From NCBI RefSeq assembly GCF_026151205.1, contig NC_087079.1, positions 4,545,230 through 4,609,229 on the forward strand: a stretch of 64,000 bases of DNA. Direction: 5' to 3'. The notes under the pieces were generated by a model that ran no database searches, was not told the DNA's origin, and saw only the letters and a program-made list of their open reading frames with translations. This DNA is from Bolinopsis microptera (taxonomy: Eukaryota > Ctenophora > Tentaculata > Lobata > Bolinopsidae). A program made the translations under genes and the position numbers. Below are positions 1 through 64,000 of this stretch, one piece after another. How positions within the stretch are numbered: position 1 is the first letter of the stretch; each line of letters starts with the position of its first letter.

Positions 1-345
1 AAGATGGGATCCAATCAAATAAGAGTGGCGTTTTAGGGGTGGGTGACATTTTAGGGGCGGTTTACCCGTATACCTACAATTAGAATATTTATATTCTTCG
101 TTAAGATTTACATGATGAACTATATTTTTCGCTTAGATTCGCAAGATAAGCCTGTTTTAGGACTAGTACATGGATTTACATCCAAATTGGTCAAAAATTG
201 GCTGAGTTATGAGCTTTAAAAAATATGCCCACATCTGGGCATACGATTTTGCCCAAATTTGCTTTTGCCTAAATTCGATCAAACTTCAATATTTTTTAAT
301 GAGACTAACTCTATGTGAAAGATATACCTCAGTGTTTGTTGAATA

Positions 346-587
346 TACCTTACTCGGGAATATTATGACTGGAATAAAGTGGTGGGTTTTGGGAAATTCC
401 GCCATATTTTTCCCGGTCATTAATTTTCCCAGTCATAAATTAACCCGCTATAATGTTCCTGAGTAAGGTAAACTAATAGTAATACATTTTGATGCTTGGT
501 GGGTTTTGGAAAATTCCGCCATATTTTTCCCGGTCATTAATTTTCCCAGTCATAAATTAACCCGCTATAATATTCCCGAGTAAGGTA
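346..587. mobile_element. Non-autonomous TIR element (MITE-like) with internal duplication
   Basis: The left end TACCTTACTCGGGAATATTA is matched by its reverse complement at 568-587. The outer TA may be the target duplication (Tc1/mariner-style TA), leaving CCTTACTCGGG as the terminus. A block of about 73 bp (383-455) recurs at 499-571, and a third copy of the inverted end sits in the middle (about 460-471), so two copies may be nested or in tandem. No coding capacity is seen. I see nothing in the flanks 1-345 and 588-669. Confidence 0.6.
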
Positions 588-669
588 GTGAATTATTAAT
601 CAACTATATACAGCAAACACAAGATAATATAAATTAAATCATAAAATCGAGTGGCCGAGTAGTCTCGAC

Positions 670-1836
670 TCACCCATAACTTCTCCAAAGGCGTCTATCA
701 TGAGCTTTGTACACTAAATCATTAAAATTACTTAAACTAAATCTTTTATTTACAATCACAATAATTTGTTTTGTCATAATGTCTTTTAATAATAAATCAA
801 ATAAATTTGAACGAGGTCTGCCCCTCCTTCCTTTGTAGTCAAAACATCCTAAACATGCAAATCTGAAAGATAAGAAGGCGGGAGTGTCATCACCGCTTCT
901 GAGAACGTGCCCAAGCATCTTCCATCTTGCTTTCTTGATCCTTTCAGTAAGGGGTCTGACATTACATCTCTTATATAAATTCTCGTTGCTGATAACCGTA
1001 GGCCAATAGGTGTTGATTATCTGTCTCAGATGCTTCCTTTGAAGAACGTCGACAGATGCCATTACGGTTTCAGGAGCAGCCCAGCTGCTACAGTTATACA
1101 ACAACACTGAAGTGACAAGAGCTTCGTACAGCTTCAGCTTTCTACTCTCACTGATCTGAACAGAGCTATTCAACCAGACTTTCTTGTAGGTGTAGAAGGC
1201 AACATTGGCTTTGTTGCGTCTGTTGACAATATCTCTTTCTGAACAGAGCTTTGATCCTAATAGCACTGACTCTCGCCACTCTTCATCTCCTCTAATTTTA
1301 TTGCCATGGGCATCTAAAGCATCTGTATCTGCCAAATACACTCTTGTAAACACCGTCTTTGATTCGTTAACAAAGAGACTCCAATCCTTTAGTATATCAC
1401 TGGCAATCTCTAGTATCTTCACCAGGCTCTGACCATCTTCACTCAGAAGCTCAGCATCGTCAGCATAGGCGGACTCTAACGGGAGGCCTCTATCAGAGAC
1501 TGGGGGGTTCGGTCTAGGAATCGTGACACTGATCACGGCTCTGATGTGATTCAGGGCACCGGCAAGGGTCAATGTAAACACTTTACCTGCCAGACTGTCT
1601 CCCTGGTAAGCGCCAATATTAATCACAAATTCACCAGACTCAGATCTGTTGACCGTCACCTTGAGCTTTGTATTTGAGAGGAGGTACTGAACTAGGCGAA
1701 TGTCGTCTCTAGAGCATCCTGCATCAATGAGGAGGTTGATGATGGTCTGTCTGCGGATAGTATTAAACGCAGCGGTCATGTCAATGTTGATTTTACTATA
1801 CTCAAACTCGCGCCTGGTAACCACTGATGTCAACAT
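670..1836 (-). mobile_element. 5'-truncated non-LTR retrotransposon reverse transcriptase
   Basis: An open frame of 388 codons encodes the palm to C-terminal part of a LINE-type reverse transcriptase. Visible motifs are the first catalytic aspartate block (DMTAAFNTI, residues 19-27), GAYQGDSL (75-82), the catalytic YADD box (124-127), an LYNCSSWAA segment after the thumb (about 246-254), and the downstream LGHVLR (308-313) and GRRGRP (336-341) motifs common in endonuclease/reverse transcriptase LINEs. The apurinic endonuclease and fingers regions are missing, and the frame opens just upstream of the aspartate block, as expected of a 5'-truncated insertion. No frameshift is visible in the preserved part, so the copy may be fairly young. 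I cannot assign the clade without an alignment. Confidence 0.85.
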
Positions 1837-2108
1837 TCAGGTAGTGAATACTAAGTAAAAAGACCTCTATAAAAAAAATTGGGAAAATTGCACATAATAT
1901 CTCGGTTCGGAATACTAGCCAAAACTATGACTTTATTAAAATTGAAATAACTCTATCAGTTTTCAATATTTTTGCAAGAACTTTTTGGAATCGATTAAGA
2001 ATTGCATTTCAAGCTTATTGTGCCGGCAAAAATTGTTGATGTAGGCCTCCAAGGAGATATGGGTCAAAATCGGAAAAAATCCTATATTTTAATATACTTT
2101 AATATGGT

Positions 2109-2110
<2 letters not shown>

Positions 2111-2159
<49 letters not shown>
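2111..2159 (+). repeat. Homopolymer C run (49 bases)
   Basis: An uninterrupted C run, about 49 bases as assembled. Length is likely uncertain because homopolymers are error-prone. A proline-rich frame across it is an artefact. Confidence 0.9.
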
Positions 2160-3209
2160 ATATTTGAGTGACACACTAACTATGCAGTTTTACCTGTTTA
2201 GAGGGGTTTTCAAAGAACGTTTTAGTTCCCAAAGTCCGTCTCAAATACCAAAAGCAAAACTACCAGTACCATTAGCTTTAAACCTGGGATATCACTAATT
2301 TTACAAATAATAACATAATATCGAGTATGGAGGCCGGAGGGGTTAGAGGATGGTATTAAACTAAAAGTATAACAGCTAGGCTGTAATAATATCCAAGATA
2401 GTCAGAAAATATCGTCTAATCAAGCTAGAAAAGTTTGGTAACTTATCGACTATCGAGTAATCGCACGTACGACAGGTTTCTCGTTTATCTCACCAAAAAC
2501 TTCAGCAGCTTTTTTTCTCATCGTCAGATTCACTTATTCCATACGTAATGACCCTCCTGCTTCTATATCGTCCTCTTCAGCTTCTGTCTTTACTGCTCTC
2601 TCAGCGGCCATCTGTAAATGGGGGGTTGTAAAAAGATAAAAAATGTAGTATACAGTTTTCAGCCAATCAGAATGAATCAAACGGTTTTTCTTTCCAAACT
2701 GATCGCTTGTTCAGGTTAGACGATACGAAATTTCAGTGGCCTTTTACTCCCAAGTTATAGACATATTTCATTAAAAACACTGTTTGTGGCTCTCGCAAGC
2801 TGATCTGCAAATTTTATAGCAAACTTAATATTGTGATAGTGAATATTTTACCTTGAGCGGGCCCGTCACAGTTGACAAAAAGAAGTATCTCGACGAGGGA
2901 GCTGGGAGAGATAGAACTTAGCTAAAATGATAGGGAAAGGGTTAAACAAAGTTTTGAAAACATTAAAAACGAAACAAGCAGCATTAATAACAAACATGAT
3001 GAGCCATAATCAGAGTAACACACCACGTAACCAATTGCCATGGTTACGCGCAAGTTGAAGTAACACAGTTACGATAAATATTGATATAATTTCATAAATA
3101 TAGCCGAAAAGACAGACAAGTAAGTATTTTAGTTGAGGTTATGATATGTTAAAGAGTAAAAGGTTTTGCAATTCAGCTGGCTGCCAAAATCAGCGGTCAA
3201 TCCAAAGAT

Positions 3210-3256
3210 AGATTTTAGTGACGATCGTATAATAAACAACATCGTCACTAAAATCT
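3210..3256. other. Perfect 16-bp inverted repeat (hairpin)
   Basis: AGATTTTAGTGACGAT at 3210-3225 is the exact reverse complement of 3241-3256, with a 15-base loop. It could be a transposon end pair or an RNA hairpin. No adjacent gene explains it. Confidence 0.6.
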
Positions 3257-4194
3257 TATTATATGTAACTACTGACAGTTCTGCCCGACAGTTCCGCCCA
3301 ATCTAGATCAATTGCTTCCATGGGATGATGCGAAGAATCAAAACAAAGTTTTAAAAACAACCTTTCGTTGGTTGTACGTAAATCCGGACCTCTGTCAAGG
3401 AGCTGGTCGGATCCACACTTGCCGGTGAGGAACAATTACTGAAAACTGCCATGATATTTCACTTTCACTGCTTTTTACTAAAAAATGGCTTAATTTGCAT
3501 GATTTTAATCCCATCCACCCTATTGTTACTAGTAACATAGATTACTATTGAAAATATAGGTAGAGTGAATGGGTTCAGCCACAGACCTCAAATTACATTG
3601 CCCGTATGCATGGAAACGAGTCATCTTTAAGCAATTCTAAGTAGTTTTGTATGTATCATCGCGTCTGGATCTGTCAGCATTGATTTACTTTAGCATATGA
3701 CGTTTATACTTGTCCGGCTAAACACAGCTTTGTATAGATACGATAGGAAGTCTGTCTCATTAGGAAGAACTAATAAGAATTTTTAAGAACTCATGCAGAC
3801 AATTTTTAGAAGTGCAGCAACGTTGTGTCAAGGTGTGCTACAAATAGAAATTATCATTGTCAGGTATATTACAGCAGCTTCCTGTCTTTTAGCTTTATTT
3901 TCTACGAATTGCTACGATGTTGCTAGGGGACCACTAGGGCGTTACAATGGTGTTGCTGTGGCGTTTCTAAGGTACCCTTTAGCTCTGTTTAGACCATAAG
4001 TTGCTTTTAAAAGGTCAAATAAATATACTCATGGGTTTACTTTTAGGAAGTTTCTGGAGTCAAAGAAATAACAACACAGATTTTGGCTGAATTTGCTTGA
4101 ACTTATTCAAAACAATTCACTTCGGCGTCCGGACTCTACGGCTTGAGACTCTCTTAAATGCACTCGCTGTTTACATTTGAAAGTTTGCATGATA

Positions 4195-5427
4195 TTAACG
4201 ACCCAGGAATATCTATAATGTATAGTACAGTATGACTATCGTTTTCAGATAAGTTCAACCCGCTATGTGTTCAAATCAGTGTTATATTTCATCGGCTGTA
4301 TCATAGGTCAAGATAAATATTTCTTGATGAGATAAAAGCTTACTTTCGAAGAACATTTCCTGTAACCATGTGCACCCTAATTTGATATGGAATTCTATCT
4401 ATTTTGATCGAAAATATTAAACAAATATTTCCCGCCGTAGAGTCCTAGTTTCTACTGCGCCGCCGTAGAGTCTTACGTCGTTGAGTCTCACACCCTATAA
4501 GAGTACCGGTAACCGGTACCATCGTTTAGATGGATACAGGCACCCTGGGGATCTCCAAATAATATGTAGATGGCTGAAATCATTGGATGATGATTAATAA
4601 CTCTACACTCGACTGTCACGTGACTTTTTAAACCTGTTCTCTAGGTGGCCATGAATAACCCTATAATCTGATTCCAACCCTAATCCAACCCAATCTCTAA
4701 CAAAAGCATATGCCAAAACCCTAACCCTTTAGAACGAGATATTTGACCAATTTCCTTATATAATGGACATATCACGTGATCAAGACAGCTATTCGCCAAT
4801 ATCTCGCCAGGGGAGCATTTTAATGTCATGAGGGGTGATTCGGAATCAGCGTTCCAACTGTCGGGGGGGCTTTTTAGAAAAATCTTGAAGGTCGACTGTA
4901 GAGTGATTTAGCACGCTCGGCAACCATTCACCCTACATATATTGTCAATAATAATAAACATTCATCAGTAGTTATAGGGTGTAAGAGATCATAATGATAC
5001 AAATTAAACCATTTTTTGATTAAACAAAGCAAAAAAACGGCCCTTCGTAAACAGGCGGGGAAGTGGGTGATTTGAACAAAGTTACCGTACCATAAGTCGA
5101 AAACTAAAAGTGATGGCAAATCCTCGAAAGAGGTGTTTGATCACCAAACACTGTGCAGATATTTGGAAAATATATTATTATTATCTGTATCAGGTATTCT
5201 TATAAACCAGAGGGCAATGAGATCTGGCGTCTCTTGATTCTCTATAGCGGTTTTCGACTAATAGTTACTGTTAACAAAGAACAACGAAGAACCACTAAAT
5301 AACTGAAGTAATGTGCACGCCAGTAAACGATATCCCTCACCTTCTTCCTGGGTCAGGGGTCTGTTGCCATAGCAACGAGGGAAGAAGAGCGGCAGCGGTT
5401 AGGGTGGGTTTTGCAATGGTTAATGAT
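4195..5427. repeat. 1.23-kb dispersed repeat, copy A (uninterrupted)
   Basis: This stretch recurs almost unchanged at 5829-6634 plus 8561-8998, with only scattered substitutions and small indels. It contains repeated CCGTAGAGTC motifs, a palindrome ACCGGTAACCGGT, and CCCTAAC-containing text, but no open frame worth calling. Copy A preserves the empty site (CATAATGAT at 4990-4998) for the insertion in copy B. The family is not recognised. Confidence 0.8.
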
Positions 5428-5828
5428 GAGCCGCGCGCACATGCCAGCTACCACACATTTGAAACTTATTCTTACAATGACACTAATTACAGTGGAATGT
5501 GTAATGTCAAATGGGAGCGGTGTGTACAGAACTGAGTGTAGCCGTGTGTACGGAGGAGCTGTAGGTGACATCTAAGAAGATAATATGCCATTATTCCGTT
5601 TTATTAATATTACAGTATTTGGCGACTGGCTGGCCGATGGTGCTGTGTATCTTTTGGAAGGGCAATACAAGGTCAGCAATATAACTTAAGGTACGGTAGC
5701 CTACCAAGCCTGTCAAACAAGTAACGAAGCAGGAGATTAGAAATGGCGGGACACTGCATTAAACATCCTGAGCTACTTGCCAGTGACTTAGTGCAGTATT
5801 ATGGGATCTTAACATAGGATATTAATAT

Positions 5829-8800
5829 ATAACGACCCGGGAATATCTATAATGTATAGTACAGTATAACTATCGTTTTCAGATAAGTTCAACCCGCTAT
5901 GTGTTCAAATCAGTGTTTCATTTCATCGGCTGTATCATAGGTCAAGATAAATATTTCTTGATGTGATAAAAGCTTACTTTCGAAGAACATTTCCTGTAAC
6001 CATGGGCACCCTAATTTGATATGGAATTCTATCTATTTTGATCGAAAATATTAAACAAATATTTCCCGCCGTATAGTCCTAGTTTCTACTGCGCCGCCGT
6101 AGAGTCTTACGTCGTTGAGTCTCACACCTTATAAGAGTACCGGTAACCGGTACCATCGTTTAGATGGATACAGGCACCCTGGGGATCTCCAAATAATATG
6201 TAGATGGCTGAAATCATTGGATGATGATTAATCACTCTACACTCGACTGTCACGTGACTTTTTAAACCTGTTCTCTATAGGTGGCCATGAATAACCCTAT
6301 AATCTGATTCCAACCCTAATCCAACCCAATCTCTAACAAAAGCATATGCCAAAACCCTAACCCTTTAGAACGAGATATTTGACCAATTCCCTTATATAAT
6401 GGACATATCACGTGATCAAGACAGCTATTCGCCAATATCTCGCCAGGGGAGCATTTTAATGTCATGAGGGGGGATTCGGAATCAGCGTTCCAACTGTCGG
6501 GGGGGCTTTTTAGAAAAATCTTGAAGGTCGACTGTAGAGTGATTTAGCACGCTCGGCAACCATTCACCCTACATATATTGTCAATAATAATAAACATTCA
6601 TCAGTAGTTATAGGGTGTAAGAGATCATAATGATCTCTCTCTCTCTCTGTTCTGGTCAACGGTTTCTGGCCTCTTACTAAAAGATGGAGGCCTTCTCACC
6701 GTGCCCACAGAATGCAACTCCTGCTAGCTGCACGCCAGGACTCCCAAAGTATATACGAAATCATAAAATAATAAATATCAATGCAACAGACCCCTGGAGT
6801 CTTGAAGCTGTCACTACCTGTCTCAGAGCAAACCCACTTCCGTTGTAGTACTTCTGCGGGCAGACAAGGGACTTCCGAGCAAGGTCAAAGCCTGGGAGAT
6901 ATGTCTCTATGCAGAGATGGGCCTAGGTTGAGTTCCTAGTATGGGATTTAGCGAAAGTTCCTGGCGAAGAATCCTAGGAGGTTACCCAAAAGGGTTTTCC
7001 CTATCCAGTCTTGTCGACTGTTCCACAAATTTGAAGATATGATTGTAGTTTACTGTTTTTAAGGTAGAGTTTACCAATTATCCTCATTCTGAACGTCATG
7101 ATCTGGATGCACTTGCAGAGGAGGTGCTGGGATGTTTCTGCTTCTCCTGAAAAGTGTTCACAATCTTGCGTCTCGAAGTTGACGTTGTTTGCCACGTTCT
7201 GAAAATAAACTAGTGGGCTGTGACCTATCCTGAAAGCGACCATGTAAGCCATCTGATGTGAGTTCCAGAAAAATTAAAGTTCCTGTATTTATATTTGTGG
7301 AGGAACATCTCAAGTGGAATGTTCCTTTGTCACTGAGGATGTTGTTGGATTGATCGTCCCTTGCGAATTCGTCCGCTAGTTCTTTACCGTATACTCCTTC
7401 ATGTCCTGGAGTTCTACTCGATGAGAATACCTAGTCAGTTGAGTTGGTCTGAGATGTTCAGAACAAACCTGGAGTTAAAACTGGTGCTGTTAAGCGCTTT
7501 AAATGCAGCCTGGGAATCTGAGATCCTAAGTTATCATTAGTCCAGATACTTGCCATGTATAACGCAAATAGCGGGTACAATTTCCTCAATGAACCTGAAG
7601 AAGGAATATCTGTCCTGAAATGATACCATGTATCGTCGAGCTAAAAAATGAATCAAAAGTTCGAGTAAATCGTTAAACGTTGTATGCCTATTTGCATCCC
7701 CTAAGCATTGCAATGATGTTTATTCCTGGTCCGGTTAGCTTTGCGTCACAGAACTAAAGAAGTCCACTATGCTTTAGTGAGCTATGCTGTCCACCAGGGT
7801 ACTGTAGATCTAAGGGTTCCCCGTGTAATGGGGCAGGCTGTGAAAAAGCATCTCTGCAGGATGTCCGAGATGAACTGTGTTCGAGTGTTGAGAACTTCCG
7901 CTGTAGAACTGAATAGAACCAGTTGCAGTAGGGGTGTCAGTCAAACACTGCTGGCTACTAGATGATTGTAGAGCGTCCAGTCACACTTCAATAAAGAGTG
8001 TGGCAAAGCTAACCCGGTCCCCTGAAAAGTGGTTACTGGAGGAAGAAGTGCCAGGAATTCTCGCTATTAGTGTGTCCTCTAGTCAGAGTTGACATCCCTA
8101 ACACTGTCTTATCACGAGCCTGTGTCTAGCGTGTGTCAGCCCTAACGCATTAGCTGTCTTAACTGAAAAGACCTGAAAAGTGGTTACTGGAAGGAGAAGT
8201 GCCAAGACTACTCATTATCAGTGTGTCCTTGTAGTCAGGATGAGCGAATTGGGATCCCTAGCTCTGTGGTGGGTGACTTCGATGGGACCTGAAAGCTGAA
8301 AGAGAATTTCCTGGTGATTTAATAGCTCTTAGAGCTACGTATCTGTGTCTAACGTATCGTCGTTTGTGTGTGTACTATCTTGTAACCTGATATCTGAAAG
8401 AGAAATTTCCTGGTGCTTGGTAGCTGTTAGTGTTGACTTCCTGGTTCCTATGGGAACTTTGAGTTGGCAAGTCCCAACCTTTGTACTCAACAAGAGAGCA
8501 CACCACCCGTTAGTGCCAACCAGGCCACACCACGTGGAGGTTCGGAGAGGATTTCGTGACCATAATGATACAAATTAAACCATTTTTTGATTAAACAAAG
8601 CAAAAAAACGGCCCTTCGTAAACAGGCGGGGAAGTGAGTGATTTGAACAAAGTTACCGTACCATAAGTCGAAAACTAAAAGTGATGGCAAATCCTCGAAA
8701 GAGGTGTTTGATCACCAAACACTGTGCAGATATTTGGAAAATATATTATTATTATCTGTATCAGGTATTCTTATAAACCAGAGGGCAATGAGATCTGGCG

Positions 8801-8998
8801 TCTCTTGATTCTCTATAGCGGTTTTCGACTAATAGTTACTGTTAACAAAGAACAACGAAGAACCACTAAATAACTGAAGTAATGTGCACGCCAGTAAACG
8901 ATATCCCTCACCTTCTCCCTGGGTCAGGGGTCTGTTGCCATAGCAACGAGGGAAGAAGAGCGGCAGCGGTTAGGGTGGGTTTTGCAATGGTTAATGAT
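5829..8998. repeat. 1.23-kb dispersed repeat, copy B (split by an insertion)
   Basis: Left part 5829-6634 and right part 8561-8998 align with copy A. The right part aligns without indels (437 bp offset in both). The element at 6635-8560 separates them. The spacer 5428-5828 between the two copies is unique sequence with no gene seen. Confidence 0.8.
6635..8560 (-). mobile_element. Insertion with 9-bp target duplication; degraded LINE with RNase H
   Basis: The 1,926-bp insert is flanked by CATAATGAT at 6626-6634 and 8561-8569; the uninterrupted copy A has this once. On the minus strand around 7412-7357 one reads PGHEGVYGKELADEFAR, which matches the C-terminal RNase H1 signature of LINEs (PGH..I.GNE.ADE.A). 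Further downstream (about 7160-7080) is a degraded cysteine/histidine tail reading ETSQHLLCKC. The 3' end on this strand is an AG dinucleotide run (6635-6648). Frames are broken, so it is a 5'-truncated, decayed non-LTR element. Two similar blocks of about 80 bp (8016-8095 and 8167-8250) show internal duplication. Confidence 0.7.
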
Positions 8999-10192
8999 TT
9001 TACCGAAGTTTGCTAAAAACGTCGGTGAATAGTATTCTATGTCATAAACAGCCAATGATCAGCTATAATAGTACGGTTTATTTTACACGGTGACTCGTTC
9101 TACTTGAAACTGTCTCAATGGTAACAGAGTTTAAAATGGTCTTACTCTTAGTCTTAGTCTTACAGGAGATCTACACGGTGAATGTAAGTGGGTCTGGGAA
9201 TCTATGGCGTAAGACTCTACGGTGGAAAACTTTACGGTGGCGCCGTACAAAAACAACAGGTGTAAAAAACAGGACTATTAGGTGGCAAAGTCTATAATCA
9301 GGCATGAGATAGTAAGATAAAGAACTTAAGAAATAATGCGAGCAAACAAATGTTATATTTTTTTATCGATATTGATAAATTGGCAGGTGTCCCTCATTAA
9401 ATTTATGAGTTACAGGAGTTGCAAGAGTGGCAAATTCGAATTCGAAACAATAAATTTGGATTAAACAGTTGTTTGCCTAAAATTTGTGACAAAGAACAGG
9501 CAAGGGGATATACAAGGATTTCTAAAGTTATGATATTACACGATATAAATTGTGTCAGTGATCACATAAGCCTGTCCTCAGTCCTATCCCAGGTAAATAT
9601 CAATATATAATCAGGTACTAGATAGTAAGAAATAATGCGAGCTCTCAGCATATATCTCAGAGTCAGTATCACTATCGAAATATATTGTGGATTGTACGAC
9701 TGAAAGATGAAGTTTATTAAATTCCGAGACAAAATATTTAACGGCAGCTTCCTGAGAACAGAACACGGGGATTTGAAACTTAAAACACACGAGATAGCCG
9801 GAACCAGTACAAATAAGTGAAGCTATATTTTAACTAATTATTCTTAGAAGACTGTTTATGGTTATTAGTTGACTCTGAGATCAAACCTTCACTACAAGAG
9901 GCTTCGTCATAAAAGTAAAAGTTGAAAGTATACGTGATCCGGATGCAATAACAGATATATTAAACGTTCAAATCATTTTACACCTACGCTAAAAACTTGT
10001 CCACCAACACTGTACAAACTACAAAAATATTTGATTGGCAGACGCGGATAGATAAAGAACGAATTATGAACTATAGACCACAGAATGCTCGTTGAATATC
10101 ATAAAAGAACGGCACAAGTGCACAACACACAAAGGCGATATGAACTGATATGGAAGTTAGACAGCTAGGCAAAATTGAAAGAATCGCACTAA
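8999..10192. other. Intergenic, no gene recognised
   Basis: AT-rich sequence with only short unrelated open frames. A stretch at about 9204-9250 loosely resembles the reverse complement of the CCGTAGAGTC region of the 1.23-kb repeat. Nothing else is supported. Confidence 0.4.
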
Positions 10193-11980
10193 CTGGGCCG
10201 CGCTCAGCCTGTCATTCCGCCTAATCTCTATTAATGAACATAATAGCCTGGGGTCCTCAGGTAAAAGCAAGCACTGATAACAGAAACAAAGAATCATATT
10301 TCACTTGTGTTGTTCCGTTGACCAAAACAAGTGCTAACAGACTAGATGGTTGATGAAATAAGCCTCTTGACTCCCATTGTGTGAAATTACTGACACTAGC
10401 AGTAACCGGTGTTTCTTTAAGGTGGGGTCAAGAGAGACAGACAATAACACACGGAATTAAAGAGGAATTAAAGAGGAATTAAAGAGGAATTAAAGAGGAA
10501 TTAAACAGGAATTAAACATGAAATTACCAAGGAGAACACTAACGAACTCGTCTTGGCTATACATCAATTAGAAAAATATGTTATTTATTAAATTTGAGAT
10601 TTTTACACAACTTGGCCCATTTAGATGAGCTATACAATACTCTGTAAAAGATAACATAATATAGAATATAATTGTCTGGGAGGATGACTGTAAAATTTGG
10701 GAAAAAAAGTATCCTGTGGTTAAACAAAGCACAGATACTAACAGAAACAAATCAAACGTTTGGTTCGATCCACACTACTGATATGTAAGATCAGACACAG
10801 CAAATTATGACGCTCTCAAAGCATTTCACAATAAAGGATAATTTATATAGATTAACTCCCGATTTCAATTCAGGGAGACTAATCTATTCTTGCAAAAATG
10901 TTAAAACAAACTAAATATTTTACAACATCTAGGATTAAGGACAAAGTGACTAATATAGAGTACGAGAACACACGATTTCCATCACAATGCAATCTATTAA
11001 ATAAGTAATAACTAGGATTAAATATCTTAATCCATCATCAAAGATTGTACAGTATGAATATCAGACCATTAAAGTGTTTTTCTACGATCCAATTCAGAAT
11101 TTTGACACTAACTGTAAAGGAAAAAGGTGCAGGGCAGAACTATAAATCTATAGATCACATCTAAGAGATTTCTTTCGATCACAGGCCTTCTTTGAAAACG
11201 ACAAAAAGTAGCCGGGCCCGAACAGGCAGTCCGAAAGAAATAAAAACTACAAACAGACAGTATAATGGTCAACATCAATCTGACATATTTTGTTCTTCTA
11301 GTACCCTGAACCTCTTGATTTGGATTTAAGTAACACGATCTTAGTTCGGAAATTTAATTCAAATGCATAGCATGAGTATATAAAAGAAAATCTTCAGATA
11401 ACTGCAAACTGATTGACAAACTAAACCATCCCTCATCAGAGTGGTAGTCATGACAGGACAATGTTACTTTGATATTAAGTAAAGCTGACATCTTTCGCTA
11501 GGGTCTTTAAACGAAGTAAATGTCGGGCAGCTAAATATAAACAAGTGTAGACAACTGGACGATTTTAAAAAATGTCGTACGAGCAATCGAAAAGGTCATC
11601 AGAATATATCTTAACTACAGGAACAACATAAACATGAAGGAGGTACCGATGTTACTGTGCAGTGTAATAACACGAGGTGCAGTGAGCAGCACATCACTGA
11701 TGACACTCATATCGCTCGATTTTACAATCCAATAATCAAATTTTACAATCTAACTCAGCGCGCGGCTCCTCTAGCTAATACGTTACTTTTCTCCAATTGG
11801 CAGTTTGCGTGCACGTGTCTTTTCGGAGGCCCCAATTGGTTCTAAATGATCACGTGAATGCTGGTCACGCGCACATCAACTTCCAATGAGCGTACTGCCA
11901 TTTTTTCTGAGGCGATGGAGGTCGTAAATCACTCAGCCCGAATAAAGATTTGGCGGAATGACAGGCTGAGCGCGGCCCAG
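10193..11980. mobile_element. Non-autonomous PIF/Harbinger-like DNA transposon
   Basis: CTGGGCCGCGCTCAGCCTGT at 10193 is inverted exactly at the other end (11961-11980), and the inverted repeat continues with mismatches to about 40 bp. The flanks are TAA on both sides (10190-10192 and 11981-11983). A 3-bp TWA target duplication is characteristic of the PIF/Harbinger superfamily. The 1.79-kb interior has no transposase frame, so the copy is non-autonomous. An 11-bp tandem repeat lies inside it (10444-10515). Confidence 0.7.
10444..10515 (+). repeat. 11-bp tandem repeat (GGAATTAAAGA)
   Basis: About six copies, the last two diverged, inside the Harbinger-like element. Confidence 0.8.
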
Positions 11981-11984
11981 TAAG

Positions 11985-12220
11985 ATGGCAAGTGCTACAA
12001 AGTAGCGCGCGCCGGGCCAGACCATAAACAATTAACAATGGTCAACGATATTGTTCTAAAATTGATTCACAATGTCAATCTTTCTATTCGCATTTCGCCG
12101 ATCTGCATACGTGGTTGCGTTGCAGATTTGCATATATCACAGGAGGACTATAGTGTAAAGAAACTGTTGACCATTGTTAATGATTTGGCCCGGAGCGCGC
12201 TACTTCGTAGCACTTGCCAT
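11985..12220. mobile_element. Small inverted-repeat element beside the Harbinger-like TIR
   Basis: ATGGCAAGTGCTAC at 11985 is mirrored by its imperfect complement ending at 12220, and the arms extend about 55-60 bp to TTGACCATTGTTAA. The central part has no gene. The right flank to about 12480 holds GC-rich text and a second copy of a GATTCACAATGTCAATC-like segment (12063 and 12450). The 115-codon frame across the region is not convincing as a gene. Confidence 0.6.
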
Positions 12221-12484
12221 TTCGAGAAGAAAGCAGCGCGCGCTCGCGCTACTACTTCGAAAAAATTTAGACGAGTAACATCCGTCAAAGAAACTGCTGC
12301 GCACTGTTGGAGGACTTCGCCGCTTCGATGCGCCGCGCAAACTAGCATTCTTGCTTCGCTCTGCTTCGCAGAGCAACGATCTTGACGGATTGACATCGTC
12401 AATCAAGCTTACTGCTGCTCACTGCTACTCACTGCTGCTCACTGCTTTGATTCACGATGTCAATCCTTCGCATCTCGCTGATCT

Positions 12485-13335
12485 TTAATAAAACATGAAC
12501 ATTTAGAATTTACTTAATGAAATAAGAAACCAACGAAACAAGAAATTTAATTTTAGCACATTTTACAGAATAAAAAGATATAAAACAATTTATAAATTAT
12601 AATGCTCATTTGGTGTATGACTTTTTGTCCTTGACTGGCGACTGCTAGTTTGGTTTTGGAAGGACAGGTAACTAACGGGGCAAGGAATGTGGGTGCCTGG
12701 AACCTTTTGCACACACCGAAACGCTAGTTCTGTTAAGTTTTCGAGACAAGGCTCACATTAGGACTAGAAGAAAAATTGTTAGCCGACATTAGGGGGTGTG
12801 TTTATAGTTGTTACTATAGGTTGCAGTCTTGTTGTGACAAAAAGTCCACACTAAAACATGCTTTAGTTTATATTTTGTAGTTCAAGGATATAGAATGCAG
12901 CTGCAAGGTGGATATTGGAGAGCTGGCGAAAGATTATGGCCTTTGTATCAATGGTTATAATAAGCTATAAATATCTTAAACTATACAGTGCTAATTAAAA
13001 ATTTCTTTATACTTCATTCTCAAATTAAATTAAAAAAATTCAAAACTGTTACAAGCGATATAAACCAGACAATATTGAAGATTTAGATTTAAATATTGAG
13101 CCCTTTGGCTAGAGAATACTTTCTTGAATATTTTCGATAGTTTTTAATATTGGTAATATTAATGAATTGTAATTGATTGATATGTAATATTTAGGCCCGT
13201 GGCCAGTTTTCACAAACTGTTACATGTTAAGTGTATCGAAATTCGAATATACAAAAATATTTAGTCTTATGGGAACCTATGCATGGTAGAGCACAGCAAG
13301 GCCGTCCAAGACAAAGCTACTTATCTATGTTACTC
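12485..13335. other. Intergenic, no gene recognised
   Basis: AT-rich sequence, no open frame of note and no recognised repeat. Confidence 0.4.
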
Positions 13336-13339
13336 AGTG

Positions 13340-13413
13340 GCGTAACGAAAGGCCCTGCTGACCCAGCTGTGCAGGGGTCGCCGTCTTAGGGGGGCGCCAA
13401 ATCGTCGTTTGAA
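13340..13413 (+). repeat. Partial copy of the hAT-like MITE
   Basis: The sequence CAGTGGCGTAAC and the following GC-rich text resemble the left end of the complete element at 13630. No right end is found, so this is a truncated copy. Confidence 0.6.
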
Positions 13414-13629
13414 TGTTGAAATTTCCAATGCTCCCACTTATTACAGGGAGTCCCAATAATTTAGTTAAATAATTTAGTTATGTAAATATTAAGAGCAAGT
13501 ACACTTCCCGAGAAAAGCATACATTTGCTTTGTCCGAAATTATTATCTAGTTTTATTTAATTTGTAAGTGACAGTTTGTATGAACTATTGTTGATATAAA
13601 GATTGTTCAAACTTGGATGAGGTACCTAC

Positions 13630-13958
13630 CAGTGGCGTAACTTAGGGCCCCGCAGACCCCGCTGTGTGGGGGGGCGCCGTATAAGGGGGGCGCAATTTTC
13701 CTGAATTTTAGGCCCTTTCACTGAAAAAACGCCTTGTTTGTGTATTTCCCTGCCCAATTTAGCGTTTGGTCGTTGCGAAAAAAATATTTGGGGTACCCTT
13801 TTTAGCTTCAGGGGGCGCAAAAAGCTGTAGGGGGCGAGAAAAAAAGTACCCGACCTTTTTTTTTTTTTTTTTAAATTTTTTTAGGGACACAAAAAATTTA
13901 AGGGGGGCGCTTTTCGTCACTGAGCGGGGGGGCGCCAAAAGGCAAAGTTACGCCACTG
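13630..13958. mobile_element. hAT-like MITE, complete, with 8-bp target duplication
   Basis: The 329-bp element begins CAGTGGCGTAACTT and ends with the matching inverted AAGTTACGCCACTG (one extra base inside the right arm). It is flanked by perfect 8-bp direct repeats GTACCTAC (13622-13629 and 13959-13966). An 8-bp target duplication with CAG..CTG termini is typical of the hAT superfamily. The interior is GC-rich with poly-G and poly-T tracts and no transposase. It lies about 100 bp upstream of the first centriolin exon. Confidence 0.85.
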
Positions 13959-14061
13959 GTACCTACTCTTCAAATGAGATTGGTGCATATTTATTTTTCA
14001 AACAAATGATCCAAGCCAACTGTTTTTATTTTGACCTTCATTCCAATACTTCCTAGAAAGA

Positions 14062-17000
14062 ATGTCTGATGAGTTGGAAGAGAACAAAGATCTCAGCTTT
14101 TTATCTACCCCTCTACTGAATAGCACCATCGGTAAAGATTACAATTTTATGAAAAGATTAAACATTTAATAAAACTTGCTATGTCTTAAGAATTGAAAAT
14201 TGGAAAAGCCAAAGCAAATAACTTTTTCCCAAATGATTTTACTTTTATTTCAGCTTCAAATGATGGAGAAAGTCACAATGGAGACAACCTTAATTCATCA
14301 ATGACACACCAATACATAACAGAGCGTCTTATCAAGAAGATAACTCGCCAAGATAACTTATGGATGATAAAAAAGTTGGATCTAACTTTGAGTGAAAAAG
14401 GAAGTTACATCAAAAAAATAAAGGTTTTTAAATATTTGTATCGCAGCTTTACACTGTTTTTGATCGTCATGAACTGCTTTTGGATCTTAGCATGAAGTGA
14501 AGATTGGTCATGTTGAAAGTATTTCTTTTTCGGTAAGATGAATTATTGACATAACTGAGCAGAAGAATTTATAGGCAATAGTACAGTTTTACTTCTCTAT
14601 AACGTGAACATGGTTTTTGGGATGAAAGATTTTTAAAAAACTGCGGTATACAGGGGGTTTGTGTTATTAATTTGTTGTCTGCTGAAATTTATCAATTTGA
14701 TGTGAGCCAAACATACACGTGGAAGCTATTATGCATCTCAGAAATGATAGAGAAATTGCAAACAAATTAGCCATTAGGTGATCTTGAAGCTGAGAGCACC
14801 AATTGAACAAAATTTTTTATTTCATTTTCCGACTGATAAGCATGAGAAGAAGAATGAAAATGTTCACCTAACCCTAAATGAACGAGATGAAAAGTTTGCC
14901 CTGAATGACTGTGTTGCACAGGGGGACTACATTGTACAGGACCACATTACATAGTGGGAATACTGTATCGTGTGTACTTGATTTATTAGTTTCATTGAAA
15001 AAAAATGTGGCAGGAGTACTGGAGTAGTCAAGTGCAAAATCATTATGTTAGGTACAGGTACCACATCTTAAGGTGAAATTTGTATGAGGCAAAAGCGTCG
15101 GTCAACTGAGGCCCTTGATATGACACAAATGATAAGATAATGGGTACCATGTTGACTATGAATAATGAGCATAATAATTATATACTTATAATAATTAGCA
15201 TAACGTTATGATGATAATAAAATGTAATATTTCAGCGCATCGAGAACCTTGACGGACTGGTGCAACTTGAACAGCTGTCTCTAAGTCACAATGTCATTGA
15301 GAAGATTGAGAATGTCAGTCACCTAAAATGTCTTCGTGTTCTCAATCTGAGTTACAACTCGATTCAGAAGATCGAAAGCATATCATCTCTCACGGTAAGA
15401 TTGAGCAAATTATAACACACCACGAAGCTGAAAGAGACTTGGTGTGTGAGTCAGTGCGAGGTATGGTGCAACCTCTTAGTAGAGCGGGAATTGGTTTCGG
15501 TGATTGGAAAAAGCCCTGGGAGAAGATGTCAGAAAAGGAGCAGCAGAGGGAGGTGTTGGATAGGGTTAAGGAGAACATCAGGAAGGAAAGAGAGGTGCAG
15601 TTGGGTACGTTGGAGATGCAGTCCAGGTGGGGTAATTGGAGAGAGCTTGTGACAAGGACTGACATGAGCTGGCACACGCTCTTCAAGTATGGGGACTCAT
15701 TAATCGGTTTTCTGCTTAGTGCTGTGTATGGCACGCTTGTTACACCAGCTTTAGCATCCAAGTGGAGCGAGGATGAGGATGGGATGTGCAAGCTGTGTGG
15801 TGACAAGTTGGGAACTGTGCCGCATATCCTGGCTGGTTGTCCTGTGGCACTAAGTCAAGGGAGATACCGATGGCGCCACGATAAGGTGCTTAAACAAATA
15901 GCAGACCAAGTTAAATTCCATTGTGAGCGGAGAGTCAACAAGAGGAAGAGTTCTTCTGTCACTCGGAAAGCCATTGAGTTTGTTCCAGCAGGAGGGAGGT
16001 TTAAGGAGGTGAAGAGGTCGAAAGTCAGTGAGTTTGGGATTCTGAGTGGGGCCACTGATTGGATAGTATTAGCAGACTTGGATAAGCAGCTGAAATTTCC
16101 GTCGGATATAGCAACGACCAGATTAAGACCAGATTTGGTTCTTTTCTCGAAAGCTTCCAAGAGAGTAATCTGGTGGGAGCTTACAGTACCGTCGAAAGAG
16201 AGAATAGCTGCATCCCATGAGCTGAAGCTTGATCGGTATAACAGTCTACAAGCGGAAATACAAGCTAATGGGTGGTCATGTTTCAGCTTTGCTGTTGAGG
16301 TTGGTGCTAGAGGTGTGGTCGCAGCAAGTTTGGAGTGTGCATCAAGGAAGATTGGTCTGACTGGGAGAGCCCTCAAGAAGTTGGTCAGAGATTGTGGGAA
16401 GGATGCAGCCCATTGTTCAAGATGGATTTATCTGCTGTCTAGGAAAAGAGAGTGGGAGATGAGAGCTGTTTGAGCTTTATGACTTCACCTAACAGCCAGA
16501 GGTGCCATAAGCTAACTCGTCGTAAATCGCGAGCTCTAGCAGGTATCCTCGGGTGATTGTCAGATCAGATGGTGGTCCAAGAGAGACTGCTGGGGCACCT
16601 GACAGAAAACCGTATCGCAATGAAAGCCCCGAAACGGTGTCAGGTTTGTGACTGAAGATTCTGATCAAGCTCAGGGTTGAGTCTACACAGTGTCGCCACT
16701 TGCCGATGCCAGTTGATGCGAGAAGACACTGATGTAAGTGGGAAGTTATGTCTAAGAAACAGCGTGTGGTTCGGGTGCCGGTTGAACGCATGTAAAAGGG
16801 AGGGTATATCCGTATTTCGCTGCTAGTGATGCAGTCCTTGGCCCGGTAGCTAAGGCTTCCCCGTTTCTCGCTCATTTGTGCTCCGATGGGCTTGTGACCT
16901 CTGTGGGGGTCAAGTGCAGGATGAGGGACATGGCCGACCAGGAGAAAGTTGTTTTTGGGAGATAGAGTAGGGTTGGTTTGGTGTTGTGCCTTCGCAGTTT

Positions 17001-18103
17001 AACTGTATCTTTACCCTATGCAATTACAGTTTCCACATTGGAAATACTCTTAGATTGCTTGGACGACAAAACATTCTCTGATTTATTATTACGGTATTGA
17101 TACCATAGTTATTGACTACTCTTGAAGCTAACCATAATTGTTTGTAGAACCTAGAAACCCTGAACCTGAGTCACAACAACATCTCCCAACTGCCGTACAG
17201 ACTCTTCAAACAACTCCAGCGTATCAAGAAGCTAGATGTTTCTCACAATGACATCGCTGAGGTAAGCACTAAGCCGCTTGTGACCGTGAAGTTAAGAGTA
17301 ACATACTTTTTTATCCTTACAATATTGAGCTTGAAAGATATGCAGATCAATAGACCTGCATCAACAAAATCATCCAGGTTGAGCCTTTGTTGCAACTGTG
17401 TTACACCTGTTGCTGAATGAACTTTGACACCAATTAAATATGCACTCACGAGGTGTAGCAAAATGAATACCACTTGACGGATCTAATTGTTATAGAATCA
17501 TTGAATCATTCCATGCTCTCCAATTCAGTTATACAATGTAGTTGATACCGCGTGGTAAGTGTATTGTTTGTCACAGCTAACCTTTACAGTTTACACCATC
17601 TCCTTTAAGTTTACAATAAAGAAAGATTTGGGGTTTGTTGCTGTTCTTGAATCATGCTAATTATTTTTCACGATATTTACTGAAAAGCTTTAATACACGC
17701 CATGGTTTAAGCATGATCAAATAGATGCCCTCTTTGAATGCTACCACGAAAAGCAACTCATTTGCCAGCAGAATTCAGCAAAAGTACATTCAACGACAAC
17801 TTTTGAAGCACCAGAACTTGTGCAGCACAGTTATGAAAATAATTATTTATATAATGTAAATAATACAGTGCATGCAGCTATCGCCTTCTAAAGCGTAGTA
17901 GTTTTCAACCCAGATCAAGCAGATTCGAGACCTGAGGCTGCTTGGAAACCTGCAGGACTTCAGCTTTAACGACAACCCCGTTCTAACAGAAAATCCGCAC
18001 GCAATGGACACAGCGGTTTTTTATCTGCGCCATCTCCAGCTGTTGAACGGGTCCCCGGTTACAGCCGACATGCGAGCAGCTGCAGATAACCGCTATCAAC
18101 AGG
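14062..18103 (+). CDS. CNTRL: Centriolin exons 1-5: N-terminus and leucine-rich repeats
   Basis: Exon 1 opens MSDELEENKDLSFLSTPL. The start is the first ATG, with an acceptor-like TTCCTAG 6 bases before it, so an upstream non-coding exon or a spliced leader is possible. Exon 2 carries the ITERLIKK and NLWMIKKLDLTLS segments that precede the repeats in vertebrate centriolin. Exon 3 (RIENLDGLVQLEQLSLSHN...) and exon 4 (NLETLNLSHNNISQLP...) hold about four SDS22-type repeats of roughly 22 residues. Exon 5 finishes with the cap-like FYLRHLQLLNGSPVT segment. The repeats presumably mediate docking at the centriole, as in the family. An R2-type retrotransposon ORF lies in intron 3. Confidence 0.9.
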
Positions 18104-21100
18104 GTTAGTGGCACTGCGTGTGTTGTTGTGTACTGTAGAATTACTTGTGATGTCGTGATTAGAATTCAAGAGATGTTATCCTTCTGTAATGTATGAAATC
18201 GAGTCGTTATTACTAAGCAAGAAAGTAGGATTTCAAATCTGATCTCTAATGTTTTTCAGATGAAGTCAATGCACTTCAAGACGTAATACTGGGCAAAACA
18301 AGAATGATTGATGCCGTCTCGAAAGAACGAGAAGAAGTGGTGAAAGCTTTGGAAGAAAAGAATAGTATCGAACAGAAGCTGAGAAGATCTGGCAACACCA
18401 GCATGCTTAGGATCTCAGGGTTGGAGGAAGAACTGTCAAACACCAAGAAGATCGTGAGTATGTTAATGTAATTTCAAGTAAATCGTATATTTTCAAGTTC
18501 GGAACTCTCTTCATAATAGTTTTTATCGGGAATCAATGTTTGCTTTAGACTTCGATTTATCACTATCCAGTAACACTAAGCCAAAGTTTCCAGCTTAATA
18601 AGTAATAACGTGATACATAATAATTAATAACACTGAGCATGAAGCAAAAGATACAAAAACCTTATTTAAGTTAACCCCAGTCTAATCTCGCTACCAGCTG
18701 GAACAGCGCACTAACGAGCTAACAGCAGCTTGCTTCAAGCACTACGCACTGGAACAGGAACTGTCCATGTACAAGGTGGACGCTAGGTTCAGAGATATTG
18801 GTCTTCCCCCAGATGTTATGGATACTGTGAGTTATCTCCTGGAAATGATACTGGATGTTGTACTTATTATATATTATTATAATGTACTTATTATATAATA
18901 TGTTTTTTACAAAAGTTCCAGACAAATTATTGTCTGATCAACATTGTATTGTAAGTTAAATGAGTCTTTTAGTGGATGGTGATTTTCTGGGTTCAACAGA
19001 AAGATACCTTGAATAGCAATACTTGACAAAAGGGGATGCAGCTGTGTCGATATTCAATATTCATGTGATAATTACGTTCTTGGTTACTAATGACAAGGAG
19101 ATTAGGCAGCTGATCATGAAAGTTGCACCTTTTCCCTTATTACATGGTCTGTTATCCCTGTACAGAAGGCTGAATATTAGTACCCTAAAACATTGAGAGC
19201 TCAGAACACCTGTCATCCAGCTTTAACAGTGGTGGCCACCACTCACCTTATGGCTTATTTCTATGTTAATGATATTCAGAATTCCATATTTTCTCGTTGT
19301 CTCGTTTGCTATTGCTGTTTGTTGATGAGATGGTGGTAACAATTTAACGGTGACCTGAGTCTACGTTTTTAAGCTAGGTAGGGTGTTGAATATAAACTAT
19401 TTTAATACTTTCAACACTACTATATAACAAATAATGTGAGGCTCTAATGATGTAGTTTTACGAAGATTTCAAGCTTTAGTCTTACGTATGTTTTTCCCTT
19501 CGTTTCCAAAAGCGTTATGTGAATATAATTAAGCTATGTAGAGTGTTGAATATAAACCATGTGGCAGGCACTGAATGAGTACGTAGAGGAAAGTGGCTAC
19601 GTCAGTAAAGCTCCTCTTTATCCTGTGCAATACGACATGAGGATACCGGGTACGTTCACTTTCATTCACACTTTCACTTTCACTTTCACTTTCATTCACA
19701 CTTTCACTTTTACTTTCACTTCCACTTTCACTGTTATTCTTTCCTGATTTCCGGGGGAAAACTCCGTGTTTCCATCTGAAATCTTTATCAGTTTTCTTGT
19801 TAATGTTCGTGTATTTGTGTATTTGTTAATTATAACCCTTTTGTCAGGACACAGCGAGAATATAGAGCATTACAAGGATAATGACTACACAGAACCAATA
19901 CCTGATGATGGGAGGACAGACTTGCTGGAACAGCAGATTAGAGATAAAGAGCGGGATAAACGCAAATGTTAGTTTGTTAGAATTTGTTAGAATTTGTTAG
20001 AATTTGTTAGAATTTGTTAGAACTTGTTAGAATTTGTTAGAATTTGTTAGAATTTGCTAGAATTTGTTAGAATTTGTTAGAATTTGCTAGAATTTGCTAG
20101 ATTTTGTTTGGATTCGTTAGAATTTGTTAACATTTTTTACAATTCGTTAGAATTTGTTAGAATTTGTTAGAATTTGTTAGAATTTGTTAGAATTTGTTAG
20201 AATTTGTTAGAATTTGTTAGAATTTGTTAGAATTTGCTAGAATTTGCTAGATTTTGTTAGGATTCGTTAGAATTTGTTAACATTTGTTACAATTCCTATG
20301 GTTTAGTGTTTTGTCATAAACTTGGATGAAATATTAAGGTCTAAATTCAAACATAAAAATATTCCGTTCCATTTCAGTGGAGAAGAGGTTAGCAGAATTG
20401 GAAAAAGAGCTGCAAGACAAGCAGCAGAGTCTTGATGAAACACAGAAACGTTTAGATGAAATTGAGAAACAGGTGGGCTTTCGAACTATTGGTTTTAATA
20501 TTTTCTCAATACTTCTATCTTAATTAATCCATCAAAAAAAGGTGCAGTATGATCGGAAAATGTTATGAATGTAATATCCCATTTGCAGCTGGCTGAAGAA
20601 AAGAAATTGAGAGACGAGATGGATATAGAAATGGAACTAAAGAACGAGGAGTTGGAGCACTTGAGAGATGTTGAGAAACGACTCAAGGATGCAGAGGCAG
20701 AGGTCAGTCTTTATATAGTACAGTACATTGTAATTACATTGTAATAGTACTACTTAGCTTAAATTGTGTTTGTTATTTTTGATAAAAACTAGTAAGCCAT
20801 TTTACAAATTCTTTCGTTATTGACTTACAGATAACGTAAAGTCGAAATATCCATCTGCCATCATAGCATAGCTAAACTACATGCATAAATAATTATGATT
20901 CATAAATTGCATAACTTGGTGTTGTCTATGTAGGAGTCATGAGTCTAAGAGTTGTAATTATCAGGTGGATGATTTGCACGCCTCATTGAATAGTAAAGCT
21001 AGAGACGTCAAGGATCTCAGAAACGCTCTGACGATGACCAACGCTACTGGCATGGAGCTGGTATGTGTTGAAACACTCCACATTTTGCTACTGAAGTTGT

Positions 21101-24100
21101 TAATTACCTTACGACGAATCTGTATTTTTGTGGATCTTTCGACCGTTATTTCAAGTCCGAACTGTCCCAGATGTTCATATGACAAATTTAATCCTATTTC
21201 TCTTTAGGAGCATATGAAAGCACGTCTGAAGAAGAAGGAAGAAGAGTTGGAGAAGGAGAGAGCAGCTCACGAAGAGGCACGGCGAGGGTTCCAAGAGAAA
21301 CAGCGCGAACTACAGCGCAGAGCGTCCCAACTGAGCAAGTGTGTAGTAATGAGTAATAATATGACAGAACGAAGGACGTTATTTGGGCTTTTTGCTAAAA
21401 TAGCTGACAATCATTTGAGCGAATGTCAGTCTGCTTATTTCAACGCAGTTTTCAGTACCCACCATAAGTTGGAATTACCCCACTAATTACCCCACTAATT
21501 ACCCCACTAATTACCCCACTAAATACCCCACTAACACCACCCCCATAGATCTGCCAGTGAAGCGGACATGTTACGAGCAGAACGGGATGCTCTGCTCGAC
21601 AAGTTGGATGATCTGCAGGGACAGCTCCGTGAAGGGGACGAGGAGCGGGCCGACTTGGAGGGGGAGCTGGACAGGGTGAAGAGGGATCAGAACAAGTTGA
21701 GACGGGATGCTAGCTTCGTTCATAAGGTAGACAAATTCTTACGTCTCTTTATTGAAATTAGTATTGATATCAAGGCTTAGTAGAACTTAACATGCAATCT
21801 CTCGGGCGGGCGAAATCTCCAGAGAGGCTCGCAAAACTTAATTATTATTAAGATATTATAGATTGTAGATCCTACAGTACAGAGTTTACCGTGTTTTGCT
21901 ACGTTTAGCTTTCGTACCCTCTGTTCACCTTGTGTACCGTTGTGGGGTAGGAGAATTGTGCTAACTATGATATCACAGATGTTTGAGGACAAAGAGACGG
22001 AGACTGAGGTGCTGGTAGGAGAGCTGGACAGGACTAGGGATGTTGTCAACGCTCTCCAGGACGAAAATAGAGAACTCAAAGTTAGAATTTAAACTTTAGA
22101 CTTTTCATGATAAGTGTCCTGCCCTTTTCCACTACAGCCTTATAGAGGACTGAATCGTTTCCTTTCATTTAATTTTCTGAACAACCACAATTCAACAGGA
22201 TCAAGCGATACAGGCACTATCCGAAAGTCTTCGCCCAGAAAACGAGATATTACACCGCACTCTTGATGAGCTTGAGAAAGCTCAGGCAGAGAATGCACGA
22301 CTCATGAGAGAGCGCAGAGGATCCTCCCCAAACCTGGCTCGAGAAGCTCTCAGACTCAGCAGAGACAGGGTTGCAGATCTCGAGGTACATTCTCAGTGTG
22401 ATTCTTGTAGAACTTGGTGAATTTGTCTTGCCTTATTGAAGTTCATATGAGCACATCACAATTAAATAAAGGTGTGATCTGCTCATATTTGATTCGAATT
22501 TATGTTAACTTATTGAAGTTCGAATCTAAGTGGACTCATATTATATTCGGATTTCAAATTGAAATAAGTGATTTGGATTTACCATTAACTCTAATGGCAG
22601 GACGAGAATGCAGAATTACGTGACATATTGAGGGGAACACACGGGAACACACTGGATCCAGAGGATCTGGCCCGCAGAGTGCTAGGATTCCTAGAGGGTA
22701 GACTTCCTAAATATACTGATTCTCAACCTGTCAAAGAGAGTCTAGATCTTCTTCCTATCATCAAAGTTAGTCGGAAAAGAGTATTTTTAATTGATTAAAC
22801 TCGATGTTAGCTTCAGATACTGCTGATTTTCTCTGACTAATTATCATTTATCACCTTAAGCATAGAATCTATTGTTATCCAGGCTATAAACTGATGATCT
22901 TCAAATGTCCCCACTATAAGCCTGAGTTATTTAGTAGACGGACTAGTACCTAGCAGTGGCAGCAGGTGTTAAAGATAATATTTCAATCACCGTTACCTTG
23001 GTAACGTACACTGCACTCCACAGTTGATATCTGATTGGTTTAAATTGTCAGTTGTAATTGAGGATATCTGTCATGTTAAACTGGATTCCATATTATCATG
23101 TTCAAGCTAGCAAGCAACGTTCGGGAGAGATTAGCTAAAATTAGACAGAATAATGTTGCTCTGTAAAACTGGTTAAATGAGACAATTACATGACAGAGCT
23201 GCCACCTTCAAAATAATATTATGTGCATATTTGCAATGCTGTTAAATTCGCACTAAACGTATTATTCGAATTAAATTCGCGTACGATTTTTTTTCTGAAA
23301 ATTGCCGCATTTAAAAAAATATACCAAATACGGAAACAAGAAATCACGTGCCCGCATCAAAATGTTCACGAAAGTTGGCTTTGTATGGTGGAATATTGCC
23401 AAAACATATGCTTCCCGCAACACGTGCGTGCTTACTGGTTAGTGACTAGCGTGGGTACTGACCAAGATCGCAAGGGGTTAAATTTAGGTCATACCCGAAG
23501 ACGTTATGCAATGGAGTAAACTAACTTCTCCTAAAATAAACTTGAAATTACTTAATTTCCTCCACAGTCAAGTCTATTTTTCGAGATTTGTAAGTTTGAG
23601 ATGTGAAGTATAACGTCAGAATTCACATATAATTCAACTAGATAATAGTCTCGAGAATGCTGCGAGTTCCCACAGCCGCATTTTTACCGAATTTTTCGCG
23701 CATTTTTTGGCGAATTCAACAGCCCTAAAAATTAAAACTTGAAGTTGTAAATTGGCGAATTATTCGCGTACTTTTTGAGAACGCCTTACTTTTTGACGAA
23801 AATTTGGCGAATTTAACAGCCTGGCATATTTGTACTGGTCACATATTTGTACTGGTCACATATTTATATTGGTCACATATTTGTACTGGTCCCATATGTG
23901 TACTGGTCACTAGACCGGTTCATAAAACAAAAATGTTCTTGAATAATTACCAATATGTTCTTATCTGTTGATCCCTAGGTTCAAATACCACCAAAAAAAA
24001 TTTCAAGTTCCAACTCTTCCATATTTTATTGGTTTCTTATACAGGTAAAATATCTAGAATCGGCTTTTTTAGTATGAAGGAGTAATGTTGGCTGTTTAAG

Positions 24101-27100
24101 ATTCGTTATTCAAATATAAATGTCATAAAGGCATTTCGTTTAATGTGGGTTTTAAGTTCTGGTGATGATGGGAACCACGCCCTTTGGTGACCACGCCCAT
24201 TTTAGAAAAATAAGTCATACAAATTTCGGAAAACCGTATTTTTTTAGTTTTATTTAATGGTTTTGATGTATAACCCTCTATGAATGAAAGATACTGATTT
24301 TTTGAAAAGAATCAAAATTATATAATAGCAAACAACATATATCACACAACATATATCACACAACATATATCACTGTTTAATACAGCTTCTTCAGATCTTC
24401 TTTAGTCTTCAAGGAATACTTTCGGCAATGTGATTCCACAACGAGCATCAGAACTTAAAACCCACATTAAACGAAATGCCTTTATGACATTTATATTTGA
24501 ATAACGAATCTTAAACAGCCAACATTACTCCTTCATACTAAAAAAGCCGATTCTAGATATTTTACCTGTATAAGAAACCAATAAAATATGGGCGTGGCCG
24601 GAGCGGGACTAAGATGGAAGAGTTGGAACTTTTTTTTGGTGGTATTTGAACCTAGGGATCAACAGATAAGAACATATTGGTAATTATTCAAGAACATTTT
24701 TGTTTTATGAACCGGTCTACTGGTCACATATTTGTACTGGTCACATATTTGTACTGGTCACATATTTGTACTGGTCACATACTGGGCTCCCTTACTGCCC
24801 AGTAAACTTGGCATCATGCCCAATCCGGCTATTATGTAGTAATCTTAAAACTTCATCTTGCGTCCGCGGCCTAATACGATAGAACATCAGTTATAGCTTT
24901 CTAGAGCAGCGCTAATATAATATAATACGTTATCCTGCAGTTGTTGTTAGAGGAAAGAGATAAGAGGAGGGAGCCGGTAATCAACAATCAGAACCCACAG
25001 GTTAACCCCCTACTTTCCTTATCAATATACTGGTTATAGATTGTGCTAAATCATACGGTCTGTTTCTCGCATTAAAGGTCCGATCAGAATAATCCGGCAT
25101 AAATTAGGTAGAAAGTTAGTGTGGGTGAGAAGCTAGTGAAATAACTGTCAAGTGTCATGCTACAGACTTATTATAAGACGAAGTCTCGATACGGTATTAG
25201 GTAAAGCGACCAAGTTTCTACCTATAAACTAACTGTCTTATCTCCCAGTATTCTCAGGACCTTATCAGACTGTTAGAGGACCTGATCAAGGACAGGACCA
25301 GACAGTCTCCCCAACCTCAGCAACTGCCCATCATCAACGTTAACGTGCCTGAACAGGTAAAAATATCTAAATTAATTAGCTTTATGTAATTAATTATGTA
25401 ATTAATGAGCTTTATGAAATGGTAACGTATGTTTGACAGTAGATAACGTATGTTACACCTTGCAATAATTTACTGATAATAGGTATGGTAATTCTGAGTG
25501 TTAGCGTATGTCAAGTTCATAACGCTGCAGAACAACTACTTGCATCACTTCTCCACAGTTTAATTTATCCTTTGCAGGAATCATGCACCACTTTCTTATT
25601 ACTTCATAGGTTCCATATTTTTACTCGGAATATATTATTTCATTAGGTTTGACCGTCTCGGTTGTAATTTGGAGTACGATTTGAGATAAGGCTGTAAGTG
25701 GTTAGCTAGCTCCTGCTCTCCTTGGCAAGGTTCTGTCCCTGTTACAGTTTTAGGGTGTTGGTACAAGGTGTTACTAGGTGTTGGCTAAATCGCACAAATT
25801 CGTGTTAAGCATTAAATTTCAAGCCGTTTGACCTTCTTTATCTTGTCTGCTGAAATTGGACCTGGCCAAATTCGTCCAGATTCAGTTTTAACTAATATAT
25901 AAATTTAATCAGCTGAAATTTCTTATCTTCAAATTTTCTGTCCGGATGTTTGGTGGATTCTATGTAATTAATTGGATCTCCACCTTTAAAGAGGCTACCT
26001 ATGTGTTGAATAGCATTCAGTCCTGCTGTTTCCTAGCATACGAGTCTCCTTCTCGACCTTCTGTACTTTTAGTAACTCACTTTTATACTAACTTTCATGC
26101 CACCAGATATTCCCCTTGAAGCTCTGTGTTAGATCTTAATCATTACCTTACTCATGCCACCAGATATCCCCTTGAAGCTCTGTGTTAGATCTTAATCATT
26201 ACCTTAGATCTTAATCATTACCTTACTCATGCCACCAGATATTCCCTTGAAGCTCTGTGTTAGATCTTAATCATTACCTACTGTAACTCATGCCACCAGA
26301 TATTCACCTGAAGCTCTGTGTTAGATCTTAATCATTACCTTACTCATGCCACCAGAAATTCCCTTGAAGCTCTGTGTTAGATCTTAATCATTACCTTACT
26401 CATGGCCATCTTTTTATATCTCTATATTGTAGACTTTTTTATCAACGAATTGCTGCTGTTTAAATATACAATTTATTGCGCAGGATGAAAGTTCTTTTTC
26501 TTCTTGTCTCATGCTTTGCCCTCTCTCTGGCCCAGTATGGGGACCTCGAAGGCAATGCATTTGAAGTGTTGGAGCAGTCTATGGCCATGGGTATGGAATG
26601 GGTAACATCCTTTATAAAAGAAAATGTGTTGAGTGAGGACGGTACCTCTTTCAACCCGATGGTAAACGGCATGCTGGTCATGGTGGAACCTCAGATCTGC
26701 CCCGTGCAATCAAACCAGTGTTCGTCCGGTGAGAATTGGCTTTTTGGATGCAAATGTGTGAAGGAGTTCCGAGCACTCGGAGATTGCAAAGCAAAGCCGT
26801 GTCAACTCTTCAGGCACTATCGGGAGAGCGGACCTGCTGCCCTCAACAGCTTCCTCAACTCTGAGTCTTATGAAGAAAGGTACCAGATTATCATGAAGTA
26901 CGTGTTTGATCCTATCTCCCGTGCTCTCTGTGAATGTCCGGGTATGATCGGAGCTTCAACAAACTGCGCGAGGAACTACGATGGCACATTGTTCACGTTT
27001 ACACGAATGGATAGAGCTCAATTCGACAGTGTGGTTGAAGAAATTGACTGGAAGGCATTGAAAACGATACTTCACGGCTGGGTTAAGGGAGGTTGTGGCG

Positions 27101-30100
27101 AGAAGAACGGAAAAGACTGCGTTGCAGAGCTCTCCGATATGTTCTCTATTTCTGGCCGTTGGTTGGACAACACCTTTAAAGGAGAAGACAGCTGTCAGTC
27201 CTTGATCAGACTTGAAGAGGAGTTTACTGTGTACATGGAAACTGCTTTTTCCTTCAACATGACCACGGACACAGTCAAGTCGGTGGCAAACCAATTCATG
27301 GATGTGTACAGCGACATGCAAAGGAAATCTCTGTGTGATCCGAGCTGTGCTGCCGAAGTGATGGATAGTTTCTACTCGTGTTGTGTTAAACATTCCATAG
27401 AGGTGACACTGTCCAAGCCTATGAGGAAGAACTACCAGAAGCTTTTCAGGAACATGTGGGGTCTTTTCTCGGAGGAAAAAGTTCCAAACTTGAACAGCGC
27501 GGTCAACAAGTACCTGGCCATGATGGACCTTGATGGCTTCTGTAAAGACCAGACGAACGTGTATGGGGAGAGGAATGAAGAATGCGAATCCCTGGGTGCT
27601 TAAGGAACTGAACTGTTGATATATAATATATATGAGTGGACTTGAAATTAACCTTGGCTGATATACTGAATTTGTGTTCAGTGGACTTCATTTACATAAT
27701 AGAATAAGGCGATATATAAATTCATATAGTATGTTGAAGTTGAATGAGTATGATTTTGGAGATGATTATTTTTGATTGATTATGAAAGGAAAATTCAGTT
27801 TCCCTTTCTTTAAATTTAAAAAATAATTTTCAGAATTTTACACAAAATAACTAAAATGATAAATTTAATATAATATTGTCTATAAATGATTAGAATCTTA
27901 TAATTAGCATCTGATCATGATGTATTCATCGTCTCCTTCTCTTCCAAAAACTAAGAATTAATTGATACCATCAAAAGTGTAATATCAATACCAAAAATGA
28001 ATGGCAGCTAATAATATATATAGTAATCACGATCTGGGGAAACATGGAGTGATACAATGATTGTACGAAAATGTTTCAAAAGTGAAAATGGTAAATAGCT
28101 CATGTCATGAAATATGCTGACATAAAACTGGCTGGCTGAGACTTTTGCCATACACTAAGATTTTATTCACTTGACAGAGAATGGAAAGGCCACAGTATAA
28201 GAGAAACAAAATTGTCTGTTAATTTAAACAAAAGCTGACCACAAACATTCAATAAATTTAACATTTCAGTTTAAGTCACATTATTCCACCAACCAATCCC
28301 GAATCCCACTATTCTACCTAAATCGTTATAATGCAATAAACACAAACACACATAAAAACATTACCGTTTCCAAATATCTCTGGAACTCCGGAGCCGCAAC
28401 GTTTTTGCGTCCTTGAGCCTTGCAACGTTTTTGCGTCCTTGAGCCTTGCAACGTTTTTGCTTCCTTGAGCCTCTTGAACCTGAAGTCTGAATACGTTTCT
28501 GACTGGCTTTGCTCTCATCTGAAGTCGTATTCAATTAGAGGTGCAGGTTCTGAATTCTAAACCTTTGTTTGTGCGCGGCTCATAATGCCACAGTTACGCT
28601 CCGCAAAACAAGCATAACATGCAATGGTAGGTGTTCGCACAAGTTGCACCGCTTGAACCTAGTACCCTAGTACAGAACTTAACACGTGTCGTAACACGTG
28701 GCTTCTGGGATATCTGACAGTTCACTTGAACCTAGTACCCTAGTACAGAACTCACAACTACCAACCTGATATTGCAGAGTTCACCGAGGCGAAGTGCTGA
28801 CGACACAATACTAAGTGAGAGGTACCTGAGAGCCAGCAGTCCTCTGAGAGCCTCCACTCCTGGTCCCACTAAAGTGTAAGTAAACACATGACACGTGCCT
28901 TGTCACTCCTAACACGTGACCATTCAACACGTGACAGGTAACAGGTGACAAGTAACACGTGACAAGTTACTCGTGACAAGTAACACTTGACAAGTAACAC
29001 GTGACAAGTAACACGTGACAAGTAACTCGTGACACGTGACTCATGAATCCTGACCCATAACTCGTGTCTTCTGGGGTATCTGTCAGTTCACTTAACTCTA
29101 AAACAATTGCAGGTACATTCGAGAAGAAGTGGAGTACGATCCAGAAGTTATTCATCTCATCTCCCGTCGCGCTCAGACGGACAGACAAACAGATGGACAA
29201 AATGAGACAATAAATATTAATATCAAAGAAAAGAAAAATAAGCGGAAGCGAGTTGTCATAACTAATGATGTACGTAAACAAATTAAAATATTTGAATGTA
29301 TTCAAATATTTTACATAATAAAATAACATAATGTAAATAACATAAATACTGAATAGGGCCCCATCTTCGAACTTTTGAATCTTGAGAAATCAATTTTCAC
29401 TAAAATCATCACAAAACTCCAAATTGTTCGCAATAACAAAGTAATTTATGATCTATCAACTAATTTGAACCACAGTCGGAGAGTAGTGTGGATGATGTTC
29501 CTGATGTTCTTGTGCTGGACAAGCGAAGGGACAAAGCTACCAATACTAACGTTCATGTTCTTGCTGAGGAGATGCTTAACAAATTTGGTGAGTTTGATCA
29601 TGTTGGTCGGAGGTGATTTGGTGAGTTTGATCATGTTGGTCGGACGTTTTAGAGGTATTGGATAACAGATCTAGCGCGATTACAATTAATTGATTAATTA
29701 ATAATTAATTACATCGACTCGTAATTTTTAAACTTTAAACTGAAAGCACGGATCTTATCTTGAGATAAAGCTGCAAAGTAACCATGGTAACGTGGTGCAA
29801 ACTGTAATTAACTCATTTCATTGCCAATCCTCGCACATGATAATATTATGAACAAAATAAAACATTAAACCATTCTTACACCATTTTTATACCATATCAC
29901 ATTGTTAGTGTGAATAATGCCGGTATCCGAGTCAATAACATCGTTATCAGTCCTAATGGGAGATATTATACCATTTTCAAAGTAATTATCAGTGTTGATG
30001 ATGCCGTTATCTTCAAGCGTTGAATCGAATACGTTATCTGATATTGACAGAGTGTTCATTGGAAGACCTGATTCGGTTTCAGACTCTTCTTCCGATTCTG

Positions 30101-33100
30101 ATGAATCTGAAGATGATGTCGTTTTCCTGGATTTCTTGAAAAAGGGCAGCCTTTTCATCAGCGCTGTTTTTACTTTTGTTAAACGCTCAGAGATTATCGA
30201 TAGAGGTTTTGAGAGCACTTCGCCATAGACCATGGGATTTATCAACGAATTGATGGACAAGACAATAATTGAAAATGATAAATAAAATGTCTGGACGACC
30301 ATAAATCCCATCGAGTGAAGAGCAGCGGCAAGAATAAATGGCACCCAGCAAAAAAGATCCGTTATGATTATGATGGCTATTATTTTATGCGTCTTGTAGC
30401 TCCTTTGCTGAATTTCTGGGTTTTCTTTTCCACAGCTGACCGCATTTTTTCTCAACCTATTAGATGACTGTCTTGCAACACATGTGATAACCAAGAAGGA
30501 GAGTAATATAACCAATACACAAAAGAGGTTTAAGCTCAGAACGGACCAAATGAAAAATCTGTGAGGATCATTGGCAGCAATCATGTATTTAAACAAACAA
30601 ATTTCATTGGTGCCATAGAAATGTCTCTGAGCTTTGTCTCTAACATAATCTGCACTGTTAATGTCATGGGTGAACATACCATGAACCAGGTTATTGATAG
30701 TCCTCCAACTAAACTGGTTGTCCTTACTCCCCCGTATTCTCCCATAGTAAGCGTTCACTACTTTCACATGTTTTGGCTTGTCTGTGAAACCGACAAAAAG
30801 TTTTATTTGTGGTGCATATTTCAATGCCAGAACAAAATAATCTTCAAATGATCCCAGAATCGGAGTCATGGCAACAAGTATCGCGCTTAACACAATAAAC
30901 CAGACCATCGCAACCGTGAATAAAACACTCCTTCTCGTGACCTCTCCGTGCATTCTCAGCATTCTAGAAACTCCCTTAACTTGCAATAAACTGAGCCATG
31001 TCATGGCAAACAGAGAGACTTGAAACCCGAAGGTGCTCAAAACACCAAGTGTTAAGCACAACCTACTGGTCAGCCATTTTGTTTGTTGGGGACAGTAGTC
31101 GTCTCCGTACCAAACAGTGTTTACCATTGAGATCAAGATGAGATAAATACCTATTAGTAAATTTCCTATGCTTATCAAAGCAATTAATATTTTTTTCGAA
31201 CACTTTGCAGCTGCTTTACACCTTCGTAAAGATATTGTAATTTTCGTTATGACCATAAGATTTGCTGCTACTGCAAGTATACCGAGAGTCCATAACAGTT
31301 TTTGTTGGTTCGGGTTTTCTATAATCCTCTTCGTGCAATCAGCATTACACTCATCAGAATGGTCCGAGCAGTCAATATGACTGTCACATTTTCCGGAGAT
31401 AGGAATGTATTTTGGTGACTGTCCTGATGAGCATTTAAAGTTATTGGTACACATTTCCTCGTCAGAACCATCCTCACAATCCTCCTGTAAATCGCACACC
31501 CTGGAGTGTTCAACACACCTTCGGCCGTCTTTACAAACAAAAAAGTTATTCTCAAATTCTCCCGAATAAGATTTCACAAAGAAGGTGAGATAATCATTAT
31601 TAGCAAGAGTCCCCACTCTATCTGCGAACTGAATTGGACAGTGCTCATACCTCGGGGCAGTTTGGAGAGGACAGGGAGAGTTGGGACATCTTCCTAGACA
31701 ACTTCTGTACAGGTACTGCTCACCGAAGGAACCATCACAGTTCATTGTTCCTGATGGTAGAAAGATGTTTGTTCCTGGGGTTACCCCGTAGTAATTGTGA
31801 GCCGGGAAGATGAATTTATCCTTCTTACAGGATGGACGATGGTTCTGTATGTTCTCAAGCCCTTTTGTGCAATACGACATCAATAATATCTTTTCACTTG
31901 ATTTCTGATATATTATTTTGGAAACCGGAATTACCAAATTAGACAATGTCGGGATAGTTCGAGAGACTCGACAGACTTCCAGTTCATTTCCACAAGCCAT
32001 GTCATCAGTACAAATATTTCCATACGAGATATACCCTGGATACTGACGTGGACAAATCATACCATTCTCACAAACATCCCCTCTTTCTACATATCTCATC
32101 AAGACTCCAGTTCCGCAAACTGTCCACATATCAACATCCTCATCAACACCATCAGCACAGTCCTGAACCCCATCCATAATCCAGGACATTGGGAAGGGTG
32201 CTGCGGGGCCCCCTGCTATGGGGCCCCCTGCTGATTCTCTACGGATGCAAGTAGTTCTCTGGGTCATCCTCCTACAAAGAGGTACCATCTCGTCCCCCTC
32301 ATCCGCGCAGTCCCCCACACCGTCACACACCTTGTGTTTGTGTACAGTGCAGTGCCTTGTCACCTCAACACATGAGTCCCCACACGAAGCATCATTCCCA
32401 GTGGGTAACCCCCGTACTCTATCACTGGGTAACGTTACAACCTCTCCACAACCCAGATACTCATCCAGGTCCGTGTTGGTGCAATCCTGTCTACCATTAC
32501 AGAACCATCCCATCTTCCCGAGCGGTTTACTAAGAATACTGAGAGCCTGTGTCTTGGTCTTTACCCTGCACACAAAGTACCCACAGAGAACATGCTGGTT
32601 GTTGGTGATGACCTCGGTGTCCTGTCCCGCTCCGCAGGCCTGGTAGAACCTGGGGTCCTTCTTACAGGCAGCATCAAAGTAGATTGAGTCCGGGGGTGCG
32701 GTTAGTTCGACTAGTCTCCTGTTTGGGAAGTAGTATTGGTGGGAGTTTGGGCATTTGTTGATTTCTAGTTCGTGTTGCCGCTCAATGCAGACTTCTTTTA
32801 TGAAGCCTCGCCGTACTTTATACTCACATGAACCGGCTTTCGCTGCAATGACAGTACTTCAATCAAAACATTCGACTCAAGGAATAGTTTTTCAACAAAA
32901 ATTGTGCTACATGGAATACACATTATGACATTATGATCATAGATTATCTGATCAAGAACAACAATAAATCCTGAAAATTCATCAGTTGCATATTTTTCTT
33001 ACCTTGTAATTTTATCACTTTAGTGCTACGTGTTTTAAGGACCCCTTCAGCGTAATGCGTTAATAGATCTCCAGGTTTGTTTCTACCTGCAAATTATAAA

Positions 33101-36100
33101 TCTATGACCAGCTCGTCCTAAACGATGTAGTAAATTATCGACACCAGCTGATTAAGATGAAAATGTGGACCGTATTCAGTCCTGTATAACCTTCAGTTCA
33201 GGTTGATATCGATTGTCTAGGTAACCTAGGTAAACTAGACAGGATAAATTACCTTTCCCAAGTGCACTGGAACCCAACAATAGAGCAAATAAAAAGATCT
33301 CACGGAACATCGATATTCAATACTGATCTCTGTCCGAAATAAAGCAGCTTCGAAAATCTCATAAGCAATAAACCAACCGACTTTAAAATTAAAGCAAGTC
33401 AGTAAGTCAGTAAATAATTTGCGTTGCAATCCTAAGATGCCTTACGTGCTTAACCGATAGTATGAATATACAAAATACCAGATCTTTGTAACCGGCTAGC
33501 GCAGACACCGGCTAATCAACTCACAAAGGAACACAAAAGAGCAAAAAAAAGCACAAAAGAGCACACACCCACAAAATATGACGATTTGAGAATTTCGTTG
33601 AAGTTTGTAGATCATGATACCAGTCCGCCCTGTGAGAATTCCATCTTAATTATACCTTCTTTTTTTCGTATCGCTAAAGTAAAATAAATGTGGTAAATAA
33701 ATAAAGAGAATTTCTAACAATTTGAGCCGCACCTTGGCTTTGTTTTCGATCGAATGTTCTTACAGAATTGTTTCAGAAAAGTCCACCCAAATGAGGGACG
33801 ATAGGGAAAGAGAAGAAGAGAAACGGAGAAGGAGAAGGTGAAAATAGACAGACTTATCGGTAAATACCACAGTGCACGCTACCACACTACTATTTACAAT
33901 GCAATTTCTAAGCGTATTTGCTGCCTCTTCTGAGTTACTGTCAGATTTGCATTGTTCTGTACATTTGTATTTTTACATAATATAATGAACCTATACCTTG
34001 GTGAATATTTGAAAATCTAGAGACAATTATACGATGATTAAAGGAATGACGTTGGGATGCAGCAATGATATAAATAAACGCTTTTGGTCACCACTTAACT
34101 GGTGCGACCAGTTGTGTGTCACGATCAGTATAACTTCTAATGTTGAAGAGCTGTCAAACTTATATAATATCCTTGGTTAAAACCCTCACATACATTCGCA
34201 TTTCAAAGTTGAAAATGGCATTATTTTTAGCTCAAACTCCGGTACTTATACTATAAAAAGGAAGTTACTGAACATGAACTGTTGCAGACGAAGTGGCGTC
34301 AATAAGACAGGGTATAAGAGAAGCAGCTACCCAGACTACCGATGTGGTGCTGGACTCTGTTCAGAGGAAACTGGATGAGGCTCTCACTCGAACTAATAGC
34401 TTGGTAAGATGCGTGTTCTGTGTGTGACAGTGACGTAAGAGTGACGTAAGAGTGACGCAAGTGATGCAAGAGTGTCGTATTATTATGGGTCACTGACTGT
34501 GACCTTTCCCGTTTCCCTGAACTACATTCTCTCTTTTTTGTACTGTTTTTCGTTGATAAAGTTCTATAAATATCTATAAAGTTCTATTAAGTTCTAAACA
34601 GTTCTATAAAATTCTATAAAGTTCTATAAAGTTCTATAAAGTTCTATAAAGTTCTATAAAGTTCTATAAAGTTCTATAAAGTTCTATAAAGTTCTATAAA
34701 GTTCTATAAAGTTCTATAAAGTTCTATAAAGTTCTATAAAGTTCTATAAAGTTCTATAAAGATCTATAAAGTTCTATAAAGTTCTATAAAGTTCTATAAA
34801 GTTCTATAAAGTTCTATAAAGTTCTATAAAGTTCTATAAAGTTCTATAAAGTTCTATAAAGTTCTATAAAGTTCTATAAAGTTCTATAAAGTTCTATAAA
34901 GTTCTATAAAGTTCTATAAAGTTCTATAAAGTTCTATAAAGTTCTATAAAGTTCTATAAAGTTCTATAAAGTTCTATAAAGTTCTATAAAGTTCTATAAA
35001 GTTCTATAAAGTTCTATAAAGTTCTATAAAGTTCTATAAAGTTCTATAAAGTTCTATAAAGTTCTATAAAGTTCTATAAAGTTCTATAAAGTTCTATAAA
35101 GTTCTATAAAGTTCTATAAAGTTCTATAAAGTTCTATAAAGTTCTATAAAGATCTATAAAGTTCTATAAAGTTCTATAAAGTTCTATAAAGTTCTATAAA
35201 GTTCAATATTCTATGTTCAGGCGTCATGTGGTCACGAGGACCTGATAGCTCACCTGAGATCAGGTGTCACCGCTGCTGAGCGTGAGATTGACATGCTGCG
35301 TGATGTGATCCGAGACAGAGACCTCGACCAGGAAAACGCTCTCACTGAATACAGTCAGTATTAGTAGTACAGTAGTAGTACAGTTAGTAGTACAGTTAGT
35401 AGTAGTAGTACAGTAGTAGTACAGTAGTAGTACTGCAGTAGTAGTACAGTTAGTAGTAGTAGTACAGTAGTAGTACAGTAGTAGTACTGCAGTAGTAGTA
35501 CAGTAGTAGTACAGTAGTAGTACAGTAGTAGTACAGTTAGTAGAACAGTAGTAGTACAGTAGTAGTAGTATCGATCTGCTCAATAGTTGTCGTCATTTGT
35601 TACAATTTTGGAACATTCAGAGTCCACTATGGACATTTTCGGTTATAGACCTGAATCTCAAAGATTTGTTGACATTCATCTAAATTTTGGACTATTCTGT
35701 ATAATACCTGCTGGATTTGCAAGCTCCCAATATATTCTGCAAATACTAAACACCTGATGGTGACTGTGACTCTGTTATTTAACAGTTTGGTCAATTAGCC
35801 ACTGTCTCGTCATACCAAATTCCCCGAATACCTTCCGTTTTTAGCCACTTTACCTTTCTATGAAAGGATTTAATCTACATTTGATTTAAAATCGTAAATT
35901 AGATCGTTGCTGTAGTAACGCGCTATGTTCTGGTTTTAATCAGTTATGGAGACTGGAGAGCCTTGAATTCGATGGTTGGGTGTTAACTTTAGTCTGATGT
36001 TTTCTGAATAGATTGTATTTTGCTTTGTATTTCTGCGTACCAGGTGCTATCTTTGCTGTAATAAAATTCTATATTATATTAAAACTATTTAGAAACTGGT

Positions 36101-36658
36101 TATGATATTATTCTCTTACAGAAAAGTATCCAACTCCATTACTTCAAGCCATTTGCAGAGTGACATTTAGCAAGCCATCAGTATATTTTGTATATAATAG
36201 TGTAATAGTAAGGTGATACTCCAGTACAAATTATACACAGTACTGTTTGTAACGCGCCTGACCTCACATGCCCCATTAATGGAGCCCGTTGCCATGGAAA
36301 CTGTGAACTCTGACATGTTGTCTCACGTTTTAATTTCATCCCCAGCATTATTACCCCATCTCTGATACATGATGCATTGTCCGTTGGTTGATTTGATTCA
36401 CGTCATGCTTTGCAACTCGATCCCTTGGTTTTCATCCAGTAATTCTGTTCAAATACTGGGCGGGATCTGTTTAGCAATAAGTTGTGCAACTCTGTCGATA
36501 CCCGTATTACTACCTCTTTTATTTCTCCCAAGATAAGCTGCTCTTTGTCGGCACTTTGCCTGCTTGTATATGTTGCAAAGATGCGACCTAATTGGCGAAT
36601 GATTAGCTGGTGGCGTGCTGATCCATTAAGGTGCAATGTATTTTGTGTAGAGACTCTT

Positions 36659-36746
<88 letters not shown>

Positions 36747-37400
36747 CTACATAATACTGTGTTGTGTAGAGAGTGCGACATAATAATAATATGTTGTGTA
36801 GAGACCTGTAATGTGTTCTTATTCTGTTGATTAGTAGGATGAGGTGTAATGTACTAGAGGAGCTGTTGTTGTAATGTGTGCTTGTTACCGGGCTGTGGTA
36901 CATTATGCGCATCAGCTCTCCCTTCTTCTTGCTCTTGTATTGTGTAGAACCTAGTGCATGATTATCACCCTTAGATCTAGTGAAATACAAGACGTGTTGG
37001 TTAGGTTGCTAGATAGCAATATATTGGAGTTTATACTAAGTTTCCATTTCATTAATCCATCTGGTGCTCTTATATTTGTGGCCCTTATCAGAGTTCTTAT
37101 TGACAAGCAATACATGGCTAATGACCGTTGTGAGATTTTCTGACTCTCTAACTTTCTGTTCTGCGCATTGTTTGTTTGATCTCTCAAAAGCTTGTTTCAA
37201 AGATAATGCTTTTATTCGTTTGAATGTGTATATCTAAAAGTTTGTTTGCAGCGATAGGAATTTTGTTAGTTGTCAACTGAGAAAGATGGCTGCTGCTCGG
37301 CAAAAGGGCCAGCATGTCATAAGAACGAGTAAGTCTCCAGAGAATTGTACTCAGCAAGCCATTACATCCTTTTTCCCCACATTAATGCTCTGGATGGTTA

Positions 37401-37432
<32 letters not shown>

Positions 37433-40400
37433 TTAATGGTATTACTTCATAATGAGGTAATATTATACTTAATGTATGTGAGGTAAATATCATGGGGGGG
37501 GGGGGGGGGGGGGGGGCCTTAATGGTATTACTTCATAATGAGGTAATATTATACTTAATGTATGTGAGGTAAATATCATGGGGACTTTGACCTAAGCTTA
37601 ATAGAAAAATGCTAGCGAATAATTGGCTCTTTCCAAGAAAACTTTGATGTTGTGACCCCCCATAATATTACCGATGATGTTGTGAAAGTACTCAGAATAT
37701 GGGATAAACTCAGGGTCGTCTCAGGCCCAGATTTAGAGAGTGTATTAGTAGTGTAGAGTACGATTCTGTTGGCGACTTTTCTCTTGGAGATAATTTGGCC
37801 GCTATTTTCCTTGCTTCTCCTTTTTAATGACACTCCTTCTCCAGAGATAGACGGTCTAGGAGACACTATCCGAGACCACAACCGCAGTCTCCACAATCTA
37901 CAGGAGGTACTGCGTGAGGCGATCACGTCACGTGAGAGGGACGCATCACGTGATAGGCCACGTGACGTCATCATTCAGCCGCGTGAGACTGATAGCACGA
38001 CTAACTCCGAGATAAGGGATATTCAGAAAACCTTGCTTGAGCTCCAGGTTAGCTCACATATCACACTATCACTCCGTACCACTCTTCCACATTCCACTCC
38101 ACTTCACTACCAGCAGCTGACCACGGTAATCATCTTCACACGAGTATATTGTACGGAACCACCTACAGTTCAAGTGTTATTTATTGTATATTTAGAGAGC
38201 AGTACTTGTGAAAGTTTAACCGTTATTAATTTTCAGTACTCCTTAAAACATGTTGCTGAGAATCAAGTGAAAGAAAAACCTGAAAGGTGAGTTTTGTGTT
38301 TTGTAATTTCTATTTTAATCGAACAACATTATTACATAAACTCGCCCATTCAATTATTGAATAATCATAGAAAAACTCTGCAATAGCTTTAAACTTTCAT
38401 AATATGACTGGCGTACTTGTCGTCCAGAGTTCTGTTCTTTAACATGTGAAAATCTAAAATAAACCACAGTTAATAGTTTAACAAAGGGGCAGCTGCCATA
38501 TTTAGATATATTCTTTTGTTGATATTACTGGTGATTTTATGTGTCATGATATTGTGGCGTTTTAACAAAAGCATTCACGTGCAATGTGCATCTGTGTCTG
38601 CTTTTGTTATTCTGAATACAGACATGAGCTTACCATCATGCTATCCACAACTGATTCTATGATACTAGAATAGAAGCAAAAGCTCAAAAGTTGTATGAAT
38701 CTTTCTTTTGGGAATGGAATCGGTGGTACATCCCTGTTTATAAAAAAGAGAAAGAACTCAAAATAAAAAGTATTACAGCTACTAGAGTTGGAGGTGAAAG
38801 TTTAAACTATGTCGAGTAGATCCGTGTTAAAGCTAGCACAGTATTTGTTTGGTTGACATGCACTTTTTAATCTATCAGCTTGACAAATGCTTCACGAGAC
38901 TGTTCACTGTACTAATTTACTAGAATTGTTGGCAACATGTTCATAAATCAAGAATAAGTGACATGAAATTCATCTTGAACACATTTATACTTTATGATAT
39001 CGTTAATGGCGAATATGCTAATTTCTTAGTACTATCCATTGAAGCATGATTTAAAATAAAATTACTATTACCGAGAAATATTTCCTCAGAGTAAGAGAGC
39101 CAGAAATACAGCATAACGCTAATTGCTTACATTGTACAAACTGCAAAAGAAACGATCGTGATATTGATCTGGTAAGTTGGTTGGTTTTAATTAATTAATT
39201 AATTACTAATTTGATAAATTAGAAATATATAATTTTATAAATATATCTTTATTTGTTGAGCATGAGACGTTCTAACGCATACCTACTGAGAACAAGGAAT
39301 TTAACTTGATTTTATCAATTAATGGCAATCATTTACCTGATCGGAAATACCAAACAAATTTTTTAACATTCTTTAACATAATTTATTAACTACATTTAAC
39401 ATTCTTTAACATTCTTTAACATTCTTTAACATAATTTATTAACTACATTTAACATTGAGTCACAAACCTTAGATTTTACAATAATGCACAGAACCAGTAA
39501 CCACAGGCCACCATTGAATCTGGAGTATTCGTGATGTGACGCGTGCACGGTGAAGATAATGTAAACTAATTGATATTTCATGCTTACCTCACGTCCCTGA
39601 CTGATGGATGTCGCAATAAACTCTTCGTTATAATAAAGTAATAATGGGCTCTTTGGCAATTGGGAACATGTCCCATGAAATAAACAGAGAGCTCCACCTT
39701 TTATGTTCTATTGAGCTGGGTCCGACAACATCGTGATTTCAACATGATTAGTGACTTTAATACTATATTATGTTAACATAATATAAAAAGGTCTCAAGTC
39801 TGGTTATTAAGAAACACACCAACCCTAAACGATTACAGAATATTATATACATTTGTTCTATAATATGCATAGCATATGCCTAAAAATAGTATAATGGTGA
39901 AAACATTTCACTTTTAGCTTCACTTTTGAATTTCAGCTCTTGAAAATGAAAACTGCCGGACTGTCCTCTACAGTTAGCTGTACTAACTTACTAACTATGA
40001 CTAGCTACCACTAGCTGTCCTCTACAGTTAGCTGTACTGACTTACTAACTATGACTAGCTACCACTAGCTGTCCTCTACAGTTAGCTGTACTGACTTACT
40101 AACTATGACTAGCTACCACTAGCTGTCCTCTACAGTTAGCTGTACTGACTTACTAACTATGACTAGCTACCACTAGCTGTCCTCTACAGTTAGCTGTACT
40201 GACTTACTAACTATGACTAGCTACCACTAGCTGTCCTCTACAGTTAGCTGTACTGACTTACTAACTATGACTAGCTACCACTAGCTGTCCTCTACAGTTA
40301 GCTGTACTGACTTACTAACTATGACTAGCTACCACTAGCTGTCCTCTATGGTTAGCTGTACTGACTTACTAACTATGACTAGCTACCACTAGCTGTCCTC

Positions 40401-43400
40401 TATAGTTAGCTGTACTGACTTACTAACTATAACCAGTTACCACTAGCTGTCCTCTATAGTTAGCTGTACTGACTTACTAACTATGACCAGTTACCACTAG
40501 CTGTCCTCTATAGTTAGCTGTACTGACTTACTAACTATGACTAGCTACCACTAGCTGTCCTCTATAGTTAGTTGTACTGACTTACTAACTATGACTAGCT
40601 ACCACTAGCTGTCCTCTATAGTTAGCTGTACTAACTTACTAACTATGACTAGCTACCATTAGCTGTCCTCTATAGTTAGCTGTACTGACTTATTAACTAT
40701 CACTAGCTACCACTAGCTGTCCTCTATAGTTAGCTGTACTGTACTACTAGCTGTACTGACTTACTAACTATCACTAGCTACCACTAGCTGTCCTCTTTAG
40801 TTAGCTGTACTGACTTATTAACTATCACTAGCTACCACTAGCTGTCCTCTATAGTTAGCTGTACTGACTTACTAACTATGACCAGTTACCACTAGCTGTC
40901 CTCTATAGTTAGCTGTACTGACTTACTAACTATGACTAGCTGTCCTCTATAGTTAGCTGTACTGACTTACTAACTATGACTAGCTGTCCTCTATAGCCAT
41001 CATGAACTCTGAACTGATCATTAGCTGGCACTGACAATAGATTTCCGTTGCTAGCTAGCACATGCTCATGCCCAACCATGCAGCAACTACCCTAAATACG
41101 CATCAACAGCCCCTAAATTACGTAATTACTGCCCCCAATCGTGTGCTTGACTGCTCGTTTGCAGAGTTTCTACCAGAAAGTGGACAATTATATTGCAGCT
41201 GGTCAGACAGACAGTCCTACTTATTGTAGCAGTGGTGCAGCAGTGCAGCTGTGAGGCGTGAGCTGGTCAGACAGACAGTCCTACTTATTCAAGCAGTGGT
41301 GCAGCAGTGCAGCTGTGAGGCGTGAGCTGGTCAGACAGACAGTCCTACTTATTCAAGCAGTGATGCAGCAGTGCAGCTGTGAGGCGTGAGCTGGTCAGAC
41401 AGACAGTCTTACTTATTGTAGCAGTAATGCAGCAGTGCAGCTGTGAGGCGTGAGCTGGTCAGACAGACAGTCCTACTTATTGTAGCAGTAATGCAGCAGT
41501 GCAGCTGTGAGGCGTGAGCTGGTCAGACAGACAGTCTTACTTATTCTAGCAGTGGTGCAGCAGTGCAGCTGTGAGGCGTGAGCTGGTCAGACAGACAGTC
41601 CTACTTATTCTAGCAGTGGTGCAGCAGTGCAGCTGTGAGGCGTGAGCTGGTCAGACAGACAGTCCTACTTATTCTAGCAGTGGTGCAGCAGTGCAGCTGT
41701 GAGGCGTGAGCTGGTCAGACAGACAGTCTTACTTATTCTAGCAGTGGTGCAGCAGTGCAGTTGTGAGGCGTGAGCTGGTCAGACAGACAGTCCTACTTAT
41801 TCTAGCAGTGGTGCAGCAGTGCAGCTGTGAGGCGTGAGCTGGTCAGACAGACAGTCCTACTTATTGTAGCAGTGATGCAGCAGTGCAGCTGTGAGGCGTG
41901 AGCTGGTCAGACAGACAGTCCTACTTATTGTAGCATTGATGCAGCAGTGCAGCTGTGAGGCGTGAGCTGGTCAGACAGACAGTCCTACTTATTGTAGCAG
42001 TGGTGCAGCAGTGCAGCTGTGAGGCGTGAGCTGGTCAGACAGACAGTCCTACTTATTGTAGCAGTGGTACAGCAGTGCAGCTGTGAGGCGTGAGCTGGTC
42101 AGACAGACAGTCCTACTTATTGTAGCAGTGGTGCAGCAGTGCAGCTGTGAGGCGTGAGCTGGTCAGACAGACAGTCCTACTTATTGTAGCAGTGGTGCAG
42201 CAGTGCAGCTGTGAGGCGTGAGCTGGTCAGACAGACAGTCCTACTTATTGTAGCAGTGGTGCAGCAGTGCAGCTGTGAGGCGTGAGCTGGTCAGACAGAC
42301 AGTCCTACTTATTCTAGCAGTGGTGCAGCAGTGCAGCTGTGAGGCGTGAGCTGGTCAGACAGACAGTCCTACTTATTCTAGCAGTGGTGCAGCAGTGCAG
42401 CTGTGAGGCGTGAGCTGGTCAGACAGACAGTCCTACTTATTGTAGCAGTGGTGCAGCAGTGCAGCTGTGAGGCGTGAGCTGGTCAGACAGACAGTCCTAC
42501 TTATTCTAGCAGTGGTGCAGCAGTGCAGTTGTGAGGCGTGAGCTGGTCAGACAGACTGTCCTACTTATTCTAGCAGTGATGCAGCAGTGCAGCTGTGAGG
42601 CGTGAGCTGGTCAGACAGACAGTCCTACTTATTTTAGCAGTGGTGCAGCAGTGCAGCTGTGAGGCGTGAGCTGGTCAGACAGACAGTCCTACTTATTGTA
42701 GCAGTGGTGCAGCAGTGCAGCTGTGAGGCGTGAGCTGGTCAGACAGACAGTCCTACTTATTCTAGCAGTGGTGCAGCAGTGCAGTTGTGAGGCGTGGGCT
42801 GGTCAGACAGACAGTCCTACTTATTGTAGCAGTGGTGCAGCAGTGCAGCTGTGAGGCGTGAGCTGGTCAGACAGACAGTCCTACTTATTGTAGCAGTGGT
42901 GCAGCAGTGCAGCTGTGAGGCGTGAGCTGGTCAGACAGACAGTCCTACTTATTGTAGCAGTGGTGCAGCAGTGCAGCTGTGAGGCGTGAGCTGGTCAGAC
43001 AGACAGTCCTACTTATTCTAGCAGTGGTGCAGCAGTGCAGCTGTGAGGCGTGAGCTGGTCAGACAGACAGTCCTACTTATTCTAGCAGTGGTGCAGCAGT
43101 GCAGCTTTGAGGCGTGAGCTGGTCAGACAGACAGTCCTACTTATTGTAGCAGTGGTGCAGCAGTGCAGCTGTGAGGCGTGAGCTGGTCAGACAGACAGTC
43201 CTACTTATTCTAGCAGTGGTGCAGCAGTGCAGCTGTGAGGCGTGAGCTGGTCAGACAGACAGTCCTACTTATTGTAGCAGTGGTGCAGCAGTGCAGTTGT
43301 GAGGCGTGAGCTGGTCAGACAGACAGTCCTACTTATTGTAGCAGTGATGCAGCAGTGCAGCTGTGATGCGTGAGCTGGTCAGACAGACAGTCCTACTTAT

Positions 43401-46400
43401 TGTAGCAGTGGTGCAGCAGTGCAGTTGTGAGGCGTGAGCTGGTCAGACAGACAGTCCTACTTATTGTAGCAGTGGTGCAGCAGTGCAGCTGTGAGGCGTG
43501 AGCTGGTCAGACAGACAGTCCTACTTATTGTAGCAGTGGTACAGCAGTGCAGCTGTTCAGACAGACAGTCCTACTTATTGTAGCAGTGGTGCAGCAGTGC
43601 AGCTGTGAGGCGTGAGCTGGTCAGACAGACAGTCCTACTTATTCTAGCAGTGGTGCAGCAGTGCAGTTGTGAGGCGTGAGCTGGTCAGACAGACAGTCCT
43701 ACTTATTGTAGCAGTGGTGCAGCAGTGCAGCTGTGAGGCGTGAGCTGGTCAGACAGACAGTCTACTTATTCTAGCAGTGGTGCAGCAGTGCAGTTGTGAG
43801 GCGTGAGCTGGTCAGACAGACAGTCCTACTTATTCTAGCAGTGGTGCAGCAGTGCAGCTGTGAGGCGTGAGCTGGTCAGACAGACAGTCCTACTTATTGT
43901 AGCAGTGGTGCAGCAGTGCAGTTGTGAGGCGTGAGCTGGTCAGACAGACAGTCCTACTTATTGTAGCAGTGGTGCAGCAGTGCAGCTGTGAGGCGTGAGC
44001 TGGTCAGACAGACAGTCCTACTTATTGTAGCAGTGGTACAGCAGTGCAGCTGTTCAGACAGACAGTCCTACTTATTGTAGCAGTGGTGCAGCAGTGCAGC
44101 TGTGAGGCGTGAGCTGGTCAGACAGACAGTCCTACTTATTCTAGCAGTGGTGCAGCAGTGCAGTTGTGAGGCGTGGGCTGGTCAGACAGACAGTCCTACT
44201 TATTGTAGCAGTGGTGCAGCAGTGCAGCTGTGAGGCGTGAGCTGGTCAGACAGACAGTCCTACTTATTGTAGCAGTGGTGCAGCAGTGCAGCTGTGAGGC
44301 GTGAGCTGGTCAGACAGACAGTCCTACTTATTCTAGCAGTGGTGCAGCAGTGCAGCTGTGAGGCGTGAGCTGGTCAGACAGACAGTCCTACTTATTGTAG
44401 CAGTGGTGCAGCAGTGCAGTTGTGAGGCGTGAGCTGGTCAGACAGACAGTCCTACTTATTGTAGCAGTGATGCAGCAGTGCAGCTGTGATGCGTGAGCTG
44501 GTCAGACAGACAGTCCTACTTATTGTAGCAGTGGTGCAGCAGTGCAGTTGTGAGGCGTGAGCTGGTCAGACAGACAGTCCTACTTATTGTAGCAGTGGTG
44601 CAGCAGTGCAGCTGTGAGGCGTGAGCTGGTCAGACAGACAGTCCTACTTATTGTAGCAGTGGTACAGCAGTGCAGCTGTTCAGACAGACAGTCCTACTTA
44701 TTGTAGCAGTGGTGCAGCAGTGCAGCTGTGAGGCGTGAGCTGGTCAGACAGACAGTCCTACTTATTCTAGCAGTGGTGCAGCAGTGCAGTTGTGAGGCGT
44801 GAGCTGGTCAGACAGACAGTCCTACTTATTGTAGCAGTGGTGCAGCAGTGCAGCTGTGAGGCGTGAGCTGGTCAGACAGACAGTCTTACTTATTCTAGCA
44901 GTGGTGCAGCAGTGCAGTTGTGAGGCGTGAGCTGGTCAGACAGACAGTCCTACTTATTCTAGCAGTGGTGCAGCAGTGCAGCTGTGAGGCGTGAGCTGGT
45001 CAGACAGACAGTCCTACTTATTGTAGCAGTGGTGCAGCAGTGCAGTTGTGAGGCGTGAGCTGGTCAGACAGACAGTCCTACTTATTGTAGCAGTGGTGCA
45101 GCAGTGCAGCTCTGAGGCGTGAGCTGGTCAGACAGACAGTCCTACTTATTGTAGCAGTGGTACAGCAGTGCAGCTGTTCAGACAGACAGTCCTACTTATT
45201 GTAGCAGTGGTGCAGCAGTGCAGCTGTGAGGCGTGAGCTGGTCAGACAGACAGTCCTACTTATTCTAGCAGTGGTGCAGCAGTGCAGTTGTGAGGCGTGA
45301 GCTGGTCAGACAGACAGTCTTACTTATTGTAGCAGTGGTGCAGCAGTGCAGCTGTGAGGCGTGAGCTGGTCAGACAGACAGTCCTACTTATTGTAGCAGT
45401 GGTGCAGCAGTGCAGCTGTGAGGCGTGAGCTGGTCAGACAGACAGTCCTACTTATTGTAGCAGTGGTGCAGCAGTGCAGCTGTGTGGCGTGAGCTGGTCA
45501 GACAGACAGTCCTACTTATTGTAGCAGTGGTGCAGCAGTGCAGCTGTGAGGCGTGAGCTGGTCAGACAGACAGTCCTACTTATTCAAGCAGTGGTGCAGC
45601 AGTGCAGCTGTGAGGCGTGAGCTGGTCAGACAGACAGTCCTACTTATTCTAGCAGTGGTGCAGCAGTGCAGCTGTGAGGCGTGAGCTGGTCAGACAGACA
45701 GTCCTACTTATTGTAGCAGTGGTACAGCAGTGCAGCTGTTCAGACAGACAGTCCTACTTATTGTAGCAGTGGTGCAGCAGTGCAGCTGTGAGGCGTGAGC
45801 TGGTCAGACAGACAGTCCTACTTATTCTAGCAGTGGTGCAGCAGTGCAGTTGTGAGGCGTGAGCTGGTCAGACAGACAGTCCTACTTATTCTAGCAGTGG
45901 TGCAGCAGTGCAGCTGTGAGGCGTGAGCTGGTCAGACAGACAGTCCTACTTATTGTAGCAGTGGTGCAGCAGTGCAGCTGTGAGGCGTGAGCTGGTCAGA
46001 CAGACAGTCCTACTTATTGTAGCAGTGGTGCAGCAGTGCAGCTGTGAGGCGTGAGCTGGTCAGACAGACAGTCCTACTTATTGTAGCAGTGGTGCAGCAG
46101 TGCAGCTGTGAGGCGTGAGCTGGTCAGACAGACAGTCCTACTTATTGTAGCAGTGGTGCAGCAGTGCAGCTGTGAGGCGTGAGCTGGTCAGACAGACAGT
46201 CCTACTTATTCTAGCAGTGGTGCAGCAGTGCAGCTGTGAGGCGTGAGCTGGTCAGACAGACAGTCTTACTTATTGTAGCAGTGGTGCAGCAGTGCAGCTG
46301 TGAGGCGTGAGCTGGTCAGACAGACAGTCCTACTTATTGTAGCAGTGGTGCAGCAGTGCAGCTGTGAGGCGTGAGCTGGTCAGACAGACAGTCCTACTTA

Positions 46401-49400
46401 TTGTAGCAGTGGTGCAGCAGTGCAGCTGTGAGGCGTGAGCTGGTCAGACAGACAGTCCTACTTATTGTAGCAGTGGTGCAGCAGTGCAGCTGTGAGGCGT
46501 GAGCTGGTCAGACAGACAGTCCTACTTATTGTAGCAGTGGTGCAGCAGTGCAGCTGTGAGGCGTGAGCTGGTCAGACAGACAGTCCTACTTATTCTAGCA
46601 GTGGTGCAGCAGTGCAGCTGTGAGGCGTGAGCTGGTCAGACAGACAGTCCTACTTATTTTAGCAGTGGTGCAGCAGTGCAGCTGTGAGGCGTGAGCTGGT
46701 CAGACAGACAGTCCTACTTATTTTAGCAGTGGTGCAGCAGTGCAGCTGTGAGGCGTGAGCTGGTCAGACAGACAGTCCTACTTATTCTAGCAGTGGTGCA
46801 GCAGTGCAGCTGTGAGGCGTGAGCTGGTCAGACAGACAGTCCTACTTATTGTAGCAGTAATGCAACAGTGCAGCTGTGAGGTGTGAGCTGGTCAGACAGA
46901 CAGTCCTACTTATTCTAGCAGTGGTGCAGCAGTGCAGCTGTGAGGCGTGAGCTGGTCAGACAGACAGTCCTACTTATTCTAGCAGTGGTGCAGCAGTGCA
47001 GCTGTGAGGCGTGAGCTGGTCAGACAGACAGTCCTACTTATTCTAGCAGTGGTGCAGCAGTGCAGCTGTGAGGCGTGAGCTGGTCAGACAGACAGTCCTA
47101 CTTATTTTAGCAGTGGTGCAGCAGTGCAGCTGTGAGGCGTGAGCTGGTCAGACAGACAGTCCTACTTATTGTAGCAGTGGTGCAGCAGTGCAGCTGTGAG
47201 GCGTGAGCTGGTCAGACAGACAGTCTTACTTATTGTAGCAGTGGTGCAGCAGTGCAGCTGTGAGGCGTGAGCTGGTTAGACAGACAGTCCTACTTATTGT
47301 AGCAGTGGTGCAGCAGTGCAGCTGTGAGGCGTGAGCTGGTCAGACAGACAGTCTTACTTATTGTAGCAGTGGTGCAGCAGTGCAGCTGTGAGGCGTGAGC
47401 TGGTCAGACAGACAGTCCTACTTATTCTAGCAGTGATGCAGCAGTGCAGCTGTGAGGCGTGAGCTGGTCAGACAGACAGTCCTACTTATTGTAGCAGTAA
47501 TGCAGCAGTGCAGTTGTGAGGCGTGAGCTGGTCAGACAGACAGTCCTACTTTTTGTAGCAGTGGTGCAGCAGTGCAGTTGTGAGGCGTGAGCTGGTCAGA
47601 CAGACAGTCTTACTTATTGTAGCAGTGGTGCAGCAGTGCAGCTGTTCAGACAGACAGTCCTACTTATTGTAGCAGTGGTGCAGCAGTGCAGCTGTGAGGC
47701 GTGAGCTGGTCAGACAGACAGTCCTACTTATTGTAGCAGTGGTGCAGCAGTGCAGCTGTGAGGCGTGAGCTGGTCAGACAGACAGTCCTACTTATTGTAG
47801 CAGTGGTGCAGCAGTGCAGCTGTGAGGCGTGAGCTGGTCAGACAGACAGTCCTACTTATTGTAGCAGTAATGCAGCAGTGCAGTTGTGAGGCGTGAGCTG
47901 GTCAGACAGACAGTCCTACTTATTGTAGCAGTGGTGCAGCAGTGCAGCTGTGAGGCGTGAGCTGGTCAGACAGACAGTCCTACTTATTGTAGCGGTAATG
48001 CAGCAGTGCAGCTGTGAGGCGTGAGCTGGTCAGACAGACAGTCCTACTTATTTTAGCAGTGGTGCAGCAGTGCAGCTGTGAGGCGTGAGCTGGTCAGACA
48101 GACAGTCCTACTTTTTGTAGCAGTGGTGCAGCAGTGCAGCTGTGAGGCGTGAGCTGGTCAGACAGACAGTCCTACTTATTCTAGCAGTGATGCAGCAGTG
48201 CAGCTGTGAGGCGTGAGCTGGTCAGACAGACAGTCCTACTTATTGTAGCAGTGGTGCAGCAGTGCAGCTGTGAGGCGTGAGCTGGTCAGACAGACAGTCC
48301 TACTTATTCTAGCAGTGATGCAGCAGTGCAGTTGTGAGGCGTGAGCTGGTCAGACAGACAGTCCTACTTATTCTAGCAGTGGTGCAGCAGTGCAGCTGTG
48401 AGGCGTGAGCTGGTCAGACAGACAGTCCTACTTATTTTAGCAGTGGTGCACAAGTGTAGCTGGTTAACTTGAAACTCTTATAGTTCTCCTCTTATCAGAG
48501 TTCTAGTAGTAGTACAGTGTACACGAACACATTAGATTGTTGTTACTGAACAGTGAACTCCTCAATCACAGCCCTTGTTACCAACAAAAGAACAAACGTT
48601 ATTATATATCCATCAAGTTGTTAAATCTTCATAATATTAGTAACCGGCTTAACTACACTATTTCACAGCAAAAAAACGTGGATCGTGACATAAATAGTAC
48701 AGAATGTGATCTAAGCAAATAATTGTTCAGTTATTATTGCGTTTCAGGAGAAAGAACTGCGGAAAGTAAAGTTAGAGTTAGCCGAGACAATGAACGTGAA
48801 GATGGAGAAAGGGAGCTTGGAGAAGTTGCGCAGTGATCATACTACACTGTCTATTGATATGGAACGCATGCGCGCGGAGCGCAACCATCTCAATGAAGTA
48901 GGAACCGTTTTCGTTTAAATATTTAAAATGTTCAGCAGGAAAATTATTCTTCGCTAAATTGAGATAATTCATTATCATTAGTATACCTAGTCGTGCAATC
49001 CGGCCCCAACTTCCGAACAAATTCACAAATCGAGGTTTTGAAAAACGATCTGGCGACAGAAGCCTTTCCTCTATATTTTAAAGGGTTCGTGGAAGTACTG
49101 CATTATATAGTTATATACTATATTCAGTTTTCAGTGTTTACAACTATTTACTCACACTTACTTACATCACCCAATTTCTAGGTTCTGGCTCAGTACAAGA
49201 CTCAATTGTCGGAGATAGAACAAGATAAACGAGCCCGGTATCACGAGCTATTGGAGATAAACGACAGAATAGCTGAGTCTGAGAGGTAAGATAAACGACA
49301 GAATAGCTGAATCTGAGAGGTAAGATAAACGACAGAGTAGCTGAGTCTGAGAGGTAAGATAAACGACAGAATAGCTGAATCTGAGAAGTAATATAAACGA

Positions 49401-52400
49401 CAGAATAGCTGAGTCTGAGAGGTAAGATAACCGACAGAATAGCTGAGTCTGAGAGGTAAGATAAACGACAGAATAGCTGAGTCTGAGAAGTAAGATAAAC
49501 GACAGAATAGCTGAGTCTGAGAGGTAAGATAAACGACAGAATAGCTGAGTCTGAGAGGTAAGATAAACGACAGAGTAGCTGAGTCTGAGAGGTAAGATAA
49601 ACGACAGAATAGCTGAGTCTGAGAGGTAAGATGAACGACAGAATAGCTGAGTCTGAGAAGTACCTATAGCGATAGCTTGGGTTCGAAGATCGGTATTCAG
49701 TATGAACGGAATTCGGTCGAGCAGAATCTAATCGAATACCGAATATACATTAGTCCAGATCGTCATATTGACTCATTATGTTCATGTTCTGGAAATTTCT
49801 TCTAAATGTTACCCTTCTTACAGAAAGCTGCTCCTAAAGCAAATTACCGATTACGGAGGTCCTATTTATAAAGATAAAGGCCGAGGGGCCACATACATAT
49901 TTACATACAGACTACAGAGGGGCCACATATAACTATATAAAGTCTCGAATGGGATCACGTACGGAAATATTTATGTAGTCATGATCAATGACTGGGTGTT
50001 ACAGTCTCTATCAGTGAAATTAATCATACTATGGTAATATTATGTTACTATGTTTAATGTTAGTCACCGAGTGCCATATAACGCGGGAATATGAACCTGT
50101 TTACTCAGTACTCTGCATACTGGTTGTTATGGTTGCTGAATGGTATAACATCAGCCTTTATGCAGCGATAATATATGATATTTAACTTACACTGTTCATA
50201 CGACCTCTGTTTAAATGTTGAGGTAGATCACACGATTCAAGATCTAATTTTAGACCCTCAATTTATCATGCATTCATGCATTGCTCTAAAATTTAAATTT
50301 TAAATTTTACGAGTTATTACTGCATTTATTCTCGGACATGTTTAGAATTGCACGAAAATATCGCACTTAAAGAAATAAAACATCTGGACTGTTGTTCAGG
50401 GTCGAGAAAATATACGAATCTTTCAAAATGGATTAGATAATTTAAATTACAATATAGGTTATTTATTTACAAGGTGTCACTGTTTTAAAAGTTCAAAAAT
50501 TTAACCTAAACACAATCAACCTATCTTACATGTATATATGGGTTCAGAATATAAATGTTTCATCAGAGCATTACAGAGCTCATTGCAAGTTCCTTAGCCA
50601 TATCTATAAGTTATCTGTAATCTGACCTAATCTATCAATGATTATCTATGACCATGATCAGTATCGTCTTTAAAATTAAAATTTTAATCATGTTATCATA
50701 TAATATAAAATTGGGCAATCAAATTTCAAATATTAATCAAACAGTATTTTGTTTCCCAAATAAAGGATTGAGATTTAGCTGCAAATATAAATTCACAGCG
50801 CAAAACTTCAAAGTTCAAATCGCCTATTCTTGATTTGCTATCTCAAGCTTAATCTTATTCATAAAATCTGGGCCATCAAAATAACCTTTCCAACTAAATT
50901 CCTCCCCATGTTATTCAATGAACAATAAAACTAATTTTGATATGAAACTCAGTTTCATAAATATGTTTCCCATCAGGCTGACACCCTACAGTCACTCTCA
51001 CTGCATTGTCTACGCACGCTGTCGTTTTGTTGTATGTTTCAAAATCAAAGTCTTTTCGATGTGGTTTTAACATTTGGAAATCGAAAACGTTTTCCCATCT
51101 GTTCTGATGTTTTATCTCCTGCCAGTCTGATGTAGCTTTGGTACCGTAGAATGTCATTAGTTGAGTGCTTTTTTTGAGTTGAACCGTCTGAAATGGTGAA
51201 CAATTTAGCCGAAAGTCGAAATTTAGAGACATATTTGCTTTTGACTGACAAAAATAGCGGTATGAACAACTTCTAATTTGCATTTGAATAAATCTAATTT
51301 CCAAAAGTTAAAATTGCCTTGTTTTTGGCAGGTCGCATATGAAAAAAAGGAAAAAAAAGAAGGAAAAAAAGAATAGAAAATTAAACCAGGAAAGGGAAAT
51401 GTGTTACGTACCTCGCCACGTCGACAGAACAATCTTATTCCTTTTCCAAACTGCCTCTTAAATTCAACAAAATTGGTTGATTCGGGGGACGTTATCTGGA
51501 AGGCCCTGAAACGATTCAGAATTAGCCACTTCATCAAGTACGTCATCAATACGTAATCAATAGGTCATCAAGTATAATTACATTTGTAATAAGCAATGTG
51601 AAAATAATAAGCTCTGCGTAAGTTATCTATAATAAACTACCGTTCCTATGAAGGTGAACACAAATCAGTAAAAAGTGTGAGAGCTCACCTAAATTCAGTA
51701 GTTTCCGGGTGGTCACTCTCGTGTCTGCTGTAACTGATACATATCTCCGTATTATCAACCTCGCTCAGCGGTATCAGCTCGTTCTTTAGCAGCGTATCTC
51801 GCTCAAACACCTGGATCATGACAAACTTCTTCAGCTCGGACTCAGGAACTGTGATGATTTCACTTCTCTTCTGATTGTTCAAGTGTGGATCAGGATGTGA
51901 GAGGGTGAGGGGGTCAGGGTTAGTTTGGAGCCACTGGTGGATATTGCGGTCACGTACTCCGGGTGAGAGTTGGGTTGTGGGGTCCCCACTACATCTGAGT
52001 ATCGAGGGTTTTTTTAAGGTTATTCTGCTCGGCCTTTGTTTTTCGTAGGACACAGACACGGTTTTAGGGGAGCCAGTTGGGGTTTTGCGTCGTTTGCGGT
52101 TGGGAGGGCTGGCGGGTGGTGTGTTGGAAATGAGGGGTTTTAGATCTGTGGCCATGGCGTCCTCGTTCTCTCGTTTACAACACCTGAAAAAGAATCGGAG
52201 TTTAATTAACTTAATCAATTAAAATCATCAATAAAAAAACTGCGTTCATTAAATATAAATTAGTTGGATAGTCCATAAGTTATGATCTAATTTGAGTAAA
52301 TTCAAATAAAATCAGTTCAACTACTCGTGCACGTTCAAAGTAGCAAATGAAGACAATCCCAGAGAAGCAGATGTGTACATTTAAAATACTGCAAATAAAC

Positions 52401-55400
52401 TTAAAGAAGCTGTACTAGTAACTAGTAACTAGTAACTACCTGGCATTGCTGCTTGGTGCCCAACACGGACAATTCAAATACATTTCTTTCAAATTAGCGA
52501 GAATATTTTCAAGTTCGGTGGTGCTAAAAGCGGACAACAGGTTCCAGTGATGAAGCTCGATTCCGTCTTTAGCTTGTGGCAGTTCTTTACTTCTTGGTCT
52601 CTTCTGGCCTTTAACAGGGCAATAATGCGCTGAACTCAGGTCAGATTTATTGGCTAAGAAACGCATAATGTTAACAAAGTAACTCAAAGAGAAACGCAAC
52701 GTATAATGCAAGATAGGAAATAAACTACATCCAGCTGCTCTCTGTTATATATAACGGCTGATCACATTACCAAAAGTAGAACACTTTTGGATTCGCCCGC
52801 ACAGTCTACATGATAAATCATATGATAACAGCTAAAATATGTTAGTTTTGCTTTCCCCTAACTCTAAACTACCCCCCACTTGCAAGACAGAAACAAAAGT
52901 ACGGAAAGAATATTGCGCTGCACGCAGCAAACTAATTACATTAAGCTGCACTAGGCGCGGCGGTATCATGTACTGCCTATACACCTAGCACAATGAACGC
53001 GAATGTAAAAGTAAACGTAATGTAACCGTGTTTAACTCGTAACAAAAAGCTCAGGTATTACAAAAATAAAACTTGGAAGTTTGTCACTTAATAATGATTT
53101 AAAAATTTGCCGTATGAGGGGGTTGGAGGAAAGGGACAGGGCTATATTAAGAAATAGCGTATCGCGTTACACATCCTGGCCAACATCATTAGATTTATAA
53201 CTCTGAATAATATGCTGCATAATATTCTTATAACACTACAAGCAGTATCCAGTTAAGGATGATGGGTGTGTGCCAATTAGTTATGCATGTTCAGAGAAGG
53301 CAGGTCAAACAAAGAGCTAATACATTAGAATGAGAGCAGGAACTGCTCAGCTGGTGTGGTCGAGAAGTGGGCCATCAAGGAAATGAAGATTGTTATATGA
53401 CACCTTTATTTTATGATGTACTTTATATACGTGACGTTCCATGACGTCACAAGGCTCGATAACAGGCCGTTTGAAGTACGTCATTTTTCAGAATTATCCA
53501 TTTTGTTGTATTAAGTTTGTGACCGTGCTATATTAGGGGGGTGACGACTTCCTCTTTGAGGTCATCATATCATATTAAGCAAAAGTAACGTAATTTAGTG
53601 ACGTTATTAAGTGACTTTATTTAGTGGAGGGTAAATATTGGAATGCCGGTATTATATAGTATATTATATAGTCTGCAATAGTGCACTGTTGAGTAGTAAT
53701 ACGAATTCTTGGAATTGTTTTGAGATTGTGGTACGGTGCAATCATATCTTCGTATCCTTATTTGTCCTGTACAGCATACTGGATCTTACGTGAATGAATA
53801 ACAATGAAATGACGTGTCCTTGTTAAGTTATAACTGATCGAAATCAGACAAAAGTGTCTCAATTATCCTCTCTAAATATAATAATGATATGAATATTGCA
53901 ATTAAATATTCATCGAAAACAAACCAGTTGTAACTTTGTAACTTTGAAAATGAACATCACTACATAAAGTTAATAGCAATGAGTTCGTTATGGGAGTGGG
54001 TCACATAGGATGTATTGTATACATCAGCATAGTACAATCACTTCATTATCATAATGATATTATGTACGAGGTAGTACATCTCATTAAATTGAGTTCCAGT
54101 CAATACTCTCTCTTGGATTAGGAACTCATTTTAGGAGTTAATACTCGTAAAAGTAATAGGCGAAAGTTCAGAGCGGATATATCGGTACAATCTATCAAAT
54201 AGCAAGCATCAACCAATTATTCTGAGCATACAATAAGCTATTTAATTGTGAACGTCAAGTACTCTAGAGTGCAAATTGTGAGTTTTAAATTGATAAACAA
54301 TCAATGGATTAATGCAGACCCAAAACTAAAATTATACAAAGCTGATGTCAAGCTAATGTAACAAAACCAATTTACAAAACCAATTTACATCAACTAACAT
54401 CAACTGAAAACTCCACAAGTATCATCTTTTGTGTTAATAAAATCAAAACTTCAAAAGTGTTCATCTCGAAACTCTAAAATACGTCACCCTGACATTTGAC
54501 AACGAAAGTGCACAACACGAAAATAAGATATTCGCAAATTGTACAGCTGCTGTAGTGCTGTAGGCTTTTATGAAAAGATATGATATGAAATCACTGGCCA
54601 GTATTGAATGATTTGATGGAAACTTCTGGAAAGTTCCAGAGCTATTTTCTGGAATGATATGAGAAGTTTCTGGAATATGCGTTTAAGTAATCTTTGCAGA
54701 CTCACAGTTGTAACTATGATAACTAGTAGTGTAACTATGGTAACTAAGTTGGAGGAACTAAAATGTATGTAGATTAGTAGTTCAGTAGTAGATTCGCTCG
54801 ATTCATTAAAAACTTTTGAAATGGGCCGCTGCTAAAAACATCTAAATTCGGTACTCAACATCTACACTCGCTGTAAAACATCTCAACTCGGTGCTGTCAT
54901 TATAAATACGCGTGAAATTAAATTTCAGACTTCTCTGTACTTCACGTCTGAGCCTGTTTACTAATCCTTTAGCATGGAAGTGATGATATTGGCCGCCTCA
55001 TTCCAGACATCAGATGTTGTCGGATCTTATAATTACACTATTTGTAGTTATAAACGACCCAAGTTATAAATTATAGTATGTTATATAATAAACAAATATC
55101 GGAATATACCAATGGAGCACGTCTAAAAATGTAACAAATGCCAAATTCTTACAGAAAACTTTCCTTGTCATTTAAAAAGAATCTGGAAAGCGGAACTGTG
55201 GAGCATTGAACAAGTTAACCTCAGATTCAGCAAGCAAGAAAACCATTTAGAATTTTTTTCCCTACTCTTGCCGAAGGCAAAAAGATCGTAGGGAATAAGT
55301 AATCGGGTTTGGATATATGAGGTGGCCCGACAGTCCTACGGTGTCGACAAAAGTCTGCTCCTTCGTAATATAGACCACTCCCCTATAATTATGTGTATTG

Positions 55401-58400
55401 GAAGCGTCTGTTATGCTGCGCGCGACCCTAGCCATGTGTTAATTAATTACAGTGAAGTTCCTCCTTCGCAAAGTTATTTTCCGCAATTTTCTGGATTCAT
55501 TTATTGTTGATGCGCGCGGCGCTACATCGGTCAAATAAATCGTCAATTTTTACCATGCGCGAATCCCACTCATTTATTATTTTTTCCAGTCACACTTTTC
55601 ACTCGAAAGAATTAATGGTACAAGATACAAGTACATCGTAGGGAAAATTGATCGTGCGTGGTTTTATTTAACCGCGGCGAAAATTCTTGTTGGATGTGTA
55701 AACTAATTTAAACGCAAAACATCATGAGGAGATAAAGAGAAGATTTACAACAATCAAGAAACCAAAAATGGTGACATAGGTAATAACGCTCCAACCGTAC
55801 TGAGTTTCCAGAATCTCGGAAAATTCTATAAATCTGCAACAATGTCGTAATTTTTCAGAAAGGCGTGGTTCCTACTCTTACTTTCACGGTAGATTTAGAC
55901 GACTATTAGCAATAGTCTATTACTAATGCTATGCTACTCAAAACACATGTTCATTTCGTGACTCGTCTATTCTGTGTCCCAGTCACGTCAGGATTATGTA
56001 GTATATGTTTTCTAGTTATATAATAACACAGTAGCAGTGAAGTAATACTAACGTCTAAAATACCTAAATAGCTAAATACTGCACTGACGACTATTTCTAA
56101 TAGTCGTCAATGATCAGATGTGGATCTATTTTAAAACCAGAAATAAGATGATGATGTTGCTGCGCTGACGTGTTATCTTAAATAGCAAGTTAGAGCTGTT
56201 ATCTAAAAGCGGAAACGACTGAAATCTTTAAATGTAACGTCAGCAGAAACATTTAAAATGAAAGATTGAAACCAAGATTTATTATTTATCATCGATGATT
56301 CGCCCGTTTATTCAGTGAATGTTCCACGGTTGATTGATTGGGACTGAAGGATGAGACAATATTTACGAGAAAGAAATGTAATGTACAATAATAATATTAA
56401 TGGTTAAGATATTTGAAAGTCTACCTAATAAGAAAAGATAATAAAAAGGCACTACACAATGGCATGTCCACTTATCGATATATGCATGGTATCTTAAAAA
56501 TTGGCAAAAGCTTAGCACTAATGCATGTGAAGACTAACTGGTCATGTATACAAAACAAAAGAAACTAAGATACTTATACACTAACTGGACTACCGTATAT
56601 TCAGATGTTGACAAAACTCAATTAATATGGTGACTGTCTAAGCACTAAGAACGCAAGTTAACTCATACAACAATTTTATCAACACAACAAATGGCACCAT
56701 TTTGGTTTTGCGACTCTTTAGACTTTTAGATTATTGACCAAATCTATCTGCTTGTGTCTCTGTTCAGGGGAGCGGTCAAGAAAATAGTTTTGTTGATCTA
56801 AACGAATTTCAACTTTCTTGCATTATTTAACTTTATATGGCTTGCATATTATATATATTTTATATGGCTTTCTTGCATATGTATGGCTCAAAAAATCACT
56901 GCTAGTTTCTTAAACAAATCTTTCGCTCCACAGGTCCATGGCGGAGAACAAAGCAACAGAAAAAAGAGCAGTAGAAACGTTGAGGCAAGAAAGTGAGGAG
57001 CTGAGAAAAACTATATCAGACCTGAACCTGCAGCGGGAGCAGATGATACATGAGGTATGTAGAACTACTAAATCTTATTATCCACCGCAGATTTTGTCGT
57101 AGTGAAATAATGTACTAGTTAGGGCAAGAATTGCTGTTTATGGGTCAATCTGTGAACAAATTCGTAACAAAGGTTTGTCTACAGGAATGTGTTGTCCATA
57201 GTCCCAGGAACCACCAAAAAAAAACCGTCCAGCTGAAACTTTTGGGCAAAAATTTTTATAGTCATTTTTCTCCAGGAACCCATACGCCCCACCCCTAATA
57301 TTGGTTATTCGGCTCCCGAAGGTCTTGAGATCTCCATAGGGGGTGCAAAATGACCGCAATGGCCACATTATGGCAGGCGAATGATAGTTTCAGAACGATT
57401 GGAGCTTTATTTTTCGAAATAAATGGAATTTTTCGAATTTTTTCTCAATTTTATTGAAATTTCGAAAAAAAAACACCAAATTATTTTTAACGCTTATTTC
57501 AAATCTATTTAAAAACTTATCTACAAATAACAAATACAGTTAATCTAAAATGTGTATTCTCAGTAAGTACCATGACAATTATTAATACACAGTTAATATT
57601 AATCAAAATTCGCTTGTTCTTCAGGTTCATCATGTCTAATGTTTGTGCAGTTCATACCATGGCATCGTCCACAAGCTGGCAAACAATTGAAGCCATATTT
57701 CCTACATGAACATCTGAAAGTCAAACAGGCCTGTTCCACATCGACAGAACAGTTACAACATATAAGGTTCATATGAGGAGGATAACTGAGGAGGAGGAGA
57801 AGGACTGAGGAGGAGAAGAGGGATCCAGGAGGAGAACCCAGGAGGAGGAGGAGGAGGACTGAGGAGGAGGACTAAGGAGAAGGAGGACTGATGAGGAGGA
57901 TGAGGAAGAGGGTGACTGGGAGAAGGACTGAGAAGGACTGAGGAGGAGAATGCGGACTGAGGAGGAGGAACCAGGAAAAGGAGGAGGAGGAGGACTGAAG
58001 AGGAGGACTGAGAAGGCGGAGGAGGACTGATGAGGAGGATGAGGATGAGGAGGAGGGTGACTGGGGGAGGACTGAGGAGGAGGGTGACTGGGGGAGGACT
58101 GAGGAATATGAGGAAGACTGAGGAGGAGGAGGAAGAGGAGAAGGACTGAGGAGGAGAAGGACTGAGGAGGAGAAGCAGGAGGAGGAGGACCCAGGAGGAT
58201 GAGGACCCAGGAGGAGGACCCAGGAAAAGGCCCCAGGAGGAGGAGGAGGAGGACTGGGGAGAAGGAGGACTGTTGAGGACGAGGAGGAGTGAAAGAAGGA
58301 CTGAGGAGGGGAGGAGGAAGAGGACTGATGAGGATCAGGAAGACCCAGGAGGAGGAGGACCCAGGAGGAGGACCCAGGATGAGGAGGAGGAGGACTGAGG

Positions 58401-61400
58401 AGGATGACTGAGGAGGAGGAGGACTGAGGAGGAGGAGGAGGACTGAGAAGGAGGAGGACTGAGGAGGAGGAGGAGGAGGAGGAGGAGGAGGAGGAGTGAA
58501 TAGGAGGAGGAGGGGGACTGGGCAGGACTGAGGAGGAGGAGGACTGAGGAAAAGGATGAGGAGGAGGACTGAGCTGAGGAGGAGGACTGAGGACTGAGGA
58601 GGAAGAGGAGGAGGATGAAGAGGAGGTGGACCTAAGAGGAGGAGGTCCCAGGAGGAGGACTCAGGAGGAGGAGGAGGATGACTGAGGAGGAGGACTGAGG
58701 AGGACTGAGAAGGAGGAGGACTGAGGAGTACTGAGGAGGATCGCTGAGGAGGATCGCTGAGGAGGATGGCTGAGGAGGATGACTGAGGAGGATGACTGAG
58801 AGGGAGGAGGAGGAGGACTGAGGAGGAGGAGGAGAAAGAGGACCCAGGAGGAGGACTCAGGAGAAAGAGGAGGAGGAGGACTCAGAAGGAGGAATGAGGA
58901 GGACTCAGAAGGAGGAATGAGAAGGAGGAGAACTGAGGAGGAGGAGGAGGAGGACTGAATAGGAGGAGGAGGGGGACTGGGGGAGGACTGAGGAGGAGGA
59001 GGACTGACGAGAAGGATGAGGAGGAGGACTGAGGAGAAGGACTGAGGACTGAGGAGGAAGAGGAGGAGGATGAAGAGGAGGAGGAGGACCCAGGAGGAGG
59101 AAGCATCTAAATGTTATTTCAATTTTTGTTATTTTTTGTCCGTTTTTGTCCGTTTTTTTCCGCTTTATTTTTTGTCCGTTTTGAAAATATGGCTGCCAAA
59201 CGGACAAAAACGGACAAAAAACATGATCCCCCCCCCCCCCCCCCCCCCCCCCCTTTAGAAGCAGGAAGCAGAGTTATTTTCTCTGATAGATCCTGAATAA
59301 ATTTAGTCTTAAAGTTAACACCTATATTTTCGTTCACACATTTGTTGATGTAACCTTTCAAGTCTACTAGTTCCTCGTCGTAAACTTCTTCCTCTATAAT
59401 GAAACAACAAATAAAAAAGAGCGGCGTCGATCAGAAAGTGGGCTCTCAACGCTTTATAGTAAGATCCTCCATCCGATATATGCTTGACGTCTCCAGGATA
59501 CACGAGTTTGATGAGCTCCTCTAAACCCGAGTCTGCCATTATATAGCCTATGCAGCCAAGAAAACTCGTGAGAGTGTGGAAGCCCCCAACCCTGACCACA
59601 ATAGGCATCCCAGTTTCCAGTACTATTCGGGTGGCCTTAATCCACACATTGGCAAATCGAATGTGATTATCATCGGCTCACTGTAGGATAACTTAAGACA
59701 TTCAACCAGAGTAGCATGTGCCGTCGAATAGCTGTCTGGGGGTTGGTCAATAATCTGTTGTTTGTTAGTTAACCTTGATATTTGTTAATTGAAGTTATTT
59801 CCCGAGTAAGATTTGAAATAAGCGTTAAAAATAATTTGGTGTATTTTTTTCGAAATTTCAATAAAATTGAGAAAAATTTCGAAAAATTCCATTTATTTCG
59901 AAAAATAAAGCTCCAATCGTTCTGAAACTATCATTCGCCTGCCATAATGTGGCCATTGCGGTCATTTTGCACCCCCTATGGAGATCTCAAGACCTTCGGG
60001 AGCCGAATAACCAATATTAGGGGTGGGGCGTATGGGTTCCTGGAGAAAAATGACTATAAAAATTTTTGCCCAAAAGTTTCAGCTGGACGGTTTTTTTTTG
60101 GTGGTTCCTGGGACTATGGACAACACATTCCAGTAGACAAACCTTTGTTACGAATTTGTTCACAGAAAAATCAACTCTTGCCCTAACTATACGTGGATGG
60201 CCGAATGATTGCTTCAGAGTTTTTATTCTGTGCGTTTGCTTTGTAAAAAAGAAATTACAGTAAAGAATTATACAAACTGTATTATGAAACAAAAGAATGT
60301 AGCAACACTGTATCAGAAATGTATTAAAGGCCCATACACCAAATCTGTCCAGCCCAAATGACTACACATGAAGTTCAATGACCATCTTGCAACCATCTGT
60401 TTTGGTGTATGGGCCTTAATAATATAGTTTTTGTATGGGCCTTAAGAATGTATCAACACTTTAAACGTGGAGACTGTAGTCATAATTGTGTAAAACGTGC
60501 TTCTAAAGAAAGTTTTTCTTAAAGAAATATCTTCCGCGGAAAGATTTTCGCAATAGAATAAAGAAGTAGCGTGTGACGTTGCAAGTTCTAACGAATAATG
60601 AACTACACTGAAAGTATTTTAGTATGAGAAGGTGGATCCAGTGATTGATAAAGAACATTTAAAATGGCATTTTTTCTGTATCATGTGACTTGTTCATGGC
60701 TTAGAAACTAACAAAAAAATGATTTTTACAAGTGGCTGTTGTCTTCTTGTATTTCAAACAAAGCATTCCGATTTGTTTAAACTGGTCAAAGTTAATGGCT
60801 TATATTCTTTATCAATGTAAGTCAGTCTTTGGTCTGAATATTTCGTCCATTTATATTCGCCTTATTTCACGGAAACATTATTTGTAAGATTTTTGCGTAC
60901 AGCACCGTTTAAAGTTTTTTAAAACAGTCAACTTCTAGTGGGATAAATCTATGTTTCGTTCTTGAAAATCGAATCTAGTCGTTCAACTTAAAATTGTCCA
61001 CTCTTACCTAATGACTGTAATACCAAAATTAACATAATTCAATCCCTTAAATAGTTTGTATTTCAGGCTGCACAAACTCAACTAAACCTCAAACATGAAC
61101 GAAGAGCCTTTGAAGAAGAAATGAGGCAGAAGAAACAAGTGTTCGAAGAGACGAGCATTACAACAACCACGGTTCACATTGCTTTTATTTATTTTATCGT
61201 TCAACATGAAATAAAATGAATTGAGATCATGATATTATGTCTGTATCCGTGTGATATTATTAGCAAACTAACACAAGGATATTAACTACCTTTAGCGGCT
61301 GGCTGCTACATATCTCTTAACTCTAAACTAACACAAGGATATTAACTACCTTTAGCGGCTAAACTAACACAAGGATATTAACTACCTTTAGCGGCTAAAC

Positions 61401-63581
61401 TAACACAAGGAAGTTAACTACCTTTAGCGAAACTAACACAAGGAAGTTAACTACCTTTAGCGGCTAACACAAGGAAGTTAACTACCTTTAGCGAAACTAA
61501 CACAAGGAAGTTAACTACCTTTAGCGGCTAACACAAGGAAGTTAACTACCTTTAGCGGCTGACTGCTACATAAACTAACACAAGGATATTAACTACCTTT
61601 AGCGGCTGACTGCTAACACAAAGAAGTTAACTACCTTTAGCGGCTGACTGCTACATAGCAAACTAACACAAGGATATTAACTACCTTTAGCGGCTGACTG
61701 CTACATATCTCTTTATAAGCTATCGATAAAACCATTATAATATTCTGAATTAAGTTTGCTGTATTTGAAATTATTCTACTAGATTCTCCCACTATATAGT
61801 GAAAACACTATATAGTGACAAGCACTTTATAGTGACATTCTGTAAATTCCAGGAAATAAGCGATATTACCGCTTTCTTTCCAATTAGCTGAAGTCACATA
61901 CATCAACCTGGTATTCCAGGCAGATTGATCTGGATTCTTAAATTTCCGGTACAATCAATCAACTTTACCGTACTAGTTTCTCAGAAATAAGACTAAAGAC
62001 TGGGAAATCCGAGGAGACTATAATCTGAATAGTGACTATAAGATCATGCACTTTGTATTCGGAACACCTTCCAACGTGTACGTACTTGGATCACCGAAGT
62101 AAAATAAGTGTCTTGATTAACCAACTCCTGACAGTACACGGAATCATAATTTAAAGAATTAGTAAAGTGGAGTAAAGTAGAATTAAAGTAAAGTAGAGTG
62201 GAGTGAAAAGTAAAGAAAAGTCGATATAAGATTAACCTGTCACTATATGGTGCTGTCACTATATAGTGCGTTTTGCACGCTATATAGTGACAAATATCAG
62301 CTGTCATTATAAAGTGCTTGTCACTATATAGTGTTGTCACTATATAGTATATAGTGCGATTACCATTCTACTACATTCTATCATTGTATAATCGCACCTT
62401 CTGATCACATAGCTGACAAAGGCATTGTCTAATGTAGTAAAATCTATTAGGAATGGTTTGTCACCGAACAAGGACACGTTGAACGGAAAATTTTAGACTG
62501 AAGGGTTCAAGCAAATACCAGAAAACTCAAAAGCGTTAGTTGTAAAGCGAGAAAGTACTCAATGTAGCAATTTGTATGAACTAGTGATAAGAGCCAAGGT
62601 CAAGGGGATCCATGTACCGAAATATCCATGAAACTTAATACCCGTCCTAAATAGAGCAATGCCAAATTCGTCAGAACTGGTAGTGGTCTATCTAATCACC
62701 CAATTAACAAAGAAGAACATTTGAACGAATGAGAAGCGGGAATCATTGCCAAGTTATTCCGTTTGAGCTGCTATCACGAGTTGCGATTACGTTATTTCTA
62801 TGTGACTGGCAGAGTTCCAGGAAATAGCGATTGGAATTACTAATAATAACGTGGCATTGTGCTAGCAATCTATGATTTGTGGTCGCGTACTAGGTCTATT
62901 GCGACCACAGATCAGGCATTCCTAAAATTAGAATATTTCTAGAAATTAAAAAATCAAGTTGTACATGTTACCTCACGTGGAATTGAGAGTTCAAAGAAAT
63001 ATTCAAGAGAAATTGAATTCTGTAACCTAGCAAACGAGCACGGAACATCCTAGCATCAACACTAACTCCCAAACGATCTATTTATAAATTACAATTTCAG
63101 TTCTGAATCATTTCTATGAATAGCTAAGGTATTCTCTCTACACCCCAAAGTAATCTAATTTCTGATCTTAACAACTGCCTATCGAATAAGAGAGACAGAG
63201 TTCAAAGGATAAAGTTACAACGAAGCCAATTTATCAATACGGCCGATTAAGACATGTTTGCATCATAAAATTTGTATACGTCATAATAATGATGCCATGA
63301 CCTAATAAATGTAATCTCTCCCGGGTTCCCAGAACACGATGTTCTGAGAAGACCATCTCACTCTCTCATTCACACCATTATATCTTGTTGTTTCAGCGGA
63401 AGGAGCAGGAGATCTCGGGTTTAGAAACACGCCAAAGGGAGCGGGAAGCAGCGCTGACCGAGCTGGACGGACAGATACGGGAGAGACAGACTCAACTTCA
63501 TCAGCTCAAGTTGGAGGAGACCCAGAGTGAGCGGCAGAATGAGATGCTCAAGCAGCAGTTGGACAAACAAATTGAGAACAG
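14062..63581 (+). CDS. CNTRL: Centriolin (CNTRL) orthologue, N-terminal 32 exons, continues beyond window
   Basis: Centriolin is a mother-centriole and midbody scaffold with an N-terminal leucine-rich-repeat module and a very long coiled coil. Exons I can place: 14062-14131, 14254-14423, 15236-15394, 17148-17261, 17914-18103, 18260-18453, 18698-18826, 19568-19649, 19848-19967, 20378-20472, 20589-20702, 20965-21060, 21208-21338, 21549-21726, 21979-22080, 22199-22384, 22601-22765, 24941-25000, 25249-25356, 28778-28875, 29113-29269, 29476-29587, 34288-34403, 35221-35353, 37845-38047, 38237-38286, 39090-39171, 48748-48897, 49182-49285, 56934-57054, 61067-61171, 63397-63581. All junctions are AG/GT with matching phases, 4,079 coding bases with no stop. 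Characteristic similarities to vertebrate centriolin, from memory, are YITERLIKK near the start, ALEQELSMYKVDARF, and ELDGQIRERQTQLHQLK in the last exon. The last exon ends in phase 2, so more exons follow. Exon 31's donor (GTTCAC) is weak. Confidence 0.88.
15395..16473 (+). mobile_element. RLE-encoding (R2-like) non-LTR retrotransposon 3' ORF in centriolin intron 3
   Basis: An uninterrupted frame (about 358 codons within the intron) ends at 16471-16473. It contains a CCHC knuckle CKLCGDKLGTVPHILAGC (C-x2-C-x8-H-x4-C), the basic RYRWRHDKVL segment, and RPDLV followed 14 residues after PD by the glutamate of WELTVP. Together these match the restriction-like endonuclease that follows the reverse transcriptase in R2/NeSL/Hero-type elements (CCHC, then PD-x12-14-D/E). 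The reverse transcriptase is missing, so the copy is 5'-truncated, yet the endonuclease frame is intact. The 3' untranslated part probably continues to about 17,000. The upstream start of the open frame overlaps exon 3 in a different phase and is accidental. Confidence 0.8.
18260..22765 (+). CDS. CNTRL: Centriolin exons 6-17: first coiled-coil section
   Basis: Twelve short exons encode charged heptad-repeat sequence rich in Glu, Lys, Leu and Arg. Exon 7 contains the most conserved stretch (ALEQELSMYKVDARF), which sits right after the leucine-rich repeats in vertebrate centriolin as well. Exons 8 and 9 encode the less helical SGYVSKAPLYPVQYD and YTEPIPDDGRTD linker. Exons 10-16 are continuous coiled coil. 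Exon 17 breaks it with a LDPEDLARRVLGFLEGRLPK segment, similar to the LVRPEEVAARVDELRRKLK region of the human protein. Phases: exons 6 and 7 end in phase 0, 8 and 9 in phase 1, 13 in phase 2. Confidence 0.88.
19656..19735 (+). repeat. CACTTT hexamer array at the start of intron 8
   Basis: Hexamer repeats CACTTT/CATTCA begin within 7 bases of the exon 8 donor (GTACGT at 19650). Confidence 0.85.
19968..20300 (+). repeat. Decamer array GTTAGAATTT starting in the exon 9 splice donor
   Basis: The intron opens with GTTAG and immediately becomes about 30 copies of a 10-bp unit that includes GTTAG, with a few GCTAG variants and a duplicated diverged block. The 5' splice site is thus itself part of the first unit. 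Confidence 0.9.
21478..21530 (+). repeat. 13-bp tandem repeat (CCCCACTAATTA) just before the exon 14 acceptor
   Basis: About five copies of a 13-bp unit end roughly 20 bases upstream of the CCCATAG acceptor of exon 14, forming part of its pyrimidine-rich region. Confidence 0.85.
23822..24785. repeat. 17-bp tandem repeat (CACATATTTGTACTGGT) interrupted by a foldback element
   Basis: Copies at 23822-23910 and 24720-24780 flank the element 23911-24719, so the transposon landed inside an existing array in intron 17. Confidence 0.8.
23911..24719. mobile_element. Foldback element with about 260-bp inverted arms in centriolin intron 17
   Basis: TAGACCGGTTCATAAAAC at 23911 is inverted at the right end (24702-24719), and the arms pair to about 24166/24449. 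The right arm has an extra GC-rich segment (around 24590-24615) not present in the left. The 280-bp centre has no gene. The insertion sits in a 17-bp tandem array, so the target duplication cannot be read. Confidence 0.8.
24941..29587 (+). CDS. CNTRL: Centriolin exons 18-22: linker and coiled-coil section
   Basis: Exons at 24941-25000, 25249-25356, 28778-28875, 29113-29269 and 29476-29587. Exon 19 is amphipathic (YSQDLIRLLEDLIKDRT) followed by a Pro/Gln-rich turn. Exon 20 is Ser/Pro/Arg-rich and likely unstructured. Exon 21 ends with a basic cluster KEKKNKRKR. Exon 22 (VPDVLVLDKRRDK...) ends in phase 1 at GTGAGT. Lower helix propensity here resembles the proline-rich interruption in the middle of the vertebrate protein. 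The intron between exons 19 and 20 (25357-28777) contains a separate gene. Confidence 0.8.
26095..26402 (+). repeat. 57-bp tandem repeat upstream of nested gene
   Basis: About five copies of a unit containing CATGCCACCAGATATTCC and CTCTGTGTTAGATCTTAATC, one with a partial internal duplication. It ends about 80 bases before the nested secreted-protein gene. Confidence 0.85.
26485..27603 (+). CDS. Secreted cysteine-rich protein, nested in centriolin intron 19
   Basis: The frame encodes 372 residues from the ATG at 26485, with no intron. The N-terminus MKVLFLLVSCFALSLAQ is a clear signal peptide with cleavage probably after ALA. The mature part has about 20 cysteines, in pairs such as CKC, CEC and SCC, and one NMT glycosylation site. 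It has no transmembrane segment or anchor. The start is preceded by GCGCAG, an acceptor-like sequence one base upstream, so the 5' leader may be spliced on; the frame upstream (TTG) is not used. I do not recognise the family. The gene has the same orientation as centriolin and lies wholly within intron 19. The base composition is more GC-rich than the flanks, as expected for coding sequence. Confidence 0.82.
   Translation: MKVLFLLVSCFALSLAQYGDLEGNAFEVLEQSMAMGMEWVTSFIKENVLSEDGTSFNPMVNGMLVMVEPQICPVQSNQCSSGENWLFGCKCVKEFRALGDCKAKPCQLFRHYRESGPAALNSFLNSESYEERYQIIMKYVFDPISRALCECPGMIGASTNCARNYDGTLFTFTRMDRAQFDSVVEEIDWKALKTILHGWVKGGCGEKNGKDCVAELSDMFSISGRWLDNTFKGEDSCQSLIRLEEEFTVYMETAFSFNMTTDTVKSVANQFMDVYSDMQRKSLCDPSCAAEVMDSFYSCCVKHSIEVTLSKPMRKNYQKLFRNMWGLFSEEKVPNLNSAVNKYLAMMDLDGFCKDQTNVYGERNEECESLGA
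27604..28777. other. Remainder of centriolin intron 19
   Basis: AT-rich 3' flank of the nested gene, followed by a 26-bp tandem repeat (28388-28472, about three copies of a unit with GCAACGTTTTTGCGTCC) and a duplicated segment with AACCTAGTACCCTAGTACAG (28657 and 28728). No gene is seen. Confidence 0.6.
28888..29045 (+). repeat. CACGTG-containing repeats in centriolin intron 20
   Basis: Degenerate 10-14-bp units of the type TAACACGTGACAAG fill most of intron 20. They contain about nine CACGTG palindromes or close variants. Confidence 0.85.
29584..29643 (+). repeat. 33-bp tandem duplication of the exon 22 splice donor
   Basis: TTTGGTGAGTTTGATCATGT at 29584 (last exon bases plus donor GTGAGT) recurs at 29617. 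The first copy is the donor that keeps the phase; the second is a ready-made cryptic donor. Confidence 0.85.
29865..33310 (-). CDS. LDLa-repeat class A GPCR, antisense and nested in centriolin intron 22
   Basis: Three exons (33310-33253, 33086-33003, 32842-29865) join with correct phases into 1,039 residues. Exon 1 encodes the signal peptide MFREIFLFALLLGSSALG. The ectodomain (to about residue 555) has several LDL-receptor class A-like modules; the clearest pair is CVEHSRVCDLQEDCEDGSDE and CDSHIDCSDHSDEC near residues 488-546, with calcium-binding acidic clusters. Seven membrane helices follow (about 562-927). TM6 keeps FCWVPF (CWxP) and TM7 keeps NSLINPMVY (NPxxY), but TM3 ends MTWLSLLQV with no DRY. 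The loop between TM4 and TM5 is about 100 residues. The C-tail has an acidic serine cluster (SSSDSSESEEESETES) likely to be phosphorylated. The layout resembles relaxin-receptor/GRL101-type receptors, but I see no leucine-rich repeats. The ligand is unknown. Confidence 0.88.
34288..39171 (+). CDS. CNTRL: Centriolin exons 23-27
   Basis: Exons at 34288-34403, 35221-35353, 37845-38047, 38237-38286 and 39090-39171. Exons 23 and 24 are amphipathic helices (EVASIRQGIREAATQT; AHLRSGVTAAEREIDMLRDV). Exon 24 ends at a GTCAGT donor in phase 1, and its final A joins AG of exon 25 to give lysine. Exon 25 encodes HNRSLHNLQEVLREAI and a basic RDRPRD section. Exon 26 is short (50 bases). Exon 27 has a small cysteine cluster (NCLHCTNCKRND), unusual in a coiled-coil protein. 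Introns 23, 24 and 27 are dominated by simple arrays. Confidence 0.8.
34420..34475 (+). repeat. 12-bp repeat GTGACGTAAGAG near the exon 23 donor
   Basis: Three to four imperfect copies start within about 25 bases of the exon 23 donor GTAAGA and repeat the string GTAAGAG. Confidence 0.7.
34557..35204 (+). repeat. Decamer array GTTCTATAAA, about 60 copies, end of intron 23
   Basis: Near-perfect 10-bp tandem array that stops 16 bases before the exon 24 acceptor. The left edge is diverged, and two GATCTATAAA variants are 390 bp apart (34761 and 35151). Each unit contains TATAAA. Confidence 0.95.
35354..35572 (+). repeat. AGTAGTACAGT array beginning at the exon 24 donor
   Basis: Repeats of AGTAGTACAG with TTAG variants start 6-10 bases after the donor GTCAGT. 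The minus-strand Tyr/Leu/Cys-rich open frame here is an artefact. Confidence 0.85.
36660..36744 (+). repeat. (GA)n microsatellite
   Basis: About 42 uninterrupted dinucleotides. Confidence 0.95.
37402..37580 (+). repeat. Tandem duplication carrying poly-G runs
   Basis: Two copies of a unit consisting of poly-G followed by about 63 bases ending in GAGGTAAATATCATGG. Run lengths differ (about 29 and 23 G). Confidence 0.85.
39961..41000 (+). repeat. 54-bp minisatellite, about 19 copies, containing branch point and 3' splice site
   Basis: Each unit contains TACTAAC followed, 33 bases after the branch adenine, by CTGTCCTCTACAG or CTGTCCTCTATAG. This is the arrangement of a metazoan 3' splice site with the optimal branch sequence. 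Units are 90-100% alike. Most carry TATAG rather than TACAG after the first seven. Confidence 0.95.
41165..41200 (+). CDS. CNTRL: Candidate centriolin exon adjoining the 64-bp array (uncertain)
   Basis: After an acceptor CGTTTGCAG the sequence reads SFYQKVDNYIAA in phase 0, which fits the preceding exon's frame. It then runs into the first 64-bp repeat unit, where the frame stays open to a TGA at 41252. Possible donors (G|GTCAGA, phase 1, or CT|GTGAGG at 41250, phase 2) do not match the phase 0 start of the next sure exon (48748). The exon may be skipped, may need extra repeat-derived exons, or may no longer be used. Exons 27 and 28 join in phase without it. Confidence 0.4.
41197..48460 (+). 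repeat. 64-bp minisatellite, about 113 copies (7.3 kb)
   Basis: The unit starts AGCTGGTCAGACAGACAGTC and ends GTGAGGCGTG. Copies differ mainly at a few sites (TTATTGTAG/TTATTCTAG/TTATTTTAG, GGTGCAG/GATGCAG, CAGCTGT/CAGTTGT). Six copies lack 14 bases and read CAGCTGTTCAGAC (ends near 43560, 44057, 44683, 45181, 45743 and 47648). Each standard unit holds an acceptor-like CCTACTTATTNTAG, 21 bases, then a donor-like GTGAGG. The first unit begins in a candidate exon. Confidence 0.95.
48748..63581 (+). CDS. CNTRL: Centriolin exons 28-32: distal coiled coil, gene continues to the right
   Basis: Exons at 48748-48897, 49182-49285, 56934-57054, 61067-61171 and 63397-63581. All are strongly charged coiled coil (KVKLELAETMNVKMEKGSLE; ELLEINDRIAESE; VETLRQESEELRKTI; HERRAFEEEMRQKKQ). 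Exon 32 (ETRQREREAALTELDGQIRE) resembles the part of human centriolin around residue 1,800, so roughly a quarter of the protein lies beyond the window. The donor of exon 29 (GAGAG|GTAAGA) is copied about 12 times by a tandem array. Exon 31's donor is uncertain (GTTCAC, or GTGTTC 33 bases earlier). Confidence 0.82.
49252..49664 (+). repeat. 34-bp array of exon 29 end plus splice donor, about 12 copies
   Basis: The unit AGATAAACGACAGAATAGCT then GAGTCTGAGAGGTA consists of the last 30 exon bases or so joined to the first donor bases. The array starts inside the exon and runs through the intron. Nearly every copy keeps GAGAG|GTAAGA (a few GAGAAGTAAGA or GTAATA), so a dozen equivalent 5' splice sites follow the genuine one. 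Confidence 0.95.
49665..50914. other. Centriolin intron 29, left part
   Basis: AT-rich. Downstream (3') flank of the nested minus-strand gene. No gene or repeat family recognised. Confidence 0.5.
50915..52666 (-). CDS. Unrecognised four-exon gene, antisense and nested in centriolin intron 29
   Basis: Exons 52666-52440, 52183-51689, 51505-51412 and 51244-50915 have proper AG/GT junctions (GTAGTT, GTGAGC, GTACGT donors) and phases that join to 381 codons plus stop. The start is the first ATG (MRFLANKSDLSSAHYC). Exon 1 ends with a short cysteine motif NCPCWAPSSNARCC across the junction. Exon 2 has a basic, proline-rich part (PPNRKRRKTPTGSPK, a possible nuclear localisation signal) and then beta-rich KKFVMIQVFERD text. 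Exons 3 and 4 look globular (VEFKRQFGKGIRLFCRRGE; FYGTKATSDWQEIKHQ). There is no signal peptide and no membrane segment. It may be a nuclear protein, but I cannot name a family. A TATA box lies about 80 bases upstream. Confidence 0.65.
52743..52756 (-). promoter_or_regulatory. TATA box of the nested four-exon gene
   Basis: TTATATATAAC on the minus strand lies about 80 bases 5' of the start codon, which would place transcription start near 52,720. It is the only strong TATA motif near the start. Confidence 0.45.
52760..56933. other. Centriolin intron 29, right part
   Basis: About 4.2 kb of AT-rich sequence. Short frames only, such as 55322-55510, none convincing. No TIRs or arrays noticed. 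Confidence 0.45.
57775..59105 (+). repeat. Purine-rich (GGA)n/(ACTGAGGAGG)n tract, 1.3 kb
   Basis: A degenerate array of GGAGGA, GGACTGAGGA and GGACCCAGGA units, almost free of pyrimidines apart from the CT/CCC of the motif. It lies inside the TIR element. Ser/Pro-rich minus-strand frames here are artefacts. Confidence 0.9.
59228..59253 (+). repeat. Poly-C run inside the TIR element
   Basis: About 26 consecutive C preceded by an inverted pair of CGGACAAAAA/TTTTTGTCCG motifs (59146-59220). Confidence 0.85.
60190..61066. other. End of centriolin intron 30
   Basis: AT-rich. No gene or element recognised. Confidence 0.5.
61262..61705 (+). repeat. 36-40-bp tandem repeat in centriolin intron 31
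   Basis: About twelve copies of a unit containing AACTAACACAAGGATATTAA and CTACCTTTAGCGG, with length variants (GGCT, GGCTGACTGCTACAT). Confidence 0.9.
61790..62348. mobile_element. Palindromic CACTATATAGTG element
   Basis: CACTATATAGTG and TGACAAGCACTTTATAGTGA at 61790-61837 are inverted at 62302-62347. Further copies of the 12-bp palindrome lie at 62236-62291. It looks like a small TIR element. The target duplication is unclear because the ends are self-complementary. Confidence 0.55.
62349..63396. other. End of centriolin intron 31
   Basis: No gene or repeat recognised. Confidence 0.5.
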
Positions 63582-63616
63582 GTGAGGGGTATAATAATAT
63601 CACACTACAATGGTGT

Positions 63617-63680
63617 TATGGTACAATATGGTACAATATGGTACAATATGGTACAATATGGAACAATATGGTATGTATGG
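63617..63680 (+). repeat. GTACAATATG decamer repeat after the exon 32 donor
   Basis: About six copies start 35 bases downstream of the GTGAGG donor. The rest of the window (63681-64000) is intron with nothing recognised. Confidence 0.85.
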
Positions 63681-64000
63681 TACAATGTAATAGCCATTCA
63701 GAGTCATCTGGTGTGTACCACGAAAAATTTGTGTGTGTGAATACAAGCACAAAAAATGAATGCTAAAGCTAACAAATTATAACTGCAATATTTAACATTT
63801 GAGCTTATAGTCTATCGGCCTGTAATAGAGTAATAGCACTATATTATAATAACACTGTGTAAGCTAATAGCACTCACATACAGTCTAAAGTCTTAGAGAT
63901 TAGTAAACACAAGGCTTCATCACAACGTGCTGTTTAAAGAATGTATCTGTCAGATGTCACCTGCTTCATGCTGCATACCAGTGACCAGTCTGGCTATACT

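Follow-up and report, generated by a model that had tools for sequence, protein, structure and literature searches.

Tandem repeat arrays cluster at the splice donors of a predicted centriolin-like gene in the comb jelly Bolinopsis microptera

The Centriolin-Like Gene and Its Arrays

The window analyzed here, a stretch of 64,000 nucleotides from the genome of Bolinopsis microptera, is largely occupied by one long gene, whose product contains a Pfam LRR_4 match (E 2.1e-14) and which is putatively labeled centriolin-like (CNTRL) from its domain order alone. Its exons were predicted from the sequence and read by hand, with a consistent phase and an open frame as criteria. Exons 1-34 of the 46 read lie inside the window, and the gene runs on past the window end; it was tracked for a further 40 kb, giving 45 introns and 65 tandem arrays in total. 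Arrays were called by TRF, which recovers those described in a previous sequence-only reading of this DNA; the exon numbering of that reading agrees with ours for exons 8, 9, and 14, while later numbers partly differ. The features of the window are listed below (arrays as called by TRF, that at 39961..40996 also by own-donor match; the exon at 49182..49285 hand-read):

14062..63581, + strand: centriolin-like gene (LRR and coiled coil), open and phase-consistent exons
14134..14174, + strand: 19-bp unit, 2.1 copies; starts 2 nt past the donor of exon 1 (14131)
19655..19732, + strand: 30-bp unit, 2.2 copies, built on TTCACT; begins 5 nt inside the intron that follows exon 8 (19568-19649)
19973..20294, + strand: 10-bp unit, 32 copies, donor-like; begins 5 nt inside the intron that follows exon 9 (19848-19967)
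21473..21534, + strand: 12-bp unit, 5.2 copies; ends 14 nt upstream of exon 14 (21549)
25382..25406, + strand: 12-bp unit, 2.1 copies, weak (score 50); 25 nt inside the intron that follows exon 25249-25356
28910..29034, + strand: 14-bp unit, 8.9 copies; 34 nt inside the intron that follows exon 28778-28875
29313..29345, + strand: 14-bp unit, 2.5 copies, weak (score 50); 43 nt inside the intron that follows exon 29113-29269
34429..34479, + strand: 11-bp unit with ACGTAAGA, 4.8 copies; 25 nt inside the intron that follows exon 34288-34403
34556..35208, + strand: 10-bp unit, 65 copies; ends 12 nt upstream of exon 35221-35353
35356..35570, + strand: 11-bp unit, 18.7 copies; 2 nt inside the intron that follows exon 35221-35353
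39961..40996, + strand: 54-bp unit, 18.9 copies, crossing the donor of exon 39937-39972, whose end is doubtful
41197..48462, + strand: 64-bp unit, 115 copies, directly downstream of the doubtful exon 41165-41179
49182..49285, + strand: exon whose last 31 bases lie inside the first repeat unit
49255..49662, + strand: 34-bp unit, 12 copies, across the donor of exon 49182-49285
63617..63686, + strand: 10-bp unit, 7.1 copies; 35 nt inside the intron that follows exon 63397-63581

The end of exon 41165-41179 was fitted to phase, and an alternative donor is possible at 41203. Exon 3 was entered with its end at 15396, the true donor lying after 15394; the intron there holds no array.

Clustering at Donors

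Arrays of the CNTRL gene cluster at donors and do not cluster at acceptors. An array was counted as donor-adjacent when it starts at most 45 nt from a donor or straddles one, a cut-off modeled on the "about 40 bases" of the sequence-only reading and set after inspection of the table. In the null model, array length was subtracted from the introns, arrays were taken as independent, and 6 and 25 nt were kept free at the intron ends. Over the 45 introns, 16 of 65 arrays are donor-adjacent against 5.49 expected (P 3.8e-7; 4.7e-8 to 1.8e-6 under three alternative null settings), and, when the two doubtful exons are taken out, 14 of 63 against 5.06 (P 4.5e-6). The window alone holds 12 of these arrays, with starts from -31 to +43 nt relative to the donor, against seven exons named in the sequence-only reading; the earlier observation holds for donors and exceeds chance. 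The excess is also seen in the introns past the window (4 of 18 arrays, 0.90 expected, P 0.007) and in introns of at least 500 nt after array removal (6 of 52, 0.77 expected, P 1e-4). The earlier argument from random placement in "kilobase introns" was overstated: of the 16 cases, 10 fall in introns whose length without arrays is below 500 nt, a class for which 4.7 are expected.

At acceptors, the two arrays previously noted before exons 14 and 24 do exist, ending 14 and 12 nt away, but as an excess they amount to chance (2 adjacent arrays in the CNTRL gene versus 2.81 expected). When 40 nt are kept free at acceptors, the count is 2 versus 0.85 expected for the CNTRL gene alone (P 0.21), and 6 versus 1.90 for the pooled acceptor arrays (P 0.006). 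Recurrence of 9-mers is higher in the donor half of introns than in the acceptor half; a peak at the donor itself was not found in this profile.

Copied Donors Within Repeat Units

The likeness of each array to its own donor was ranked against 44 control donors, which left out 4 of the 65 arrays (period <5), including one donor-adjacent array at 94910. At most two of the 44 control donors equal the own-donor score in 6 of 15 donor-adjacent arrays versus 1 of 46 other arrays, and own-donor likeness is higher in the donor-adjacent group (Mann-Whitney P 2e-6); the remaining 9 of the 15 lack a top-ranked likeness to their own donor. A generic donor motif, by comparison, was not found enriched in the units of donor-adjacent arrays relative to the others (61 of 65 arrays; Mann-Whitney P 0.39), with shuffle p <0.1 in 4 of 15 versus 4 of 46.

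Three CNTRL arrays carry an exact 18-base copy of their own exon end and donor; for one of the three, the exon is doubtful. Donors are straddled by the arrays at 49255-49662 (34-bp unit), at 72885-73625 past the window (24/26-bp unit, called as 250 by TRF), at 4437-4546 of the kinase locus L029, where exon end and donor are duplicated in two copies of a 54-bp unit, and at 39961-40996 (54-bp unit) if the exon is right. The remaining donor-adjacent CNTRL arrays merely abut the donor, at +2 to +43 nt. The claim that the unit itself contains the donor at exons 9, 22, and 29 is exact for 49255-49662, and for 39961-40996 if exon 39937-39972 is right, while exon 9 (19973..20294) offers a resemblance only, with 3 of 44 control donors scoring equally well or better. 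For the array at 35356..35570, 1 of 44 control donors matches the own-donor score, and the array at 34556..35208 resembles its own acceptor more than all 44 control acceptors (best of 45). Copying of lariats or reverse splicing was considered and, by inference, rejected, since the units contain exon sequence.

Copies carrying AG|GT are what would also be left behind if exon sequence with an AGGT had been tandemly duplicated and the introns themselves had been born in this way, a process that, in the portions of the literature consulted, is well documented (PMC3443670, PMC2891723). This origin is very improbable here: the three CNTRL exact-donor arrays end 168, 7271, and 215 nt short of the acceptor, and a duplicated sequence at both intron ends was not found for them, their acceptors being unlike the array (12 to 43 of the 44 control acceptors score as well).

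Alternatively, extra donors might be retained by selection, because they strengthen exon definition, provide a back-up donor, or bind U1 and thereby shield a long pre-mRNA from early cleavage. Intact GT in 26/28, 12/12 (49255-49662), and 16/20 (39961-40996) anchored copies of three arrays speaks for such retention, as does the array of exon 72764, in which the donor columns show 0 mismatch versus 4.3% elsewhere (14 units). However, young arrays would show intact copies anyway, and in the other two arrays the donor columns have mismatch rates similar to those elsewhere and show no better preservation (3.0 vs 2.2% and 10.5 vs 11.0%). Neither are donors adjoining arrays weaker (P 0.94), nor is there an association of donor-adjacent arrays with intron length (P 0.53; 15 of the 16 donor-adjacent exons). 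Selection for extra splice signals, which the sequence-only reading had offered as one of two causes, thus found no clear support in two tests, that of donor columns (better conserved in one array of three) and that of donor strength, and is considered unlikely. A rescue of weak donors in particular is unsupported by the same comparison of donor strength.

Other Genes and the Genome-Wide Signal

Nine other gene models show a weak excess, with 7 of 17 arrays donor-adjacent versus 4.35 expected (P 0.053). Without the weak villin model, whose two donor and two acceptor hits rest on weak exons (42192-42251, coding score 0; 42549-42692, score 3), the count is 5 of 9 versus 3.04 (P 0.11). A further exon, 9431-9515 of L027, with an array 18 nt downstream, was excluded from the statistics as unverified. 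Eighteen short kinase exon ends were examined, of which 8 or 9 were judged genuine donors, all outside the statistics: L041 has an array of score ≥50 within 45 nt of its donor, in L046 copies of the donor surround a run of G, and L047 has a duplication below threshold. In 200 kb of C1, an array lies at 1 of 59 predicted donors and overlaps a predicted exon; a gene-poor block of C1, with 30 introns and 6 arrays, yielded no donor hit.

Across the genome, close pairs of the donor consensus number 1682 versus 75 for the reversed pattern, while single sites differ little (10382 vs 8307); pairs inside one array are non-independent, so that each array is counted many times. Acceptor-consensus pairs number 240 versus 85 for the control, and local singles 33 versus 17. 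None of the donor-consensus pairs falls within the 354 kb read here, and hence no exon was seen beside any of them. Together with the own-donor context, the genome-wide pairs back the earlier proposal of a duplication process acting at exon/intron boundaries, on the donor side only.

It is conceivable that no general rule exists, and that an array-dense genome, an outlier gene, constrained acceptor ends, and a genome-wide count fed by a limited number of large arrays together produce the pattern. The weak result for the nine gene models and the single array among 59 donors of C1 fit this reading, and so does the finding that the 100 donor pairs listed for C1 collapse into 12 clusters, against 11 clusters for 17 acceptor pairs. 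Yet, relative to the number of single sites, clusters on C1 remain about 2.6 times as frequent for donors as for acceptors (from the pairs listed), seven donor-adjacent arrays are spread across unrelated gene models, and constraint at acceptors leaves unexplained why 13 CNTRL arrays start at 0-45 nt from a donor and 0 at 46-90 nt. The absence of a general rule is considered quite unlikely.

Relation to Known Boundary Repeats

The sequence-only reading knew of no named class for such arrays, which was wrong: minisatellite-like tandem duplications across an exon-intron boundary have been described in amphioxus as "mirages" (PMC3087553, PMC3902484). As far as the available parts of these two papers go, mirages occur in Adh3 (units of 10-72 bp), the globins BflGb6 and BflGb9 (about 150-160 bp), troponin C, and PGBD5, carry AG/GT signals in many copies, can occur at 5' as well as 3' exon boundaries, leave regular splicing undisturbed, and are unstable in length and somatically (PMC3087553, PMC3902484). 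The donor-straddling arrays described here share with them the position across a boundary, short units (24/26-54 bp), and a GT in most anchored copies. The set as a whole differs in its host, a comb jelly, in number (one gene holds 16 donor-adjacent arrays, of which the majority abut the boundary), and in an excess that is seen on the donor side. Moreover, the amphioxus repeats were tested for splicing and length instability, whereas the comb-jelly arrays are known from the sequence of one assembly.

Other systems, likewise judged from parts of the respective papers, are more distant. In genes of human segmental duplications, variable tandem repeats at exon-intron boundaries alter gene structure (PMC2812944); these are also boundary minisatellites, but are often kept in exons or create introns, with RNA support, whereas those found here are intronic and extend existing introns. 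Introns gained by tandem genomic duplication of AGGT similarly involve a short duplication with a splice signal (PMC3443670), but the acceptor side is unduplicated here and the arrays seem to be younger than their introns. Dual-specific splice sites, as in UBC and VCX3A, share the AGGT signals in repeat units (PMC10809524), but lie in coding repeats and are used both ways, while the present copies are intronic and known from sequence. A literature search for ctenophore minisatellites returned matches on other subjects only, as judged by their listing.

Proposed Origin and Implications

The arrays are probably mirage-type minisatellites that were seeded by tandem duplication at, and in part across, the 5' splice site, and then grew by ordinary minisatellite turnover. 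If the spliceosome uses the original, upstream donor, extra copies would land in the intron and leave the protein unaltered. Such shielding alone would let the array density at donors equal, not exceed, that of deep introns, so that duplication or growth would have to be more frequent at donors than elsewhere; as a guess, the rate might be raised by R-loops or by pausing where 5' splice sites are transcribed. That minisatellites preferentially arise and expand at 5' splice sites throughout the genome is a more tentative reading, somewhat short of an even chance. Either a duplication process specific to donors, with a possible tie to transcription or splicing, or some advantage of having tandem donors would then have left perhaps 100 or more tandem-donor arrays and would lengthen introns from their 5' ends.

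Since the mirage descriptions seen in the consulted literature concern amphioxus (PMC3087553, PMC3902484), the repeat class itself is known, and what appears to be new is the phylum, the density of arrays, and the donor bias. Dense, donor-biased mirages and a genome-wide signal in a comb jelly suggest that splice sites may bias the birth of tandem repeats. If true, this would provide a concrete route for intron lengthening, and many arrays, each next to its founding donor, would form a test set for the choice of the spliceosome among tandem donors.

Gene Model and Neighboring Features

The genome comprises 264.65 Mb in 232 contigs, and the window corresponds to G000:C8:4545230-4609229. The + strand gene encoding an LRR domain (LRR_4, E 2.1e-14, Pfam) and coiled coil fits centriolin by domain order and is referred to as CNTRL. 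Thirty exons from 17914 to 63581, all open and phase-consistent, were read by hand, as were four further exons upstream of 17914; 12 exons from 40 kb fetched past the window bring the total to 46 exons and 45 introns. This hand-read model may omit small exons, and two exons, 39937-39972 and 41165-41179, are doubtful because phase fitting was used to set their ends. The window also holds:

673-1836, - strand, reverse transcriptase frame (RVT_1, E 2e-11, Pfam)
23908-24004/24626-24722 and 24019-24164/24446-24591, two nested sets of inverted repeats with 98-99% complementarity
26485-27603, + strand, open frame whose start looks like a signal peptide and which matches nothing in Pfam
29868-32858, - strand, open frame of 997 aa in which Pfam recognizes LDL-receptor class A and rhodopsin-type 7TM domains
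57149-57506 and 59809-60166, inverted repeat arms of 358 nt, 99% complementary, flanking GAG-rich tandem filler

The 997-aa frame is nested antisense within CNTRL intron 29270-33804, and frame 26485-27603 lies in intron 25357-28777 with a 56-bp array (26095-26404) directly upstream. An identical 17-bp tandem array occupies each outer end of the nested inverted repeats (23908-24722). The 358-nt arms and their filler look like a mobile element in an intron.

Tandem Arrays in CNTRL Are Biased Toward Donors

Tandem Repeats Finder (TRF) yielded 65 merged arrays, spread over 26 of the 45 CNTRL introns; 16 straddle the donor or start at most 45 nt from it (donor-adjacent), and two end at most 45 nt before the acceptor. 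Many introns are short, and a few consist largely of array; the null model therefore took array length out of each intron before uniform placement, with 6 nt reserved at the donor and 25 nt at the acceptor. It predicts 5.49 donor-adjacent arrays (P 3.8e-7); for acceptors the prediction is 2.81 (P 0.81, no excess). The sequence-only reading had placed arrays at both kinds of junction and proposed measuring their distances to splice sites genome-wide against shuffled positions; on the CNTRL introns, the comparison with random placement bears out the donor half of the claim and gives no evidence for the acceptor half in this gene. The donor excess persists without the two doubtful exons (14/63 arrays vs 5.06 expected, P 4.5e-6), with TRF scores of at least 60 in addition (10/50 vs 3.95, P 5e-4), in introns of at least 500 nt after array removal (6/52 vs 0.77, P 1e-4), and in introns entirely past the window, which the earlier reading had not seen (4/18 vs 0.90, P 0.007). 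Independently of any intron model, 13 arrays start 0-45 nt from a donor and none at 46-90 nt. Reserving 40 nt at the acceptor leaves the donor excess in place (P 1.8e-6); acceptors then rise above chance when pooled over all genes (6 vs 1.90 expected, P 0.006), though not in CNTRL (2 vs 0.85, P 0.21). The donor-biased pattern in CNTRL is real.

Origin of the Arrays and a Possible Mechanism

For 15 donor-adjacent and 46 other arrays (four with periods below 5 were excluded), the 18 bases around the array's own donor were scored on the array body, with the gene's other 44 donors as controls. At most two of the 44 controls scored as well for 6/15 donor-adjacent arrays vs 1/46 others (Mann-Whitney P 2e-6); the remaining 9/15 show no such likeness. 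A generic donor motif is not enriched in the repeat units of CNTRL arrays (P 0.39); what counts is therefore the local donor. Arrays 39961, 49255 and 72885 match their own donor exactly in 9 bases of exon and 9 of intron; array 72885, past the window, has 28 anchored copies, mostly at a spacing of 24 or 26 nt, and aag|GTTTGT is retained in 24 of them. That these three contain the local exon end makes birth in place their most likely origin. All three stop well before their acceptors, which do not resemble them, and thus they lengthened introns rather than creating them.

A tandem duplication containing the donor would leave the exon unharmed if the first donor were used, the added copies becoming intron. 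An in-frame stop lies 1-95 nt beyond the donor in 15/15 exons checked, so that splicing at a later donor would in most cases disrupt the protein; for the exon ending at 72893, the first stop comes only after 63 nt, which would keep one or two of the following donors in frame. Such shielding accounts for tolerance but not for arrays being commoner there than in deep intron, which is just as neutral; from this we infer that the rate of duplication or growth is raised at donors. The main functional rival is selection for spare donors; donor columns are conserved in only one of three arrays examined, and the donors adjoining arrays are not weak.

A Likely Donor Bias Beyond CNTRL

Nine other gene models (52 introns, 17 arrays) were compared. 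Condensin, villin, RRM, EF-hand and three kinase models are backed by Pfam; a fourth kinase model, at locus L028, is based on a kinase genome-search match and carries no array. Kinase matches in this search fell on contigs C1-C13 and one further contig, C68. Donor-adjacent arrays number 7/17 vs 4.35 expected (P 0.053), or 5/9 vs 3.04 without villin (P 0.11), and acceptors have 4 vs 2.58 (P 0.21). At kinase locus L029, the end of exon 4332-4450 and its donor are duplicated once in tandem, and at L027 and L030 arrays begin 6-15 nt into the intron. In the L046 kinase exon, the donor GATTAG|GTGAGTGTAAT is duplicated once around roughly 20 consecutive G. In a 200-kb block of C1, 1/59 predicted donors has an array; together with the nine models, this does not prove a general donor rule.

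The whole-genome count is stronger evidence for generality than the nine-model sample. Pairs of MAGGTRAGT 8-38 nt apart number 1682 vs 75 for the reversed pattern, and singles 10382 vs 8307 (0.162 vs 0.009 pairs per single), each of several pairs from one array being counted. Acceptor-consensus pairs number 240 vs 85 genome-wide, an excess that largely disappears because singles already stand at 33 vs 17 (354 kb of local sequence). The 100 donor pairs listed, all on C1, fall into 12 clusters, compared with 11 for the 17 acceptor pairs on that contig. Clusters per single site are about 2.6 times as frequent for donors, by the C1 matches listed and acceptor singles from the small local sample. 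The 354 kb contain no MAGGTRAGT pair, and the donor variants in CNTRL arrays differ from this consensus. Also among the matches listed, G000:C1:428573-430919 carries 44 donor-consensus copies at about 54-nt spacing, beyond the range of the pair pattern. A genome-wide donor bias is likely, though not proven.

Relation to Known Systems

The straddling arrays fit the definition of amphioxus "mirages", tandem repeats spanning exon-intron boundaries (PMC3087553, PMC3902484), and the earlier statement that no named class was known gives way to this prior name (PMC3087553). Most other donor-adjacent arrays here abut the donor rather than span the boundary, and the host (a comb jelly), the 16 donor-adjacent arrays in one gene and the donor bias set the present case apart from mirages as described there. 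Intron gain by tandem duplication (PMC3443670) does not fit here, the acceptor side being unduplicated. Abundant tandem repeats are documented for another comb jelly, Hormiphora, in which TRF repeats cover 13% of the genome (PMC8527503); a search of one literature library for minisatellites in ctenophores yielded, judging by their listing, papers on other subjects. The kind of array has already been named; what is new is its setting and its unusual density.
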